NCBI RefSeq assembly: GCF_030532965.1
Contig: NZ_JAUNKC010000008.1
Location: forward strand, 44,158 to 108,157
Direction of reading: 5' to 3'
Length of the DNA: 64,000 bases
Source: Corynebacterium sp.
GTDB taxonomy: Bacteria > Actinomycetota > Actinomycetes > Mycobacteriales > Mycobacteriaceae
The translations under genes and the position numbers were made by a program. Positions 1 to 64,000 of the stretch are shown here, in pieces; the stretch's first letter is position 1, and each line of letters begins with the position of its first letter. Below the pieces are notes generated by a model. The model was not told where the DNA came from and made no database searches. It saw only the letters and a list, made by a program, of their open reading frames with translations.

Positions 1-782
1 GAGACGAAAAAACACCAGGTGAAGTGTGTCAACTACTGGTTGATATGCATCAGGGTGACGCCCAGGTTGAAGTTCTCAGTGATCTAGGTTCAGCGGATGA
101 GGCCCATTCTGTTGGTTGTGCGTTTCATCCGCCGTCTGTCGTCAGCGCGCTGAATGTCATCGCTGTTGTGCCGTCGAAAAGCGGCAACCCCCGAACTCCG
201 GGGCTGCCTGACTCCAAATTCGAAAACGATGGCCAATTGACCAAATCGCATATTCGGGCGTTGACCGTTTCTGCGCTTGCACCTTCCGAGGGCGACGTTC
301 TGTGGGATATCGGCGGCGGAGCAGGTAGCGTCGCCATTGAATGTCTGCGCGCCACCAACACCACTCGTGCGGTGTGTTTCGAGATCGACGAAATTCGCCG
401 GGGTCGGATTTTAAAAAATGCCCGCACCCTAGGCGTAGCGCATAGACTCGCCGTCCAAGGGGAGGCCCCAACTAACTACACATCCGTCCCGGATAATCCC
501 GATGTCGTGTTCATTGGCGGCGGCATCACCACCCCTGGCGTTTTTTCTGGCGCATGGGACCGACTCAAACCAGGTGGCAGGCTTGTTGCGAATGCGGTAA
601 CCATTGAATCCGAACAGATGCTGTGGAAGTTAAAAGGCCGACACGGCGGCACGCTGGCTCGATTTGATATAGCCAAAGAGCACTCCGTCGGTGGTTTCAG
701 CACGTTCAAACCTGCCTTGCCCGTGACGCAGTGGGTCGTAACCAAAACCGACTCTGACTATCTGGAAGAATTTAACGAATGA
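1..782 (+). CDS. cobL: Precorrin-6Y C5,15-methyltransferase, decarboxylating (CobL), 3' part
   Basis: The frame is open to the left window edge (first full codon at position 3), so the gene starts outside and only 259 C-terminal residues are visible. A possible GTG at 24 lies inside the family domain and is not taken as the start. The visible part contains the end of the CbiE-type methylase half and the whole CbiT-type half. The latter has the SAM-binding motif LWDIGGGAGSVAIE, close to the LWDIGAGSGS form usual for CbiT. The enzyme methylates C5 and C15 of the corrin ring and removes the C12 acetate carboxyl in the aerobic B12 pathway. Its stop overlaps the cobM start as ATGA, which indicates translational coupling. 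One copy of the CGTCGAAAAG repeat lies at 172-181. Confidence 0.93.
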   Translation, partial: DEKTPGEVCQLLVDMHQGDAQVEVLSDLGSADEAHSVGCAFHPPSVVSALNVIAVVPSKSGNPRTPGLPDSKFENDGQLTKSHIRALTVSALAPSEGDVLWDIGGGAGSVAIECLRATNTTRAVCFEIDEIRRGRILKNARTLGVAHRLAVQGEAPTNYTSVPDNPDVVFIGGGITTPGVFSGAWDRLKPGGRLVANAVTIESEQMLWKLKGRHGGTLARFDIAKEHSVGGFSTFKPALPVTQWVVTKTDSDYLEEFNE

Positions 783-1552
783 CCGTCTACTTTATCGGCG
801 CTGGCCCTGGCGCCCCGGATCTACTGACGCTGCGCGCCGATCGATTAATCCGTAGCTGTGGAATGTGCTTGTACGCTGGCTCTATAGTCCCGGAGGAAGT
901 TTTAGCCAATGTCCCGCCGGAAGCGGAATTGATAAATACCGCCCGGATGCCGCTGGATGCGATTACTGAAACAATCAGTCGGGCCCACCACGCCGGAATG
1001 GATGTGGCTCGTCTGCATTCAGGCGATCCGGCTATCTATTCGGCTGTCGCTGAACAAGCCCGAAGACTCACCGAATTAGGTATTGATTATGAGATTGTCC
1101 CAGGTGTGGCTTCTTTTTCGGCAGCAGCCGCGGCGCTTGGTCACGAATTGACCGTCCCAACTGTGGGCCAGACTGTTATCCTTACCCGGGTTTCCGGTCG
1201 GGCGTCAGCGATGCCAGCGGGGGAGGATCTTGCGACGCTAGGGGCAAGTAGGGCAACGCTATGCATTCATTTGGCGGCGCACGACATAGTTCGGGTGGTT
1301 TCCGAACTCGTGCCGAATTACGGCGCAGAATCTCCAGTGGCTGTTGTGGCGTTTGCCTCGCGCCCGGAACAAGTCATTGTTCGAGGAACCCTGCGCGATA
1401 TTGCGCAAAAAGTCCAGGATCAGGGCATTACCCGTACCGCTGTCATTATCGTCGGTGATGTTTTGGCAGCGGATGGATTCCCAGATTCGTTCTTGTATTC
1501 AGATGATCGGCCACGAGATGACGAGGGAAGAACCATTCCATGCGCGCATTAA
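779..1552 (+). CDS. cobM: Precorrin-4 C11-methyltransferase (CobM)
   Basis: This is a 257-residue single-domain tetrapyrrole methylase that transfers a methyl group from SAM to C11 of precorrin-4. The N-terminal motif FIGAGPGAPDLLT is the conserved GxGPG(x)PxLLT loop of the CobA/CobM/CobJ superfamily, and LHSGDPAIYSAV is the second conserved block (GDP). Full length is typical for the family. The start overlaps the cobL stop by four bases and the 3' end overlaps cobK by 13 bases, so cobL-cobM-cobK form one transcription unit. No separate promoter is visible. Confidence 0.95.
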   Translation: MTVYFIGAGPGAPDLLTLRADRLIRSCGMCLYAGSIVPEEVLANVPPEAELINTARMPLDAITETISRAHHAGMDVARLHSGDPAIYSAVAEQARRLTELGIDYEIVPGVASFSAAAAALGHELTVPTVGQTVILTRVSGRASAMPAGEDLATLGASRATLCIHLAAHDIVRVVSELVPNYGAESPVAVVAFASRPEQVIVRGTLRDIAQKVQDQGITRTAVIIVGDVLAADGFPDSFLYSDDRPRDDEGRTIPCAH

Positions 1553-2268
1553 TTCTGGGCGGTACCGCCGAGGGCAGGGAAGTAGCTAAACAATTGGTTA
1601 TGCGCGGCTGGCATGTCACCAGCTCGTTGGCAGGGCGAGTCGACAACCCACGATTACCGGTAGGTGAGGTTCGAATCGGTGGCTTTGGTGGTCCCGCGGG
1701 ACTTACAACCTGGTTAATCGACAACGGGATTGAGGTCGTCATTGATGCGACCCATCCGTTCGCTGAGCGCATCTCACTATCGGCTGCAGAGGCGGCGCGC
1801 GCTACCGGAATCCCGTTATTGGCGTTGCACCGCCCGGAATGGAAGCCACAGGCACGGGATAAGTGGATTCCAGTTGCCTCAATGGCGGAGGCAGCAAAAG
1901 TTGCAGCCCGGGACTTTCACCACATTTTCTTAACCATCGGCCGGCAACAGCTCGCACCGTTTGCTGAAGACCCGCATAATTTGTACGTCATTCGTACTGT
2001 TGAACCACCTCACGTTCCGTTGCCGCCTCGCCATCGGTTGATCCAGTCGCGGGGCCCATTTACTGTTGCCGATGAGAAAAAATTGATGCGAGGAAACCAA
2101 ATCGATTGTGTGGTAACCAAAAATTCTGGCGGCTCCATGACCGAAGCTAAGCTGATCGCGGCCCGGGAGTTGGGCATTCCGGTGATTATGGTGCAGCGAC
2201 CCGCGCTGCCCACTGTCGCCACTATCGTTTATAGCCCGGAAGAAGTAATCTCTGCATTGCACCAATGA
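1540..2268 (+). CDS. cobK: Precorrin-6A reductase (CobK)
   Basis: This 242-residue protein reduces precorrin-6A to dihydroprecorrin-6A with NADPH. The N-terminal LILGGTAEGREVAKQL is the family's nucleotide-binding start. DATHPFAERIS, TIGRQQLAPF and VTKNSGGSMTEAKL are further CobK/CbiJ blocks. The ATG at 1540 lies within cobM and gives the standard length with the GGTAEG motif right at the N-terminus. It is the last gene of the cobLMK unit and is followed by a hairpin shared with the convergent secreted-protein gene. Confidence 0.95.
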   Translation: MRALILGGTAEGREVAKQLVMRGWHVTSSLAGRVDNPRLPVGEVRIGGFGGPAGLTTWLIDNGIEVVIDATHPFAERISLSAAEAARATGIPLLALHRPEWKPQARDKWIPVASMAEAAKVAARDFHHIFLTIGRQQLAPFAEDPHNLYVIRTVEPPHVPLPPRHRLIQSRGPFTVADEKKLMRGNQIDCVVTKNSGGSMTEAKLIAARELGIPVIMVQRPALPTVATIVYSPEEVISALHQ

Positions 2269-2307
2269 TGCAATCATATTCGGCTTTGAAGCCGTCCTAC
2301 GAAAAAC

Positions 2308-2365
2308 AACACCCAATCGAAAGCTACCGCCGTAAGTATCGGCAATGATCGCTCGATTGGGTGTT
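2308..2365. terminator. Bidirectional hairpin between cobK and the secreted-protein gene
   Basis: A perfect 13-bp inverted repeat (2308-2320 with 2353-2365) flanks a 32-base loop that could fold further. It lies between two convergent genes and is the expected site for termination from both sides. There is no long T run, so the mechanism is inferred. Confidence 0.6.
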
Positions 2366-2382
2366 AGTGAATGTAGAACTGG

Positions 2383-2784
2383 TTAGATCTTGAAGAAGTT
2401 GAAGATCGCCACACGCAGTGGACCAAGCAGGACGCCGATTACGCTGAGGATGCTGACCGCGATCAAGATGGCTTGAACAGTTGCGCTCTGCCCGTCAAAC
2501 CACCGTTCTGCTTTGGAGCTACCTTCGCTGACTTTGACCTTCGAAGCACGGTCTTTCATGTCTGAAGAAATCTTCGACTTTGAAGAGCTTTCGGAGGAGT
2601 TCTTCGAATTAGAAGAATTATTTGAGGAGTTGTTATTCGCGGTGAGGTTGATATCAGCGGAATTGGTGGTTTCGGAGGAACCCTGCGAGCTGGACTCTTC
2701 AGCAGCTGCGATGTTATTCATTCCGATGCCACTTGCCAAGACAGCGGTTGTGGTCAGGGTGGCAAGAGCGCGTTTGATAGTCAT
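2383..2784 (-). CDS. Secreted serine-rich protein with C-terminal hydrophobic segment
   Basis: I do not recognise this family. The 133-residue product begins with a Sec signal peptide (basic MTIKRALATL start, hydrophobic core, cleavage probable after IAAA). A serine/asparagine-rich linker about 45 residues long and a short charged stretch follow. It ends in a hydrophobic segment of about 25 residues (ILIAVSILSVIGVLLGPLRV) and a short tail with a lysine. The ATG at 2784 was chosen. A TTG at 2793 has a better spaced AGGAAGG site, so the start may be nine bases further upstream. The gene sits inside the cob cluster without an obvious role there. Its architecture resembles the 52988-53989 protein (signal peptide, low-complexity linker, C-terminal helix), although the sequences are not evidently homologous. 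It may be an envelope-anchored or small pore-like protein; that is inference. Confidence 0.75.
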   Translation of the reverse strand: MTIKRALATLTTTAVLASGIGMNNIAAAEESSSQGSSETTNSADINLTANNNSSNNSSNSKNSSESSSKSKISSDMKDRASKVKVSEGSSKAERWFDGQSATVQAILIAVSILSVIGVLLGPLRVAIFNFFKI

Positions 2785-2862
2785 GCGAGACAAAACAGAG
2801 GCCTTCCTCAATTAATTGGATGTGATTTGTTATTGAACTGAGACTAATACATCTTAGTTTCA

Positions 2863-4404
2863 TTAGTCATATCGGCGGGAGGTAAAAACTCGTTTCTCCC
2901 CCCGAGTGGTTTCATACACCTTGGTGGTTGAAGCCCCGATGATCACCATCGTGCGCATGTCGACGACCGTTGGATCGAAGTCTGCGATGGTTGTGATCGT
3001 GACTTCTTGTTGCTCACTTCCCACCGCACGTGCCACGATAACCGGCGTAGTAGGGGATTGATACTCGGCCACAATATCCCGCATTCGGGATACTTGCCAT
3101 CTGCGTTCTTGAGAGGCTGGGTTATAAACAGCAAAAGCCATGTCAGCGCCAGCAAGAGCACGGATTCGCTTTTCGACGACATCAAACGGTTTTAGCCGAT
3201 CTGATAGCGAAATCATGCCAAAATCGTGACCCAACGGTGCACCGACGCAGGAAGCAACAGCTTGCGCGGCAGTCATTCCTGGGATCACCCGGATAGGAAT
3301 ATCGCGCCATAGATCATCATCTGCGGTCTCTAATACCGCCGCAGCCATTGCGAAAACGCCGGGGTCACCGGAGGAAACAACGGCGACCCGTCGTCCAGCT
3401 TTCGCCATGTCTAGGGCCATCGCGGCGCGTTCTGCTTCCACCTTGTTATCGGAGAGGTGACGGCGCTGCCCGGCGCGTTCCGGTACCCGATTAATGTATG
3501 TCGAGTAGCCGACAATGTCTGTTGCTTTTTTGAGCTCTGCCTGTACTTCTGGGGTGGTCCATCGTGGTGCACCGGGCCCCAGTCCGACTACGACGACTTC
3601 TCCGATGGCTGCCGGATCTTCGGTGCGCGTTGATTCAGGTGATTGCTTATTTGACGGTACGACTGCGACAGCGAAATACGGGATTTCGGCTGGGTCGGCC
3701 TCTAGAAGCGGAGTATGGTTTTGGCCTTCCATACCGACTCGGGTGACAACGAATGCTCGATCGGCGACGCCTGCGGTTGTCATTGCCTGTTTTACTTTGG
3801 AAAACGTCCGTCCGAGTTTCATCACTACTGCGCAGTCTGTGTCACGTAGCTTTTCGGTTAGCGTTGCTTCGTCTAGGGTGCCGGGCAGGACAGTCAGTAT
3901 TTCTTCGTCTTCGCATAAGGGTATGCCTAATACATCAGCGGCTGCGGTAATAGAGGGTATGCCGGGAATTATTTCAGCGGGGAAGTCTTCGGCCAACATG
4001 CGATGCAAGTGCTGGTAGGAGCTGTAGAGCATCGGGTCACCTAGGGCTAGTACCGCAACGGTTTTTCCAGCCTTAAGGTGTACGCTTAGGCGGTTTGCAG
4101 CGGTGGCATAAAACTCGGCCATGGCGCCGACATAGCCGCCTGGATGGTCGGTAATTCCGGTGGTTACGGGGTATTCCAGTAATTCGATGAGATGATCAGC
4201 CCGGATGTGCGTTTGCGCGATTTTTCGAGCCGTCGAATCGCCGCCTTTGCGTGCATGGAACGCTATGACATCGGCTTGGTCGATGGCGGCGACGGCTTTG
4301 AGCGTGAGTAATTCGGGGTCACCGGGCCCCACGCCAACGCCTATGAGTTTTCCAGTTGGTTTGGTTACGGTTTGCGACTGGGGGAGAGATTCAGGTGTAT
4401 GCAT
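2863..4404 (-). CDS. cobIJ: Bifunctional precorrin-2 C20- / precorrin-3B C17-methyltransferase (CobIJ)
   Basis: This 513-residue protein is a fusion of two tetrapyrrole methylases. Residues 15-250 are CobI-like (LIGVGVGPGDPELLTLKAV, then LALGDPMLYSSY) and methylate precorrin-2 at C20. Residues 268-505 are CobJ-like (VVVVGLGPGAPRWTTPEV, VVSSGDPGVFAMAAAV) and make precorrin-4 by C17 methylation and ring contraction. CobI-CobJ fusions are common in Actinobacteria. Both halves keep the GxGPG and GDP loops, so both should be active. It lies downstream of cobH (39-base gap) in a cobG-cobH-cobIJ unit. A CGTCGAAAAG repeat copy sits at 3169-3178 (minus). Confidence 0.95.
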   Translation of the reverse strand: MHTPESLPQSQTVTKPTGKLIGVGVGPGDPELLTLKAVAAIDQADVIAFHARKGGDSTARKIAQTHIRADHLIELLEYPVTTGITDHPGGYVGAMAEFYATAANRLSVHLKAGKTVAVLALGDPMLYSSYQHLHRMLAEDFPAEIIPGIPSITAAADVLGIPLCEDEEILTVLPGTLDEATLTEKLRDTDCAVVMKLGRTFSKVKQAMTTAGVADRAFVVTRVGMEGQNHTPLLEADPAEIPYFAVAVVPSNKQSPESTRTEDPAAIGEVVVVGLGPGAPRWTTPEVQAELKKATDIVGYSTYINRVPERAGQRRHLSDNKVEAERAAMALDMAKAGRRVAVVSSGDPGVFAMAAAVLETADDDLWRDIPIRVIPGMTAAQAVASCVGAPLGHDFGMISLSDRLKPFDVVEKRIRALAGADMAFAVYNPASQERRWQVSRMRDIVAEYQSPTTPVIVARAVGSEQQEVTITTIADFDPTVVDMRTMVIIGASTTKVYETTRGEKRVFTSRRYD

Positions 4405-4443
4405 AAGTGTTAAGTGGGGAACTACCTGGTAGCTGTGAATGAA

Positions 4444-5121
4444 TTATGTGGTTTCGAGGATTTCCTGGCGGGTGGCTAACGCATTGAGTGCGGCGCAGGT
4501 GATCGCTGAGCCACCGCGTCGCCCGTGGACGGTGAGGAATTCAGTTCCCAGGGATTCTGCTACGTTTGCTAAAGCCAATTTTGATTCAGCTGCGCCGATA
4601 AACCCGACCGGAATGCCAAGAATCGCGGCTGGTCGAGGGCGTGATGGGTCTTCGTGCAGCCAATTAAGCAGGTGGAACAACGCTGTCGGCGCGTTGCCGA
4701 TGGCGACGATTGCGCCGTTCAAATAGGGTTGCCATAATTCGACTGCGGCTGCGGTGCGGGTGGTATTTAATTGTGCCGCTAGATCTGGGGTACGTGGATC
4801 CCTAAGAAAACATAATGCTTCATTATTCTGTGGCAGCCGGGCGCGGGTAATTCCGGAATGAACCATGTGGACATCGGTGAGAATTGGTTTACCTGCGTCA
4901 AATGCCGCCCGGGCTGCGGGGACTAGCTGTGGTGAAAATTCGATGTCGCTTGCTAGGTCCGTTTGGCCCGCGGCATGGATCATTCGCACCGCAACTTGTG
5001 CCTGCTGGTCGTCAAAGCGAGCGAGATCCGATTCGGCACGGATCATGGCGAATGATTGCCGGTAGATTTCATTGCCATCGGTGATGTAGGAAAACGGGAA
5101 TTCGGATTCGAATGAATTCAT
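4444..5121 (-). CDS. cobH: Precorrin-8X methylmutase (CobH)
   Basis: This 225-residue enzyme moves the methyl group from C11 to C12, giving hydrogenobyrinate. The family's features are present: an SFAMIRAE block near residue 23, an AxRMIHAAGQTD-like block with the proposed catalytic His, and the C-terminal VGFIGAAESKLAL. The ATG at 5121 overlaps the cobG stop by four bases, so translation is probably coupled. It is the second gene of the cobG-cobH-cobIJ unit. Confidence 0.95.
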   Translation of the reverse strand: MNSFESEFPFSYITDGNEIYRQSFAMIRAESDLARFDDQQAQVAVRMIHAAGQTDLASDIEFSPQLVPAARAAFDAGKPILTDVHMVHSGITRARLPQNNEALCFLRDPRTPDLAAQLNTTRTAAAVELWQPYLNGAIVAIGNAPTALFHLLNWLHEDPSRPRPAAILGIPVGFIGAAESKLALANVAESLGTEFLTVHGRRGGSAITCAALNALATRQEILETT

Positions 5122-6302
5122 CGTGATGTAACCTCGTATTCGCCGTCACCAGTGGCGAGGTATTCAGTGTGTGATGATAGCGGGTGTCCGCAGCGTCGTT
5201 CGCAGCCGGAAAAGTGGATAAGGCCTGCCGGAATCGTGTCTGATTGCGCCAGGTTAGCTGCATCTTGTTGAGTATGTGACAGCGACTTATTGCAGCCGGG
5301 AAGCCCGGTGCAGGCTGTTATTCGCAACCAGGGTGAACGTTCGTCGAATATCAGGCCCATTGGGGCTAGTACGCGAAGCACTGCGTCGGCGTCGTGTTCA
5401 GGTATGTCGTGAATAACTAGAGATGCCCACGGGGTGATGGTGGTGGTGGCACCGATGGCCGCTAGAATCTGGGCGACTTTTGCCGACAAAAACCCGAACC
5501 TCAGACCAGCTCCCAACGATACGGTGTGTGAGTTTGGGGCTTCGTTTTCGAGCCACCCGATGGGACGAAAATTAAAAGCTTGTGTAGGTCGGGAATCCAC
5601 AGCGTCGTGCTTTTCGACGACCGGCGAGTCTGCTAAAACTGCAAGGATCGATGCGATTGCGGTTGGGTTCTCACGCAACCGCCAATGTTCCCCTCTAGTG
5701 TTTTGCCACGCTTCTGCAGCCGCCGTGAGCAAAGGTGCGACCTGCTCTTCTGCCGTGATGACATAGGGCTGCAGCTGGCCGGCAAGTATTAATTGAAATC
5801 CACGGTCACAGCGACGAACACCAAAATCCGGACGCCTACTCAGCACGTCGCCGGAACCACCATCAATACCAAATAGTGTGCGCCCAGATAATCCGGTGAC
5901 GGTGCCATTTGATAGGAGTGCGGTATCGAGCGCTTCAACCAGCGGCCATAGGTCTTTGTCCAGCGGGGAGGCTAGGATGTTTCGGATTTTGTCATGGGGG
6001 CGGGAGGGGAGAAACCCAGCGTCCTCAACCGCAGCCAAAAATTCTGCATCATTGCTAACACCCCGGAACTGAAGATTGCCGCGGGTGGTGATGTGGATTG
6101 TTCCATCGCCGATATCGGTTGAAATTCGGGCAATGTCTTGCCATTGTTCCGCGAGAATTTTCCCACCGGGAAACCGAACACGACCGATCGCACCATCTTG
6201 TGCGTTATGGAGTTTGATCGCACCTGGACACATGTCGCTTCGGGAACGATCTGGCGAAGTAATCAAAACACTGACATCAGCGTTTTCATTAAGGATGGTC
6301 AT
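5118..6302 (-). CDS. cobG: Precorrin-3B synthase (CobG)
   Basis: This 394-residue enzyme of the nitrite/sulfite reductase fold makes precorrin-3B with O2, which marks this as the aerobic B12 pathway. Two ferredoxin-like half repeats and the Fe-S/siroheme cysteine sets are visible near the C-terminus: CTGLPGCNKS and GCERRCGHP, giving the four Cys expected for a 4Fe-4S cluster. The ATG at 6302 is preceded by AGGATGAG. It heads the minus-strand cob unit, and its promoter must lie in 6303-6500, back to back with cobN. I see no riboswitch on this side. A CGTCGAAAAG copy lies at 5610-5619 (minus). Confidence 0.92.
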   Translation of the reverse strand: MTILNENADVSVLITSPDRSRSDMCPGAIKLHNAQDGAIGRVRFPGGKILAEQWQDIARISTDIGDGTIHITTRGNLQFRGVSNDAEFLAAVEDAGFLPSRPHDKIRNILASPLDKDLWPLVEALDTALLSNGTVTGLSGRTLFGIDGGSGDVLSRRPDFGVRRCDRGFQLILAGQLQPYVITAEEQVAPLLTAAAEAWQNTRGEHWRLRENPTAIASILAVLADSPVVEKHDAVDSRPTQAFNFRPIGWLENEAPNSHTVSLGAGLRFGFLSAKVAQILAAIGATTTITPWASLVIHDIPEHDADAVLRVLAPMGLIFDERSPWLRITACTGLPGCNKSLSHTQQDAANLAQSDTIPAGLIHFSGCERRCGHPLSSHTEYLATGDGEYEVTSR

Positions 6303-6375
6303 AGGATCTCATCCTAATCGGTGAGCCAGTAACTACCGAACTGGTGAAAAAGAATGTGTCGGAGCAGACATCAAA

Positions 6376-6385
6376 CGTCGAAAAG
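6376..6385 (+). repeat. Intergenic copy of the CGTCGAAAAG repeat
   Basis: This exact 10-mer is followed by C (11-mer CGTCGAAAAGC) and lies between cobG and the cobN riboswitch. It has no inverted partner nearby. It belongs to the 18-copy family described in the findings. Confidence 0.85.
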
Positions 6386-6507
6386 CTACAACCAAGAGCG
6401 GAACGCGTCAACTTTGCCTTTTGCCGTGGGCTCACGTGGCTTTAGCAATCCGCCCCGAGAGATTGGGGTAGGAAACGCTTCACTTCCCATGCCTATGGGC
6501 TAAGGTA

Positions 6508-6596
6508 AGTCTATTGCATTGTTCGCAGTGAATCCGGTGTAATTCCGGGCGGTCGCGCCACTGTCACAGTCAGACCACTGCATATAATGCAACCGC
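6508..6596 (+). ncRNA. Cobalamin (AdoCbl-type) riboswitch upstream of cobN
   Basis: Between a 7-bp closing stem (6514-6520 with 6586-6592) lie the hallmark cobalamin-riboswitch elements in order. These are the GAATCCGGTGTAATTCCGG core, the GCCACTG segment and the B12-box-like AGTCAGACC. The element sits about 110 bases upstream of the cobN ATG, in the same direction. B12 binding is expected to lower CobN synthesis. A short hairpin (GATGCG/CGCATC, 6613-6632) between the aptamer and the start could be part of the expression platform, but no U-tract follows. Control may therefore act on translation. Confidence 0.88.
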
Positions 6597-6705
6597 TTTA
6601 AAATTCAACACCTGATGCGAATTTTTCCGCATCGTGGGTGTGCACACTTGTCTTGGCCCTTGCACTAAGGCGCGTCACTTTAGGCTTGGAAAGGAACCAA
6701 CATCA

Positions 6706-9700
6706 ATGATTACTTTGCTGTCCACCTCAGACACCGATCTGCTTTCGGCCCAAAAAGCAGGGGAATCGGCAGATGTACACTACCAATACGCGAATCCAAA
6801 TTTCCTTAATAACGATTCGCTCAACGAACTTATAGCTACGACAGATATCTTTGTCGTTCGCCTTCTCGGTGGAAAACGCGCATGGGAATGGGGGATAGAG
6901 GCGCTTGTGGCCTCCGGGAAACAGGTCGTCGTGGTATCCGGCGAATTGGCTGTGGACGCAGAATTAACCGAACTGTCTACCCCGCCAGCCGGTGTGGTAA
7001 CCACCGCCCATACCTACCTTGCTGAGGGTGGCAAAGACAATCTTGTTAATCTCCACAACTTCCTGTCCGACACGCTGCTTCTCACCGGACTGGGCTTTAA
7101 TGAACCAGCGCATATGCCCATCTGGGGTCATCTGCACCGTGAGGGCGAGGATCCTTCGTGGCAGGTAGCTCCGGATGCGCCACGCATTGGTATCATTTAC
7201 TACCGCGCGCAGCACTTAGCCGGAAATACCCACTATATCCACGCCCTCGCCGATGCAATCGTAGAACGAGGCGCCACCGCTGTGCCTATTTTCGCAGCGT
7301 CGTTGCGGCAGGCTCCGCCAGAATTGCTGGCCGAAATTGCCACCTGCGACGTATTGATCACAACTGTGTTGGCAGCCGGTGGCTCTAAACCGGCCACCGC
7401 CCAAGCTGGTGGGGATGATGAAGCCTGGGACGTCGCGCAATTGGCGGCGTTGGATATCCCGATCATTCAAGGCTTGGCTCTAACCAATTCTCGGAAGGAA
7501 TGGGAAGAATCAGACGAGGGGCTCAGCCCAATCGATGTCGCTTCCCAAATCGCGGTTCCGGAATTCGATGGTCGGCTTATCACCGTACCGTTTTCGTTTA
7601 AGGAATACGACGCCGACGGCCTCATTTGCTACGTGCCCGACCACGACCGCTGCCAACGCTTAGCGGGAATCGCCTACCGGCACGCTCGGCTGCGGCATAT
7701 TTCGCCAGCCGAGAAAAAGATTGTCCTTATGCTTTCTGCATATCCGACGAAACACGCTCGCATCGGTAACGCGGTTGGTTTGGACACCCCGTTATCGACT
7801 CTGCGGGTTCTGCGCGCTCTGCATAACGCAGGCTACGACCTTGGCGACATTGATCAGATCCCCGGGTTCAGCGTTGAGGGCGAGCTTGATGGCGATGCTC
7901 TCATGCACGCGATCATCGCCGCTGGTGGTCACGACCCTGACTGGCTAACTGAAGAGGTTCTTTCCAACAACCCCCTCAAACTACCAGCTGCAACATATCA
8001 GCGTTTCTTCGAATCATTGCCGGAAGAAATGCAAGCTGAAATGGAAGAACACTGGGGCGGGGCACCAGGGACCCATTACGTGAACCCAGAGACCAACGAG
8101 CTTTATATTGCGGGACTTAGCTTCGGCAATGTTGTGGTCATGGTGCAACCGCCACGTGGTTTCGGTGAAAACCCAGTCGGTATCTATCACGATCCCGATT
8201 TGCCCGCGAACCACCACTACCTGGGCACGTATTTCTGGCTCAGAGAGGTTTTCGGAGCGGACGCGATCGTCCACATGGGCAAACACGGAAATATGGAATG
8301 GCTGCCGGGCAAAAACGCCGGGCTATCCGCCGAGTGTTACCCGGACCAAGCCATCAATGAGTTACCCCTAATCTACCCGTTTCTGGTGAACGACCCAGGT
8401 GAGGGCACTCAGGCGAAGCGACGCGCCCACGCGACACTTATCGACCACATGATTCCCCCAATGGCGCGTGCCGAATCCTATGGAGATATCACGCGTCTGG
8501 AACAACTTCTTGACGAGCACGCCACGATTTCCGCGATGGATCCAGCGAAGCTGCCTGCTATTCGTCAAGAAATTTGGACGCTGCTTCAGGCCGCGAAAAT
8601 GGATCGGGATCTCGGTTGGGCCGAGCGCCCCGATGAAGATGCCTTCGATGACAAAATGATGGAAATCGACGGCTGGCTATGCGAGATCAAAGATGTTGCC
8701 ATCCGAGGCGGCCTCCATATCCTAGGCGAAACCGTCAGTGGTGACGTCCGGGTGGAGCTCGTCTTGGCAATGTTGCGGGCCCGCCAGCTCTGGGGCGGCG
8801 AAACCGCAGTTCCTGGCCTCAGGGAGACCTTAGGGCTTTCGGAATCCGGCGATGAAACTCGCAACCGTGTTGACGAGGTGGAAGGAATCGCCCAACAGCT
8901 GTTAACCAGCCTGGAAAACTGCGACTGGGACGCCGGAACTGTTTCCGAAATTGTCGCGGCAGCCGACTACTTACCGGCGAACACGAATAAAGATGAGCTG
9001 ATCAAGCTTCTTTCATTTGCTTGTGGCGAAATCATTCCGCGGTTGGCGGAAACTTCCCGGGAAATCGACCAAATCCTACGGGCTTTATCGGGCCGTTTCA
9101 TTGAAGCAGGTCCGTCTGGCTCCCCGATGCGCGGACTGGTCAATGTATTACCCACCGGCAGAAATTTCTACTCAGTCGACCCAAAGTCCCTGCCATCGCG
9201 TCTTGCGTGGGAAACGGGTCAGCTGCTCGCCGAATCTCTCATCACCCGCTACCGTGAGGAGCACGGCGATTATCCGAAGTCCGTGGGTCTTTCCGTGTGG
9301 GGAACCTCCGCCATGCGCACCTCAGGCGATGACATCGCAGAAGTCTTTGCGCTACTCGGTGTGCGGCCGGTGTGGGACGAGGCTTCGCGGCGCGTTATTG
9401 ACCTTGAAGTTATTTCGTTGGAAGAACTTCGGCGACCACGTATTGATACCACTGTCCGAATTTCTGGGTTCTTCCGCGATGCTTTCCCGCACGTTCTCGC
9501 ACTGCTTGACGACGCCGTCCAACTCGTCGCCAGCCTCGATGAGCCGGACGACATGAACTATGTGGCTGCACATGCCCGCGTCGATAAGCAAGAAAACCCC
9601 AAAGCCCACGTGCGCCGAATCTTCGGATCTAAACCAGGTACCTACGGTGCGGGCTTGTTGCAATTGATCGAATCTGGCAACTGGCGCGACGATAAAGACC

Positions 9701-10341
9701 TTGCCGAGGTTTACACAACTTGGGGCGGCTATGCGTACGGACGGGACCTCAACGGTGTCGAAGCAGCAGATGATATGCGCACCGCGTATAAGCGAATCCA
9801 GGTGGCAGCGAAAAACGTCGACTCCAAAGAGCACGACATTGCGGATTCCGACGACTACTTCCAGTTCCACGGCGGCATGGTCGCAACGGTTCGTGCGCTC
9901 ACCGGTAACGACCCCGAAGCCTACATCGGCGATTCCACCCGTCAGGAAACAGTCAAAACCCGGACCCTGCACGAAGAATCCCGCCGCGTGTTCCGGGCCC
10001 GTGTCGTGAACCCGCGGTGGATCGAAGCGATGCGCAACCACGGCTATAAAGGTGCATTCGAGATGTCTGCCACGGTGGACTATCTCTTCGGATATGACGC
10101 CACAACAGGGCTCATGGAGGACTGGATGTACGAAACACTGACGGAAACCTACGTCAAGGACGACGTCAACCGCCAGTTCTTCGAGCAATCTAATCCTTGG
10201 GCATTGCGCGATATTTCCGAACGGCTATTGGAGGCGGCAGAACGTAAGCTGTGGGAAAATCCATCCCCAGAGGCTTTGGAAACTCTGCGTTCAACGTTCT
10301 TAGAGATGGAAGGTAACTTGGAAAGCCGCTCGGAGAACTAA
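6706..10341 (+). CDS. cobN: Cobaltochelatase subunit CobN
   Basis: This 1211-residue protein is the large subunit of the ATP-dependent cobalt chelatase that inserts Co2+ into hydrogenobyrinate a,c-diamide. The CobN/BchH-type domain fills the protein, with the conserved HMGKHGNMEWLPGKN block near residue 523 and MNYVAAHARVDKQENPKAH further on. The frame is open upstream to a GTG at 6634. The ATG at 6706 has AAGGA ten bases ahead and leads directly into the family N-terminus, so 6706 is preferred. A cobalamin riboswitch precedes it. The usual partners CobS and CobT are not in the window. In Actinobacteria a ChlI/ChlD-type pair elsewhere may serve instead (inference). Confidence 0.94.
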   Translation: MITLLSTSDTDLLSAQKAGESADVHYQYANPNFLNNDSLNELIATTDIFVVRLLGGKRAWEWGIEALVASGKQVVVVSGELAVDAELTELSTPPAGVVTTAHTYLAEGGKDNLVNLHNFLSDTLLLTGLGFNEPAHMPIWGHLHREGEDPSWQVAPDAPRIGIIYYRAQHLAGNTHYIHALADAIVERGATAVPIFAASLRQAPPELLAEIATCDVLITTVLAAGGSKPATAQAGGDDEAWDVAQLAALDIPIIQGLALTNSRKEWEESDEGLSPIDVASQIAVPEFDGRLITVPFSFKEYDADGLICYVPDHDRCQRLAGIAYRHARLRHISPAEKKIVLMLSAYPTKHARIGNAVGLDTPLSTLRVLRALHNAGYDLGDIDQIPGFSVEGELDGDALMHAIIAAGGHDPDWLTEEVLSNNPLKLPAATYQRFFESLPEEMQAEMEEHWGGAPGTHYVNPETNELYIAGLSFGNVVVMVQPPRGFGENPVGIYHDPDLPANHHYLGTYFWLREVFGADAIVHMGKHGNMEWLPGKNAGLSAECYPDQAINELPLIYPFLVNDPGEGTQAKRRAHATLIDHMIPPMARAESYGDITRLEQLLDEHATISAMDPAKLPAIRQEIWTLLQAAKMDRDLGWAERPDEDAFDDKMMEIDGWLCEIKDVAIRGGLHILGETVSGDVRVELVLAMLRARQLWGGETAVPGLRETLGLSESGDETRNRVDEVEGIAQQLLTSLENCDWDAGTVSEIVAAADYLPANTNKDELIKLLSFACGEIIPRLAETSREIDQILRALSGRFIEAGPSGSPMRGLVNVLPTGRNFYSVDPKSLPSRLAWETGQLLAESLITRYREEHGDYPKSVGLSVWGTSAMRTSGDDIAEVFALLGVRPVWDEASRRVIDLEVISLEELRRPRIDTTVRISGFFRDAFPHVLALLDDAVQLVASLDEPDDMNYVAAHARVDKQENPKAHVRRIFGSKPGTYGAGLLQLIESGNWRDDKDLAEVYTTWGGYAYGRDLNGVEAADDMRTAYKRIQVAAKNVDSKEHDIADSDDYFQFHGGMVATVRALTGNDPEAYIGDSTRQETVKTRTLHEESRRVFRARVVNPRWIEAMRNHGYKGAFEMSATVDYLFGYDATTGLMEDWMYETLTETYVKDDVNRQFFEQSNPWALRDISERLLEAAERKLWENPSPEALETLRSTFLEMEGNLESRSEN

Positions 10342-10368
10342 GAAAGCTTTTACGCCATGAGCGATCAC

Positions 10369-10405
10369 CCGCCCCAGCGATAATGTATTTTTACTGCTGG
10401 GGCGG
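10369..10405 (+). terminator. Hairpin after cobN
   Basis: A perfect 10-bp G+C-rich inverted repeat (10369-10378 with 10396-10405) with a 17-base loop lies 28 bases after the cobN stop and 13 bases before the next start. The T run expected for an intrinsic terminator is weak. Confidence 0.5.
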
Positions 10406-10417
10406 TATCGTTGGGGC

Positions 10418-10930
10418 ATGCCGTTACTCTTTGCGATCCCATATTTTTTTATCGAGGCGTTAAGCTTTTATGCCGTGGCTTCGTGGTTAGGCGTCGGGAA
10501 AGCTCTTCTTGCGCTATTCGTGGTCTTCTTCGTGGGTATCGTCGTTGCTGCGTGGGAAATGCGTCGAATTTCGGTTCAACTGGCCAAGACTCCGACGGAT
10601 CCAGCAAAGATCGCGGGCAACTTCGGACTCGTCGCCGCAGGCGCGGTCTTATTGGCATTGCCTGGCTTTGCATCCAGCATCATGGGTTTACTGTTTATCC
10701 TGCCGCCAACGCGCGCTCTCGTGCGCAAAGTACTGGCTCGTAAGATGCGACACAGTATTGAGAACCTCGGTGTTCGCAGTTTTGAGATGACCAATACGTA
10801 TCGCCAGCGTACTTCTTACGGCAGCTTTGGTACTGGAGCCACAGCCAGCCAGCCGGATCCCATCATCATTGACGAACAGGAGATTCGGGATTGGACCAAG
10901 GACGTTAAGCCGGAAGATTTCTCCAAGTAG
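10418..10930 (+). CDS. FxsA family membrane protein
   Basis: This 170-residue FxsA-family protein (family named for suppressor of F exclusion of T7) has about three or four membrane segments. These are PLLFAIPYFFIEALSFYAVA, ALLALFVVFFVGIVVAAW and a third around LVAAGAVLLALPGFASSIMG, with LLFILPPTRALVRKVLARK after it. The GFASSIMGLLFILPPTR block is the FxsA signature. The C-terminal 60 residues are polar and cytoplasmic. Its function in Actinobacteria is not established. It lies just ahead of lnt in the same direction (36-base gap), an order also seen in other corynebacteria. Confidence 0.88.
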   Translation: MPLLFAIPYFFIEALSFYAVASWLGVGKALLALFVVFFVGIVVAAWEMRRISVQLAKTPTDPAKIAGNFGLVAAGAVLLALPGFASSIMGLLFILPPTRALVRKVLARKMRHSIENLGVRSFEMTNTYRQRTSYGSFGTGATASQPDPIIIDEQEIRDWTKDVKPEDFSK

Positions 10931-10966
10931 CCAACAGCGATCCTGCTGATGGAAGTGCGGTCATCA

Positions 10967-12562
10967 ATGTTGAATACTCACACATCCCAAATGTATGCGA
11001 TTCTACGAATATGTCTAGCAGCGTTATCTGGCGTGCTGGTTTATGCTTCCTACCAGCCGCAGGGGATCAGCGTTGCTGGGATCGTAGGAATTGCGCTATT
11101 TTACGCCGCGTTATCGCCATTTCGCGGTAACCATATATCAATGCGGTTAGGTGCAGGGGTAGCATTTACCCATTGCGTTGTGCTGTATCTGTTGTTATTG
11201 CCGTGGATCGGGGAATTCGTCGGTAATTTTCCATACATTTCGCTCGCCGTTTTCCTTTCCCTTTATGGGATCATCCTCGGAATAGGAGCCGCAGCCATAC
11301 AACGACTACCACATTCGTGGTTATGGTTTGCGTTCTTATATCTGGCAGTCGAATGGCTGCGTTCGCACTATCCGTTTGGCGGATTTGCATGGGTGCGCTT
11401 AGCGTGGGGGCAGGTTGGTAGCCCATTAGCTAATTTGGCAAGTATTGGCGGACCGGCGTTGGTCACTTTCGTAACGGTGGCACTTGCCACCGGGTTGTAT
11501 ACGATTGCTTTTCGACGCCATGTGGTGCCAATCGTTGTGTCTTTTATGGTGATTGCGGTCGGTACAACCTGGGCAACCGCCACGTTGGGATCGTCGCAAA
11601 GCGTTGGAAACGTCACCGTTGCAGCGATCCAAGGCAATGTGCCCCGGCTCGGTCTGGAATTTAATGCCCAGCGGCGCGCTGTTTTAGCGAATCACGTTAC
11701 AGAAACCACCAAACTCAAAGACCGTGATCCTGTCGACTTGGTTATTTGGCCGGAAAACTCCTCTGACGTGAATCCGTTTGCCGATATGGCGGCGAGAAAC
11801 CTCATAAATCAAGCTGTAGCTGCCGCTCAGGCACCCATTTTGGTAGGAACTATAACTCGTGACGAAGTAGGACCGCGCAATACGATGGTTGTATTCGATC
11901 CAGAATCTGGGCCAGGGGAGTTCCATCACAAAAAATTCCTCCAGCCGTTTGGGGAATACATGCCGATGCGAAAGTTTTTCCGGCTATTTTCCGAAAAAGT
12001 AGATTTAGCAGGCAATTTTCAGCCTGGTAACGGCACCGGGGTCGTGCAGATGCGTGCCGCAACGTCTGGTACGCCAGTTACCGTGGGCATTGCTACTTGC
12101 TACGAGGTTGCCTTTGACGCTGCAGCACGTGATGCGGTTGCAGGCGGTGCGCAGATTCTCACCACGCCTACAAACAATGCAACCTTCAATTTTTCCGACA
12201 TGACGTACCAGCAACTGGCGATGAGTCGCATGCGTGCGATTGAAGTCGATAGGGCAGTGGTGGTTGCGGCAACGTCGGGGGTGTCTGCAATAGTGCAACC
12301 CGATGGAACGGTTACCCAACATTCCGGAATTTTTGAGGCAAAAACCCTTATCGAAACGTTGCCGTTGCGTAACAGTTCGACGTTTGCAGTACGGCACGGT
12401 TCTACAATTGAATACACGTTAGTTATCATTGGGTGGTTGGCAATGATCTTTGCACTGTGGCGTTTTTATAACACATCTGCTGGATCGGCTTCTGCACCGA
12501 AGCCAAACCGGAAATCACCTTCACGATCAAAGTCGGCCGCTGCGAAGAAGAAAAACCGCTAG
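10967..12562 (+). CDS. lnt: Apolipoprotein N-acyltransferase (Lnt)
   Basis: This 531-residue membrane enzyme adds the third acyl chain to diacylglyceryl-cysteine of lipoproteins. The N-terminal half holds six to seven membrane helices. The second half is a nitrilase-fold domain with the Glu-Lys-Cys triad visible in [23 protein letters not shown] and GIATCYEV. A lysine/serine-rich tail follows a last helix near the C-terminus. An in-frame ATG at 10949 also exists; 10967 has GGAAG upstream and is preferred. It lies 14 bases ahead of ppm1. This pairing is known in corynebacteria and mycobacteria (Ppm2/Ppm1), where the two may be fused and interact. A CGTCGAAAAG copy is at 11508-11517 (minus). 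Confidence 0.93.
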
Positions 12563-12576
12563 GAGTCTACCGCCTT

Positions 12577-13365
12577 ATGAAAACACTGGTCATCATCCCG
12601 ACATACAACGAACTGGAGAATCTTCCGCTCATAACCGGTCGGGTTCGGTCAGCCGCCCCCGAGGTCGATATTCTCATCGTTGACGATAACAGCCCAGACG
12701 GAACGGGCAAGACTGCCGATGAAATGGCGGCGAATGATGCGAACATCCATGTCCTGCACCGCGAGGGTAAAGGCGGCCTTTGCGGCGCCTATGTGGCGGG
12801 TTTCCGGTGGGGGTTAGAGCGCGATTACGATGTTCTGTGCGAGATGGATGCGGATGGCTCCCATGCACCTGAACAACTACACCTGCTGCTTGATGAAATT
12901 GGTCGGGGAGCGGACTTGGTAATTGGTTCTCGATACGTCCCGGGCGGCACGGTTGTCAATTGGCCAAAGAATCGTTGGATCTTATCCAAAGGCGGAAACA
13001 TCTATATCTCGCTCGCACTAGGTGCCGGACTATCCGATATGACCGCAGGTTATCGGGCGTTTCGCCGCGAAGTGCTAGAGTCCATTGACCTTGATGAGCT
13101 TTCTAATGCTGGCTACATTTTCCAAGTGGACATGGCGTTCCGCGTGGTCAAAGCCGGTTTCGATGTGCGCGAAGTTCCGATCACGTTTACCGAACGTGAA
13201 ATTGGTGAATCTAAACTAGATGGTTCTTTCGTTAAAGACTCGTTGCTGGAAGTAACCAAGTGGGGCATTAAGCACCGCACTGAACAAATAAAAAACGTTA
13301 CAACCGAATTCGGTGGTATGGCCAAACACGCGATTAAAAAATGGCGGAAAAAGCACTACCTATGA
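12577..13365 (+). CDS. ppm1: Polyprenol monophosphomannose synthase (Ppm1)
   Basis: This 262-residue GT2 glycosyltransferase makes polyprenyl-phosphate-mannose from GDP-mannose, the sugar donor for lipomannan/lipoarabinomannan and protein mannosylation. [28 protein letters not shown] and the metal-binding DAD ([14 protein letters not shown]) are in their usual places. [11 protein letters not shown] and the C-terminal [10 protein letters not shown] blocks complete the DPM1 family pattern. There is no membrane domain; Lnt next door probably supplies the membrane contact, as in C. glutamicum. ATG follows an AGGAG site. The gene ends before a strong bidirectional terminator. Confidence 0.95.
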
Positions 13366-13417
13366 TTCGCCATCCGTTGCGGTTCTCCTAAACCAGGATG
13401 GCAAACAGGATAAAAGA

Positions 13418-13461
13418 AAAGGGTGTTAAGGAATTCCGAACGAAATTCCTTAACACCCTTT
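13418..13461. terminator. Bidirectional terminator between ppm1 and rbpA
   Basis: A perfect 18-bp inverted repeat (13418-13435 with 13444-13461) has an 8-base loop, A residues on the left arm and TTT on the right. It sits between convergent ppm1 and rbpA and can terminate both. Confidence 0.9.
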
Positions 13462-13482
13462 GCTCATTTACGTGCAGTTTTA

Positions 13483-13887
13483 TTACTGCTTTTCAGCAGC
13501 AGCTGCTGCCGCAGCAGCCTCTTCTTCCTGTTGTTGTTTCAACAGCCGGGCTGCATTACGACGCCGCTTGCGCAATTGTTCAATACGCTCTTCCAAAAGA
13601 ATGTCTAGCTCTTCTATGCTGCGACGTTCCCGCAGCATATCCCAGTGGGTGCGAGGTGGCTTCGCTGGTTTAGCCTCAATGCCTTCGCCTTCCACCAGGA
13701 TGCCAATCTGGCCGTTTTTGCACAGCCATTCACCAGGAATTTCAGCATCTTCAGCGAATGGAACCTCGTAGATTTCGCCTGTTTCGGTCCTATATCGCAC
13801 CATCTGCCGCGGTGCGAGGTCGTGGTCACGGTCGGTTTCGTAGCTGACGGCACCCATGCGGGAACCACGGAGAACGCGATCTGCCAT
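13483..13887 (-). CDS. rbpA: RNA polymerase-binding protein RbpA
   Basis: This 134-residue actinobacterial RNA polymerase regulator stabilises the open complex with the principal sigma factor. MADRVLRGSRMGAVSYETDRD is the conserved N-terminal tail. A beta-barrel core follows, then the basic linker and sigma-interaction helix around HWDMLRERRSIEELDILLEER. The C-terminus is an unusually long Gln/Glu/Ala tail with an eight-alanine run. The frame extends upstream to 13950, but the ATG at 13887 gives the family's exact N-terminus and has AAAGGA upstream. A TATAAT box about 100 bases upstream is the likely promoter. Confidence 0.96.
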   Translation of the reverse strand: MADRVLRGSRMGAVSYETDRDHDLAPRQMVRYRTETGEIYEVPFAEDAEIPGEWLCKNGQIGILVEGEGIEAKPAKPPRTHWDMLRERRSIEELDILLEERIEQLRKRRRNAARLLKQQQEEEAAAAAAAAEKQ

Positions 13888-13985
13888 GTGCTGACCAGTC
13901 CTTTCATTGCTTAAGTTGCCGAAGGTAGTTGTACCAGTACACCGTTTCACTTAGGTGCAAGCACACAACTGCCATAAAGTCATAG

Positions 13986-13991
13986 ATTATA
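13986..13991 (-). promoter_or_regulatory. Candidate -10 box of rbpA
   Basis: The minus strand reads TATAAT here, in an A+T-rich stretch about 95 bases upstream of the rbpA ATG. A -35 element is not clear, so assignment to the housekeeping sigma factor is only a suggestion. Confidence 0.45.
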
Positions 13992-14153
13992 ACGTATAAC
14001 CGATAGATTTGGTTCCCGACCGACGTCTTAATGGGCATACCAGCCATCGACGCCGGAGTTTCTTTAAGGTTATAACCACCACAAATGGGGTAACTATATG
14101 GTTTATACGCCCTAAGCGACTTAAGTAAAACTTGGGTCTGACCGAAAAAAGAC

Positions 14154-14159
14154 TAAACT
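14154..14159 (+). promoter_or_regulatory. -10 box for a leaderless transcript
   Basis: TAAACT ends eight bases before the ATG at 14167, so transcription would start at or beside the A of that ATG. No ribosome site is present ahead of it. This favours a leaderless mRNA, which is common in corynebacteria. Confidence 0.5.
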
Positions 14160-14166
14160 AATGCCA

Positions 14167-14499
14167 ATGACAGTTAAACGCCAACCCACGTGCCAGTGGT
14201 GCGGTTCAGAGCTCGGCGATGTTGGACGGGGGCGGCCACGAAAGTTTTGCAGCCAGTCCTGCCGCCAACGTGCATATGAACAACGGAATGCTGTACACGG
14301 CACCGCCATTCCTGCATCTGCTGTCATAATCCAGCCCGAAAAGGTGGATCGCCTCCAAGATTCGTTATTTGAGCTAAGGTGCGCAGCTGAAGACATTAAA
14401 ACAGCAGTCACCGACGGGGCATCCGCGGACGAACTGATTCCACTGTGCGAAGAGCTGGTGGAATTGGCACGTAGTATTGAAAAGCTCAGAATAAGGTGA
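14167..14499 (+). CDS. Small zinc-ribbon protein, conserved in Actinobacteria
   Basis: This 110-residue protein of unknown function has an N-terminal Cys4 zinc ribbon (CQWCG, then CSQSC) followed by RQRAYEQR, a pattern seen in many short actinobacterial proteins that may bind nucleic acid. The rest is predicted helical (EDIKTAV, ELIPLCEELVELARSIEKL) and may form a coiled coil. An in-frame ATG lies at 14161; 14167 fits a leaderless start behind the TAAACT box. It precedes the YceI gene in the same direction, with the two almost touching. Confidence 0.85.
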   Translation: MTVKRQPTCQWCGSELGDVGRGRPRKFCSQSCRQRAYEQRNAVHGTAIPASAVIIQPEKVDRLQDSLFELRCAAEDIKTAVTDGASADELIPLCEELVELARSIEKLRIR

Positions 14500-14510
14500 G
14501 TGTGCATCAG

Positions 14511-15203
14511 ATGGACAAAAAACGTAAACCATTAATCATCGGCACCGTAGCCGCAGTGATCTTATTAGCTACTTTTGCGGTTGCAACCGTATTGATACCG
14601 GTTTTCCAAGGTCCTGGCGTTAAAACCAGTGAGCTTGACCCACGTAATGCCACAGCCGCCACGACTGACATTGATGGTGCGTGGAAAGTCGTGTACGGAG
14701 ATGCGCCAAACATCTCCTCAGTCGGTTTTACCTTCAATGAGTTATTGCCCTCTGATGCGCGAACAACGTCGGGGTCCACTCGTGGCATTCGTGGAAATGC
14801 CACGATATCGAATTCCACATTGACGTCCGGTCGCATTGAGGTTGACATGACCTCACTGAGTACGGATACGGAGCGGCGAGATATCAATGTCCGCCAAAAG
14901 ATATTTGAGACCGATTCCTATCCGACAGCAAGCTTTGAGGTTACCAAGGATGTCGACTTGTCATCGGTGCCAGACAACGCCACCGTCGCAGAGATCACGG
15001 TTACTGGCGATCTCACGATTAAAGGCAAGACAAACAGTGTCACCTCGCAATACAAAGTACTGCGCGACGGGGATAAACTCACGCTGAGCACAACGATCCC
15101 GATCAACCGGCTTGATTACGGTGTAGAGACTCCGGAATTCGTCGCAGCCAAGATTGCCGAAGAGGGCGAATTAAACGTTCTGATCACTATGACGAAGGAA
15201 TAA
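14511..15203 (+). CDS. YceI family protein, membrane-anchored
   Basis: This 230-residue protein starts with a basic tract (MDKKRKPL) and one membrane segment (IIGTVAAVILLATFAVATVL), so it is probably exported and anchored. Residues 50-225 form a YceI-like beta-barrel (IDGAWKVVYGDAPNISSVGFTF start, SGRIEVDMTSLSTD, ASFEVTKDV, GDLTIKGKTNSV). YceI proteins bind isoprenoid-type lipids. A GTG at 14496 is possible; the ATG at 14511 has AAGGTGAG in front and is preferred. It is followed after six bases by a small two-helix membrane protein and may share a role with it. Confidence 0.87.
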   Translation: MDKKRKPLIIGTVAAVILLATFAVATVLIPVFQGPGVKTSELDPRNATAATTDIDGAWKVVYGDAPNISSVGFTFNELLPSDARTTSGSTRGIRGNATISNSTLTSGRIEVDMTSLSTDTERRDINVRQKIFETDSYPTASFEVTKDVDLSSVPDNATVAEITVTGDLTIKGKTNSVTSQYKVLRDGDKLTLSTTIPINRLDYGVETPEFVAAKIAEEGELNVLITMTKE

Positions 15204-15209
15204 TGCCGT

Positions 15210-15398
15210 ATGCTAGCAGAACGAATGCTACCGTTTTTGTGGATTCGACTTGTCGTGGTGTTGGGATTCACCATATTCGCGTTTTACCAATCGATTACCA
15301 TTTTGGCCATTGTTGGGATCGGGCTGGCCGTATTAACTGGTTTCCAAATCTTCTCAGCGTACCGTAACCGGCTATCCGATGATTTGGATAAAAGTTAA
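15210..15398 (+). CDS. Small two-helix membrane protein
   Basis: This 62-residue unrecognised protein consists of two hydrophobic helices (WIRLVVVLGFTIFAFYQS and ILAIVGIGLAVLTGFQIFSA) and a short polar tail. It starts six bases after the YceI gene, with AAGGA ten bases upstream of the ATG, which supports real translation. Function is unknown. Confidence 0.7.
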   Translation: MLAERMLPFLWIRLVVVLGFTIFAFYQSITILAIVGIGLAVLTGFQIFSAYRNRLSDDLDKS

Positions 15399-15939
15399 GG
15401 TAGACGGGTTTTTCACGCGGGAATGACCACCTGTGTCACTCACCTTCTTTTAGTCACGGTGACGTAAATATTACGACTATATCCAGCTTGCATTAATGAG
15501 CGATTGACGGCAATTCAAAACCGATGGGGGTTATTAGTCACCTAGTGCCGCGACAAGTCCCAAAAACCCAATCACAACATCGCTTCACATCATTGGACCG
15601 GAATGGGTAACCGGCCGGGCATAGCGCTACATTCGCATACGTTTGATACAGAGCAACAAACGCTGCGCGTTAGGCGGTGATTGTCGATACCGGATAAACC
15701 AAGACCCAAAGCCTTCTTACACAGATCGCGCGACCGCAGCCGCGAGACGTCATAAATCCGTTTCGTGCATCCATAATTCAACCGAAGCATTCGGCAGCAC
15801 TTAGCCTAGACCCGTCGACATCTGAAAAATCCCGAGACCTATAGCTGGCCAGGAGTCAATTACGGCCGTGAGATGCCGCGGCAAAGCCCTCGTTAAAAAC
15901 ATCCGATAATGTACATTATGTCAAGTAAGATTTATTGGG
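15399..15939. other. 541-base stretch without a supported gene
   Basis: No convincing coding frame is present. The longest frame (66 residues, minus, 15590-15790) has no ribosome site and an atypical composition. Two short dyads lie near 15453-15475 (GTCAC/GTGAC and CGTAA/TTACG). No tRNA or known RNA motif was recognised. Confidence 0.5.
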
Positions 15940-16359
15940 TTAATTCCCCAGCCACCTATTTAAGACTCCAACTTCTCGAACATAACGCTCGCGTACATCC
16001 CCCGCCGACCAATCGTTGCGGAGCTGAAAAAGAAACTCCCGATCCAATTCTTCCGGGTCGATAGCCGTCAACGTTATGGATTCGATTGCGCTGCTAAGAA
16101 AATACGCAATGTCTTCTTGCTCCGTCGGCTGATTACGGTAATGCCATTTCGCTACATTCCAAAAGTGAACCAACCCTGGCTCATTGAGCTCGATTACCGC
16201 ATAAGAAAGCCTATCCCAATCAATGTCGGCCGCCATGCTGAGATCGATATTCGCGATGTAATCATAGTCAGCAACATCTTCGGGCCGAGTTACCGCTACG
16301 TATTCCCGACACCGCTTAAGAAACTGACTATTCACAGGAGTTAATGCTGGCTTTTTCAT
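15940..16359 (-). CDS. Hypothetical protein
   Basis: This is a 139-residue protein I do not recognise. It is rich in acidic and aromatic residues, with no signal peptide or membrane segment. It is predicted mostly helical, with blocks such as NSQFLKRCREYVAVTRPED, ADIDWDRLSYAVIELNE and FLFQLRNDWSAGDVRERYV. It starts 16 bases after the end of the CFA-like methyltransferase gene in the same direction, so the two are probably co-transcribed. Absence of cysteine clusters or nucleotide motifs leaves the role open. Confidence 0.7.
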   Translation of the reverse strand: MKKPALTPVNSQFLKRCREYVAVTRPEDVADYDYIANIDLSMAADIDWDRLSYAVIELNEPGLVHFWNVAKWHYRNQPTEQEDIAYFLSSAIESITLTAIDPEELDREFLFQLRNDWSAGDVRERYVREVGVLNRWLGN

Positions 16360-16375
16360 TGCATCCTATCCACGT

Positions 16376-17686
16376 TTATCGACGTTGCCTGGTCGTTATC
16401 GTTAACTGTACTGCGTCGATCATCTCCAGCCGGAACAACGCTTCCCGCAGTGCCAGTTGGAACACCCATAACCGTCGAAAAGTAACGTCGAAGCCATCAG
16501 CCGCCGCTTCCCGCATATTCCCCTCGAACAGCTCACGCTGCATCTGTAGCCCATGATTATAATGCTTTCCAAAACACTTCTGGGCGACGATCCGCAGATT
16601 GCTATGGGTGTCGAAAAGCCGGTGCACGTCTTCCGGCGACGACATGGTTAATCCTGGCCACACGTATGCCCGTAGCACATCAAGCGCACGTTCACTGGTC
16701 TCGGTATAGTTAGGTGTTTTCACCACCGTTTGCATCGAAACGAAGCCGTATGGCGCAAGCATCCTATCTAAAGCCGACACATAATGACGCTGTGTTTCCA
16801 ACGGCATCGTTTCGAGCTTTTCGACGCTGGTAATCGCGTCATATGTCCTTGACAACCGCCGTAGTTCTGGAAATACCCCATCGGTGACGTTGATATGGAT
16901 GTCCAAATTAACTTTTACTTCTTGAAAAACCTCTTGCAGCCAGTTCGCATGATCAACATCGGCTGTATAGACATCAGCTACTGCCGCGTTATGTGCCGCG
17001 ATAATTGGAACCAGCGGACCGGAACTCGGAAAATCAGCAATGTGGGTACCCGCCGAAACCCGGGCCGATTCCAGTAGCTGCGTGGCGGCACGTAACTGCG
17101 CGTCGGAAAAGTCAACGCGTTCCACGAGCGCTGGCTCCTGAAGTTCAGTTACATCCACGAAGTGGCTTGCCGGTTCCCTCCCCTTCCCGGCACCCGGCAC
17201 GTAGCTTTTATATTGGTTTCGTTGTGTTGTTGGTACGCCTGAGGAAAAAACCGGCCCGTGATAACTCATGCCATCCCCACTGAATAGCTGGATCAAATCT
17301 TGCGGCAATTCGAGACCACTATATTGGCCTGCCAGCTCACGAATATGGGTACGGGAGGTTCGGGGGCAATAACCAACTTCCAGCAACTTAGTCAGCACAT
17401 CGACCAATTGCTTACTTTCCCACTCTCCCGCCATGTAGCCCTCAGCTAGCCCCAACCAGCCTGATTTAGCTATCCGCTTAAATAGCTCTTCCCGAATGAT
17501 TCGAAGATCAGGTTCGTCACCGCCCAATCGAATATTGGTTTTCTCGCAGACAAGCGCGAATTCTGCTTCGGAGCGTCGCGCTTTTGCCGCATTTAAAATT
17601 CCGCCCGGGATAGTGACCACACCTGGCCATTGCTGCGGATCGACGCTGCTGAGGTGATCAGGTGTGTGTGACGGAAATGACGACAC
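16376..17686 (-). CDS. Cyclopropane-fatty-acid synthase-like protein, degenerate SAM site
   Basis: This 436-residue protein resembles cyclopropane-fatty-acyl-phospholipid synthases. Its N-terminal region (about 25-110, with AKSGWLGLAEGYMAGEWES) matches the family's lipid-binding part, and the C-terminal part has a methyltransferase-like layout. The glycine-rich SAM motif expected near residue 215 (DIGCGWG type) is replaced by IADFPSSGPL, and the later catalytic block reads AITSVEKLETMP. Catalysis is therefore doubtful. It may be a divergent or inactive lipid-binding relative. The start is GTG at 17686, with AAGGAGC just upstream. CGTCGAAAAG copies lie at 16473-16482 (plus) and 16817-16826 (minus). 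Confidence 0.78.
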   Translation of the reverse strand: MSSFPSHTPDHLSSVDPQQWPGVVTIPGGILNAAKARRSEAEFALVCEKTNIRLGGDEPDLRIIREELFKRIAKSGWLGLAEGYMAGEWESKQLVDVLTKLLEVGYCPRTSRTHIRELAGQYSGLELPQDLIQLFSGDGMSYHGPVFSSGVPTTQRNQYKSYVPGAGKGREPASHFVDVTELQEPALVERVDFSDAQLRAATQLLESARVSAGTHIADFPSSGPLVPIIAAHNAAVADVYTADVDHANWLQEVFQEVKVNLDIHINVTDGVFPELRRLSRTYDAITSVEKLETMPLETQRHYVSALDRMLAPYGFVSMQTVVKTPNYTETSERALDVLRAYVWPGLTMSSPEDVHRLFDTHSNLRIVAQKCFGKHYNHGLQMQRELFEGNMREAAADGFDVTFRRLWVFQLALREALFRLEMIDAVQLTITTRQRR

Positions 17687-18035
17687 AAACGCTCCTTATT
17701 TTCACTCATTAAACTCTGGTTTTTGCCACTTCACAGTGTATGGTCGCCTCGCTTTCAGTTTTAACTGCCACACCGAATTACCCCCATGCTTTCAGCACGC
17801 CTTAGATTCGACGGGATCAAACACCCTGAACACCGCGCTATTTTAAGTTTGAGCTCAGCAAATTCCCAAGGGGAACCCTACGCTGATTTACCCAAAATTT
17901 TCCCTCATACATTGCGGGACTATGTGGAACCACCGGTTTGGCGCTACCATGTTAAAAATCACACTCTTGATAGGGTGGGTAGCCAATAATTAGTTCTTGA
18001 GCGACGGTACTCAAGCAGTAGGAGAAAACACTTTC
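17687..18035. other. Divergent promoter region between the CFA-like gene and ndh
   Basis: This is a 349-base stretch between two divergent genes. It must hold both promoters, but no -35/-10 pair with good spacing stood out. Short frames in it lack ribosome sites. Confidence 0.5.
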
Positions 18036-19451
18036 ATGTCTGAAACCCCATTCCGCCCTGAAGGCGGTCGGCACCACGTGGTTGTTATTGGATCAGGTTT
18101 CGGTGGACTTTTCGCCGTCCACAACCTTAAAGTTGCAGATGTCGATATTACGTTGATCGATCGCACTAACCACCACCTGTTCCAGCCTTTGCTTTACCAG
18201 GTGGCCACCGGCATTCTCGCCTCTGGTGAAATCGCCCCTTCCACCCGCCAGATTCTAAGCCAACAGGACAACGTCGAGGTAATGAAGGCCGAGGTTGTCG
18301 ATATCGACACCAAGGAACGAACAGTTTCTGTTCAATTAGGGCATCTAACGAAGCTAATTTCCTACGATTCCTTGATTGTTGCCGCCGGTGCTGGGCAATC
18401 GTATTTCGGCAATGATCACTTTGCTAAGTATGCACCTGGCATGAAGACTATCGACGATGCTTTGGAATTGCGGGCACGAATCTTGGGTGCCTTTGAACGG
18501 GCTGAGCTTTGTGATGACCCAATCGAACGGGAACGACTCCTTACATTCGTGATCGTCGGCGCAGGACCCACCGGCGTCGAGCTCGCCGGCCAGGTGGCAG
18601 AAATGGCACACCGCACGCTAGCGGGCTCCTTCCGCCGTTGTAACCCGGCTAATGCAAAAATCATCCTGCTTGACGGTGCCCCTCAGGTTTTGCCCCCATT
18701 CGGAAAGCGACTGGGACGCAATGCGCAGCGTTCCTTGGAAAAAATTGGCGTGACAGTAAAACTCAATTCCATCGTGACCGATGTGACTGAGAACTCCGTT
18801 TCCTACAAATCCACCGTCGACAATTCAGAGCACACTATTGAGTCGTTCTGCAAGATCTGGTCGGCAGGTGTGGCTGCTTCCCCACTGGGCAAGTTGATTG
18901 CAGATCAAACTGGCGTAGAACTCGACCGAGCTGGCCGAGTTCACGTGAATTCCGATCTCAGTGTCGGTGACGATAAAAACCTGTTTGTCATCGGTGACAT
19001 GATGAACTACCAAAACCTTCCTGGCGTAGCACAGGTTGCGATTCAAGGTGGCGAATACGTCGCTGAGCAGATCGCTGCCGAAGCTGCTGGCCGTTCCGCC
19101 GACGAACGCGAGCCTTTCGAGTACTACGACAAGGGCTCAATGGCAACGATTTCCCGCTTCAACGCTGTGGTAAAGATGGGAAATGTGGAGATCACCGGAT
19201 TCATCGGTTGGCTTTTGTGGCTTGTCGTTCACGTCATGTTCCTGGTTGGTTTCCGCAACCGGTTCACGGCACTCATTTCGTGGGGAATTAACGCAATTTC
19301 TCGTAAGCGTTGGCATTTGGCTGTTACCCGCCAGCAACTGCATGCACGTACCGCTATCGAAAAATTGTCGGATCGGATCACGCACGACGAAGAAAAGCCG
19401 ATCGAACTTCTCGATACCGAACGGTTTGGAAACAGCAAGCCAAAGAAGTAA
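18036..19451 (+). CDS. ndh: Type II NADH dehydrogenase (NDH-2)
   Basis: This 471-residue single-subunit NADH:menaquinone oxidoreductase of the inner membrane does not pump protons. It has two Rossmann motifs, VVVIGSGFGGLFAVHNL (FAD) near residue 15 and FVIVGAGPTGVELAGQVAEM (NADH) near 175. LFVIGDMMNY and AQVAIQGGEYVAEQI form the FAD/quinone region. The C-terminal helices GWLLWLVVHVMFLVGF attach it to the membrane. The frame extends upstream, but the ATG at 18036 has AGGAG eleven bases ahead. Corynebacteria lack complex I and depend on this enzyme for NADH oxidation. Confidence 0.96.
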   Translation: MSETPFRPEGGRHHVVVIGSGFGGLFAVHNLKVADVDITLIDRTNHHLFQPLLYQVATGILASGEIAPSTRQILSQQDNVEVMKAEVVDIDTKERTVSVQLGHLTKLISYDSLIVAAGAGQSYFGNDHFAKYAPGMKTIDDALELRARILGAFERAELCDDPIERERLLTFVIVGAGPTGVELAGQVAEMAHRTLAGSFRRCNPANAKIILLDGAPQVLPPFGKRLGRNAQRSLEKIGVTVKLNSIVTDVTENSVSYKSTVDNSEHTIESFCKIWSAGVAASPLGKLIADQTGVELDRAGRVHVNSDLSVGDDKNLFVIGDMMNYQNLPGVAQVAIQGGEYVAEQIAAEAAGRSADEREPFEYYDKGSMATISRFNAVVKMGNVEITGFIGWLLWLVVHVMFLVGFRNRFTALISWGINAISRKRWHLAVTRQQLHARTAIEKLSDRITHDEEKPIELLDTERFGNSKPKK

Positions 19452-19470
19452 ATAATTCGTTGGTGAGGCT

Positions 19471-19520
19471 GCCGTGTGTTTTGCCCCTGAGCTCGTTACA
19501 GTTAGGTGCATACACACGGC
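19471..19520 (+). repeat. Inverted repeat between ndh and thiD
   Basis: A 9-bp perfect inverted repeat (19471-19479 with 19512-19520) encloses 32 bases. It could be a terminator of ndh or a leader structure of thiD. It lacks the conserved cores of the TPP riboswitch. Confidence 0.4.
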
Positions 19521-19575
19521 ATTCGCTTTAGCTACACCTTGTTAACGCGCATTACCATCCCTTAAGGAACCTGAT

Positions 19576-20475
19576 ATGCCTGTCGATCCCACAGCAGGTT
19601 TGCCTCTACGACAAAGGCCGGACTCCCCTTCCCGCCCGCGCGTGCTTTCCATCGCTGGCACCGACCCCACCGGTGGCGCTGGTACCCAAGCGGATATGAA
19701 GGCAATCGCGGCGGCAGGCGGCTTCGGTTACAGCGTCATCACCGGCCTCCTTGCACAAAATTCCCAGGGAGTTTACGCGTCGCACATTCCACCACGTGAT
19801 TTTCTCGTAGCTCAGTTAACCGCAGTCAGCAGTGACGTCGAGATTGATGCCATTAAAATCGGGATGTTGGGCAATTCCGAGATCATCGGGACGGTTGTTT
19901 CGTGGTTGGCCGAATTACAGGCACACCGTTCACGCCCGTATTCGCTCCCGGTGGTGATTGATCCGGTGATTTTCACGAGCACAGGTGCGCGGCTTCTAGA
20001 CAAACCTGCGGAAGATACTCTGTCGACGATTCTGGATTGCGCAACTGTCATCACTCCTAACACGCCGGAATTGGCGTGGTTGGTAGGCACGGCTCCGGCT
20101 GATTCGTTTCAGACGGCGATCATTCAAGCAACAGAACTTGCACAACGCTACGACTGCTATGTGATTGTTAAATCTGGCCATTTGAGATGCTCAGAGCCTC
20201 ACAACGCCGCAGTGTCACCGGCGGGCGAGGTCACGGTTGTGCCAGCGGCGCGAATATCGACTAGCAATACTCACGGTACCGGTTGCGCACTTTCTGCGTC
20301 GCTTGCCACCTGTATAGGGGCTGGGATTAGCGTCGCAGAATCGTTGCGGCTGTGCACCGACTGGATTACTGAGGCGATCGCTGCAGCTGACCTGTTAGAT
20401 ATCGGCAAAGGTGCAGGCCCTATTGATCATTTTGCCCATATCGATCGGCTTATCACCGAAACGACTACTTCCTGA
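19576..20475 (+). CDS. thiD: Hydroxymethylpyrimidine/phosphomethylpyrimidine kinase (ThiD)
   Basis: This 299-residue ribokinase-fold enzyme phosphorylates HMP and HMP-P in thiamine synthesis. Motifs: VLSIAGTDPTGGAGTQADMKAI near residue 24, IKIGMLGN, VVIDPVIFTSTGARLL, ITPNTPELAWL and the C-terminal anion-hole block NTHGTGCALSASLA. Standing alone, it may serve pyrimidine salvage rather than a full thi operon. Its 3' end overlaps the convergent methyltransferase gene by 11 bases. No TPP riboswitch was recognised upstream. Confidence 0.94.
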   Translation: MPVDPTAGLPLRQRPDSPSRPRVLSIAGTDPTGGAGTQADMKAIAAAGGFGYSVITGLLAQNSQGVYASHIPPRDFLVAQLTAVSSDVEIDAIKIGMLGNSEIIGTVVSWLAELQAHRSRPYSLPVVIDPVIFTSTGARLLDKPAEDTLSTILDCATVITPNTPELAWLVGTAPADSFQTAIIQATELAQRYDCYVIVKSGHLRCSEPHNAAVSPAGEVTVVPAARISTSNTHGTGCALSASLATCIGAGISVAESLRLCTDWITEAIAAADLLDIGKGAGPIDHFAHIDRLITETTTS

Positions 20476-21046
20476 AGAACGCGACCAGGAAATCTGATTC
20501 CTTCGCAAACGGGGCGAGTTCCCACGACGAAAACTTTTGTTCAATTGTAAAACCGACTTCGGTAGCAAGGGCTAGGAAGTCGTCAAAATCCCAGCCGCGG
20601 CCAGCGCCAAATCCAATTACTGCCAGACCACCGGGTTTAAGTGCCGCAAAAATGTGGCTAAGGGCGCCTTTTCTTCCCTCAACGGGAAGGAAACCCATGA
20701 CGTTTCCAGCGCTGAACACGATATCTGCATCGGAAATTGGGAGTGGGTCCACGCACAGGTCGCCCACGTGAAATTCCAGGTCGGGATGTTGTTCCCGCGC
20801 AATATCAATCAAAATTGGATCGAGGTCGGAGCCGATTACCTTGTGTCCTTGTTTCCCGAGGTATCCGGTCAACCGTCCTTGACCGCATCCTGCGTCGATG
20901 ATGACTGATCCGCGTGCAGCGATTGCATCGATGAGGCGGGCTTCCCCGTATATGTCTTCCCCATTTTCTTCGAAGTGTCGCCACCGGTTTGCGTAATTGA
21001 TAGAGTGTGCAGGATTGGCTGCGATGAGTTCGTTCCACGTAGGCAT
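20465..21046 (-). CDS. Class I SAM-dependent methyltransferase
   Basis: This 193-residue methyltransferase of unknown substrate begins MPTWNELIAANPAHSINYANRW. It has SAM motif I VIIDAGCGQGRLTGYL near residue 47, the acidic VIGSDLDP loop and a post-II block DIVFSAGNVMGF. The frame extends further upstream, but MPTWNEL is the likely start (21046), facing corA across about 50 bases. Similar proteins are found in many Actinobacteria. There is no rRNA- or quinone-specific signature that would name the substrate. Confidence 0.87.
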   Translation of the reverse strand: MPTWNELIAANPAHSINYANRWRHFEENGEDIYGEARLIDAIAARGSVIIDAGCGQGRLTGYLGKQGHKVIGSDLDPILIDIAREQHPDLEFHVGDLCVDPLPISDADIVFSAGNVMGFLPVEGRKGALSHIFAALKPGGLAVIGFGAGRGWDFDDFLALATEVGFTIEQKFSSWELAPFAKESDFLVAFFRK

Positions 21047-21095
21047 GTCTTTTAGTTTAAACCACATACTACGATCGAGAAATTGTGTATTTACT

Positions 21096-22217
21096 ATGAC
21101 ATTTAACAAAACAGACCACGCAAATCACTCCGAAAAATCAGCTTTCCCAGCGACACACCAAACAGGCGGCGTCGTCGATCACTGCCGGTTATATATCGAT
21201 GGTGTCCGCATACCAGGTGAGATTAAAGTCGACTCGGCGCTAGGATTATTGCACAGCAGATTGCGTGAACTGCAAGAAAGCCACGAGACGGATTCGTCTC
21301 GAGGTTTCGTGTGGTTAAGTCTGAATGAACCTAGCGCGCAACAGATGCAGGATGCGGCGCAGGCATTTGGTGTTCACCCGTTGATTATTGAGGATGCCGT
21401 CGTTGCGCGACAGCGGCCCAAAGTTGAACAATACGACGACCAACTGTTTCTGGTGGCACGAAGCGTGCGTTATTTGGATTTTGATAGGCGCCAGAATTCC
21501 GTTCAGCAATCTCGTCAGGTGATCGAAACTGGCGAGGTGCAGATGGTTGTCGGGAAGAACTTTGTCATAACCATCCGGCACGGCACTACTCTGCCCGATA
21601 TTTCAGATCGCTTAGCGTTACGCGCGGGACAATCGACGTTGGTGAATCAAGGTGGACCGATGTCCGTAGCGTGGGCGATAGCAGACTGTATTGTCGACGA
21701 TTACATCAAAATTGCGGCAGAATTATCCGACGATGTTGACGCACTGGAAGAAGAGGTGTTCACACCAAATTCTCGATTTAATGTAGAGCAGATTTATTTG
21801 CTCAAGCGGGAAATCCTGGAAATGCGACATGCGATTGATCCTTTAGACCCAGCGTTGCGTTTGATCCTGTCCAACGATTCACAGTTATTAAACAAACACA
21901 TCCGCCGCTATTTTCGCGATGTTCTCGATCATGAAATCATCGCCAAGGATACGATCCGGGGGTTCGACGAGCGACTCACCGACTTGATCAGCGCAGCCGT
22001 TGCGAAAGTAACACTGCAGCAAAACGAGGATATGCGCGCGATTTCCGCGTTTGTGGGTATGGCCGCTGTACCAACATTAATCGCGGGGATTTACGGAATG
22101 AACTTCCAACACATGCCGGAGCTACAGACCCAATACGGGTATTTCGTTGTGTTGGGAATAATGATTCTTATTGTTGCTGGTATGTGGTGGTTTTTCAAAA
22201 AGTGGAATTGGTTGTAA
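21096..22217 (+). CDS. corA: CorA family Mg2+/Co2+ transporter
   Basis: This 373-residue protein is a divalent-cation channel of the CorA family, with a large cytoplasmic N-terminal domain and two C-terminal membrane helices. The signature YGMNF (IAGIYGMNFQHMP) follows the first helix (FVGMAAVPTLIAGI). The second helix is YFVVLGIMILIVAGMWWFFK with a basic end. The frame is open upstream to 20997, but that part would overlap the divergent methyltransferase start. The ATG at 21096 is preferred, though no strong ribosome site precedes it. Confidence 0.92.
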   Translation: MTFNKTDHANHSEKSAFPATHQTGGVVDHCRLYIDGVRIPGEIKVDSALGLLHSRLRELQESHETDSSRGFVWLSLNEPSAQQMQDAAQAFGVHPLIIEDAVVARQRPKVEQYDDQLFLVARSVRYLDFDRRQNSVQQSRQVIETGEVQMVVGKNFVITIRHGTTLPDISDRLALRAGQSTLVNQGGPMSVAWAIADCIVDDYIKIAAELSDDVDALEEEVFTPNSRFNVEQIYLLKREILEMRHAIDPLDPALRLILSNDSQLLNKHIRRYFRDVLDHEIIAKDTIRGFDERLTDLISAAVAKVTLQQNEDMRAISAFVGMAAVPTLIAGIYGMNFQHMPELQTQYGYFVVLGIMILIVAGMWWFFKKWNWL

Positions 22218-22225
22218 AAATGTAA

Positions 22226-22278
22226 AGCTTTTCGACGCCCCACCGTTGAAACGTGCACCGCGGGGACGTCGAAAAGCT
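22226..22278. terminator. Terminator hairpin built from an inverted pair of the CGTCGAAAAG repeat
   Basis: Two copies of the repeat in opposite orientation (22228-22237 minus, 22267-22276 plus) form a 12-bp perfect stem (22226-22237 with 22267-22278). After a single-base bulge it continues into a 4-bp C/G stem. It lies between convergent corA and the thioesterase gene. Confidence 0.85.
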
Positions 22279-22299
22279 AACGTTTACTCTTGTCGATTG

Positions 22300-22785
22300 T
22301 TACCGTTCTTGTGGCGGTTCGATAACCATTGTTCGCAAGGCAGATTTAGCACAAAGGTGATCCCGGTGGAACATCTCAATCTCAATCAACTGGGTGCGTC
22401 GCCCATCATGAACGATCCGCGCCTCGGCGGAAATCACGCCAGCGGCAACCGAAGCAATGAAATTTGTATCGTTATTTACGCCAACCACCAGTTTGCCCTT
22501 TGCAGCAACGATACCCATCACCGAGCCGACTGATTCTGCGATTGCACAGAATACACCTCCATTAACGATCCCAGAGACTTGGAGGTGATCTTGAGTCACG
22601 TGCATTTCTGCAGCTACGAGGTCTTTAGTTACCTCAGTAAACCGCATGCCTAGCCGAGAGCTGAAACCGCCGTTGAGTTCGTTTAATTGCGCCAATTCCC
22701 GCATGTGCAACCCGTTCTCGCCCATCCCCGCAAGGAGCTCGAATAATGGTTTTGTTGTATCGGGAATTTCAGTATGAGAAGCCAT
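22300..22785 (-). CDS. PaaI-type hotdog thioesterase
   Basis: This 161-residue hotdog-fold protein of the PaaI/YdiI group probably hydrolyses an acyl-CoA. The family block HLQVSGIVNGGVFCAIAESVGS (residues about 75-95) replaces the usual HxNxxGxxHGG with VSGIVNGG. The VVGVNNDTNFIASVAAGVI strand pair and the GRRTQLIEIEM end match the fold. The frame extends upstream, but the ATG at 22785 gives a typical length. It is divergent from gnd across about 140 bases, an arrangement known from C. glutamicum. Confidence 0.87.
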   Translation of the reverse strand: MASHTEIPDTTKPLFELLAGMGENGLHMRELAQLNELNGGFSSRLGMRFTEVTKDLVAAEMHVTQDHLQVSGIVNGGVFCAIAESVGSVMGIVAAKGKLVVGVNNDTNFIASVAAGVISAEARIVHDGRRTQLIEIEMFHRDHLCAKSALRTMVIEPPQER

Positions 22786-22927
22786 AAGCCCCACACTACT
22801 GCCCTTATACAAACAAACCAACAGACAAGTACCGCATAGTTAAACAAACACCACATTTGCCCCTTTTTAGCTGGGATTTCACGGCGGGAATACCACCCAC
22901 CCGGCGGGGTGGGTAGACTATGAAACC

Positions 22928-24382
22928 ATGACTGAACAAGGCAACCTGGCACAGATCGGCGTCGTTGGTCTTGCTGTAATGGGATCAAATCTGGCGCGGA
23001 ACTTCGCTCGTAACGGACACACAGTTGCGGTGTATAACCGTAGTTTCGAAAAAACTGAAGACCTCATCGCAGACCATGGCGATGAGGGTAACTTCATTCC
23101 GGCAAAAACGGTCGAAGAATTCGTTGCCAGTCTCGAGAAACCTCGCCGTGCGATCATCATGGTTCAAGCTGGCGCAGCTACGGACGCGGTCATTTCCCAG
23201 CTTGCCGACGCCATGGATGAGGGCGATATCATCATTGATGGCGGAAATGCCCTGTACACCGATACCATTCGCCGCGAAAAGGAGATTTCTGCTCGCGGAC
23301 TGAATTTCGTTGGAGCGGGCATCTCAGGCGGCGAAGAAGGGGCTCTTAACGGCCCATCAATCATGCCGGGCGGCCCAGCCGAATCTTGGGAAGCACTGGG
23401 CCCGCTATTGGAATCCATCGCAGCGGTTGTTGATGGAGTCCCGTGCGTTACGCACATTGGTCCCGACGGAGCTGGGCATTTTGTCAAGATGGTGCACAAC
23501 GGCATTGAATATGCCGACATGCAGGTAATTGGCGAGGCATATCAGCTACTTCGATATGGCGCTAACATGACTCCCGCGGAAATATCGGATGTATTCCGTG
23601 CATGGAACGCCGGCGATCTTGATTCGTATCTCATCGAAATCACTGCCGAAGTTCTCGCGCAAGTTGACGCAGAAACTGGCACCCCACTCATTGATCTGAT
23701 CGTAGACTCCGCTGGGCAAAAAGGTACCGGACGTTGGACCGTGAAATCGGCCCTTGACCTGGGAATCCCCGTTACCGGCATCGCTGAAGCCGTGTTCGCC
23801 CGTGCCCTTTCTGGATCTACCGCACAGCGAGCTGCAACAATCGGCAATCTGCCATCTGGGAACCTTCAAACTCTCGAGGAACTCGGAATTTCGCGCGAAA
23901 CTTTCATAGAAGACGTACGACGTGCTCTATATGCGTCAAAGCTTGTGGCGTACGCTCAAGGTTTTGATGAAATCAAGGCTGGTTCTGAGGAACACAATTG
24001 GAATATCGACCCGCGAGATCTCGCAACAATTTGGCGCGGCGGTTGCATCATTCGCGCCAAATTCCTCAACCGGATCCGGGAGGCATATGATGCCGACCCA
24101 GAACTTCCAACGCTCTTACTCGATCCGTACTTCAAGTCCGAGTTGACCGACCTTATCGATTCCTGGCGCCAAATCGTGATTATCGCAACCCGTATTGGCC
24201 AACCGATCCCAGTGTTCGCCTCTTCCCTGTCCTATTACGACAGCCTACGAGTCCCTCGTCTTCCTGCAGCCTTAATCCAGGCCCAGCGCGATTATTTTGG
24301 TGCACACACCTATCAGCGCGTTGATAAAGAGGGGACTTTCCATACTCTCTGGTCCGGTGACCGCACCGAAATCGAGGCGTAA
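22928..24382 (+). CDS. gnd: 6-phosphogluconate dehydrogenase, decarboxylating
   Basis: This 484-residue enzyme of the oxidative pentose phosphate pathway converts 6-phosphogluconate and NADP+ to ribulose 5-phosphate, CO2 and NADPH. IGVVGLAVMGSNLARNFA is the nucleotide-binding loop. GISGGEEGALNGPSIMPGG and KMVHNGIEYADMQ carry the substrate-binding and catalytic Lys/Asn residues. The C-terminal tail QRDYFGAHTYQRVD closes the partner's active site. The length is that of the long, dimeric type. It ends 48 bases before a strong terminator. Confidence 0.97.
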   Translation: MTEQGNLAQIGVVGLAVMGSNLARNFARNGHTVAVYNRSFEKTEDLIADHGDEGNFIPAKTVEEFVASLEKPRRAIIMVQAGAATDAVISQLADAMDEGDIIIDGGNALYTDTIRREKEISARGLNFVGAGISGGEEGALNGPSIMPGGPAESWEALGPLLESIAAVVDGVPCVTHIGPDGAGHFVKMVHNGIEYADMQVIGEAYQLLRYGANMTPAEISDVFRAWNAGDLDSYLIEITAEVLAQVDAETGTPLIDLIVDSAGQKGTGRWTVKSALDLGIPVTGIAEAVFARALSGSTAQRAATIGNLPSGNLQTLEELGISRETFIEDVRRALYASKLVAYAQGFDEIKAGSEEHNWNIDPRDLATIWRGGCIIRAKFLNRIREAYDADPELPTLLLDPYFKSELTDLIDSWRQIVIIATRIGQPIPVFASSLSYYDSLRVPRLPAALIQAQRDYFGAHTYQRVDKEGTFHTLWSGDRTEIEA

Positions 24383-24429
24383 AAGACATTTGCTGCTGCT
24401 TTCGCCTTGCATGGGTGAAGAGCCACATA

Positions 24430-24483
24430 AAAGACAGGCTGTGGGAATCACTATCACAAGTAGTCTTCCCACAGCCTGTCTTT
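24430..24483 (+). terminator. Intrinsic terminator of gnd
   Basis: A perfect 17-bp inverted repeat (24430-24446 with 24467-24483), 20-base loop, with the right arm ending in TTT followed by G+T-rich sequence. It lies 48 bases after the gnd stop. Confidence 0.9.
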
Positions 24484-24675
24484 GTGTAACTGCATTTAGT
24501 CGCATTCATAAGGAAAACTTTATTCGGTTTAAGCTAACGGTAGCCCGACAACGGTAAGTCAAAAACCGTCCAATTCACCGGCAAATAGTGTCACTGCTTC
24601 AGCAATGCCCGACAGCACCGCCTGAGGATACCAACCTTGAAGCACATGGAACTATGGCGCGGCTGAATTGGCTGT

Positions 24676-24681
24676 GTAGCA
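24676..24681 (+). promoter_or_regulatory. Candidate -10 box for a leaderless helicase mRNA
   Basis: TGTGTAGCAT looks like an extended -10 element. Its TAGCAT ends nine bases before the ATG at 24690 of the helicase gene. No ribosome site lies between, suggesting transcription starts at or next to the initiation codon. Confidence 0.45.
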
Positions 24682-24689
24682 TAGACGTG

Positions 24690-26042
24690 ATGACTACATT
24701 CGCCGAACTCGGCTTGCCCCATTCCATTATCTACAGCCTCAACAGCCAAGGAATCCACGAAGCCTTTCCCATCCAGGCCGCTGCAATCCCCGATGCCCTT
24801 TCCGGAAAAGACATCCTGGGCCGTGGACCCACTGGTTCCGGAAAAACCCTGGGTTTCGGGCTGCCAATAATTGCACGATTAGCACAGCACGGGCACTCCA
24901 CCCCAGGCCAGCCCCGCGCCCTGGTGCTCGTACCAACGCGGGAGTTAGCAAGTCAGGTTCAACAGCGGCTATCCCCCATCGCACACGCAGAAGGCCTTCG
25001 GATTATCGAGGTCGTTGGTGGAGTGGCAATTTCCAAGCACATTCGCCAATTCGCGGCACCAATAGACATTCTCGTTGCTACGCCAGGTCGAGCACTCGAC
25101 CTAATTCACAACAACCATCTTGACCTCAGCAGTATTTCCATAACTGCCATCGATGAAGCCGACCAAATGGCCGACATGGGGTTCCTTCCGCAGGTGCAAA
25201 AAATTCTTCGCCAAACCCCACCCGCCAGCCAGCGATTACTGTTCTCCGCAACACTCGACGGCGACGTATCCTCGCTTATCGACGAATTCCTAACTGATCC
25301 TGTGACTCATTCGACCAGTACGGCAGAAGCAACAGTCGACACAATGAAGCACTATCAGTTCACCATCGCAAACAAAGACGAACGCACCCAAGTGGTGCTT
25401 CACATCGGCGCCCGAAACGGACAAACTATCATGTTCACGCGCACAAAGTACGCGGTGGATAAGTGGGTCCGGAAGCTTCGCCGGGCTGGGATCAATGCAG
25501 CTGGTTTACATGGAAACAAAGGCCAAACCAGCAGGACGGCAGCAATTGAAGCCTTCACCAGCGGACAAGTCCGGGTCCTGGTAGCAACTGACATCGCAGC
25601 ACGGGGAATCGATATCTCAACGGTGGATCTCGTCGTACACATTGATCCTCCCGTCGAACCAAAATCCTACGTTCACCGCGCCGGGCGCACCGCCCGCGCA
25701 GGCAACACGGGAAGCGTCGTCACGCTAGTATTGCCGGAACAACTCGACGCCGTTACATCAGTATTAACCAAAGCGGGCGTCAAACAAAACATGATTCACG
25801 TCCACGCCAATTCAGCAGAATTAAAACGAATCACTGGTGCTCGCACCCCGTCAGGTAAAACCCTGGGTGATTTTCAGCCCGCAGCGCACACCACCACTTC
25901 GGAAGGACCATCCAAACCGCAGCACCAATCCGCGCAGACCACCACAAGACCGCCACGAAAGAAACAACAGAAGAAGAAAAAGACATGGGGCGGTGCCGTC
26001 GCCGTTTCAAAGCACGGTGCCCGGAAAAAGCGTAGTCGATGA
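24690..26042 (+). CDS. DEAD-box RNA helicase
   Basis: This 450-residue ATP-dependent RNA helicase has all motifs: Q motif FPIQAAAIPDAL, Walker A GPTGSGKT, PTRELASQV, IDEADQMADMGF (DEAD), SAT, then TDIAARGID and HRAGRTARAG. The C-terminus is a 70-residue basic, Gln/Lys-rich tail (KKQQKKKKTW) that probably binds RNA. The frame is open upstream to 24588, but MTTFAELGLP at 24690 matches the family N-terminus. Roles in ribosome assembly or mRNA decay are typical; the specific role is unknown. Confidence 0.93.
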   Translation: MTTFAELGLPHSIIYSLNSQGIHEAFPIQAAAIPDALSGKDILGRGPTGSGKTLGFGLPIIARLAQHGHSTPGQPRALVLVPTRELASQVQQRLSPIAHAEGLRIIEVVGGVAISKHIRQFAAPIDILVATPGRALDLIHNNHLDLSSISITAIDEADQMADMGFLPQVQKILRQTPPASQRLLFSATLDGDVSSLIDEFLTDPVTHSTSTAEATVDTMKHYQFTIANKDERTQVVLHIGARNGQTIMFTRTKYAVDKWVRKLRRAGINAAGLHGNKGQTSRTAAIEAFTSGQVRVLVATDIAARGIDISTVDLVVHIDPPVEPKSYVHRAGRTARAGNTGSVVTLVLPEQLDAVTSVLTKAGVKQNMIHVHANSAELKRITGARTPSGKTLGDFQPAAHTTTSEGPSKPQHQSAQTTTRPPRKKQQKKKKTWGGAVAVSKHGARKKRSR

Positions 26043-26128
26043 ACCTCTTGTGGAAGTCATCAGCTAGAATCTTTAGAAACGAAGGAAAGGCTTAAAATAC
26101 CAGCTCAATCGGCTGTCGGTTAAACCTA

Positions 26129-27535
26129 ATGGACATAGTTATTTCAGTTGCTTCACTTTTTGGCTTCATATTGCTCACCGCAAGCACTGGCTTATTTGTT
26201 GCCGTCGAGTTCGCATTAACCGGATTAGAACGCGCCACTATCGACCAGGATGTGGCCGAACGCGACGATAAATCAGCCCACGCAGTGAAACGCGATTACC
26301 AGAATCTTTCATTCGTTTTATCTGGCGCTCAACTGGGCATCACCATCACAACACTTGCAACCGGGTTCCTAGCAGAACCCATTTTGGCAAAGTTCTTAGT
26401 CCCCGTTCTCACATACGTAGGTCTTTCAACAACGTGGACAACGACCATCGCATTAATCCTCGCACTTATCATCGCGACATTTTTGTCCATGGTATTCGGC
26501 GAACTCGTTCCCAAAAACATCGCCATCACCGACCCCTTGAAGACCGCCCGGTTTGTAGTAGGCCCAGTACACGCTTTCAATTCCGTGTTCAAAGGGTTCA
26601 TTAATCTCCTTAATCGCTCCGCGAACGCGCTAGTACGCAAATTAGGAATCGAACCAGCCGACGAACTCGCCACTGCCCGCAGCACCCAAGAACTGACCGC
26701 CCTTGTGCGTAATTCCGCCGAATCTGGTGACATTGACGCCACCACCGCCCGATTCTTGGACCGCTCACTTCGATTCGGCGAAACCACCGCTGAAGAACTT
26801 ATGACCCCTCGGTCAACAATCGAAACCCTCTCCCACGACGACACCGTCCTAGACCTCATTGCATTAGCAATCGAAACCGGACACTCGCGCTTTCCGGTTG
26901 TCCGAGGAGACCTTGACGAAACCATCGGCGTGGTTCACTACAAAGACGCATTCGAATTACCGCCAGAAAAACGTAGTACCACCCTACTCTCGGAAATAGC
27001 CCGCAGCGTTCCAGTCGTTCCCGAATCCTTAGACGGCGACGCCGTACTCAACGCGGTACGTTCTGCCGGATCCCAAGTCATTCTTGTTGCTGATGAATAC
27101 GGTGGAACCGCAGGAATCATCACGATTGAAGATGTAATTGAAGAAATTTTGGGCGAGGTCTACGACGAACACGACAACGTGGAAGCAGACAAAGACTTCG
27201 AATCCTTCGGCACATCCTGGGCAGTATCTGGTCTTGTGCGAATGGACGAACTAGCAGAAAAAGTCGGATATATCGCTCCTGATGGTCCATATGAAACGTT
27301 GGGTGGCCTCGTCATGACCCAATTAGGCAGGATCCCGGCGATGGACGACGAGGTAGTTCTACCTGAATCCGACCACCCAACCCTGGCTGAATTTACCTCA
27401 GGCTTCAGCGGTCGGTGGTTGGCCAAAGTATCCGCCATGGAAGACCGTCGGGTAGACAAAGTAATCATTACGCCAATATCCGAAGAAGAATACAAAGAAT
27501 TCATCGCTAAATCCTCGAAAGCGGAGGGCAACTGA
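26129..27535 (+). CDS. CNNM/CorC-type membrane protein with CBS pair (first of two)
   Basis: This 468-residue HlyC/CorC-family protein has a DUF21 membrane domain of about four helices (residues 1-190, with GAQLGITITTLATGFLAEP and VFGELVPKNIAI). A CBS pair (about 205-330, with ELMTPRSTIETL and QVILVADEYGGTAGIITIED) and a C-terminal CorC_HlyC domain (about 345-440) follow. Such proteins are linked to Mg2+ or Co2+ transport or efflux. It overlaps the start of the second family member by one base (TGATG), so the two form a translationally coupled pair. Confidence 0.92.
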   Translation: MDIVISVASLFGFILLTASTGLFVAVEFALTGLERATIDQDVAERDDKSAHAVKRDYQNLSFVLSGAQLGITITTLATGFLAEPILAKFLVPVLTYVGLSTTWTTTIALILALIIATFLSMVFGELVPKNIAITDPLKTARFVVGPVHAFNSVFKGFINLLNRSANALVRKLGIEPADELATARSTQELTALVRNSAESGDIDATTARFLDRSLRFGETTAEELMTPRSTIETLSHDDTVLDLIALAIETGHSRFPVVRGDLDETIGVVHYKDAFELPPEKRSTTLLSEIARSVPVVPESLDGDAVLNAVRSAGSQVILVADEYGGTAGIITIEDVIEEILGEVYDEHDNVEADKDFESFGTSWAVSGLVRMDELAEKVGYIAPDGPYETLGGLVMTQLGRIPAMDDEVVLPESDHPTLAEFTSGFSGRWLAKVSAMEDRRVDKVIITPISEEEYKEFIAKSSKAEGN

Positions 27536-28608
27536 TGGGAATCATAACCACGGTATTGATGATCATTGCCCTACTGGCAGCAAATGCGTTTTTCGTGGCA
27601 GCTGAATTCGCCCTCATCTCATCGCGCCGGGATCGGATAGATAATCTCATTTTGCAGGGTCGCCCTGGTGCCAAGCGGGTGTTGTATGCAATAGAGCATC
27701 TTTCTATCATGTTGGCTGCTTGCCAGTTCGGCATAACCATTTGTTCCTTGATCCTAGGTAAAGTCGCCGAGCCTGCGATCGCACATTTCATCGAAGATCC
27801 GTTTCTCAAACTGGGGTTGCCAGAACAGTTTTTGCACCCAGTTTCGTTCGTTATTGCCTTGGCGTTGATAACATTTCTCCATATTCTTTTCGGCGAAATG
27901 GTTCCTAAGAACATTGCCTTGGCAGGCCCGGAAACTTTGGCACTGTGGCTAACTCCAGCGCTATTGGGGTTTGCCACGATTACCCGCCCACTGATTTCGT
28001 TTATGAATATGATCGCCCGCGTCACGCTACGGCTTTTCGGTATTGAACAGCGCGACGAGCTGGATTCTACGGTCGACGAGGATCAGTTAAAGACCATGAT
28101 TTCAGAATCACGATCCGAGGGCTTACTGGATGCAGAGGAACACGCACGGTTGAATAAGGCGCTGCGGGTCGATCGCAGTCTCACCGAAGTGATGATCCCG
28201 CTAGAAAAGGTGAGAACCGTGCAATTCGGATCACGCGGGCCGCTGCTTTCTGAATTAGAAGAGGCTGTCGCGGAAACTGGTTTTTCCCGTTTCCCAGTCA
28301 CAGCATCAAATGGATCATATATCGGATACGTTCATATCAAAGACGTACTTGATCGGTTCGATGGCAATTCGGACAGCGAACCAGACTCGATTGTTCATCG
28401 CGCCGAAATCAGGCCACTGACCAATGTTGATGCCGCGGGGACAATTGATGAAGCATTGCACACACTGCACAAACGCTCTGCTCACATGGCCCAGGTGCGC
28501 GACCGGGGTACGTTAATTGGTGTTATCACACTTGAAGATCTCATTGAAGAATACGTAGGCACTTTTAGTGACTGGACCCATCAGCAAAATCAGCCACCAC
28601 AATCATGA
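27535..28608 (+). CDS. CNNM/CorC-type membrane protein, short form (second of two)
   Basis: This 357-residue relative of the preceding gene has a DUF21 domain with FFVAAEFALISSRRDRIDN, CQFGITICSLILGKVAEPAI and FGEMVPKNIALAGP. It also has a CBS pair (EVMIPLEKVRTV ... GVITLEDLIEEYVGTF). The C-terminal CorC_HlyC domain of its partner is missing, which is common in actinobacterial tandem pairs and suggests a heterodimer (inference). It overlaps the following gene by four bases. Confidence 0.92.
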   Translation: MGIITTVLMIIALLAANAFFVAAEFALISSRRDRIDNLILQGRPGAKRVLYAIEHLSIMLAACQFGITICSLILGKVAEPAIAHFIEDPFLKLGLPEQFLHPVSFVIALALITFLHILFGEMVPKNIALAGPETLALWLTPALLGFATITRPLISFMNMIARVTLRLFGIEQRDELDSTVDEDQLKTMISESRSEGLLDAEEHARLNKALRVDRSLTEVMIPLEKVRTVQFGSRGPLLSELEEAVAETGFSRFPVTASNGSYIGYVHIKDVLDRFDGNSDSEPDSIVHRAEIRPLTNVDAAGTIDEALHTLHKRSAHMAQVRDRGTLIGVITLEDLIEEYVGTFSDWTHQQNQPPQS

Positions 28609-29468
28609 TTTATCTCGATACCCAAGAATGGACAAGGCAGCAATCGGAGCATATTGCACGGGCCAGAACCTTTACCGCCGCACACCTCGAGCGTCGAAAA
28701 GCAGGCAAAAAGCATCCAGTTTTTGACTTTCTTTTCGAGTACTACCCTATTCGTGCTGCGCATTTAGAACGGTGGCATCCCGGTATAGGCATCGCGATTT
28801 TCGATCCGACCGCCGCCAGCCAACAATCAGGATGGAAGTATTATCACAACCTCGATCACTATACCTGCATAGATGTCGCCCATTATCTCGACTCTCGTCG
28901 GCAAACGCTCACATTTATCCGAGATCTACTCAACAAAACCGAGCAGAATCCAACTCGTTTTGATTGTTTTGGGCTACACGAATGGGCGATGGTGTACCAA
29001 ACGGAGACTCCTCGACATTCACTACCACTACGGCTAGGGGCTGCGGAAACGCAGCGTGTAGTGGAGGAAAACTCATTACGATGCACGCACTTTGATGCAT
29101 TTCGGTTTTTCACCCCGGCCGCCCGGCCGCTCAATATAACTGTGCTCAGCCGGGAGACCCAACCTGACACTGAGCAGCGTGGTTGCGTCCATGCCACGAT
29201 GGACCTGTATAAGTGGGCGGCAAAACTTGGCCCCATCGTGCCTGGTGAGCTATGGCTCGATACTTTCGACCTTGCGCAACGTGCGCGAATTTTGGACATG
29301 GAAGCATCGCCATATGATTGTCGCGAATTTGGTTTAGGTGTCGTGCCTATTGAAACTACAGCCGGAAAGCAAGAATATGTTGAACGACAGCGAGCATTAT
29401 CTCACGATGCAACAAGGCTTCGTCACCGGCTAGTCTCAGCCATCGACCAGGTTTTCGCACTACACTAG
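28605..29468 (+). CDS. Conserved actinobacterial protein of unknown function
   Basis: This is a 287-residue soluble protein. Relatives are, as I recall, often labelled 3-methyladenine DNA glycosylase, but no HhH-GPD or AAG motif is visible, so that name is not adopted. Conserved-looking blocks are HPVFDFLFEYYPIRAAHLERWHPG, CFGLHEWAMVY, THFDAFRFFTPAARPLN and CVHATMDLYKWAAKL. The many His and Tyr residues could form a metal or ligand site. It overlaps the upstream CBS protein by ATGA, so it is coupled to that membrane pair. A CGTCGAAAAG copy lies at 28692-28701. Confidence 0.75.
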   Translation: MIYLDTQEWTRQQSEHIARARTFTAAHLERRKAGKKHPVFDFLFEYYPIRAAHLERWHPGIGIAIFDPTAASQQSGWKYYHNLDHYTCIDVAHYLDSRRQTLTFIRDLLNKTEQNPTRFDCFGLHEWAMVYQTETPRHSLPLRLGAAETQRVVEENSLRCTHFDAFRFFTPAARPLNITVLSRETQPDTEQRGCVHATMDLYKWAAKLGPIVPGELWLDTFDLAQRARILDMEASPYDCREFGLGVVPIETTAGKQEYVERQRALSHDATRLRHRLVSAIDQVFALH

Positions 29469-29536
29469 AACTTTAAAGAAACGTCAATTACCTGCGCATG
29501 TAATGCCAAGACACTGAACGAGAGGACCTTAGTGCT

Positions 29537-30988
29537 ATGGGTCGCCATTCTGATGGGCAAAGCAATTACAAGATTTCTGGCGGAGTTTACGCAATTCTTG
29601 CGTGCCTACTCATCGCGGTAATCGCCGTGTCCTTATGGTTTCGAGCAATCAAAGACGATTCTGAAACGATAAATTCTGCAGAATGCATGGCCGGGAACCT
29701 CACCCTTCCAGTAGCGGCTCAGAGTTCCGTCCACGATATCGCCCAGACGCTTATCGACGATTACAACGCCACGTCGCCCATCGTGCGTGACCATTGCGTC
29801 CGAGCCATGCTGACCCCTTCCGTAGCCGAGGCCGGTGTTTTTATCTCGAGTCAATCTGATGGAGCGATTACTGCTGCGCTTGCTGAACATGGCAGGTCGC
29901 CAGCCACTTTAGAGTGGCCAACGGCCTCAGCCCTTAAAGTTGGGGTAGCCAGCACGAAAAAAGTAGCAGCGGATACGCTCACGGACGTTTCTTACCCAGT
30001 CGCCGACAACTCTGTGGCATCGGCGTTGGTGGCCGCAGCGGTAAATAAAAACGCCAAAGACAAAGTGACCGAAATTCTGGAGAAAAACAAAGACGTTACC
30101 TTAGCTAGCGCCGCGGAATCGGGTGCGGAGATCATCGCAACCAATGAAAAATCCGTTCCGACCGGATATAGCTTTACCGATATCGCCGATTTGCGGCAAC
30201 CCGTAAGAGTAGTCGCGCTTAATGCCACCAACTCAGTCAACGAAGAAGTTGTTCGTGCCGGTGCGGATTTTGGTGCAGCAATCACCAACGCTGATGCAGC
30301 AAAGTCAGCCACGACTGTCGCAGCATTAGCTGCTGTGGAGGCTCTTCACTCTTTCGATGCTGCACACACGTCTCCGCCAGCAACAGCGGAGTCAGTTCCA
30401 GCCCAACCTGCCAATGCGGTCACTGCAGCCGATACTTTGTTCTTGTTCGACACCTCAGATCAAATGTCTTACGACGCGGGCAACGGTACAACATGGTTCC
30501 AAGCAACTTCGAATGCGATAGCGAAAACCTCCGAAAAAATCGCGCAGAAAAACCGCTCATTGGCATTATGGAACTACTCTTCCCCACTGAACCAGGGAGT
30601 TACTCGTGGTTGGCGAACAAATATCATGTTCAGTAATCAGGCTTCTGCGCCGAAGATCGGGCAAACAGCAATCGCCTTCGGAACGGGCGGAGTTCCGCAA
30701 ACTCGCTCTGCAACACTTGCCGCTGTGCGTTATGGCGTCGAATACGCAAAAGAGGCTAAAGAGCCGGTGCGTATCGTTGTTATCACCACGGGTACGGCTG
30801 ATCAAGGGGACCTAGAGGCTCTAAAATCCCTAATGGCTGATGCACAAGCGGCTAACACTGATCTCAGCGTGATTCATGTGGGATCCGGAAACGTGGACAA
30901 AGAGCTGGCGGATCTCGCCAACAATTCCACTACAGTTTCTTCCCCCGCTGATTTACCCGCCGCGCTCGATAAGGCATCTGGAGTTTAG
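29537..30988 (+). CDS. Membrane-anchored protein with a vWA-like domain
   Basis: This 483-residue protein has one N-terminal helix (GGVYAILACLLIAVIAVSLWF) preceded by a short basic cytoplasmic tail. The following 220 residues resemble a periplasmic substrate-binding fold. After an Ala/Pro linker near residue 285, the C-terminal 180 residues look like a von Willebrand A domain beginning ADTLFLFDTSDQMS. The usual MIDAS DxSxS is altered to DTSDQMS, so metal binding is uncertain. RIVVITTGTADQGDLEAL is the later strand-loop. Exposed outside the membrane; role unknown. Confidence 0.75.
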   Translation: MGRHSDGQSNYKISGGVYAILACLLIAVIAVSLWFRAIKDDSETINSAECMAGNLTLPVAAQSSVHDIAQTLIDDYNATSPIVRDHCVRAMLTPSVAEAGVFISSQSDGAITAALAEHGRSPATLEWPTASALKVGVASTKKVAADTLTDVSYPVADNSVASALVAAAVNKNAKDKVTEILEKNKDVTLASAAESGAEIIATNEKSVPTGYSFTDIADLRQPVRVVALNATNSVNEEVVRAGADFGAAITNADAAKSATTVAALAAVEALHSFDAAHTSPPATAESVPAQPANAVTAADTLFLFDTSDQMSYDAGNGTTWFQATSNAIAKTSEKIAQKNRSLALWNYSSPLNQGVTRGWRTNIMFSNQASAPKIGQTAIAFGTGGVPQTRSATLAAVRYGVEYAKEAKEPVRIVVITTGTADQGDLEALKSLMADAQAANTDLSVIHVGSGNVDKELADLANNSTTVSSPADLPAALDKASGV

Positions 30989-30999
30989 CGAACTGGCAG

Positions 31000-31009
31000 C
31001 GTCGAAAAG
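31000..31009 (+). repeat. Copy of the CGTCGAAAAG repeat after the vWA gene
   Basis: An exact 10-mer followed by C, 12 bases after the stop codon. The next bases, AAAAGCGA and TCGCCTTTT, could pair with one bulge to give a small hairpin. Confidence 0.8.
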
Positions 31010-31090
31010 CGATCGCTGTTCGCCTTTTCCTTGGCTGGAGCAACTTGGCGTCACTGGTAAAAGGAACGGAGAAAGGCACTTAATCACAAG

Positions 31091-31133
31091 AGGCTAGCTG
31101 TCGTGGCCCAGAGATTACCACGGCAGCTAGCCT
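31091..31133. terminator. Bidirectional terminator
   Basis: A 16-bp stem (31091-31106 with 31118-31133, one G-U pair) with an 11-base loop, followed by TTTT. It lies between the convergent vWA-like gene and the MerR gene. Confidence 0.85.
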
Positions 31134-31158
31134 TTTATCGATCACAGAGAAAATATGT

Positions 31159-31707
31159 TTAAGAGCTACGACGACGGCGCCGATCGGCAAGCTCGTCCAC
31201 GGCCATGCTCGTCGACTCTGTTTCTTCAAGATTCGTCGCAACCTTCTCGAATGGGAACGCGGAAATCGTACCGGTCAGTTCCTTCATAATTCCCGGCACC
31301 GCAATGCCGAAAACGCCCTGACCGCCACCAAGAAGATCAATCACTTCCTCGGCGCTGCGGCATTCGTAAACGGTTGAGCCATCGGAAACCAAGGTGATTT
31401 TTGCCAGATCGTCAACTCCCCGATCCCGAAGTTTCTCTACAGCTTGACGAATGTTCTGCAAGGAAATACCGGTATCAAGAAGGCGTTTAACGATCTTTAA
31501 TACCAGTATGTCTTTGAAGGAATAGAGCCGTTGCGAACCGGAACCACGGGCCGTGCGGATACTTGGTTCCACCAACTTAGTGCGTGCCCAATAATCCAGC
31601 TGACGGTACGTTATGCCGGCTACCTGGCAGGCGATGGGCACGCGGTAACCGACCTCCTCGTCGGGGCCCATATCAAATAACGACTCTTGTATTGGTCGGT
31701 CACTCAT
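31159..31707 (-). CDS. MerR family regulator, Rv1830-type
   Basis: This 182-residue MerR-fold transcription regulator corresponds to M. tuberculosis Rv1830. The DNA-binding part (residues 20-90) has VGYRVPIACQVAGITYRQLDYWARTKLVEPS and the wing SGSQRLYSFKDILVLKIVKRLLDTGISLQNI. There is no effector-binding Cys pair, so it is not a metal sensor. It is the last gene of the odhI, Rv1828-type, Rv1829-type, MerR run. An A+T-rich dyad 130 bases upstream may be its own operator. Confidence 0.92.
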   Translation of the reverse strand: MSDRPIQESLFDMGPDEEVGYRVPIACQVAGITYRQLDYWARTKLVEPSIRTARGSGSQRLYSFKDILVLKIVKRLLDTGISLQNIRQAVEKLRDRGVDDLAKITLVSDGSTVYECRSAEEVIDLLGGGQGVFGIAVPGIMKELTGTISAFPFEKVATNLEETESTSMAVDELADRRRRRSS

Positions 31708-31840
31708 GAGTGCGCTCCTTGCATTCTCTGGTATCGCGAAACAGCATGCTACAAGCAGTGCTGTTTACTATTCTTAGGCAAGGTTAGCGAAGCGTCAAGA
31801 AATTAACTTGCGACACGCCGTTAACTTAAACCTCAACTTG

Positions 31841-31852
31841 AAGTTTAAACTT
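31841..31852. promoter_or_regulatory. Dyad upstream of the MerR gene
   Basis: AAGTTTAAACTT is a perfect 12-base palindrome inside a wider A+T-rich symmetric stretch (31821-31855), between the Rv1829-type and Rv1830-type genes. It could be an operator for one of the two MerR proteins encoded beside it; this is inference. Confidence 0.35.
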
Positions 31853-31890
31853 AAATTGCACCGCTGTCATCTTTATTCACATAGATAACT

Positions 31891-32508
31891 TTAGTTATCA
31901 TCCGTTTCAGGCCGGAAACCTTCAGTTTCATCGTCCCGATTGGGACCAACATCACCTTTCTTTCCGAGCAAATCAGATTCGCTCACACCCATGCTTTCCA
32001 TCAGAGCGGAAAAGTCTGCATCGGCCGCGGCATCACCGGAGGCTGACACTTCCCATCCAGTCTCGGTGATGTCTTCCCCGAAATCCAATCCAAACCATTG
32101 CCGCATATCCGATTCGGAAACATACACACTGGCCTGCATTAACACATCTTCATCAACAAGTATTGGAAGATCCAAGGAGTAGGCAACCGCGATGCCGTCA
32201 CTCGGCCGACAATCGATTTCAAAATCAGACTCAGTGACCAGCGCGGCAATAAACTCGCCTTCGTAAAAGGAAGTGATGCGCAGCTCCTTAAATCCGATCG
32301 ACCCCATTGAGCTTACTGACAAAAACAGATCTTCAAACCGGGGGCGACGCGGGGGTACATCAGCTTCCCGCCGTTGCTGCGCTACGGCGTCCACGGGACT
32401 AATCCATATCGGAAGAATTCGCTTCTTCTCGTTCCATCGAAAGACCAAGCAACTATGGTTCTCCGGAAAAACAGAAACTTGGAGATATTCAACGACCTGA
32501 AACGCCAT
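31891..32508 (-). CDS. DUF151 (bifunctional nuclease domain) protein, Rv1829-type
   Basis: This 205-residue protein has the DUF151/BFN domain in residues 15-140 (LPIWISPVDAVA, IDCRPSDGIAVAYSLDLPILVDEDVL). The C-terminus is acidic and disordered. It corresponds to M. tuberculosis Rv1829 and lies between two MerR regulators, an arrangement conserved across corynebacteria and mycobacteria. Plant homologues have RNase and DNase activity; whether this one does is unknown. Confidence 0.9.
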   Translation of the reverse strand: MAFQVVEYLQVSVFPENHSCLVFRWNEKKRILPIWISPVDAVAQQRREADVPPRRPRFEDLFLSVSSMGSIGFKELRITSFYEGEFIAALVTESDFEIDCRPSDGIAVAYSLDLPILVDEDVLMQASVYVSESDMRQWFGLDFGEDITETGWEVSASGDAAADADFSALMESMGVSESDLLGKKGDVGPNRDDETEGFRPETDDN

Positions 32509-32532
32509 AAAATGCAGACTTCCGATACCAAT

Positions 32533-33282
32533 CTAGTAACCCAGTTGACTATGAAGCTCGTTTTTCACCAAAGACGCATGCAACGAAACAACCAAAGCGG
32601 TCATTTGCTGGCTCATCTCCTCTGCACGCTCTTTTGCGCCCTCTCCCCTAGACCTCGCAACTGGGGTCGCGGCCTGAGAGATAAGGGAGGCTTGGCGGCT
32701 AGCGGTGTTCTTCAGCGACTTCAGATGACGCACATCAAATCCAAATTCGCCGAGCGCATCAGCCGTTGAAACGATTCGAACGTCATCCATAGTGAAGAAT
32801 CCCGCAGGATCTGGTTTGATAATGCCGACACCTGCAAGTTCAGCAACAAATTCAACGTCAACTTGAGCCTGCTCCGCCACATCGGTATCAGTCAACCGCG
32901 TAACCACCGGCTTGCGGAATTGCTCAGGGCTAATCATCGGCTGCGCGTCAACGGTTTTCATAATGGGCGTGATCGCGCCGGAATCCATTGCGTCCAATTG
33001 CTCACGGATAACCTTTAGCGGAAGATAATTATCGCGTTGTGTGGTGAGGATATAGCGTAGTCGGTCGATGTCAGCCTGAACGTATTTGCGGTAGCCAGAA
33101 CTTGCCCGTTGCGGCGAAATGAGCCCTTCGGATTCTAAGAAGCGAATTTTAGAAAGCGTAACATCGGGAAATTCGGCCTGAAGCTGCTTAAGCACAACAC
33201 CAATACCCATCGTTTTGGTTGGCTTGGTTGCCGATTGCGAACGACTAGACATTGGAGATGCCGAATGCGATAGGGCGCCCAT
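32533..33282 (-). CDS. MerR family regulator, Rv1828-type
   Basis: This 249-residue protein has an N-terminal winged-helix domain, with TLSKIRFLESEGLISPQRASSG and RKYVQADIDRLRYILTTQRDNYLPLKVIREQLD. It corresponds to Rv1828. A long C-terminal region (130-249) with FRKPVVTRLTDTDVAEQA and a basic GFDVRHLKSLKNTASRQASL stretch may form the dimer or ligand domain. It follows odhI (178-base gap). The cluster context suggests a link to growth or 2-oxoglutarate control, but this is not shown by the sequence. Confidence 0.92.
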   Translation of the reverse strand: MGALSHSASPMSSRSQSATKPTKTMGIGVVLKQLQAEFPDVTLSKIRFLESEGLISPQRASSGYRKYVQADIDRLRYILTTQRDNYLPLKVIREQLDAMDSGAITPIMKTVDAQPMISPEQFRKPVVTRLTDTDVAEQAQVDVEFVAELAGVGIIKPDPAGFFTMDDVRIVSTADALGEFGFDVRHLKSLKNTASRQASLISQAATPVARSRGEGAKERAEEMSQQMTALVVSLHASLVKNELHSQLGY

Positions 33283-33327
33283 GGATTAAGCTTTCCGTTT
33301 CTTCGTTACAAGACTGACATTGTTAAT

Positions 33328-33353
33328 TCCCGTCATTTAAGCCAACGACGGGA
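33328..33353 (-). terminator. Weak hairpin between odhI and the Rv1828-type gene
   Basis: A 7-bp inverted repeat (33328-33334 with 33347-33353, 12-base loop) lies downstream of odhI on its strand. No T run follows, so it may attenuate rather than stop transcription. Confidence 0.35.
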
Positions 33354-33460
33354 CTTGTTTATCCCAGGATAGCACCTTTTGTCAGTAATATTTCCTTGAC
33401 TTTTGCCGTTGAAACCTGGGGTTAACAAATAAAGGATTGCGATTTTATACCGAACGTTCT

Positions 33461-33892
33461 TTAGTTGGCCGATCCCGCAAGAAAAACCAACCGGAATTTA
33501 CCGATCTGAATCTCGTCACCGGAAGACAAGACTTCGGAATTCCGTGGTTCACGGTTGACGTAGGTGCCATTTAAGGAACCCACATCAACAACTTCGAAAG
33601 AGCCATCGGTTAACCGAAATTCGGCGTGCCGCCGCGAAACCGTGACGTCATCAAGGAAAATATCGGAGTCCGGATGGCGACCAGCGGTTGTCGTGGCCTG
33701 ATCCAGCAAGAATCGAGCACCGGCATTCGGTCCGCGTTTTACAATGAGCATTCCAGCTCCAGCAGGAGGAGCAACATCGGCACTTGTGCTGGAACTAGCT
33801 CCCGCACCATTTTCCATTTCCTTCAGTAGGTCAGCACGAAACACCGAAGTGGTCTCGACCTGAACGTCTTGAGTACCGTTGTTCTCACTCAT
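33461..33892 (-). CDS. odhI: FHA-domain regulator of 2-oxoglutarate dehydrogenase (OdhI/GarA)
   Basis: This 143-residue protein has a C-terminal forkhead-associated domain (GRHPDSDIFLDDVTVSRRHA, VGSLNGTYVNRE). Its N-terminal tail has ETTSVFRADLLKEME with threonines at exactly 14 and 15, the PknG/PknA phosphorylation site known in C. glutamicum OdhI. Unphosphorylated OdhI inhibits OdhA and diverts 2-oxoglutarate to glutamate. The frame extends upstream, but the ATG at 33892 has GGAGGG ahead and places the phosphosite correctly. Confidence 0.96.
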   Translation of the reverse strand: MSENNGTQDVQVETTSVFRADLLKEMENGAGASSSTSADVAPPAGAGMLIVKRGPNAGARFLLDQATTTAGRHPDSDIFLDDVTVSRRHAEFRLTDGSFEVVDVGSLNGTYVNREPRNSEVLSSGDEIQIGKFRLVFLAGSAN

Positions 33893-34130
33893 CGTGAAAC
33901 CCTCCATGTAAGAAGATCTGGCTTGCAATAGCCGCTAATGTGGTCACTGAAACACACCAAAGAGCAATTGCCCCCGTGTTCCAGCCAATGCTTTCATGAT
34001 AGCGGTTTGTTACGCCCAAGGCGTCTTTCTCCCAAAGATCCAGCCTATAGCCTTGATTTACCAGGGTTCAAGCAAATCACATTACTGTAATTTCTTTATA
34101 TTCCGCTTAACGAAAATCATCGATGCCAGC

Positions 34131-36422
34131 TTAACGGAAGATATTTCCTATCCCCTGGATAACGGAATTGCCTGATCCCGCCAATGGGTTATCAGAAACC
34201 ATATACGTCCATGTTGCCGACGGTCGAGCCAAGCCATGATCCTCTAAATGCGCACCTGTGGAATCAATGCGGACAGAATTGAATGTCGCAACCGCATCGT
34301 CAACGGCCTTTTGCGCTAGAGTTTTGAATTCACGAACTGCAATTCGGTGGAATTCATCGATTGGTGTCTCTCTAGCGATCGCTCGCAGGTGAATTGATTC
34401 ACGTACGTCGTCCATGTGTGCTAAGTGATTACTCCACCCAAAATCCAGGTGGTACAACATGATTTCACGGGCAGCTTGAACGAGAACCTGACGCTCCAAG
34501 GTTTGGGCCAAATCCTTCGCCTTTTCAGATCGAGCTTCGATCTCGGTCCATGCTTGATCAGTATCAAGCAATGTTGCGCGTCGTTCGTCAATAATGTCGC
34601 GCTGGTCGGCTAGCAATTTATTGTATTTCCAGGTCTGCGAATGGATTTCGAGCAGTTGGCCTTCCGTTACCCGTTGACAATGCTCGATCCAATCCCGCAC
34701 GCGCTTCGATTCGATGCTTCCGTCAGCTTCGGGCCGCACGGTTACATTTTCGCCCGCTCCGCCTACCGCGACCATATCATCTTCCAGCGATACGAAAAAT
34801 AGGGATAACCCGGGATCACCTTGACGCCCTGCCCTGCCTCGCAATTGATTATCAAGGCGCGCAGTACGATGCCGTGCCGTTCCAATAACCGCCAATCCCC
34901 CAAGAGAAACAACTTGGCTATGATCTTTTTCATCGGCGCCACCCAATTTGATATCGGTTCCGCGCCCTGCCATTTGTGTGGAAACCGTCACTCGACCGAT
35001 ATCTCCAGCCTCGGCGATAATCCGTGCTTCCTCAGCGTCATTTTTCGCGTTGAGCACGTTGACTTCAATATCGAATTCCCGGAGGGCTTCCGCCAAAGCT
35101 TCAGATTCGGCCACGTCTTGAGTACCAACCAAAACCGGTTGGCCAGTGGAATGAATCCGTCGAATTTCCTCAATAATCGCAGCATTCTTGTCCGCGATAG
35201 TCGCATAAACGCGATCCTGTTCATCGAACCGCGCCAACGGCTTATTCCGCTCGATAACGCTCACCCGCAGGTCATAGAAGCTTCGCAGTTGGTCAGTTGC
35301 TTCCACTGCTGTGCCGGTCATGCCGCAAACCATGGGATACCGCCGCATGAGCGCTTGCAATGTGATCGTGTCGAGAATCCGACCACCTTCGGTAACCGCT
35401 AATCCTTCTTTTGCTTCCACTGCTGCTTGTACACCATCAGGCCATCGCTGCAAATCTGCCACCCGACCCTTGGATGCGTCGATAAGAGCAACTTTCCCAT
35501 CCCGAACTATGTAGTGAACATCGCGGATCAATAATGCCTGTGCGTGGAGTGCAAGGTTAACCTGAACCAGTGTGGTGCCGACATTGTCATCGTCGTAAAG
35601 CGATTCAATGCCGAGTGCGGATTCAAGCTTTCGGGCACCCGATTCCGTGAGAAAAACATTACGCCGGTCATCATCAACGGTGTAGTCCTCGGCTTCGCGC
35701 AGCCGACGCACGATTTCCGTGATTCGGCCTCCTGGGGCACGGCCGGGTTCGTTGCCTGCCAGAACTAATGGCACCAACGCCTCATCCACCAGAACGGAAT
35801 CAGCTTCGTCGACGATCGCAACATCCGCGCCGTGTTGTACAGCTTGTGCGCGTGCCGTTATCAATTGATCGCGTAAGACATCGAAGCCCAATTCATTGAC
35901 TGGTGTATAAACAATATTCGCGGTATACGCTTTTCGACGTTCATCGCTGGTCATTTCTTCAGTTATCGCAGCTACAGTCAGTCCGAAGAACCGAACCAAT
36001 GGCCCCATCCATTCAGCATCACGAGCTGCTAGATAATCATTCACCGTAATAGTGTGTACCCGTTTGCCCATCAGACCGAAGCCGGTGCTCGCCATAGCGC
36101 CCACCAACGTCTTACCCTCGCCAGTAGCCATTTGGATAACGTCACCTTCCAAAAGCCGCAACACCGCCTGAGATTGCACCGGAAACGGTGTTAATCCAAG
36201 TGTCCGTTCGGAGGCGATCGCCAACACGGCAAGGAATTCTGCCGGATCATTAAGGTCCCCATTTTTGGTAGCTGCAACTGCACGTTCGACGAGTTCAGAA
36301 TCCGTTAACGTTTCAAACTCAAGCTTCTTCGTTTCCGCTTGGTCTACGATAGCAAGGCTACGTTTTTGATTACGGCCCTGTTTGCCGCCCATTGCTTTCC
36401 AAAACCAATCGAAACCAGCCAC
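34131..36422 (-). CDS. secA2: Accessory Sec translocase ATPase SecA2
   Basis: This 763-residue protein is shorter than housekeeping SecA and lacks the C-terminal SecB/zinc-binding tail. DEAD-motor motifs are present: Walker A MATGEGKT near residue 100, VDEADSVLVDEA near 205, and the second motor block TQMAGRGTDIKLGG, then RGRAGRQGDPG. Actinobacterial SecA2 exports a subset of proteins. Here it sits next to odhI in the same direction, in keeping with the Rv1821-Rv1827 neighbourhood. A CGTCGAAAAG copy lies at 35930-35939 (minus). Confidence 0.95.
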   Translation of the reverse strand: MAGFDWFWKAMGGKQGRNQKRSLAIVDQAETKKLEFETLTDSELVERAVAATKNGDLNDPAEFLAVLAIASERTLGLTPFPVQSQAVLRLLEGDVIQMATGEGKTLVGAMASTGFGLMGKRVHTITVNDYLAARDAEWMGPLVRFFGLTVAAITEEMTSDERRKAYTANIVYTPVNELGFDVLRDQLITARAQAVQHGADVAIVDEADSVLVDEALVPLVLAGNEPGRAPGGRITEIVRRLREAEDYTVDDDRRNVFLTESGARKLESALGIESLYDDDNVGTTLVQVNLALHAQALLIRDVHYIVRDGKVALIDASKGRVADLQRWPDGVQAAVEAKEGLAVTEGGRILDTITLQALMRRYPMVCGMTGTAVEATDQLRSFYDLRVSVIERNKPLARFDEQDRVYATIADKNAAIIEEIRRIHSTGQPVLVGTQDVAESEALAEALREFDIEVNVLNAKNDAEEARIIAEAGDIGRVTVSTQMAGRGTDIKLGGADEKDHSQVVSLGGLAVIGTARHRTARLDNQLRGRAGRQGDPGLSLFFVSLEDDMVAVGGAGENVTVRPEADGSIESKRVRDWIEHCQRVTEGQLLEIHSQTWKYNKLLADQRDIIDERRATLLDTDQAWTEIEARSEKAKDLAQTLERQVLVQAAREIMLYHLDFGWSNHLAHMDDVRESIHLRAIARETPIDEFHRIAVREFKTLAQKAVDDAVATFNSVRIDSTGAHLEDHGLARPSATWTYMVSDNPLAGSGNSVIQGIGNIFR

Positions 36423-36727
36423 GTGAGCCTCCGTTGTTGTTTGTAAGTTTTAATCTAACGTTTTAAATCTTAACGCTACAGGCTCCGCATGCATTCCCCT
36501 AGTTAGCCGCAAGGCTAGTTTTGGGGTCAATCACCATTAATCCTCAACGTGACTTAGATTGCATTTCAGTACCTGGTTAACCAATATGACATCGATTGCG
36601 TGCAGTAGTTTTAGGCAAGGTGTCTTAAGCTTTTAAGAAATGATACGGGCATCGTCATCTGGCTTGTTTCCAGGTGTTTTCCGGTGCCGTGCCTTAGTTA
36701 GATCCGCTGACCCGCCGGGAGACTTTT
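36423..36727. other. Divergent promoter region between secA2 and the hydrolase-OsmC gene
   Basis: A 305-base gap between two divergent genes that must contain both promoters. No clear promoter pair, RNA motif or repeat was identified. Confidence 0.5.
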
Positions 36728-37912
36728 GTGCATTCCATTAGCGTTAAATTACCAAGTTCCAACGGTTACATGATGGCCGGAACCCTTGACATGCCTGATA
36801 CCCCATCGCTTGCGTATGCCATGTTCGCGCATTGTTTTACTGGATCGCGATTCACCCCAGCCGCCGCCCGGGTCTGTAAAACTCTCGCCGAAATGGGAAT
36901 CGCATGTCTGCGCTTCGACTTCCCAGGGCTCGGTCAGTCTGAGGGAGATTTCCACAAAACCAGTTTCTCCGAAAATGTCAATGACATCATCGCCGCCAAC
37001 CAATGGCTAGCGGACAATTACACTGCTCCCCAACTACTAATTGGGCATTCCTTGGGTGGCGCTGCCGCGCTGAAAGCCGCGACTATGATTTCCACTCTCA
37101 AGGCCGTGGCGACCATCGGTGCGCCATTTGACCCAGCGCACGCAGTGCTGCACTTCGCTGACCGTATTGGCGAAGTAGACGAAACTGGTGCTGTCACGCT
37201 CACGTTGGGAGGTAGAGACATCACGATTTCCCGTGAGTTTTTGGAAGATCTTGCTGAGACCAATCCTGAAGCATATCTGCCCACGCTTCGTAAACCACTG
37301 CTTATTTTGCATTCGCCCATTGATCAAACCGTTGGTATCGACAACGCTCAAAATATTTTCCTGAAAACCCGGTATCCCAAGTCTTTGGTGTCTCTGCATA
37401 AAGTCGATCATCTATGCACTAAAACAGGTGCCGCACAGCTCGCAGCCCACATTATCCGTAGCTGGGTCGAACAGCACCTTGTTCCTGAGGCTTCCGCTTC
37501 ACCTGATATTGCTGCCAATACAGTTCTGTCTCATTCCACAAAGGCCGGAAAATTCTCGGGCTTGGTCCACATTGGTTCACAGCCGATTGCGACAGACAAA
37601 GACAAAGCTCACGGCGGCAAGAACCTTGGTGTGACGCCGACTTCGTTATTGATCGCTGCGCTGGCTTCTTCAACCAAGCAGGCTATCCAAACAGCGGCGC
37701 AGTCCGCACGTATGAAGCCGCTAGCAAACGTCGAAGTTACGATCACCCCGAACCCTTCGGATGCGGGAGCCCTTCACCTGCAACGATCGATACTCATTAC
37801 CGGCGACAGCCTCACCGACGACGACCGCAAGGTCTTGATGTCTGCTGCCCAGAATTCCGAGATATCGGCGTTGCTCAATGACGCAGTCGTTATTGAGGAT
37901 ATTTTTCAGTGA
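36728..37912 (+). CDS. Alpha/beta hydrolase - OsmC-like fusion protein
   Basis: This is a 394-residue two-domain protein. Residues 1-255 are an alpha/beta hydrolase with nucleophile motif GHSLGG (Ser about 101), an Asp in HSPIDQTV and a His in KVDHLC. Residues 270-390 resemble OsmC/Ohr proteins (HGGKNLGVTPTSLLIAALASST). The two reactive cysteines of OsmC-type peroxidases are absent: the first block reads ASSTKQAIQT, and the second block near the C-terminus also has no Cys. The hydrolase is probably active while the OsmC part is likely not a peroxidase. Start is GTG 36728 after GGGAG. It overlaps the YchJ-like gene by four bases. Confidence 0.88.
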   Translation: MHSISVKLPSSNGYMMAGTLDMPDTPSLAYAMFAHCFTGSRFTPAAARVCKTLAEMGIACLRFDFPGLGQSEGDFHKTSFSENVNDIIAANQWLADNYTAPQLLIGHSLGGAAALKAATMISTLKAVATIGAPFDPAHAVLHFADRIGEVDETGAVTLTLGGRDITISREFLEDLAETNPEAYLPTLRKPLLILHSPIDQTVGIDNAQNIFLKTRYPKSLVSLHKVDHLCTKTGAAQLAAHIIRSWVEQHLVPEASASPDIAANTVLSHSTKAGKFSGLVHIGSQPIATDKDKAHGGKNLGVTPTSLLIAALASSTKQAIQTAAQSARMKPLANVEVTITPNPSDAGALHLQRSILITGDSLTDDDRKVLMSAAQNSEISALLNDAVVIEDIFQ

Positions 37913-38307
37913 GTAGTTTTCCGCCATTAAGCGCCTGTCCGTGTCAATCGGGATTGTGTTACGGCGATTGTTGCTTTCCGTTGCACAACAAAACGCGTCC
38001 CGCCCCGACAGCTGAGGCCCTCATGCGGTCTCGCTACAGCGCCTTTGTGCTTTTCGACGCCGACTACTTGCGCTACTCCTGGCATCCGACCACAGCGCCA
38101 ACATCGCTGGATTTGGACCGCAATCTGACGTGGGTCGGGCTGTCCATTTCCCACACAAGCGGTGGCGGTCCTTTCGATAGCGTTGGCTCCGTAACATTCA
38201 CCGCGCACTTTCAATGCAACGGTGTTGCCGGAACCCACACCGAAATATCTCAGTTTTCGCGTTGGGAACGCCGGTGGGTTTATGAATCAGGCATAGTAAC
38301 TGCATAA
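37909..38307 (+). CDS. YchJ-like SEC-C motif protein
   Basis: This 132-residue protein of the UPF0225/YchJ type has an N-terminal SEC-C zinc motif (CPCQSGLCYGDCC), the MRSRYSAFVLFDADYLRYSWHP block and an NTF2-like fold (FTAHFQCNGVAGTHTEISQFSRWERRWVY). Function is unknown; SEC-C motifs bind zinc and often contact proteins or nucleic acid. It is coupled to the hydrolase-OsmC gene by a four-base overlap. A CGTCGAAAAG copy lies at 38050-38059 (minus). Confidence 0.9.
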   Translation: MSSFPPLSACPCQSGLCYGDCCFPLHNKTRPAPTAEALMRSRYSAFVLFDADYLRYSWHPTTAPTSLDLDRNLTWVGLSISHTSGGGPFDSVGSVTFTAHFQCNGVAGTHTEISQFSRWERRWVYESGIVTA

Positions 38308-38385
38308 TCCCCAGCTCATGGGCAAAATTGGCGCTTTGGGATCACAATGCTGTAATCTGTGGGAGCTGCTTACCCAAGCAACAAA

Positions 38386-38459
38386 CGGACTGTGGCGCAG
38401 TTTGGTAGCGCACTTGACTGGGGGTTAAGGGGTCGCAGGTTCAAATCCTGTCAGTCCGA
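38386..38459 (+). tRNA. tRNA-Pro (anticodon GGG)
   Basis: A 74-base cloverleaf. The 7-bp acceptor stem is 38386-38392 with 38452-38458, followed by discriminator A. The D-arm contains TTTGGTAGCG and the anticodon loop CTGGGGG gives anticodon GGG. The T-loop TTCAAAT closes with a GCAGG/CCTGT stem. CCA is not encoded. Confidence 0.96.
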
Positions 38460-38466
38460 CAAATTT

Positions 38467-38500
38467 GTTAAAGGGCCAAGATCGCTCTTGGCCCTTTAAC
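38467..38500. terminator. Bidirectional terminator between tRNA-Pro and glpK
   Basis: A perfect 15-bp inverted repeat (38467-38481 with 38486-38500) with a 4-base loop sits eight bases after the tRNA and one base before the glpK stop on the other strand. Confidence 0.9.
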
Positions 38501-38501
38501 G

Positions 38502-40025
38502 TTATTCTTCCCAATCAAACGTTCTTTCCACTGCCCTATTCCATTCCTTGAAAAGCTGTTCCGCAGCGTCTTCTGGCATCGACGGAGTCCAGGTTTGTTC
38601 CACTGCGCACTGCTCTTTGAGCTGGTCTAGATCCTCAAAAAATCCGACACCCAAACCAGCGGCGAAGGCAGCGCCCAACGCAGTTGTCTCGATGATTCGT
38701 GGCCGTAATACTTCCTTCCGCAAAATATCGGATTGGAATTGCATAAGCAGCTCGTTTCGCACCATTCCCCCGTCAACCTTGAGCTGGGAAATCTCAACGC
38801 CGGAATCCGCAGCCATCGCGTCGACTACTTCACGGGTTTGATAAGCGGTAGCCTCAATCACTGCGCGAGCCAAATGGTGCTTATTGGCGAATCGTGTCAA
38901 CCCCACGATCACGCCACGTGCATCTGGACGCCACCTAGGCGCAAACAACCCAGAAAAGGCGGGAACAATATAAACACCACCGTTATCCGGCACTTGAGCT
39001 GCAGATTCCTCAATCTCTTGCGCATTAGCTACCAGCCCTAAATTATCACGCAACCACTGTACGAGGGCACCACCCATGGCCACTGACCCCTCGAGTGCGT
39101 AAACCGGCTTTTCATTGTCTATTTGGTAACACACAGTAGTAATGAGCCCGTGTTCGCTCTTTTTCGGCGTCTGACCGGTATTTAGAAGCAAGAATAGGCC
39201 GGTTCCATAAGTATTCTTAGCATCACCAGGTTCAAAACAGGCTTGACCGAACATCGCCGATTGTTGATCACCCAAGATTCCGGTGATTGCCACGCCAGCC
39301 AATGTCCCCCGCCCGCGCACATGCCCGAATGTGGTAACACTTGGCTTGATCTCCGGCAGCATCGCCATCGGAATTTTCATCTCGGCACAGATCGACTCAT
39401 CCCATTGAAGCGTTGCCAAATCCATCAGGAGAGTCCGCGAGGCATTTGTCACATCGGTTGCGTGTACCGCTTCAGCTCCATTGTCGCCTTCGGGACCACC
39501 GGTTAAGTTCCACAACAACCAGGTGTCTATCGTGCCAAAAAGCAGGTCACCGTTCTCGGCTTGCTCCCGCGCACCGGCTACGTTATCCAAGATCCACCGA
39601 ATCTTCGGGCCCGCCGGGTAGGAGTTTAGCCGCAAACCGGTGGTATCCCGCCATCGATCAACACCTTCTTCAGCAGCTAATTCTTCGCATAACGCACTCG
39701 TACGAGTGTCTTGCCACACTATAGCGTTGTAGACAGGCAGACCTGTGTGTTTATTCCACACGACGGTCGTTTCCCGCTGATTAGTTATCCCTACGGCAGC
39801 AATATCTTCTCGCGGAACATTCGCTTCAGCCAGTGCAGCGGCCACTGCCCGGCGGGTGTTATCCCAAATCTCCAATGGATCATGTTCCACCCAGCCCTTT
39901 TGCGGGAAGATCTGCCTGTGTTCAAATTGCCCGACGCCAACCATGTTGGCGTCTTCGTCAAAAACAACGCACCGGGTGGAAGTTGTTCCCTGGTCAATTG
40001 CAGCTACATACCGGTGGTCACTCAT
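38502..40025 (-). CDS. glpK: Glycerol kinase
   Basis: This 507-residue FGGY-family kinase makes sn-glycerol 3-phosphate from glycerol and [23 protein letters not shown] begins it, [11 protein letters not shown] is the glycerol-binding block, and [15 protein letters not shown] and [15 protein letters not shown] are further signatures. It follows glpD with no gap (glpD TAA next to the glpK ATG), so the two form an operon for glycerol use. No glpF or repressor gene lies next to it in the window. Confidence 0.97.
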
Positions 40026-41750
40026 TTAATGATCCTGCACTGTATCGATTAGCGGGCGTGCGTCGTTCGCTTGGGTAGCTACCTTATTCGCAGCATCATC
40101 GGTCAGCTCCTTTTCTGCGGCTAGGGTTGCCTCGGTAGCAGCTTTGAACTGTTCGACTTCAGCTACGATGCGCTTCTCATCCCAATCGAGGTAAGAGCTG
40201 ACAATGCGCGCCACGGTTTCTGCTGATGCAACGCCTCGATCCGCGTACTCCATGGATACCCGCAACCGACGATGAAGAATATCTTCTAGGTGCATTGCGC
40301 CCTCGTGCGTCACTGCATAGACCGCTTCAGCCTTAAGATACTGCTCTGCACCTGGAATCGGTTCCACTAACGTTGGATCCTCTTGTGCTGGTGAAAGCAC
40401 CTCGAAAATCAACGAGCCATACCTTCCCAGGAGATGTTCAACTTGAGTTTCTGAGATACCCAACCTCAGCGCTAGAGACGGAGCTTGGTTTGCTAACGCG
40501 TGGTATCCGTCTGCGCCTAGGAGCGGGGTGTTTTCCGTGACAGAACGAGGCACGTTCTTGGAAATATCTTCGGCCGCCTTATCCACGGCGTCTTTTCCGA
40601 TGACGCGATATGTTGTGTATTTCCCACCAGCGACAGAAACCATTCCGGGGGCGACCCGAGCCACAGCGTGATTGCGGGATAAATTGGTGGTCGAGTCCGA
40701 CTTACCACTCAACAGCGGGCGCAAACCTGAATAAACTCCAACGATGTCTTCATGTCGGATTTGCCGTCGAACCTTCGCGTTGACGTGATCAAGAATATAG
40801 TCAATATCGGCCCTGGTAGCCGCTGGATTGGCTAGGTTTTTATCCCAATCGGTATCGGTCGTTCCAATGATCCAGTATTCGCCCCATGGGATAACAAACA
40901 AAACAGACTTTTCGGTAACGAAGCATAAAGCGGCATCGGCATCAAGGCAAGATTTCGGCACGACAATGTGGACGCCTTTTGACGTGTGGACGCTAAACTT
41001 GCCGGGAACGCCAGCAAGTTTTTGCAGCTCGTCATTCCATACACCAGTGGCATTGATACACACATCACAATGTATCGTTGTCTCAGCACCACTGTCGGTA
41101 TCCCGAACCACAACACCCGTTATTGTCTCACCAGACTTTTCAAACCCTACGACCTGTGTCGATGGGCGTACGATTGCACCGAATTCTGCCGCGGTGCGCA
41201 GTACCGTCATGGTGTGCCGGGCGTCGTCGACAAGCGTGTCGTAATATCGCACGCCGCCGACTAACGCGTCGTCTTTTAGCCCGGGAGCCATCTTCATCGT
41301 TGCCTTGTGGCTTAAGTGTTTCTGCATCGGAACACTCTTTGCCCCACCCATGAGGTCATACAGCATGAACCCGGATGCCATGTAAGGGCGTTCCCAAACC
41401 CTGTGGGTAAGCGGGAAAATGAATCGCAATGGTTTAACAAGGTGCGGCGCCAAAGTGGACATCGAAAGTTCGCGTTCCCGCAGCGACTCCGCAACCAGCC
41501 GAAAATCGAGCATAGCCAGGTACCGCAACCCGCCGTGGAACATCTTTGATGATCGAGAAGAGGTGCCTGCTGCAAAATCTCGAGCCTCAATGACCGCTAC
41601 TTTCAACCCCCTGGTAGCTGCGTCTAAAGCTGCACCAGCACCGACAGAACCACCACCGATAATAACTAGGTCAAAGTGCTCGGTCTCAAACTGATTCCAC
41701 GCAGACTGAAAAGACTCCGCATTGAATGCCGATGATGTGGAGGTAGCCAC
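40026..41750 (-). CDS. glpD: Aerobic glycerol-3-phosphate dehydrogenase
   Basis: This 574-residue FAD-dependent membrane-associated enzyme passes electrons from glycerol 3-phosphate to menaquinone. DLVIIGGGSVGAGAALDAATRG is the FAD loop, GTSSRSSKMFHGGLRYL is the family block, and the C-terminal region holds EDILHRRLRVSMEYADRG. The frame runs upstream to 41813, but the GTG at 41750 has AGGAGAAGGAG seven bases ahead and is taken as the start. Paired with glpK. Confidence 0.95.
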   Translation of the reverse strand: MATSTSSAFNAESFQSAWNQFETEHFDLVIIGGGSVGAGAALDAATRGLKVAVIEARDFAAGTSSRSSKMFHGGLRYLAMLDFRLVAESLRERELSMSTLAPHLVKPLRFIFPLTHRVWERPYMASGFMLYDLMGGAKSVPMQKHLSHKATMKMAPGLKDDALVGGVRYYDTLVDDARHTMTVLRTAAEFGAIVRPSTQVVGFEKSGETITGVVVRDTDSGAETTIHCDVCINATGVWNDELQKLAGVPGKFSVHTSKGVHIVVPKSCLDADAALCFVTEKSVLFVIPWGEYWIIGTTDTDWDKNLANPAATRADIDYILDHVNAKVRRQIRHEDIVGVYSGLRPLLSGKSDSTTNLSRNHAVARVAPGMVSVAGGKYTTYRVIGKDAVDKAAEDISKNVPRSVTENTPLLGADGYHALANQAPSLALRLGISETQVEHLLGRYGSLIFEVLSPAQEDPTLVEPIPGAEQYLKAEAVYAVTHEGAMHLEDILHRRLRVSMEYADRGVASAETVARIVSSYLDWDEKRIVAEVEQFKAATEATLAAEKELTDDAANKVATQANDARPLIDTVQDH

Positions 41751-41972
41751 TGTATTGCTCCTTCTCCTGGAAAATCCATACCAGGGTGGTTGAAAGGTTA
41801 TAACCAAACACATCCCATTGTAAGACTTACCCCAATACTTAGGCTATAGAAAACGTTTTGACCTCACGATGTAGAAAGACCACTAACCGGAACATTTGAT
41901 ACACCGGGTTACACAAGAAAAACTCCCAGTTGCTATTCCAATCTTCCAGATATTGATTTATCCTTAGGCGCT

Positions 41973-43091
41973 ATGAAGAGCTACGCCTTGAGCAGCACGA
42001 AAACTAAAGCAACAGTATGCGCGGTGTTTGCTGCAGCGTTTTATGCGATTTCAGTACCGATGTCAAAGTTGCTCATCGTGAATATCCAGCCAGCGATGTT
42101 GGCAGCTTTTCTTTACCTTGGAGCGGGCGTGGGGATGCTTCTCACGATCCTTTTACCTCACGTAATGGGAAAAGATTCCAGCGAAAAAACTCACGCCAAA
42201 GCGGATACCGCAGCCGAGCATAGTCCCCTGAACAGACAAGATCTACCCTATGTCCTTGCGATGATCGGGCTTGATATCGTGGCACCGATCTTGCTCATGT
42301 TTGGTATCTCACTCACCACTTCCGCAACGGTTTCGCTTCTTAATAATTTCGAAATCGTCGCAACGTCTGTAGTGGCGTTCGCAGCCTTCAAAGAAACGGT
42401 TTCTCGACAGTTGTGGATAGCCATCGCGTTAGTCACCGTTTCGAGCATCATCTTAAGCGTCGAAGGAGACGCTAGCTTTAGTCTGAATTACGGTGCTGCC
42501 TTTGTCTTGGCAGCGTGCGTGTGTTGGGGAATAGAAAACAACTGCACAACACGGTTGGCGACCAAATCACCGCAGCAGATCGTGGTTATTAAAGGAGTGT
42601 TTTCTGGACTCGGTTGCTTCATCGTGGCGCGAATGCTGGCGGAAGAAATCCCGACAATCGGGATCAGTGCCGCCGCAATGATCGTTGGTTTTATTGGTTA
42701 CGGCTTAAGCATTACGTTTTATATTTTTGCGCAACGTAACCTAGGGGCCGCAAAAACTTCGGCGTACTATGCCATTGCGCCATTCCTAGGTGTGGCTTTC
42801 AGCATGATCTTCTTAGGGGAACTCCCCAAATTGCAGTTTTGGGTGGCACTATTGATCATGGTGTGCGCTACATATCTGATGGTCAAAGATTCAGTCCAGT
42901 TGCAGCACGAACATCTGCATTCGCACACGCATACTCATGTGCATTCGCATGGAGATGTGGTTCATTGTCATGAACATACGCACAGCCATTCACATCCTCA
43001 CGCACATCACAGCAGTTCAGCGGAAACTGAGCACGATCATGAACACAGTTTTCTCAACGACATCCACGATCATTCGGGCCATTCGCACTAA
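41973..43091 (+). CDS. DMT/EamA-type transporter with histidine-rich tail
   Basis: This 372-residue protein has about ten membrane helices of the drug/metabolite transporter superfamily with two EamA halves (AVFAAAFYAISVPMSKLLI, ATVSLLNNFEIVATSVVA, GLSITFYIFAQRNLGAAKTSAYYAIAP split around TM8-9). The last 65 residues are a tail with more than 20 His and many Asp/Glu (HEHLHSHTHTHVHSHGD and similar). Such a tail is typical of metal transporters such as CDF or ZIP proteins, suggesting Ni, Co or Zn handling; this is inference. ATG 41973. Confidence 0.88.
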   Translation: MKSYALSSTKTKATVCAVFAAAFYAISVPMSKLLIVNIQPAMLAAFLYLGAGVGMLLTILLPHVMGKDSSEKTHAKADTAAEHSPLNRQDLPYVLAMIGLDIVAPILLMFGISLTTSATVSLLNNFEIVATSVVAFAAFKETVSRQLWIAIALVTVSSIILSVEGDASFSLNYGAAFVLAACVCWGIENNCTTRLATKSPQQIVVIKGVFSGLGCFIVARMLAEEIPTIGISAAAMIVGFIGYGLSITFYIFAQRNLGAAKTSAYYAIAPFLGVAFSMIFLGELPKLQFWVALLIMVCATYLMVKDSVQLQHEHLHSHTHTHVHSHGDVVHCHEHTHSHSHPHAHHSSSAETEHDHEHSFLNDIHDHSGHSH

Positions 43092-43092
43092 C

Positions 43093-43168
43093 GCTTTTCG
43101 ACGCCCGCAAAAAGCACCGAAGAATACGAACAACGTATTCGTTCAAAGCCGTTGGGGCGTCGAAAAGT
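43093..43168. terminator. Terminator hairpin built from an inverted pair of the CGTCGAAAAG repeat
   Basis: Repeat copies at 43094-43103 (minus) and 43158-43167 (plus) form a perfect 13-bp stem (43094-43106 with 43155-43167), extended by one G-U pair, around a 48-base loop. It separates convergent genes (the DMT transporter and the 59-residue antitoxin-type protein). Confidence 0.8.
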
Positions 43169-43183
43169 TAGCACTTTTGTCGA

Positions 43184-43363
43184 CTAAACGCCGTCCGTAC
43201 CGATCTTTTTATCAATGGTGTCGCGAACTTCGTCGATTTTTGCGGCCTTGTCCTCGCCAAGTGCGCCTTTCGCCATTTCTGAGGCCTTATCCAAAATCTG
43301 GTCAGAAACTTCTTCTGCCTTATCGGTGTTCAGCATGTCCTTTGCTTTGTCCATGAAGCCCAT
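43184..43363 (-). CDS. Small Rv0909/MT0933-type antitoxin family protein
   Basis: This 59-residue gene was recovered by hand. It reads MGFMDKAKDMLNTDKAEEVS, then a helix with alternating Lys/Glu, and ends at TAG 43184. It is highly charged and helical, resembling the MT0933 antitoxin family of short proteins. AAGGAAGG lies about ten bases ahead of the ATG. No toxin gene is adjacent, so in this setting it may be an orphan or have another role. Confidence 0.72.
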   Translation of the reverse strand: MGFMDKAKDMLNTDKAEEVSDQILDKASEMAKGALGEDKAAKIDEVRDTIDKKIGTDGV

Positions 43364-43506
43364 GTCATATTCCTTCCTTTAGAGCGAACTTTACAAATAC
43401 ACGTTGCCGTTACGATCAGTGCCCACTATATCAGTTAATAATGAATAAAACTTCCATTACTCGTTCACCCCTATCACCGTGAAACCACAGTACAATTCTT
43501 GACATT

Positions 43507-44337
43507 ATGAGCTCCGATCCAGCCAAAGATGCGTCGCAACCGATTCGCCCTGTACCTCCGATTTCCCGTAAAAACATGCCGAAATTCGTTTCTGATACGC
43601 ATCGCAATGAGCAAGCCCGCGCTTTCCGGAGTGGAGCCGAGCTTTATCAAGATGTGCGGCCAAGCTACCCAACCGAGGTAATGGGTTTGCTAGCAATCGA
43701 ACATAATCACAGCTATCGAATCCTGGATGTGGGTGCTGGCACCGGAAAGCTGACGTCGGTTTTAGGCGCTGCTTTTGGTGAACGAGCTGAAGTTTTTGCG
43801 TTAGACCCCAGTCTGGAAATGCTAAAAACCTTAAAGAACCACGGCATTTCCGCATGGCAGGCAACCGCTGAAGTGTCAGCTGCCCGAAACGAGGTTTTCG
43901 ACGTGGTTACTTGCGCGCAGACATGGCACTGGGTGGATTCCCGTGCAGCGAGCGTTGAATGCGATCGCATCAGCACCGCCGAGGCCCAATTGCTGCTCGT
44001 ATGGAACACGCTGGATGTAAACATTCCGTGGGTGCATAGACTAAGTAGGATCATGCATTCGGGAGACACATTGGCCGAAGGGTTCCTGCCAACAGTGTAT
44101 GCGCCGTGGCAGCTTTGCGATGAACTGCGGTTGCGGTGGGAACAACCAGTCACCACGCAATTATTGCATCGATTAATGCATACTCGGTCGTATTGGCTGC
44201 GATCAACCGAGTCAGTGCGGGATAAGATGACCGCTAACTTGCACTGGTATTTGGACGAGCACCTCGGTTTTCACCCAGATCAAGAGATATTGCTTCCCTA
44301 CCGATGCGATGCGTTCCTCTACAGAAAACAGAAATAG
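43507..44337 (+). CDS. SAM-dependent methyltransferase
   Basis: This 276-residue class I methyltransferase has SAM motif I (RILDVGAGTGKLTSVLGAAF) near residue 75, the acidic FALDPSLEML loop and a later VTCAQTWHWVDSRAASVECDRI block. The latter is typical of methyltransferase domain 11 proteins similar to yeast Crg1/TMT1. Substrate unknown. It stands alone, convergent with der across terminators. Confidence 0.88.
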   Translation: MSSDPAKDASQPIRPVPPISRKNMPKFVSDTHRNEQARAFRSGAELYQDVRPSYPTEVMGLLAIEHNHSYRILDVGAGTGKLTSVLGAAFGERAEVFALDPSLEMLKTLKNHGISAWQATAEVSAARNEVFDVVTCAQTWHWVDSRAASVECDRISTAEAQLLLVWNTLDVNIPWVHRLSRIMHSGDTLAEGFLPTVYAPWQLCDELRLRWEQPVTTQLLHRLMHTRSYWLRSTESVRDKMTANLHWYLDEHLGFHPDQEILLPYRCDAFLYRKQK

Positions 44338-44417
44338 ACGAAAAAGATAGAAACGCTAGATTCGTCACTTTCTATAGAAATTATCGAAAATAACTGAAAG
44401 TGAATCTAAATTTGGAA

Positions 44418-44461
44418 AAGGTTGAGCCCACCGCTACTGCATAGCAGGCGAGCTCAACCTT
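44418..44461. terminator. Bidirectional terminator between methyltransferase and der
   Basis: A 10-bp perfect stem (44418-44427 with 44452-44461) has a nested GCTA/TAGC stem inside the loop. A second imperfect hairpin with GAAAGTGAATC on its right arm lies about 20 bases before it. Confidence 0.7.
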
Positions 44462-44513
44462 GTCAGGAAGTATAAACTGTTCTAGGAAATTGAAAGTCCC
44501 TGACCCTACTTCC

Positions 44514-46073
44514 CTACTTCTTTGACCGGCGCTCGCGTACTCGGACTGCGATCCGAACCGGAGAGCCTTCAAAGCCGAATGATTCCCGGAACTTACGTTC
44601 CAGATAACGCCGATACCCGGCGTCCAGGAATCCAGTGGTGAATAACACTACAACTGGTGGCCTGGTCGAAGCCTGGGTAGCAAACAATACGCGCGGAACC
44701 CGGCCGCCCTTCATCGGAGGTGGATTTTGCGCAACCGTTGCGCGCAGCCAGTTATTGAGCTGACCGGTGCTTATACGCTTATCCCAACTCTCCAATGCCT
44801 CCAGCATGTAAGGTTCAAGCCGCTGTAACGCTCGACCGGTTTTGGCGGAGATATTGATCCGTTTGACCCACGGGATGTGGGCTAATTGCTGCTCAATTTC
44901 TCGCTCAAGCTCCCAACGCCGGTCGTCATCCATAAGATCCCATTTATTAAAGACCAAGACCAACGCCTTGCCGGATTCAAGGATCATATTCAAGACGCGC
45001 TGATCCTGCTCCGAAACCGGATCAGAGCAATCGATCATAAAGATGCAAATCTCGGCCGCATCAATGGCATTTCGGGTCCGTAGGGACGCGTAGTATTCGT
45101 GTCCTTGGGCATTCTTTACCTTTTTACGCAGGCCAGCAGTATCAACAAACTTCCATAAGTGCTTATCCAGTTTAACTATGGAGTCAACTGGATCAACGGT
45201 CGTCCCTGCAACGTTGTCGACAACCGATCGTTCCTCGCCCGCGATCTTATTCAGCAACGAAGATTTTCCGACATTCGGTTTGCCCACTAAAGCAACGCGA
45301 CGCGGCCCCTCCGTAATCGATGCGGATCGAGGTTCTTCCGGGAACAGGCGGAGAATTTCGTCCAGTACATCCGCACCGCCGCGCCCGTGTTGGGCAGACA
45401 CTGGCCATGGATCGCCTAAGCCTAGGGCATAAAACTCCGCCATGTCCGCATACTGGCTATCCGAATCGAACTTGTTTGCCACCAAAATCACTGGAACATC
45501 TGACCGTTGCAGTTTCTTAGCCATGACCGAGTCAGTTTCGGTAATACCAACTTTGGTGTCAACAACCATGACAATGACGTCGGCAGACTCCATTGCGTTT
45601 TCCGCTTGCCTCGCAATCGCGGCGTGAATGCCTTTTACGTTGGGATCCCAACCGCCGGTGTCTTGAACCCAGAAACGTTGACCACCCCAGTCAGCAATAT
45701 AGGAAATGCGATCTCGGGTAACCCCTGGAAAATCCTCTACAACCGCTTCGCGGCGACCGATAAAGCGGTTGACCAAAGTGGATTTTCCGACGTTCGGCCG
45801 ACCCACAATGGCCACGGTGCACAGATTTTCCTCAACGTGCGTATCGGGGCCTATTCCGAATGCTTCTTCAAGCTGTTTCCAGTCTTCCTCGGAGTAATCT
45901 TCGCCGAAATCGGGGTCGGAAAACTCCGATTTGTCAAACGAACCATCGTCGAAAACCTCAACATCATAGTCATCTTCCATGTTGCCATCATCAATGATGT
46001 TGGAGTGGTTTTCATCCATTGAATAGTCAGATTCATCGTGCGAAGATGCAGCTGAGTGTATGTCATCGCTCAT
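44514..46073 (-). CDS. der: GTPase Der (EngA) with acidic N-terminal extension
   Basis: This 519-residue ribosome-assembly GTPase has two G domains: [13 protein letters not shown] about residue 92 and [13 protein letters not shown] about 265, each with DTxG and NKxD (DTGGWDP / [12 protein letters not shown] / NKWD). A KH-like C-terminal domain with basic RERRSKK follows. The first 80 residues are an acidic tail (many Asp/Glu) absent from E. coli Der, seen in actinobacterial forms. Overlaps cmk by four bases. Confidence 0.96.
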
Positions 46074-46804
46074 TTATCTGTTTTCCCTTCCGCCGATTGT
46101 TCTACTAACTCGATAAGTACGTCCAATACCTCTTCAAGACTTAAATCCGATGTATCGATTACAACGGCGTCTTCCGCGGGCCGTAGCGGGTTCAATGGCC
46201 GGGAGGAATCCAAGGCGTCGCGCCGAACCACATCAGCAAGGACAGATTCATAGATTACATCGCGGCCAGCCGCACGATCCTGTTCGAACCGGCGCCGTGC
46301 TCGAACTTCTGCGGATGCGGTGAGGTAGATCTTCAGGGGCGCGTCGACAAGCACGTTCGTTCCGATATCCCGCCCGTCGACGATGCACCGACCAGCATCG
46401 GCAACAAGTGAACGCTGTAATGCTACGAGGTTTTCCCGAACCTCAGGCACAGCTGACACGGCGGAAACGAAGCGAGTCACGTCTTCATCTCGTATCTCCA
46501 CCGACACATCCGCCCCACCTAGCAACACCGCCTTGGAATCAGGATCATCCGCTACAGAAACCGGAAGGTTTTTCGTTGCTTCAGCGACCGCCGCTGCGTC
46601 ATGCGGATTGATGTCGGAATCCAGTACATGGAGAGTGGCAACTCGATACATCGCTCCCGTGTCGAGGTACTTAGCGCCGAAGTGCTTGGCAACGGCACGG
46701 CAAACAGTCGATTTTCCAGCACCGGATGGGCCGTCTACAGCAACGATGAGGCCACCATCGGTGTTTTCCAAGGCCCTTGCAGAAGAGTTTGTGATTGTTG
46801 TCAT
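46070..46804 (-). CDS. cmk: Cytidylate kinase
   Basis: This 244-residue CMP/dCMP kinase has a P-loop ([18 protein letters not shown]) near residue 26, [11 protein letters not shown] for nucleotide binding and [12 protein letters not shown] as the lid-region block. It overlaps der (ATGA) and touches rluB (TAATG), so rluB-cmk-der is one unit, as in M. tuberculosis Rv1711-Rv1713. Confidence 0.96.
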
Positions 46805-47760
46805 TACATCTCCACCACCTTATACAGGCTTGTTAATTCGCTGTCGTTGAGCGCTCGAATGGTGCCGGGTTTCTGCTCCCCAAGTTGGACCGTGTGTAGT
46901 TTCGTACGAACCAAACGCTGAACGGGATAACCAGCTGCCTTGAGCATCCGCCGCACAATATGCTTGCGGCCCTCATGCAGTTCAACCCGAACTAAGGACT
47001 TTCCCTGATGAATGTCAATAAGCTGGACGTAATCAGCCTTGGCAATTCCGTCGTCCAATTCAATGCCGTCCCGCAATTGGCGAACGATGTTTTTATCAAC
47101 TTCGCCCAATACGGTAGCCAAGTATGTCTTGGAAACCTCGTATTTAGGATGCATCAATCTGTTTGCTAATTCGCCGTCATTGGTCAGAAGAATTAAGCCT
47201 TCGGTGTCAGCATCCAATCGTCCCACATGGAACAACCGTTGTCCTGCGATTACTCGTTCGGAGACCAAATCGCCGATACATGGCCGCCCCAGCTCATCGT
47301 TCATCGTCGAATGAATTCCGCGTGGCTTATTCAACACGAAATACTGGAAGTTTTCGTTGACATTGACCCGCACACCATCGACACGAATGACATCGGTACT
47401 TGGATCAACCCGTACTCCCTGCTGCCGGATCTTTTTCCCATTTACTTCCACGCGACCGGCATCGATGAGGATTTCCGCGTGACGACGAGATGCGACACCG
47501 GCTTGCGCTAATACCTTCTGCAGCCGAATCCCCTCGGATTTCTCGGAATGCCCAGGAAAACTGTCGGATTCAGGCGCGCGGCGCTCAGAAACATACTGTT
47601 TTCGTGCCGGACGAGCGTTTGAAATGAGGATGTCCGTCGAACGTTGTTTTTTCTGCTTGGCGGGCTTACTAGCCCCTTGCTTTTTTCGGGCGTTTTTGCC
47701 TTGAGTTTTGCGGCTACGGTTGCCTTCCGGTGTGCCATCACGGCGAGCGGGTGGAGTCAC
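46804..47760 (-). CDS. rluB: Ribosomal large subunit pseudouridine synthase RluB
   Basis: This 318-residue RsuA/RluB-type enzyme acts on 23S rRNA in the peptidyl-transferase region. The N-terminal 75 residues are a basic Lys/Arg extension. An S4 domain (RLQKVLAQAGVASRRHAE) and catalytic Asp in GRLDADTEGLILLTNDGE follow, then KTYLATV. The frame runs upstream to a TTG at 47775; GTG 47760 is preferred because AGGA lies six bases ahead. Confidence 0.94.
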   Translation of the reverse strand: MTPPARRDGTPEGNRSRKTQGKNARKKQGASKPAKQKKQRSTDILISNARPARKQYVSERRAPESDSFPGHSEKSEGIRLQKVLAQAGVASRRHAEILIDAGRVEVNGKKIRQQGVRVDPSTDVIRVDGVRVNVNENFQYFVLNKPRGIHSTMNDELGRPCIGDLVSERVIAGQRLFHVGRLDADTEGLILLTNDGELANRLMHPKYEVSKTYLATVLGEVDKNIVRQLRDGIELDDGIAKADYVQLIDIHQGKSLVRVELHEGRKHIVRRMLKAAGYPVQRLVRTKLHTVQLGEQKPGTIRALNDSELTSLYKVVEM

Positions 47761-47888
47761 TATGCTTCCTATCAAATGAAATATGCGGTTATAAACACGA
47801 TTACTTTAGTCTACGTGACGCAGAAAAGCTAAAGCCACTAGCGGACCCGAGCCGCAGTTGTTGGAGTTATAGACGATGCCAGTAACAA

Positions 47889-48458
47889 CTACGGCAGCTC
47901 AAACTCGTCTATGGAATCGATTTCTGGAAGCAGAGGTGCCAGATCCGGCAGCCGCTCAAGCGAATCTATGCCTAGTAGTTCTAAAAATAGCTCTGTCGTT
48001 TCGTATCGGTGCGCACCTGAAATCGGTTCCGTATCGACCTCACGGATTAACCCTCGTAACGCAAGCGTCCGCATCACTCCGTCAACGTTGACGCCTCGAA
48101 CAGCAGATACTTGAGCCCGTGTTGCAGGTTGGCGATAGGCAACGACTGCGAGAGTTTCTAATGCCGCACGGGAAAGTTTCGATTGAGTGCCATCAAGTAA
48201 AAACTTCTCAACTACTGGCGCATTTGATTGCCGGGTATAAAGACGCCACCCTTCGGAGGTTTCCCGCAGATCCATCCCGCTCCCCCGATCATCGAGTTCC
48301 TTCTGAATGCTGCGAAGTTGGTTCAGTACAGTTTCCGGCTGGCTTTCCGTAGCAGTTGCCAGCGCTGAAACCGTTGCCGGATTATCGATTACTAACAGGA
48401 TGGACTCGAGTTGAGAGCGTAAGGGAGAAATCATCGGCTTTACTGATTCTGTAGACAT
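47889..48458 (-). CDS. scpB: Segregation and condensation protein ScpB
   Basis: This 189-residue winged-helix partner of SMC-ScpA has two winged-helix domains, LRSQLESILLVIDNPATVSAL at the start and KLSRAALETLAVVAYRQPATRAQV in the second. GLIREVDTEPISGAHRYETTELFLELLGI completes the family. It is separated from scpA by the antiporter and bioD-like genes, though scpA and scpB are neighbours in M. tuberculosis. Confidence 0.94.
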   Translation of the reverse strand: MSTESVKPMISPLRSQLESILLVIDNPATVSALATATESQPETVLNQLRSIQKELDDRGSGMDLRETSEGWRLYTRQSNAPVVEKFLLDGTQSKLSRAALETLAVVAYRQPATRAQVSAVRGVNVDGVMRTLALRGLIREVDTEPISGAHRYETTELFLELLGIDSLERLPDLAPLLPEIDSIDEFELP

Positions 48459-48509
48459 AAAAACACGTTTCTTCGGGTTTACTTCAACCGTCAGCTTATC
48501 GCCAACAGA

Positions 48510-50117
48510 TTAGCTACTACGATTGACATCAATATTTTGGTAGTGAGCTCGCTTCGCCTTAGCACCAATGATCTGCCTGTCGACGTCGAAAAGCACCTCA
48601 TCTAAGATCGCCGGATCAACGTTACGCTCACGGCGAGCCGAGAGTAGTTCCTTTTGGGCAGCTTCCAAGGCTTCCAACTGCGTTTCCTGCATGATCGATC
48701 GGATCTGCAGTAGGCGCTCACGCCGCTTTTCTGGTGATAGCCGTTCATCCTCGAAATCCTCAAGGTGAGAAAGCTCATCAAAGCGAGTCATCATCGCCTG
48801 GGCACGACCTTGCCCGATTTCATCCGCGCGGGAAAGGATATGCTCATACGCAACCCGGCGGGCGCGATTTACCAGTTCTTCCCGCGCAAGATCGCCAAAC
48901 GCATCTGGCCCGGCATCCAACGACAGACGTTTCATCAACCACGGCAGCGTTAGCCCAGGAAGGACCATGGTGATAAAAACGACGACTAAAGCGATGACTG
49001 GTAGTTCGTGATACAGACCGAAACCCGAGGTAACCGGGATAGATAAAACCAACGCTAAGGTCACCAACCCCCGCATGCCAGCCCATGTTAGTAACAACAC
49101 TTCCTGCAATCGGAGTGGAGCACCGCACCGGCGATTGAAATGTTTATTTACGCGGTAAATCGCCAAGAACCACAAGCCACGAACCGCAATCGCTACCAAC
49201 GAAAGTACGAGACCAAGCCACACGGCATTCCACAAATCGGAACCCACTTCGACAATGGCATCTCGCACCATGATCCCAATCAAGCCAAAGGCCACACCGG
49301 TGAACAGCATTTCGACTATTTCCCAAAAGGCCGTACCAGACAACCGGTCCTCAGCCTCAACATCCACCCGGGAATTAAACTCAATCGCAGCGATGACGAT
49401 AGCTACCACACCAGATGCATGGAATGCCTCAGCGGCAAGAAAAGTCGCAAACGGAATAACCCACGTGAATGCATTACGTGCAACCGAAGACGTCATCCAG
49501 CCGGTAAGCCATGCCGCCGAAATGCCAATCAGCCAGCCGATCAAGATCGCAACCCCTGTGGAGTATATGAAGGTCAAAATCGCCTGCCACCACGTCACCG
49601 AATTCCCTTGAACCAATACACTCAGGCCCAGGTTAAATACAAGAATTGACGCCGCGTCATTGAACAGACCCTCAGTTTGTAATGTATTTGTCAACCGACG
49701 GGGAACACCTGCTGGCTCGGCAACGGCATCCACCGCAACTGGGTCAGGTGGGGAAACCGCAGCCCCGATAACAATTGCTCCAGCCAACGACAACGCCGGA
49801 ACCAAAAGATATGCAGTGACGCCTACTGCGAATGCCGTCACCAGCACCAACAACACCGACAACAACATTATCGAGCGCCAATGGTGCCGAATTTGAGCCC
49901 ACGACGTTCGGCGCGCCAGCGCCCACAACAACGGAGGAATAAACACCGGCAGCATCAACTCACTATCTATGTGGACCTGCGGTATACCCGGAATAAAAAT
50001 GGCACCTGCTGCGAGGATAGTCAGCAAAACGGGCCAAGGAAGTCCCCACCGGTCACCAATAGCAACCATTATTACTGTGGCAAATAGCAGCCCAATCAGA
50101 CCTACCATTATTTCCAT
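48510..50117 (-). CDS. Na+/H+ antiporter, CPA1 (NhaP) type
   Basis: This 535-residue protein has about twelve membrane helices with the ion-site motifs SPPDPVAVDAV and TEGLFNDAASILVF. A cytoplasmic C-terminal tail of about 135 residues (from WLMKRLSLDAGPDAFG) follows and is predicted helical. It probably controls pH and Na+. It splits the usual scpA-scpB pair in this genome. A CGTCGAAAAG copy lies at 48584-48593. Confidence 0.92.
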   Translation of the reverse strand: MEIMVGLIGLLFATVIMVAIGDRWGLPWPVLLTILAAGAIFIPGIPQVHIDSELMLPVFIPPLLWALARRTSWAQIRHHWRSIMLLSVLLVLVTAFAVGVTAYLLVPALSLAGAIVIGAAVSPPDPVAVDAVAEPAGVPRRLTNTLQTEGLFNDAASILVFNLGLSVLVQGNSVTWWQAILTFIYSTGVAILIGWLIGISAAWLTGWMTSSVARNAFTWVIPFATFLAAEAFHASGVVAIVIAAIEFNSRVDVEAEDRLSGTAFWEIVEMLFTGVAFGLIGIMVRDAIVEVGSDLWNAVWLGLVLSLVAIAVRGLWFLAIYRVNKHFNRRCGAPLRLQEVLLLTWAGMRGLVTLALVLSIPVTSGFGLYHELPVIALVVVFITMVLPGLTLPWLMKRLSLDAGPDAFGDLAREELVNRARRVAYEHILSRADEIGQGRAQAMMTRFDELSHLEDFEDERLSPEKRRERLLQIRSIMQETQLEALEAAQKELLSARRERNVDPAILDEVLFDVDRQIIGAKAKRAHYQNIDVNRSS

Positions 50118-50237
50118 CGTGTTAGTTCCTTAATGCCATCGGCTAAAAATACATCACGTTATATAAGCGGTTTTAAGTGTAGCTACGAAAGTTCATGTAG
50201 CGCGGTTTTGCATCCGTAAACCGTCGTGAGACGAGCA

Positions 50238-50843
50238 CTACCAATGCTCAGGGAGAAAAATCGTCCGAGTAGCCTGCGCAAACGCTTCCGCACCGAGCGA
50301 ACCAACCCCATCGTTGAGACTTCCCAAAAATGGTACTCCAGTTGCTTTTGACACCTCCATCAGGGTCAATCGAGTGCGCAGATCAGCGCCCGCTGGTAAT
50401 TTGCCACCCAATAATCCTTCCACTCGTGCACCGCATGAATGTGCGAACTCCACAGCAGCGACAGCGAGATCCACCGCCCCTGGATCCATGCCAGATACCA
50501 CCACGAGAGGTGCATCCAGATGATGCGCAATATGGGCTATCGTATCCGCGCCGCGTAGCGGCACGCTTAACCCTCCAGAGCCTTCAACGACAACAGTTCG
50601 CCCTGCTTGAACTAGCTCATTGACACGTCCAAGCGGATCTGGGTCATCCGAAAAATCTGCACCAGAAATACCCGTCAGTTTTCTGATCGTTCCGATATCC
50701 AGTTGCGCATGCGGTTTCTGCAAGCGCGCTACCTTGACTGGAATGACATTTCGACCCCGATCCTGCAAAACCCGAACGATTGCTGCAGCTGCGGTAGTCT
50801 TTCCAACCCCTGATGCCAAACCAGACACCACAATTATCCCCAT
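50238..50843 (-). CDS. bioD: Dethiobiotin synthetase-like protein
   Basis: This 201-residue P-loop protein has SGLASGVGKTTAAAAI as Walker A and VVVEGSGGLSVPLRG in place of the EGAGG block. A C-terminal GVPFLGSLNDGVG resembles BioD. The usual KPVQTG segment reads VKVARLQKPHA, so substrate specificity is not certain. The frame is open 53 residues upstream of the ATG at 50843, but that part is unlike the family. No other bio gene is near. Confidence 0.75.
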   Translation of the reverse strand: MGIIVVSGLASGVGKTTAAAAIVRVLQDRGRNVIPVKVARLQKPHAQLDIGTIRKLTGISGADFSDDPDPLGRVNELVQAGRTVVVEGSGGLSVPLRGADTIAHIAHHLDAPLVVVSGMDPGAVDLAVAAVEFAHSCGARVEGLLGGKLPAGADLRTRLTLMEVSKATGVPFLGSLNDGVGSLGAEAFAQATRTIFLPEHW

Positions 50844-50958
50844 GAATCGCTCCGCACTATCAACCAAGCCACACCATTGACATTCATCAGCTTGAACCGG
50901 GCTATTGTCACTTTCAATCTTATAATTACCGCAGGCGAATACGAGAATCGCACCCAAC

Positions 50959-51837
50959 CTATTCCCAATTGCTAGCCGCAACAACTGCTGGATCGACTTC
51001 AAGCCCCGTCCATTTCACCCGAAGCTCCCCCAAGGACTCTTCCTGTTCAATGCCGATAGCTTGTGCCTTGTATAACTCCAGCAGAGCAAGAAACCGCCCG
51101 ACAACCTGCATCGAGGCCGTGCAGTCCCTCGTTAATGCGTTGAAATTTAACCAGTTATGCGGCCCCATCAGCCGCAACAGATCAAGGATTTTACCCGCCT
51201 GTTCCGGCACCGAAACTGGGACGTTGTGGATATGGTCAACCCCGACAACCTCGGGCGGCTTCGGTCGAAAAACCCCAGCCGCTACATGCGCAAAACTAGC
51301 CGGGTTATGGCCGATAGTGATAGGCGGAAGCAAATCAACAAATTGCTCTTCCATACCAACTGCCCGCGGATACCGAGCCTGAGCCTGAGTCTGCCACCTA
51401 GCAAACAGATCCGCGACCTGTTTATACGCTTTGTATTGGAGCAAGCGAGCAAAGAGAAGATCACGCGTTTCCAACAGCGCTAAATCCTCTTCACTGTCTA
51501 CTTCGCCCCGCGGAACCAACCGAGCAGCTTTCAAATCTAATAGCGTCGCCGCAACAACAAGGAATTCCGTTACTTCATCTAAATCAGCAGATTCGCCAAG
51601 CGCCTTAGTGTAGGCCACAAAATCGTCAGTAACCTGAGCCAACGCCACGTCAGTAATGTCCAACTTTTTGGCAGAAATCAGTTGCAGCAACAGGTCAAAT
51701 GGCCCTTCGAAGTTATTGAGAACTATCCGAAAGCCTGTTATTTCCGGCTGTTCAGGGGCAGAATCCGACGTATCACGAAAAACCGAATCAGTAACATCGA
51801 TACCTTCATCGGAAAAATTTCCTGCACCTAAATCCAT
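50959..51837 (-). CDS. scpA: Segregation and condensation protein ScpA
   Basis: This 292-residue kleisin links the SMC heads. FRIVLNNFEGPFDLLLQLISAKKLDITDVAL is the N-terminal kleisin motif. TEFLVVAATLLDLKAARLVPRG follows, and a winged helix at the C-terminus (FLALLELYKAQAIGIEQEESLGELRVKW) binds the SMC cap. It starts 24 bases after the ParA-like gene, in the same operon direction. Confidence 0.95.
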   Translation of the reverse strand: MDLGAGNFSDEGIDVTDSVFRDTSDSAPEQPEITGFRIVLNNFEGPFDLLLQLISAKKLDITDVALAQVTDDFVAYTKALGESADLDEVTEFLVVAATLLDLKAARLVPRGEVDSEEDLALLETRDLLFARLLQYKAYKQVADLFARWQTQAQARYPRAVGMEEQFVDLLPPITIGHNPASFAHVAAGVFRPKPPEVVGVDHIHNVPVSVPEQAGKILDLLRLMGPHNWLNFNALTRDCTASMQVVGRFLALLELYKAQAIGIEQEESLGELRVKWTGLEVDPAVVAASNWE

Positions 51838-51861
51838 AATCCTATGTGGCTTTCGGATCCC

Positions 51862-52734
51862 CTATCCGTCCGTCCGTTCTAATACTTCCCGAGCAAGTTG
51901 GCGATACTGTTGCGCGCCAGGTGATGAAGGCGCCCACATAATGATGGGTTCGCCAGCCACCGATGTTTCCGGAAAACGAACGGTACGAGTGATAACCGTG
52001 TCAAAAACCAATTCATTGAAGACTTCGACAACGCGGGACATAACCTCACGGGCATGAGAGGTTCGGCGATCAAACATCGTCACCAAGATACCGACAATTT
52101 CGAGATTGAAGTTGAGTCGATCACGTACTTTTTCGACTGTGTCTGTTAGTAGCGCCAATCCCCGGAGAGAGAAGTATTCACATTCCATAGGAATGAGCAC
52201 GCCATGGGAGCAGGCCAGCGCATTGACTGTCAATAGACCTAAGGATGGCTGACAGTCCAAGATAATGAAGTCGTAGTCTTTCATGACTGGCCGCAACGCC
52301 CGGGCAAGGGTCTGCTCGCGCCCAACCTCGTTAACCAATTGGATTTCCGCGGCAGACAGATCAATATTTGCGGGTACCAAATCGAGACCAGGTACACCGG
52401 TTTTGTGAATCGCGTTATGGATCGATGTACTCGGATCTACCAGCAAGTTATAGACAGTCAAGTCCAATTCGTTGTAAGCAACCCCCAAACCAGCCGAGAG
52501 CGCGCCTTGTGGATCTAAATCCACCAATAGGACTTTACGGCCTGCTTCCGCCAAACAGGCACCAAGGTTAATCGTCGAAGTGGTTTTGCCAACGCCGCCC
52601 TTTTGGTTACACATGCTGATTATCTTCGCTGGGCCATGGTGGTCGAGAGGTCGTGGCTCTGGGAATTCACGTAACGGGCGACCGGTTAAGCCGATCTCCT
52701 GCTCGGGGGTTTCCTTTTTGCCCGAGTTTTTCAT
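51862..52734 (-). CDS. pldP: ParA-like ATPase (PldP type)
   Basis: This 290-residue ParA/Soj ATPase has a deviant Walker A (CNQKGGVGKTTSTINLG) about residue 43, Walker A' (VLLVDLDPQG) and FIILDCQPSLGLLTVNAL. A variable 36-residue N-terminus precedes the fold. No parB or parS site lies beside it, and its place ahead of scpA corresponds to the orphan C. glutamicum ParA-like protein that affects division (PldP). Its 5' leader holds a repeat copy at 52783-52792. Confidence 0.9.
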   Translation of the reverse strand: MKNSGKKETPEQEIGLTGRPLREFPEPRPLDHHGPAKIISMCNQKGGVGKTTSTINLGACLAEAGRKVLLVDLDPQGALSAGLGVAYNELDLTVYNLLVDPSTSIHNAIHKTGVPGLDLVPANIDLSAAEIQLVNEVGREQTLARALRPVMKDYDFIILDCQPSLGLLTVNALACSHGVLIPMECEYFSLRGLALLTDTVEKVRDRLNFNLEIVGILVTMFDRRTSHAREVMSRVVEVFNELVFDTVITRTVRFPETSVAGEPIIMWAPSSPGAQQYRQLAREVLERTDG

Positions 52735-52782
52735 GACAATCCCTCTTCCTTGACTAAGATCGCTGCTTGTTGGTTATTGTAG

Positions 52783-52792
52783 CTTTTCGACG
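52783..52792 (-). repeat. Intergenic copy of the CGTCGAAAAG repeat upstream of pldP
   Basis: An exact 10-mer with the preferred next base C, on the same strand as pldP and about 50 bases ahead of its ATG. No inverted partner is nearby. Confidence 0.8.
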
Positions 52793-52918
52793 TTCCTACA
52801 ACCATGTTGACATACCGACGTCTAGTGGATTGAATGACACGGTTGTAATTCTTCAGGTCAACTCGTGTGAAAGTTTAGCGCGAATACGTCGGAGAAATGG
52901 CAGTCGCCATATGGTCAA

Positions 52919-52958
52919 GCCCCCAGCCTTTAACTATCAAGTCAAATACGCTGGGGGC
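52919..52958 (-). terminator. Hairpin after the secreted-protein gene
   Basis: A perfect 9-bp G+C-rich inverted repeat (52919-52927 with 52950-52958) with a 22-base loop, 30 bases downstream of the 52988-53989 gene on its strand. The T run is weak. Confidence 0.6.
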
Positions 52959-52987
52959 CTGGTTTACAGAGTACTGTCGCGGAAGTT

Positions 52988-53989
52988 TTAGCGACGAATG
53001 AACTTGTTAACAAAGTGAGCGAAACCGCCAATGGTTGCAAGCAATGCGCCAACAACGATCACCGCGATAGCAGCAATACCTGCAATAATGCCAGTGCGTG
53101 CTTGCTTAGGCAGTTTACTGTTGTCGGAGGAAAGCTGCTCTTTGCCAATTCCGGCAAGGGTCGAAGATCCGTTCTTCGCAATGGACGACAGGTTGCCCAG
53201 GCCAACTGCAGTGTGGCCCTTTTCCCGCTCTGGGTCGCGACCTTCCTTGTTCTTGCAGCCAGTGAAGGAATCGGAGTGGGTTACCCGAATGAATACCTTG
53301 ACAACCTTCTTCGCCTTAGCAGCTGCATCCTGCTTACCGGAGTCGGAATCAGTTGCAGGAGCTGCAGCTACATCCGATCCAGCTGCAGCAGGTGCTGCAT
53401 CGGAATGCGTTGCTGCAGATGCTGCGCCATCGGCACCAGCGGCTTCGCCATCCTTCTGGGAACCTTCAGCTTCGCTACCAGCCTTGTCACCAGCCTCTTC
53501 GGCAGGCGCTTTCGGTGCGTCTGGCTGTACTTCCGGCGCATCTTCGGTACCGATGATTTCAATGTAGAACGGGTTGTCTGGCTTAGCTTTGAAATCCACC
53601 GAGATTTTACGCTCGGACTCATTCAGCTTAAATTCCGCGTTTTCAATCAAGTTGCCATCAACGTCAATGACACGGAACTCAAGACCATCGAGAATTCGGG
53701 CGATTCCGTCGACCGACTTCACGCCAAGTCCGGTGACCAAGGAAGCAAGGTCCCGAACACCGAGGTTGATGGTTACACCAGTATCGGTAGCCTGAACCCG
53801 ATCTTTTCCAACAACGAAGAACGTTGCGTTGGTGTTGTCGATTGGCTCGGCAGGCTGGCGATTTGGAAGGCACTGAACCTGAGCACCAGGTGCTACAGCT
53901 TCTTGGGCTTGTACAACTACGACGCTTGACGACGTTGCGACAGCAGCGGAAAGTGCAATAGCCATAAGTTGGCGACGCTTGGTGGACAT
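52988..53989 (-). CDS. Secreted protein with low-complexity linker and C-terminal anchor
   Basis: This 333-residue exported protein of unknown function has a signal peptide (MSTKRRQLMAIALSAAVATS, cleavage probably after VQAQ). An N-terminal beta-rich domain of about 130 residues follows, with the two cysteines C39 and one near residue 245 (FTGCKNKEG). Next come an Ala/Glu/Asp/Gly-rich linker (about 155-225) and a second small domain. A C-terminal helix (GIIAGIAAIAVIVVGALLA) ends in a basic RR tail, like a membrane anchor. It resembles the 2383-2784 product in layout. It sits between xerD and pldP. Confidence 0.82.
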   Translation of the reverse strand: MSTKRRQLMAIALSAAVATSSSVVVVQAQEAVAPGAQVQCLPNRQPAEPIDNTNATFFVVGKDRVQATDTGVTINLGVRDLASLVTGLGVKSVDGIARILDGLEFRVIDVDGNLIENAEFKLNESERKISVDFKAKPDNPFYIEIIGTEDAPEVQPDAPKAPAEEAGDKAGSEAEGSQKDGEAAGADGAASAATHSDAAPAAAGSDVAAAPATDSDSGKQDAAAKAKKVVKVFIRVTHSDSFTGCKNKEGRDPEREKGHTAVGLGNLSSIAKNGSSTLAGIGKEQLSSDNSKLPKQARTGIIAGIAAIAVIVVGALLATIGGFAHFVNKFIRR

Positions 53990-54316
53990 ACGAATCTCCT
54001 TAAAGAACCCTCAGGACGATCCCAAGGTTACGACACAGTATTTTTATATAGTTCATTAAGCTTCGCAGCTTTTTCGCCTCCGGGGGTGCCGATAAAAAGT
54101 ACACCGCACCCGCCAACTAGCACATAACCTGCGCCCGCACAAGAGCCGTCTATATATTCAACCGGACGGAATTACCCCCATATACATGCAGTAATCATGT
54201 TACTTTCAACAATCGGGCACTTCTCAACTTCGCGCGAACCCCTTCTTGCAAACCCGCTAAAACCGTGCAGGAAAACCTATTTTAAATTTAATCAATTAAA
54301 ATATTTCTTTAACATT
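53990..54316. other. 327-base intergenic region upstream of the secreted-protein gene
   Basis: It must hold the promoter of the minus-strand secreted-protein gene. It is A+T-rich near 54285-54310. No terminator hairpin, RNA motif or repeat copy was found. Confidence 0.45.
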
Positions 54317-55240
54317 TCACGCGCGCGGATGCGCAGTTGCCCACACTGACCGTAAGTTTTCAGCCGTCACATGCGTGTAGATTTGGGTGGTTGTCACCGA
54401 TGAATGCCCCAACAGTTCCTGTACTACACGGACATCTGCACCACCTTCCAACATGTGCGTCGCAAAGCTGTGTCGAAGGGTGTGTGGTGATATGTCCTTC
54501 GTTATTCCTGCACGTTCCGCAGCGGTTTTAATGATTGCCCATGCACTTTGGCGGGACAATGCCCCACCGCGTTTATTGAGGAATAAGCCATGCGACGAGC
54601 CTGTCGCAAGGGCGGGACGACCACGTACTAGATACTGGTCGATTGCGGCACGCGCTAACGAACCAACCGGAACCAACCGTTGTTTATTGCCTTTACCTGT
54701 TATGCGAAGAAACTCTTCGGCAAAATTGAAGTCGTCAACCGAAAGCCCCATCACCTCGCCGATACGGGCCCCGCTTCCATAGAGCAATTCAACCAATGCT
54801 CTGTCACGTAAGTCAGTGGCGCTGGCATGCTCTCCCTGCGGGATAGTCTCAATGAGTTTGGTTACTTCATCAATACTCAGCGTGTCTGGCAAATGACGCC
54901 CAGTACTTGGTGGCGAAACTTCTGAAGCCACATCGATGGATAACTTCCCCTCAGTTAGCCCGAACTTATGCAAACCCCGCACTACTATCAATGCCCGAGC
55001 AACCGAACTTGCTGCCAACGGTTTTCTGCCCTCGGATTCGTCACCTCTGCGAAGATCCGCAACATAGCTTTCGATATGGCTAGAGGTCACAGACTTCAGG
55101 TCATTTATACCAATGGAGTCTAGCCATTTCGTGTATCGATCGAGATCACGTCGATAATTGCTTAAAGTATTTACACTCGCCCCTTTTTCGACGTTTAGGT
55201 GCATGAGCCATTCTGTGGCAAGGTCATTCGGATTAGTCAC
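54317..55240 (-). CDS. xerD: Tyrosine recombinase XerD
   Basis: This 307-residue recombinase resolves chromosome dimers at dif with XerC. It has an N-terminal SAM-like domain ([21 protein letters not shown] is its start region). Catalytic Arg ([12 protein letters not shown]), Lys ([11 protein letters not shown]), [13 protein letters not shown] (LGHSS) and the Tyr nucleophile (TQIYTHV) are all present. It overlaps the Nudix gene by eight bases. The housekeeping context rules against a phage integrase. Confidence 0.95.
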
Positions 55241-55886
55241 GAACGACCTGTTTCATATCGCCTAAAAGTCCTTGTGCTTGTCGACGAGCAGCTAGGGCGG
55301 TTGGCCGCAACACGAAATCAGAGTCATATTCTTGGGGCTTAGCATCGCGGCTGATTACGTTATCTGCACACATTATTCCTGCAACAGCGATAAGGTTATG
55401 AATCTGCCCGCTCATCACCATGTCGACCGCTGTCGCAAGTGGTACCCATTCGTTTTCCATATCCAGCTCTTCGTGCTGGCGGTTCGGCCGCTTAACATCA
55501 AATAGATCCGTCGCTAAATAGATCCGAACCGCTTCATCACAAAAACCAGGGCTTGTTATACCATCAACCAAAACGGCCCAGTTTCGTGCACCAATGCCTG
55601 CCTCTTCTTGTAATTCTCGCTGTGCGCACACCAACGGGTCTTCGTTGGCAATGTCGAGTAGACCTGCTGGCAGTTCCCACAACCGAGCATTGACAGCATG
55701 CCGATACTGCCGTACCATCGCAATCTTTGATCCATCGAAGGCAACGATCGCAACGGCTCCAAAGTGTTCCACTATTTCTCGATGACTCGTTGACCCATCT
55801 GGCATCGTGACCTCATCACTTCGAAGTGCCAGAATTGAATTCTCGGCAATGATCTTTGAATCGATTACCTCATATTCGAATGCCAT
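55233..55886 (-). CDS. Nudix hydrolase, ADP-ribose pyrophosphatase type
   Basis: This 217-residue hydrolase has the Nudix box ([15 protein letters not shown] region with GLLDI upstream) and [16 protein letters not shown], as in NudF-type ADP-ribose pyrophosphatases (Rv1700). The ATG at 55886 is chosen over a TTG at 55898, which abuts the AAGGAAGG site. In M. tuberculosis pyrG lies directly upstream; here it is absent between this gene and steB. Confidence 0.92.
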
Positions 55887-55908
55887 GATGCGGTTCAACC
55901 TTCCTTAT

Positions 55909-56859
55909 TTATTCTGCGAGGATCTTCGGTGCGGGGGCAGCTGCGTCTGCACTCGCTGCGGAGCCGTAGGCGCCTGCAGTTCCGCCAAGTTGTTCTGCTG
56001 TCGCAAGCACGGCAGCTATGTGTCCTAGACTGCGGTTTATAGAATCGACAGTCGATACGTTGTCGCGGACGGGTTGATTGGCACGAATCTTGCCTATTGT
56101 GCCGGTATCGCGAGCGCTATGGATCCGGCCCGCAACAACCATGCCCCCACCGCGTTGATCGAATGCTTCCGCAAACGCCGCTTGACTGGTTTCTGTGAAA
56201 CCATCACCAGAAGAACCACTACCATCACCGATAACCAAAATTGCGGCGTCGGCTGGTTGCACTGATCCTTTTTCGTATTCGATAAATCCAGCATCTTGCA
56301 GTGCGGTCAGACCAAGTTCCCGTTCCTCTGCGGTCGCTTGAGCCTGTCCGGTTTCTGGATTAAGCATCAAAGTTGAGCCTAAAGACTCACCTGAATGTGT
56401 GCCTGGATCGAGTTTATCCTCAGACAATTTCGCTCCCGCTGGGAGAGTATTCGACACAACGTTTTTTATCCCATCAGCACCCTGCTGGCTGAAAAAGGTC
56501 TCTTTCAACGTGATGGTGCTAACGTTGTCCACTCCCGCCGATTTAAGCAATCCTTCAAGCTTTTTCACGTCCTCATCATCGGCATCCGCTGCACGAAGAA
56601 CCACTATTGTTTTGCCCGCAAGGCTGTCTTTAACAGCAGGTTCAGCAACCGCGTGGATAAAAGAATCTGCGCTATTGGCTTGTGCTTCCGCGACACGTGC
56701 AGACTCCTGAGCTAGGTCACGCTCCGTCGAAAGGAAATTCAATGATTGGTTAAAGCCACCGGCAAGGTTCGGAGATAAAACAAACGTGCTGAATGCCACT
56801 CCGCCCGCGATACCAAGCGCAAGACCCGTAACAAGAATACTGCCTCTTCCTTTTTTCAT
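55909..56859 (-). CDS. steB: SteB / MctB-type membrane protein
   Basis: This 316-residue protein has one N-terminal helix (GSILVTGLALGIAGGVAFSTFVLS) and an exposed domain with a coiled-coil start (LNFLSTERDLAQESARVAEAQ). The C-terminus ends in small residues (SAASADAAAPAPK). It corresponds to Rv1698 (MctB, copper-related, suggested pore) and to C. glutamicum SteB, which works with SteA in cell separation. The two genes touch (three-base gap), consistent with a complex. Confidence 0.9.
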   Translation of the reverse strand: MKKGRGSILVTGLALGIAGGVAFSTFVLSPNLAGGFNQSLNFLSTERDLAQESARVAEAQANSADSFIHAVAEPAVKDSLAGKTIVVLRAADADDEDVKKLEGLLKSAGVDNVSTITLKETFFSQQGADGIKNVVSNTLPAGAKLSEDKLDPGTHSGESLGSTLMLNPETGQAQATAEERELGLTALQDAGFIEYEKGSVQPADAAILVIGDGSGSSGDGFTETSQAAFAEAFDQRGGGMVVAGRIHSARDTGTIGKIRANQPVRDNVSTVDSINRSLGHIAAVLATAEQLGGTAGAYGSAASADAAAPAPKILAE

Positions 56860-56862
56860 GAT

Positions 56863-58062
56863 CTATTCTGCCTTTCCAGAACTAAAAAGCCCTTGGAACC
56901 AGACTGCGATGTTATTCCACGTATCAACCAAATTCTCGCTAAATGACCCATCACCAGAGCTGCCAGCAATAGCAACAATCGTGGCGACTGCAACCAAAAT
57001 CCCTAACAGCGCCCACAGCCAACCGATGTTTCCAGAGCTACGAATCATATACAGATTGGAAATAGCAGAAGCATCAACAAGACGTGGTCCGAGCTTAGTC
57101 CTAGACAAAAGCGCCGACGGACTTGCGTTTTCTGCCTGCGCGAATAACTGGTCGAGCGTGATCGGAGCACCGATATTCACGACGATCTGTGCCTCGTGAT
57201 AATCCGCAAGCAGTAATGCCAGATCTGTTGAGTTCTCAACAGCAGACGGAAACGTCATTGCACCAATACCTAAGTCTTGAATGCGCTCCAAACCAGGAGC
57301 ATGACCGTCTGGATCTGCGGGTAGGACGACCCTGGCACCACTTCGCAAAGCTTCTGCGCCAATATTCGACGGATCGCCGACAATGAAGTCGGGCTTGTAC
57401 CCCATTTCCACCAACGTGTCGGCCGCGCTATCAACGCCAATGATTGCAGGCTCAAATTCCCGAATAAAATTGCGCAGCTCTTTTAACTGGTTCTGATAAC
57501 CTGCGCCGGGACTAACAACCACCACTTTCCGTTCGCGTAATGCCTCCCCTACTTCCGGCACTCCTAAACCGTCGATAAGCAATGGCGCCTCAGAGTGGAT
57601 GAATTGGATGGTGTTTCCGAAGAAAGCCTCCATGTAGTCGACCAAATGTTGCTGGGCTTCCACAAATGTTGATTCTGCTTCTCCCTGGGAAACTACATGC
57701 CCAGTCGCTATCAGCTTCTCACCGTAAAACAATTGGCCATCGTCAGTCAGCCGGGCTTTTTTACCATCTTTAAGCGGTAGCCAAACTTCAGCACCAACCG
57801 CTTCAACCAACGTAATTCCTGCTTCTAGCAGCATCTGTGGACCAAAATTAGGCAAGGAACCGGTGCTAAACTTCGCGGCGTTAATCACCGCGGCAGGACG
57901 AGCATCGATTAGGCGTTGCGCCATTGCTCGGGAAATATCTGGTGCGTCAATAATGGCAAAATCACCTGGAGCTAAACGTTTAAACCCTTTTCCATTCGCG
58001 GAAAGATCACGAGTCGCGCCTTGTACGCCAGGTAGATCAGAAGAACGGGAGAACAGACTCAT
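56863..58062 (-). CDS. steA: SteA, putative division/cytokinetic protein
   Basis: This 399-residue protein (Rv1697 type) contains a thiamine pyrophosphokinase-like domain (GAGYQNQLKELRNFIREFEP and DFIVGDPSN) and a C-terminal membrane helix (IGWLWALLGILVAVATIVAIAG). In C. glutamicum SteA with SteB regulates septal cell-wall hydrolysis. A GTG at 58068 is an alternative start. Next to recN across a 62-base gap. Confidence 0.9.
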   Translation of the reverse strand: MSLFSRSSDLPGVQGATRDLSANGKGFKRLAPGDFAIIDAPDISRAMAQRLIDARPAAVINAAKFSTGSLPNFGPQMLLEAGITLVEAVGAEVWLPLKDGKKARLTDDGQLFYGEKLIATGHVVSQGEAESTFVEAQQHLVDYMEAFFGNTIQFIHSEAPLLIDGLGVPEVGEALRERKVVVVSPGAGYQNQLKELRNFIREFEPAIIGVDSAADTLVEMGYKPDFIVGDPSNIGAEALRSGARVVLPADPDGHAPGLERIQDLGIGAMTFPSAVENSTDLALLLADYHEAQIVVNIGAPITLDQLFAQAENASPSALLSRTKLGPRLVDASAISNLYMIRSSGNIGWLWALLGILVAVATIVAIAGSSGDGSFSENLVDTWNNIAVWFQGLFSSGKAE

Positions 58063-58124
58063 GGGCACTATTGTTGCGGCTTAGCCACCAAAAATGTGGT
58101 AGCCACGCAGAAAACGATCTAAAA

Positions 58125-59870
58125 TCACCCGCGAGTACGGAATTCCGCAACCTCTTGCTGGGCTTTATCTAGCAACTCCCGCGCATGAGCCCGACCGGTA
58201 TCCGTATCGTCCAGCCCAGCCAACATCCGCGCCAGTTCCTCTACTCGCCGGTTTTCAGTTAGAAGTTCAATGCCAGAACTGACGGATTCTTCGCTGACAT
58301 CTTTAGAGACATGGAGATGACTATCCGCGTAGGCAGCAACTTGCGGTAAATGGGTCACCACTATCACCTGATTATTTTGAGCAAGCCGCGCTAGCCGACG
58401 ACCAATTTCAACCGCCGCACGTCCGCCGACGCCAGCGTCAACTTCATCGAACACCAAGGTCGATCCGTGATTACCAGCCGACAAGATCACTTCAAGGGCT
58501 AACATGACGCGCGACAGCTCACCACCAGAGGCGGACGTAGCCAATGGTTTAGGATCTGCACTGGCATTCGGAGCCAACAAAAACTCGATGTGATCAGCTC
58601 CATCGTCGCCAAAAGCGACGCTGTGAAGCGCAACTGAGAAAACGGCTTTGGGCATGGCTAACCCACGGAGCTCTTCAGTAACTTTCGTTTCTAGAAATTT
58701 GGCCGCCTTCTTGCGTGCTTTTGTTAACGTAGCTGCTGCTTTTTTCATATTTTCTTCGGCAGCTGTCACTTCGAGGGTCAATTGGTTCAAGGCTTCAGGT
58801 GACGTATCTATCGAATGAAGTTTCGCTTGAGCCTTTTCCGCCCATTCTAAGACTTCATCAATGCTTGGAGCGTATTTGCGGGTTAAATTTTTCAGCTCTT
58901 GTTGCCGAAACAGCAGCGATTCCAAGGCTTCCGGATCGGCGGGCAACTCGGATAAGAATCCGCCTAGTTCTGCAGCTATCTGCGACAACTCAGCGGTTAT
59001 TGCATCGAGACGCAGCTGTAGCTCCTTTAACGCAGGATCAGAACTGTTACGTAAAAAGCTGCTCGCTTGGCCGAGAAGGTCAGATGCGCCTTCAGCTTCT
59101 GAACCACCGGAAAATCCGAAATCAGAAAGCCCTCCGGGTCCGTCGATCGCGCCTAATGCATTGACGGCTTGTTCCCTTAATTCGTCGACATCTTGCAGAC
59201 GCCGAATATCGGAAACCAGCTGCTCGTCTTCACCAGGTTGTGGATTGATATCACTAATTTCGGTGATTGCGAACTGCAACCGATCCACTTCTTGAGCCAA
59301 TTCGCGCCGGGATTCCAACCGACTTGCCAAGTCACGATCGAGTTTTCGCCAAAGCCGAAATGCCTTTTTGTATTTCTCCAGTATCGGAAGGATTTTTGGG
59401 TCGACCCGATCCAGTGCGGCCAACTGACGATCGGGAGAAAGCAATCGCAATTGGTCGTTTTGACCATGAATCGTTAACAGTTCGCTAGTAAAATCGCCAA
59501 GAACCGAGGCAGGTACTGCCCGCCCACCGAGATGTGCGCGGGATCGACCTGCGGAACTCACGATTCGTGATGCGATAAATTCACCATTTTCATCTGGTTG
59601 CCCGCCTGCTTCGGCGACAATTGCCGCCGCATTCTCCACGGTTGCGTCTTGGGTACCTGAAAGCATAAACCGTCCCTCAACGACAGCATGTTCAGCACCC
59701 GTGCGAACCCGGCTCGCGTCGGCCCTGCCTCCAATGAGGAGACGGAGTCCGGTGACAAACATCGTCTTACCGGCACCTGTTTCACCCGTCAGGACAGTGA
59801 GGCCACTACTAAGTTCTACACGTTCGCTAGGAATAACACCTAGGTTTTCAATCGCGATATCAGCGAGCAT
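58125..59870 (-). CDS. recN: DNA repair protein RecN
   Basis: This 581-residue SMC-like ATPase acts in double-strand break repair. Walker A (GLTVLTGETGAGKTMFV) is at residue 23-39 of the head. Coiled coils with an acidic hinge occupy 170-370. The ABC signature (LSRVMLALEVIL) and Walker B (STLVFDEVDAGVGG) are near 470. The frame is open to 59909, where an ATG is also possible; the ATG at 59870 gives the typical MLADIAIENLGV start. Confidence 0.94.
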   Translation of the reverse strand: MLADIAIENLGVIPSERVELSSGLTVLTGETGAGKTMFVTGLRLLIGGRADASRVRTGAEHAVVEGRFMLSGTQDATVENAAAIVAEAGGQPDENGEFIASRIVSSAGRSRAHLGGRAVPASVLGDFTSELLTIHGQNDQLRLLSPDRQLAALDRVDPKILPILEKYKKAFRLWRKLDRDLASRLESRRELAQEVDRLQFAITEISDINPQPGEDEQLVSDIRRLQDVDELREQAVNALGAIDGPGGLSDFGFSGGSEAEGASDLLGQASSFLRNSSDPALKELQLRLDAITAELSQIAAELGGFLSELPADPEALESLLFRQQELKNLTRKYAPSIDEVLEWAEKAQAKLHSIDTSPEALNQLTLEVTAAEENMKKAAATLTKARKKAAKFLETKVTEELRGLAMPKAVFSVALHSVAFGDDGADHIEFLLAPNASADPKPLATSASGGELSRVMLALEVILSAGNHGSTLVFDEVDAGVGGRAAVEIGRRLARLAQNNQVIVVTHLPQVAAYADSHLHVSKDVSEESVSSGIELLTENRRVEELARMLAGLDDTDTGRAHARELLDKAQQEVAEFRTRG

Positions 59871-59921
59871 GTCCACATGGTACCGCAGCTTGACACCTAC
59901 TGCGAACATTTGTACTAAGTC

Positions 59922-60860
59922 TTAGCGCGTGTTTCGCTTCTTCGCAGGACCACGCCAACCATCAACTGGTAACCGAAGTTTGGAAACCAAGCGATCTGTA
60001 AACGGCCGATCGTCTAATCTGACCCATTTGATACTCCGCTTACCGCGTACAACTTCCACCCGAGAACCAGCGGGCATATCAATTCTGCGGAACCCATCCA
60101 TGACCACGACCGCGGGGAAAGACTCAGACCGTGATTCGATGGCGACAACCGATTGTGGACTAACCACGAGCGGCTTAGTAAATAGCGCATGCGCGTTATT
60201 TGGCACTACTAAAATCGCATCTAATTCCGGCCACAAGACGGGGCCACCAGCTGAAAACGCATAGGCTGTTGAACCGGTTGGCGTCGAAACCAGAATTCCA
60301 TCACAGCCGAATGCATTGACTGGGCGGCCATCGATTTCCAGAATGGCGTCCAAAACGCCACTACGATTTTGGTTTTCTACGCTTATTTCATTAAGTGCCC
60401 AGCCAGTGCCGATTAATTCACCTTCCGCATTGTGAACCTCAACATCGATCGTCATTCGTTCTTCTATGCGAAATTCGCCACTAATGACCCGCTTGACGGC
60501 TTCGTCTAGGGAGTCCCGCTCCCACTCAGCCAGAAAACCAATATGCCCCAAATTTATACCCAAAACTGGAAGATCGGCATGATGCGCTAAATCGGCGGCA
60601 CGTAAGAAGGTGCCGTCACCCCCCATGACCAAAACAAAGTCGACCCCATCAACGGCTTCAGGGCAGTGTGTGGTTTTCTCGAAAAGGCTCAGAATCGGAT
60701 GGGTTGGAATGATTTCGTCTTTTTCATGGACCAAAATGCGAACCGCAATGTTGGCGTCGTAAAGCAATTCTGCCGCAAGCGCCGCAGTAGCCACGTTAGA
60801 GCGGCGACCTGAGTGCGGAACCAGCAAAACTTTACGAGGAGTGCTCGAATCTTCGACCAT
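59922..60860 (-). CDS. nadK: NAD kinase
   Basis: This 312-residue kinase makes NADP+ from NAD+ and ATP. VLVMGGDGTFLRAADLAHH holds the GGDG motif and DGILVSTPTGSTAYAFSAGGPVLWPEL the NAD-binding block. The upstream frame to 60950 overlaps tlyA. The ATG at 60860 overlaps the tlyA stop by one base (TAATG) and has GGAAGG ahead. Part of the tlyA-nadK-recN operon. Confidence 0.96.
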   Translation of the reverse strand: MVEDSSTPRKVLLVPHSGRRSNVATAALAAELLYDANIAVRILVHEKDEIIPTHPILSLFEKTTHCPEAVDGVDFVLVMGGDGTFLRAADLAHHADLPVLGINLGHIGFLAEWERDSLDEAVKRVISGEFRIEERMTIDVEVHNAEGELIGTGWALNEISVENQNRSGVLDAILEIDGRPVNAFGCDGILVSTPTGSTAYAFSAGGPVLWPELDAILVVPNNAHALFTKPLVVSPQSVVAIESRSESFPAVVVMDGFRRIDMPAGSRVEVVRGKRSIKWVRLDDRPFTDRLVSKLRLPVDGWRGPAKKRNTR

Positions 60861-61681
60861 TATTGGGGTCCTTCCGCCACAGCCGCCGCAACCATTTCTT
60901 GAACTTGCCCGGGATCTAAAGTGGTAGCGCCGCCGTCCTTGACCAGCCACAGAAAGTACTCCACATTACCGCTAGGTCCAGGTAGCGGCGAAGCAACTAC
61001 GCCTTTTAAGGATAGCCCGAGATCTTGTGCGAATGCAGCGACTTCGGCGGTTACTTCTGCGCGTAAGGCAGGGCTACGAACCACGCCACCGGTTCCCAGC
61101 CGTTCTTTACCTACCTCAAATTGTGGTTTAACCATTGGTAGTAGATCGGCACCGTCTTTTAAGCAATTTGCGATTGCTGGTAGCACTAGCTTCAAAGAAA
61201 TAAAAGACAAGTCACCAACCATCATGTCACAAAGCCCGCCGCATGTTTCCTCGGTCAGATTCCGGATATTTGTACGATCGACTACGGTCACCTTCGGATC
61301 GTTAGCGAGCCGCCAAATTAACTGACCATATCCCACGTCAACTGCCACGACTTCCTGTGCTCCGCGCCGTAGCAAAACGTCAGTGAAACCACCCGTAGAA
61401 GCACCAGCGTCAATGACCTTTTTGCCTTCGATGGAAAGCCCCAAAGGCTCAAAATCACTGAGTGCGCCCAATAACTTATGTGCACCCCGTGAAGCCCAGT
61501 CTTCACTAACTTCCCCCTCGACCCGAATTGATGCTTCCATCGAAACTTGGGTTGCGGGTTTGGTCGCCAATATTCCCTGAACAAAAACACGATTCTCTTT
61601 AATGAGATTCTGCGCGTGCTCTCTCGACCGTACGATTTTACGACGCACCAATTCAGCATCTAAGCGTTTAAGTGTGGCCAT
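60860..61681 (-). CDS. tlyA: rRNA 2'-O-methyltransferase TlyA
   Basis: This 273-residue TlyA-family enzyme methylates 16S and 23S rRNA. An S4 RNA-binding domain (RLDAELVRRKIVRSREHAQNLI) opens it, followed by a FtsJ-like methyltransferase domain with VIDAGASTGGFTDVLLRRG and the VKPQFEVGKERLG block. Activity makes ribosomes sensitive to capreomycin in M. tuberculosis. It lies between the small protein at 61697-61864 and nadK. Confidence 0.95.
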   Translation of the reverse strand: MATLKRLDAELVRRKIVRSREHAQNLIKENRVFVQGILATKPATQVSMEASIRVEGEVSEDWASRGAHKLLGALSDFEPLGLSIEGKKVIDAGASTGGFTDVLLRRGAQEVVAVDVGYGQLIWRLANDPKVTVVDRTNIRNLTEETCGGLCDMMVGDLSFISLKLVLPAIANCLKDGADLLPMVKPQFEVGKERLGTGGVVRSPALRAEVTAEVAAFAQDLGLSLKGVVASPLPGPSGNVEYFLWLVKDGGATTLDPGQVQEMVAAAVAEGPQ

Positions 61682-61696
61682 TAATCGAATTCCTTC

Positions 61697-61864
61697 TTAT
61701 TGCAATGCTTGCTGGAGCACGTCATGGGCTGTCGATAATTGCTGTACTTCTTCCGACAACGAATCGACTGGTTGCTCAAGGATCGCGTGTAGCTTTTCGA
61801 CGATCTCCGTCGGCGACGGGGACCCCTGGGCCATCGTTAACGGCGTAGGCTTTGAATCAGACAT
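61697..61864 (-). CDS. Small conserved protein, Rv1693-type
   Basis: This 55-residue gene was recovered by hand. It starts MSDSKPTPLTMAQGSPSPTE, then continues as an acidic helix with VEKLHAILEQPVDSLS and ends EEVQQLSTAHDVLQQALQ at TAA 61697. It directly follows the HAD phosphatase gene (no gap) and precedes tlyA by 15 bases, exactly where M. tuberculosis has the small Rv1693. Role unknown; the helix could form a coiled coil. A repeat copy (61793-61802, minus) encodes VEK here. Confidence 0.82.
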   Translation of the reverse strand: MSDSKPTPLTMAQGSPSPTEIVEKLHAILEQPVDSLSEEVQQLSTAHDVLQQALQ

Positions 61865-62854
61865 CTACGACCCCCAAAGTTGCAAAGCTTGTTCAGCTTT
61901 TTCACCATCGGCGATGATCTTTCCGTCAAACGTAAAACCGTCACGCCACGCCAGCGTTAGCGCACTCCGAAGCGCGGCTTCTGGATTACCGCTACCGTCG
62001 GTGATTCGGATATCTTTACCTTCGAGTGTTACTCGATAATCACCTTGGATGCCGGGCGTCAGAAGTTCCGGAGACAAAGACAACTCTGAGAGGTCCTTAG
62101 CTACGTACGTAGGACGCTCCGTGACAGGCGCGTACACCAATGACCAGTGCTTCGATACGCCAGTGAGCACATGAAACGTATCCATTCCAGCGGCAACCCC
62201 ACCTGCGATATCTGTGTTTAGTCGATCCCCTACGGCCAAGGGTTTCTCTGAGGAAAGCCGCTGCGCTGCCGAATGAAACATTGCAGGCTCCGGTTTACCG
62301 GCAGATGTTGGATGAACACCAGTCGCAGAGACTACCGCAGCGACCATGGAACCGTTTCCGACCATCAACCCACGTTCCATCGGCAATGTCGTATCCAGGT
62401 TTGAAGCAAAATACAGTGCGCCACGCTGAATGCTTAGTGCGGCTTCCGAAAGCTGGGGCCAACCTGTTTCCGGATTATGTCCGTGCAGGACTGCCGCTGG
62501 ATATTCGTCAGCGGTGTCGACAACGCGAAACCCTGCTTCTGCGGCCAATGCCTTAAATGACTCCGCGCCTAGAACATAAACGGAGGCACCGGGCTCAAGA
62601 TGCTGAAGCGCCAAGTCGATAGCAGCCTGAGCGGAGGTTAGAACTTGAGAAGCAGTAGCTGCAACACCCATCGAATTCAGCATTTCAGCTACGATTTCTG
62701 GCCCCCTGGAGGCATTATTGGTTATATACATCACCGGGACCGGCGAGGAATTCAACAGAGATTCCGCGTGCGGTAATAGTCTGCCACCTTCCCAAACCGT
62801 ACCGTCCAAATCGAAGAGCAAACTGTCATAGCGATCAAGCACTGTTGAATTCAT
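61865..62854 (-). CDS. HAD superfamily sugar-phosphatase (NagD-like)
   Basis: This 329-residue HAD phosphatase has motif I (LLFDLDGTVWEGGRLLPHA), motif II (VMYITNNASRGPE) and motif III with Lys/Asp around GKPEPAMF and VGDRLNTDIAGGVAAGMDT. It has a NagD-type C2 cap. It corresponds to Rv1692, for which glycerol 3-phosphate phosphatase activity has been described. The ATG at 62854 has AGGA eight bases ahead; the upstream frame overlaps the TPR gene end. Confidence 0.92.
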   Translation of the reverse strand: MNSTVLDRYDSLLFDLDGTVWEGGRLLPHAESLLNSSPVPVMYITNNASRGPEIVAEMLNSMGVAATASQVLTSAQAAIDLALQHLEPGASVYVLGAESFKALAAEAGFRVVDTADEYPAAVLHGHNPETGWPQLSEAALSIQRGALYFASNLDTTLPMERGLMVGNGSMVAAVVSATGVHPTSAGKPEPAMFHSAAQRLSSEKPLAVGDRLNTDIAGGVAAGMDTFHVLTGVSKHWSLVYAPVTERPTYVAKDLSELSLSPELLTPGIQGDYRVTLEGKDIRITDGSGNPEAALRSALTLAWRDGFTFDGKIIADGEKAEQALQLWGS

Positions 62855-62880
62855 AACCAACATCCTACAAGAACAAACCA

Positions 62881-63846
62881 CTAAGAAAGCTCAGCAATTC
62901 GTTCCCGGGCATCGAGATATTCATCAGGGTCTTGGGAAGCTGCGTGTTCAAACCATGTGCGTGCTTCCGCTACCCGACCTGCTGCGAGCAATGCATCTGC
63001 GTACGCGTAGGACAACCGAGCCCACGAATGCTCGATCTTTGACGGATCAGGATGAAGGTCTTCCAAAGTCATCACTGCAGAATCTACCTGGCCTAAGTCC
63101 TGCCGAGCTCCGGACACAACGATGCCCAATTCAATGCGATCTGCAACCGAGAGGGAGGTCAAATCCTCTGTCTTTGCAAGTTCAATGGCTTTTTCTGGTC
63201 GGCCTAATCCCCGTTCACAGTCTGCCATGACAGCGACCAAACCTGGTCCGCCACTCATTCGCCTAGCAGCACGTAGTTCAGACAACGCTTCCTTCCACTC
63301 ACCGGCATGGTAGGCTGCGATACCACAAGTTTCTCGCACGACAGAAACTCGGCCAGCACGGTCCTTTGCAGTACGAGCATGTCGTAGTGCTAATTGCGGA
63401 TCATCTTCCATGAGTAAAGCAGCCATGAGCATGTGCTTTGCTACAGCGGTGCTATTCTCCTTGGAAAGCACTTTCAAGTCTTGTAAGACTAACGGGTCCA
63501 AATCGCGGATATCAAGGTCTGACGGCAAATCTGGTTCGTTGACTCGCTTATTAATACGTTCTTCTCGGTAGCCAGGGCGTTGCGCATGGATCACAGATTT
63601 ATTCTGCTTTGAACCTCCGCGATTAGAATGCCGACGGTCGTCCTGACCGTGGCGACGGGGCCGAGGCTTTTCGCTTCGATGCCGGGAATCCCCTCCGAAG
63701 CTTTCCTCCCGTCGGTCGCGATCATTACTAAATGAACGCTGTTGGTTTCGCTTCTTAAAATCACCGGATCGAGAAGACCCTCCATGGCGATCTGAACCAT
63801 GATTGTTTCGTGAGTGGGAAGTCCGACTCTTGTTGTGATCTACCAT
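62881..63846 (-). CDS. TPR-repeat protein with basic N-terminal region
   Basis: This 321-residue protein has about 85 N-terminal residues rich in Arg, Ser, Asp and Gly (disordered, possibly RNA-binding). TPR-like helices follow from about residue 115 to the end (HMLMAALLMEDDPQLALRHARTA and AYADALLAAGRVAEARTWFEHAA). It corresponds to Rv1691. It starts about 25 bases after the rRNA terminator and heads the operon leading to tlyA, nadK, recN. Confidence 0.9.
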   Translation of the reverse strand: MVDHNKSRTSHSRNNHGSDRHGGSSRSGDFKKRNQQRSFSNDRDRREESFGGDSRHRSEKPRPRRHGQDDRRHSNRGGSKQNKSVIHAQRPGYREERINKRVNEPDLPSDLDIRDLDPLVLQDLKVLSKENSTAVAKHMLMAALLMEDDPQLALRHARTAKDRAGRVSVVRETCGIAAYHAGEWKEALSELRAARRMSGGPGLVAVMADCERGLGRPEKAIELAKTEDLTSLSVADRIELGIVVSGARQDLGQVDSAVMTLEDLHPDPSKIEHSWARLSYAYADALLAAGRVAEARTWFEHAASQDPDEYLDARERIAELS

Positions 63847-63871
63847 GATCTCCTGTTTCCTACAAAAAGAA

Positions 63872-63926
63872 AAAGCGTGATGTATTGGTATCCTGCTTCA
63901 TAAGGGTTATCAATACATCACGCTTT
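63872..63926 (-). terminator. Terminator of the rRNA operon
   Basis: A 16-bp perfect stem (63872-63887 with 63911-63926), extended by a G-U and two further pairs, 17-base loop. On the minus strand it ends in TTTTTCTTTTTG, the intrinsic-terminator pattern. It lies 22 bases after the 3' end of the 5S rRNA. Confidence 0.93.
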
Positions 63927-63947
63927 CTCGTTCACTGTTAAGTTTTT

Positions 63948-64000
63948 GGTCGGCGGTGTCTTACTCTCCCACAAACTTCCGTTTGCAGTACCATCAGCGC
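63948..64000 (-). rRNA. rrf: 5S rRNA, 3' part
   Basis: The minus strand reads GATGGTACTGC and GTGGGAGAGTAAGACACCGCCG, the conserved 3' third of 5S rRNA. The rest of the gene, and presumably 23S and 16S, lies beyond the right edge. Confidence 0.92.

Follow-up and report, generated by a model that had tools for sequence, protein, structure and literature searches.

A dense gapped DNA word with dialects across Corynebacterium resembles an uptake signal sequence

Why does one short word recur so often, and on both strands, in a 64-kb stretch of Corynebacterium DNA (the window, here the whole 64,000 nucleotides analysed)? To our knowledge, uptake sequences are known only from Neisseriaceae and Pasteurellaceae. 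A sequence-only reading of the window had proposed a DUS/USS-type uptake signal, a site for a chromosome-organising protein or a restriction-linked motif.

A strict, gapped word in the window

The 10-mer CGTCGAAAAG occurs 18 times in the window, at the very coordinates and strands first reported, against a mean of 0.22 and a maximum of 2 in 100 dinucleotide-preserving shuffles; the random expectation originally given was about 0.1. As had been noted, C follows 16 of the 18 copies, making CGTCGAAAAGC, and T follows the other two (16473..16482 and 43158..43167, both plus strand). The most over-represented words of the window at k = 7 to 11 are CGTCGAAAAG or parts of it. The 11-mer/10-mer motif is thus confirmed, but it understates the pattern: the real unit is a strict, gapped 9-base word, CGTCGNNAAGC, asymmetric with a two-base gap and present 30 times in the window. 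In G000, each single substitution outside the two gap positions yields at most 4 copies, compared with 107 intact.

Copies of CGTCGAAAAGC lie both in genes and between them. V-E-K is encoded in the cobI/cobJ fusion (3168..3178, minus strand), in a cobG-like gene (5609..5619, minus; 229.6 bits, slightly below the family cut-off) and at 16816..16826 (minus), P-S-K in gene 24-782, formerly called cobL and here found to have a CbiT domain (172..182, plus), R-R-K in secA2 (35929..35939, minus) and at 28692..28702 (plus), and L-F-D in a Na+/H+ antiporter-like gene (48584..48594, plus). By arithmetic on the coordinates, L-F-D also holds at 38049..38059 (minus) in the YchJ-like ORF 37909-38307, which YchJ models match with scores below their cut-offs and which is missing from the script's gene calls, so that the site was labelled intergenic there. 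Another copy falls in an lnt-like gene (11507..11517, minus). Intergenic copies occur at 6376..6386 (plus), 31000..31010 (plus), 43093..43103 (minus) and 52782..52792 (minus), and as the left and right arms of an inverted pair (22227..22237, minus, and 22267..22277, plus). The frames first assigned in cobIJ, the cobG-like gene, gene 24-782, secA2 and the ychJ-like ORF hold; V-E-K in a gene at 61697 was not reproduced, as the gene calls of this analysis place that copy (61792..61802, minus) between genes.

Gapped forms complete the set, most often in the L-x-D frame. They are CGTCGTCAAGC at 9504..9514 (minus, L-x-D) and 53924..53934 (minus); CGTCGATAAGC at 9579..9589 (plus, V-x-K), 25274..25284 (minus, L-x-D), 29749..29759 (minus, L-x-D) and 57570..57580 (plus, L-x-D); CGTCGCAAAGC at 11592..11602 (plus, in the lnt-like gene) and 54458..54468 (plus); CGTCGGCAAGC at 23200..23210 (minus, L-x-D); CGTCGTAAAGC at 35591..35601 (plus, in secA2, L-x-D) and 60755..60765 (plus, L-x-D); and CGTCGACAAGC at 41225..41235 (plus, L-x-D), 46342..46352 (plus, L-x-D) and 55276..55286 (minus).

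Could the word be a by-product of protein coding or regulation, through codon usage, a terminator or a repeat family? Two frames do dominate in the sample of genome G000, where 120 of 207 genic sites read L-x-D and 36 read V-x-K. The sequence-only reading had argued from the different frames that selection acts on the DNA; all six are indeed used, but far from uniformly. Against a by-product, density is higher between genes than within them in three of four species (G000, G060 and G009), although G001, of the CA dialect, has no intergenic excess (0.37 per kb between genes versus 0.45). The flanks of the window copies are dissimilar, unlike those of a repeat family, and there is no excess of inverted pairs: over named loci with at least 4 sites, the pairs closer than 60 bases comprise 9 divergent, 4 convergent and 7 direct ones, versus 27.1 expected in all. 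Letter-permuted words are also far less conserved at orthologous places: in G118, 17 of 29 aligned sites of the word are intact (59%), versus 30 of 215 permuted-word occurrences (14%). We consider a by-product the least probable of the explanations weighed here.

Between genes the word is extended, with G's upstream and a species-specific base downstream. Of three species profiled, G000 and G009 have A's after the downstream extension (+11 to +14 and +12 to +14, respectively), and in the third, G060, an A-rich stretch is not clear.

Distribution and dialects across the genus

The word is neither near background in number nor confined to this region or to a few paralogous genes. Exact 11-mers number 696 in this 3.2 Mb genome (336 + 360, distributed across the contigs listed), or one per 4.6 kb, against 23 for the reversed word, and CGTCGNNAAGC occurs 1,875 times, against 96 for its reversed form. 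The large excess extends to relatives: CGTCGNNAAGC reaches at least five times control in 167 of 242 Corynebacterium genomes (median among those 167, 1,094 copies) and is near control in the sister genera (113 genomes, 30 genera). The 56 named Corynebacterium loci (1.206 Mb) hold 402 copies versus 38 of a control word, and the 24 outgroup loci (515 kb) hold 14 versus 28.

Other dialects occur in 25 genomes: CATCGNNAAGC in 18 (four weak), GGTGGCGTCA in six and CGCGNCGTCA in one. The dialects share a C(G/A)TC(G/A) core, and any of the four is at no less than five times control in 192 of the 242 genomes, in a tally into which the CA, GGTGG and CGCG classes and the counts from the 1,875-versus-96 run were entered manually. 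CATCGNNAAGC has 490-1,337 copies in 14 genomes; the CA class is defined by copy number, counts of its reversed control word tend to be low, and, with 159-223 copies, its four weak members stand little higher than some CG genomes (up to 165). Among the 66 of 242 genomes searched for them, CGCGNCGTCA has 1,144 copies in G012 and GGTGGCGTCA 125-168 in six genomes. The top 11-mer in G001 (CA) is CATCGGCAAGC, and the top word in G009 is CGTCGATAAGC. No dialect was found in 41 of the 242 genomes. Among these, searches of 80-117 kb each gave no convincing word of the kind in G007, G029, G049, G043, G232 and G206, G008, G128, G132 and G207 were sampled at 17 kb only, and the remaining genomes were probed with the searched patterns alone; the CGTCACCAT word of G029 was rejected as a dialect, with 10 of its 13 copies sitting in L070.

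CG and CA species fall in one 100%-supported clade, in an analysis that included two loci without assignment. At eight sites compared in C. tuberculostearicum SK141 (locus L137), the dialect base is all that changes at 8923 and 19127 in each of the three CA species, and at 10936 in two of three. The CG form is retained at 4490 in two of three, a second change is present at 21812 in all three, the sites at 12151 and 14486 are degraded, and 21081 does not align. CA spellings appear at one and two L137 sites in C. yonathiae and C. kefirresidentii, respectively. At L131, just two of eight CA-form sites have a CG counterpart in CG sisters. Dialect switching at orthologous sites is not uniform, and site-by-site support for it is partial.

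Replication strand, prophages and spacing

A Chi-like recombination hotspot or a KOPS-like segregation motif would be read in one orientation. Motifs of both kinds act in a single orientation and are usually strand-biased, and the density of Chi in E. coli is of the same order as that of the exact word here. The exact word, however, divides 51:56 by replication strand (GC skew) in G000, and the replication strands of the complete chromosome G060 carry 55:61, provided the record begins at the origin (24+/35- in first-half stretches, 26+/31- in second-half stretches). Near-equal forward and reverse counts in the 167 genomes say nothing about such a bias, since the contributions of the two replichores offset each other; the direct tests show none in either genome, and a leading-strand function was rejected on these results. 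Chi and KOPS are unlikely, and we give the one-orientation reading hardly any weight.

Prophages are poor in the word. Twelve prophage stretches hold 17 copies, some of them in host flank, versus 98.2 expected from genome lengths that were in part rounded, a six-fold depletion. Portal genes had been found in 14 genomes, of which 12 were used: three fell below the cut-off, and of these G070 and G071 were dropped and G076 was kept; without G076 the count is 15 versus 89.1 expected. These stretches were tested in place of the longest intervals free of the motif in the G000 sample, from which island depletion had been considered, since the eight largest were not recognised as prophage (judged solely from predicted protein starts). 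The largest gaps are as random placement gives. The gap C15:1-5734 is low in GC and accessory-looking.

The same depletion would be compatible with a self mark, that is, with a methylation or restriction-linked word read by an orphan methyltransferase or an R-M system, and the word is gapped and strict as such a site might be. Yet it is asymmetric with a two-base gap, and Type I sites have a longer gap and Type II sites are palindromic. R-M alone would not build a 20-fold excess, and the dialect base is the sole difference at certain orthologous sites. The restriction-linked motif named at the outset fits poorly, and we regard it as improbable.

Density, dialects, the missing strand bias and the scarcity in prophages would be explained about equally well if the copies were sites, spread along the chromosome, for a nucleoid-associated Corynebacterium protein or a chromosome organiser, without polarity and with dialects tracking the evolution of that protein, and cyanobacterial HIP1 is a precedent for dense chromosome words of debated function, according to the accessible text of PMC4390886. 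However, spacing is random-like in the G000 sample (CV 0.88), with no domain structure seen, and the dialect appears to have been replaced at ~1,000 sites between close relatives, a turnover that selection on a housekeeping protein would hardly bring about and that uptake drive would readily produce. A non-polar chromosome-binding protein nevertheless keeps its place among the candidates first named, as a doubtful but serious one.

A candidate self-recognition system

So, is the word an uptake signal? Its density, lack of strand bias in two genomes, genus-wide spread, dialects, conservation and depletion in prophages all fit a DUS/USS-like signal, which survives testing best of the candidates first named; this is supported as a pattern, not as a function. 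A DUS-like self-recognition system in the Gram-positive genus Corynebacterium is our best reading, with a probability of roughly 0.6.

The USS core of Pasteurellaceae has an A/T-rich stretch behind it. The Corynebacterium word is similar in its short strict core, the A-rich stretch behind it (G000 and G009; not clear in G060) and its many copies per genome, but is unrelated in sequence. It also differs from the signals of Neisseria and Haemophilus, where inverted terminator pairs are frequent, in lacking pair enrichment; in H. influenzae, two USS frequently make up a terminator, as the available part of PMC5217627 has it. In Neisseriaceae, DUS dialects track phylogeny and share a short core that does not vary, CTG, and the Corynebacterium word is like DUS, as described in the portion of PMC3630211 consulted, in its ~10-12 bases, its intergenic and permissive genic places and its dialects, which likewise track phylogeny around a short core, C(G/A)TC(G/A). 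Unlike DUS, it belongs to a Gram-positive genus with Tad/Flp genes and has a two-base free gap. Like HIP1 (GCGATCGC) in the accessible part of PMC4390886, it is dense, genome-wide and clade-restricted, whereas HIP1 is there a palindrome tied to orphan methyltransferases and CGTCGNNAAGC is non-palindromic, gapped and has dialects. Corynebacterium genomes have ComEA, ComEC and Tad genes, as in the Tad/Flp-pilus competence of Micrococcus luteus; the accessible text on that species describes no uptake sequence (PMC6370729), whereas Corynebacterium has a candidate word, and its transformation is hypothetical.

Uptake genes offer little discrimination. ComEC is found in 241 of 242 genomes, the Tad ATPase in 79 of the 80 examined and the ComEA repeat in 56 of the 56 examined, so near-universal that their presence is uninformative. 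The co-occurrence check proposed with the sequence-only reading therefore says little: no tested gene correlates with the motif, because competence and Tad genes also occur in genomes without a found dialect. Pilin-like ORFs of the Tad operon, compared by eye at 20 loci (a pattern filter missed some), gave no presence/absence match to dialect. ComP is the sequence-specific receptor in Neisseria, and we know of no ComP-like receptor for Corynebacterium. In the literature searched, which took in few subscription papers, bioRxiv preprints or supplements (e.g. Table S2 of PMC5217627 was outside it), no Corynebacterium was reported to be naturally transformable, nor, among the matches listed, was the word or any uptake sequence described in the genus.

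If the word is a DUS-like tag, DNA would enter cells by a Tad (Flp)-pilus/ComEA/ComEC route such as Micrococcus luteus uses, and a putative envelope receptor would favour DNA bearing the local dialect. Uptake and homologous recombination would then spread and maintain copies by molecular drive, and protein coding would drive them into permissive frames, where NN is the free part of a codon. A shift in receptor preference could bring turnover of the whole set and a new dialect, which would restrict gene exchange to close kin. The fuller proposal is of a Corynebacterium DUS system that would be the first in Gram-positives, has four dialects or more, works through a Tad pilus and isolates species by dialect switches, among them the relatives of C. 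tuberculostearicum with CG and CA dialects; we consider it somewhat better than an even bet.

Should this be so, self-specific DNA uptake arose independently in Actinobacteria with a different pilus, and natural transformation would be predicted in a genus used in industry. Dialect switches would then isolate species genetically within a single genus, and the 192 dialect-bearing genomes among the 242 form a large natural series in which a receptor may be found by co-variation.

Spelling, placement and conservation of the word

All 18 copies of CGTCGAAAAG that the sequence-only reading had located in the window lie where it put them (mean of 0.22 in 100 shuffles). SecA2 places the source in Corynebacterium, with 61-79% identity to its relatives in named loci of that genus. 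In the whole source genome (G000; 3.21 Mb in 59 contigs), the exact word CGTCGAAAAGC occurs in 336 + 360 copies, compared with 10 + 13 for the backwards word. A substitution scan of 463 kb of this genome (the window and 20 further stretches) found A at position 2 of the A-run in 107 copies, C in 55, T in 25 and G in 7. Position 1 of the run is slightly relaxed (another base in 16 copies), and single substitutions at each remaining position are found in ≤ 4 copies, the largest being T at the last base (4 versus 0.5 expected). The gapped form with two free bases, CGTCGNNAAGC, is the top word of the 5-gap2-4 type both in G000 (257 versus 8.9 expected) and in G060, a complete chromosome (116 versus 4.3 expected). 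It totals 971 + 904 copies in the whole of G000 (96 for the control, the same word reversed).

In intergenic copies G’s stand upstream of the word and the gap hardly varies, being A followed by A or C in G000, AA in G060 and chiefly AT in G009. The next base is species-specific: it is A or G in G000, T in G060 and G in G009. A’s come further downstream in G000 and G009, not clearly in G060. In genic copies the gap is relaxed. Of the 207 genic sites in G000, 120 read CTT-NNC-GAC (Leu-x-Asp), the main frame, and 36 read GTC-GNN-AAG (Val-x-Lys), the second; the two-base gap sits where the protein requires freedom. Intergenic versus genic densities per kb are 0.94 versus 0.50 in G000, 0.73 versus 0.54 in G060 and 0.91 versus 0.61 in G009; no intergenic excess was found in G001 (0.37 versus 0.45). 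The copies in G000 are spaced as if at random, with a CV of 0.88 and a longest gap of 9,651 (9,715 expected).

Strand counts rule against a polar motif. The exact word in G000 divides 51:56 between the G-rich strand and the other. Stretches of G060 hold 24 plus and 35 minus copies in the first half and 26 plus and 31 minus in the second, or 55 leading versus 61 lagging provided that the record begins at the origin, as skew signs mostly suggest.

In an alignment of the window to the relative G118 (79.8% identity across 61.8 kb), 17 of 29 aligned sites are intact (30 sites, one unaligned), compared with 30 of 215 occurrences of 400 permuted-letter control words. Prophage stretches are depleted: the 201.8 kb that surround phage portal genes in CG-dialect genomes, 12 stretches in all, contain 17 copies, some of which sit in host flank, versus 98.2 predicted from host densities (Poisson P = 5e-24). 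Separately, positions 1-5734 of stretch L019 (contig C15 of G000) are motif-free and low in GC (0.479), with an ATPase-like gene in the middle, and are possibly an accessory island.

Distribution and dialects

Across 242 Corynebacterium genomes, CGTCGNNAAGC reaches at least 5 times the control in 167 (median 1,094 copies, range 195-1,964) and 2-5 times in 9; 25 were assigned another dialect, and none of the searched dialect patterns was found in 41. Outside the genus, 113 genomes from 30 genera of the family have counts close to or under the control; the excess is greatest at 373 versus 143. Likewise, 56 named Corynebacterium loci (1.206 Mb) hold 402 copies (control word, 38), and 24 outgroup loci (515 kb; Mycobacterium, Rhodococcus and kin) hold 14 (control word, 28).

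Other dialects were sought by sampling genomes with few AA-form copies. In sampled stretches, the top word of G009 is CGTCGATAAGC and the top 11-mer of G001 is CATCGGCAAGC. The CA spelling, CATCGNNAAGC, has 490-1,337 copies in 14 genomes, 159-223 in 4 others and a few dozen in most CG genomes. CGCGNCGTCA has 1,144 copies in G012 (control 50), the runner-up among 66 genomes tested being G021 (143, control 30), and GGTGGCGTCA has 125-168 copies in G045, G081, G082, G101, G175 and G177 (control 14-25). All four dialects have C(G/A)TC(G/A) in common. Four CG genomes (G035, G181, G182, G238) carry 144-165 CA copies each (control 11-17), and G024 is mixed, with 1,337 CA and 352 CG copies (CG control 74); this looks like either what dialect switches left behind or acceptance of both spellings.

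In a SecA2 tree made by a quick method, with some long branches, the CA species KPL1814, MSK130 and ACRPS adjoin the CG species C. tuberculostearicum, C. yonathiae and C. curieae. The clade that unites the two sets and the CA trio within it both have an SH-aLRT of 100, and the CA dialect requires at least two changes. The first branches in the genus are two motif-free species, for which the program flagged possible long-branch attraction. Eight sites of L137, a locus of C. tuberculostearicum SK141, were compared with three CA species. The dialect base is the sole difference at 8923 and 19127 in all three and at 10936 in two; two of the three retain the CG spelling at 4490, an additional change is present at 21812, degradation is seen at 12151 and 14486, and 21081 is unaligned. 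At some places, then, the switch can be followed at single sites, and at others there is turnover. CA spellings at these sites are few in C. yonathiae and C. kefirresidentii, on the CG side. Of the window sites, 12 are not intact in G118, and five of these read CATCG for CGTCG, the CA dialect base; a CpG-type change of this sort may be a source of new dialects.

Two further words were noticed. In 80 kb of G232 (L113-L116), 13 copies of gapped GGCACNNCTTAG and 12 of gapped TGCACNNTTGGG were counted versus 0.1 expected; they are either a dispersed repeat with no relation to the word or a different signal. Samples of G049 (L071-L075) have an excess of DnaA-box-like TTATCCACA and parS-like TTTCACGTGAAA words, presumably from a near-origin stretch.

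Uptake machinery and a probable DUS-like role

Of the 242 genomes, 241 gave a ComEC match. The ComEA helix-hairpin-helix was matched in all 56 genomes examined for it (53 above cut-off), and the Tad ATPase in 79 out of 80. The sole genome without a ComEC match, G186, is 90% complete, and its CA dialect is weak (211 copies). In G000 the Tad locus (L081) has a helicase and the Tad ATPase, and by resemblance its neighbours are probably TadB, TadC, CpaE-like, Flp and TadF-like; a TadE-like ORF (5002-5307) is 89% identical to its G118 counterpart.

Tad-locus genes are also present in those motif-free genomes that were inspected. The Tad ATPase scores at least 428 bits in every motif-bearing genome tested; among the 41 motif-free genomes, 30 score ≤ 416 and 9 score ≥ 436, G203 lacks a match and G114 lay outside the sample. 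Because of this split, most motif-free genomes seem to belong together as a divergent and perhaps basal group; in the remaining nine the word may have been lost or may be spelled in a dialect outside those found. Comparison by eye of Tad-locus pilin-like ORFs in 20 loci yielded no receptor candidate. The TadE-like pilin ORFs of L099 (G081) and L100 (G007) are very unlike those of most motif-bearing species, and are a lead for the receptor search rather than a result.

So, is the word a DNA uptake sequence? According to one study, the DUS of Neisseriaceae occur as eight dialects that share a three-base core and are barriers to interspecies transformation (PMC3630211). Taken together, the features of the Corynebacterium word form the pattern of these dialects. 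The match is incomplete in two respects: inverted word pairs are not enriched, and none of the genes tested (ComEC, ComEA, Tad) correlates with the word. We therefore say that the word works like a DUS, a reading to which we give a probability of roughly 0.6, and do not claim membership as proven. Micrococcus luteus, according to a second study, cannot be transformed without Flp pili and carries comEA and comEC (PMC6370729). With the route modelled on that species, we infer the uptake step, the receptor and the drive in Corynebacterium: DNA would enter by a Tad pilus, ComEA and ComEC route, a putative receptor would read the dialect of the incoming DNA, and recombination would follow uptake.
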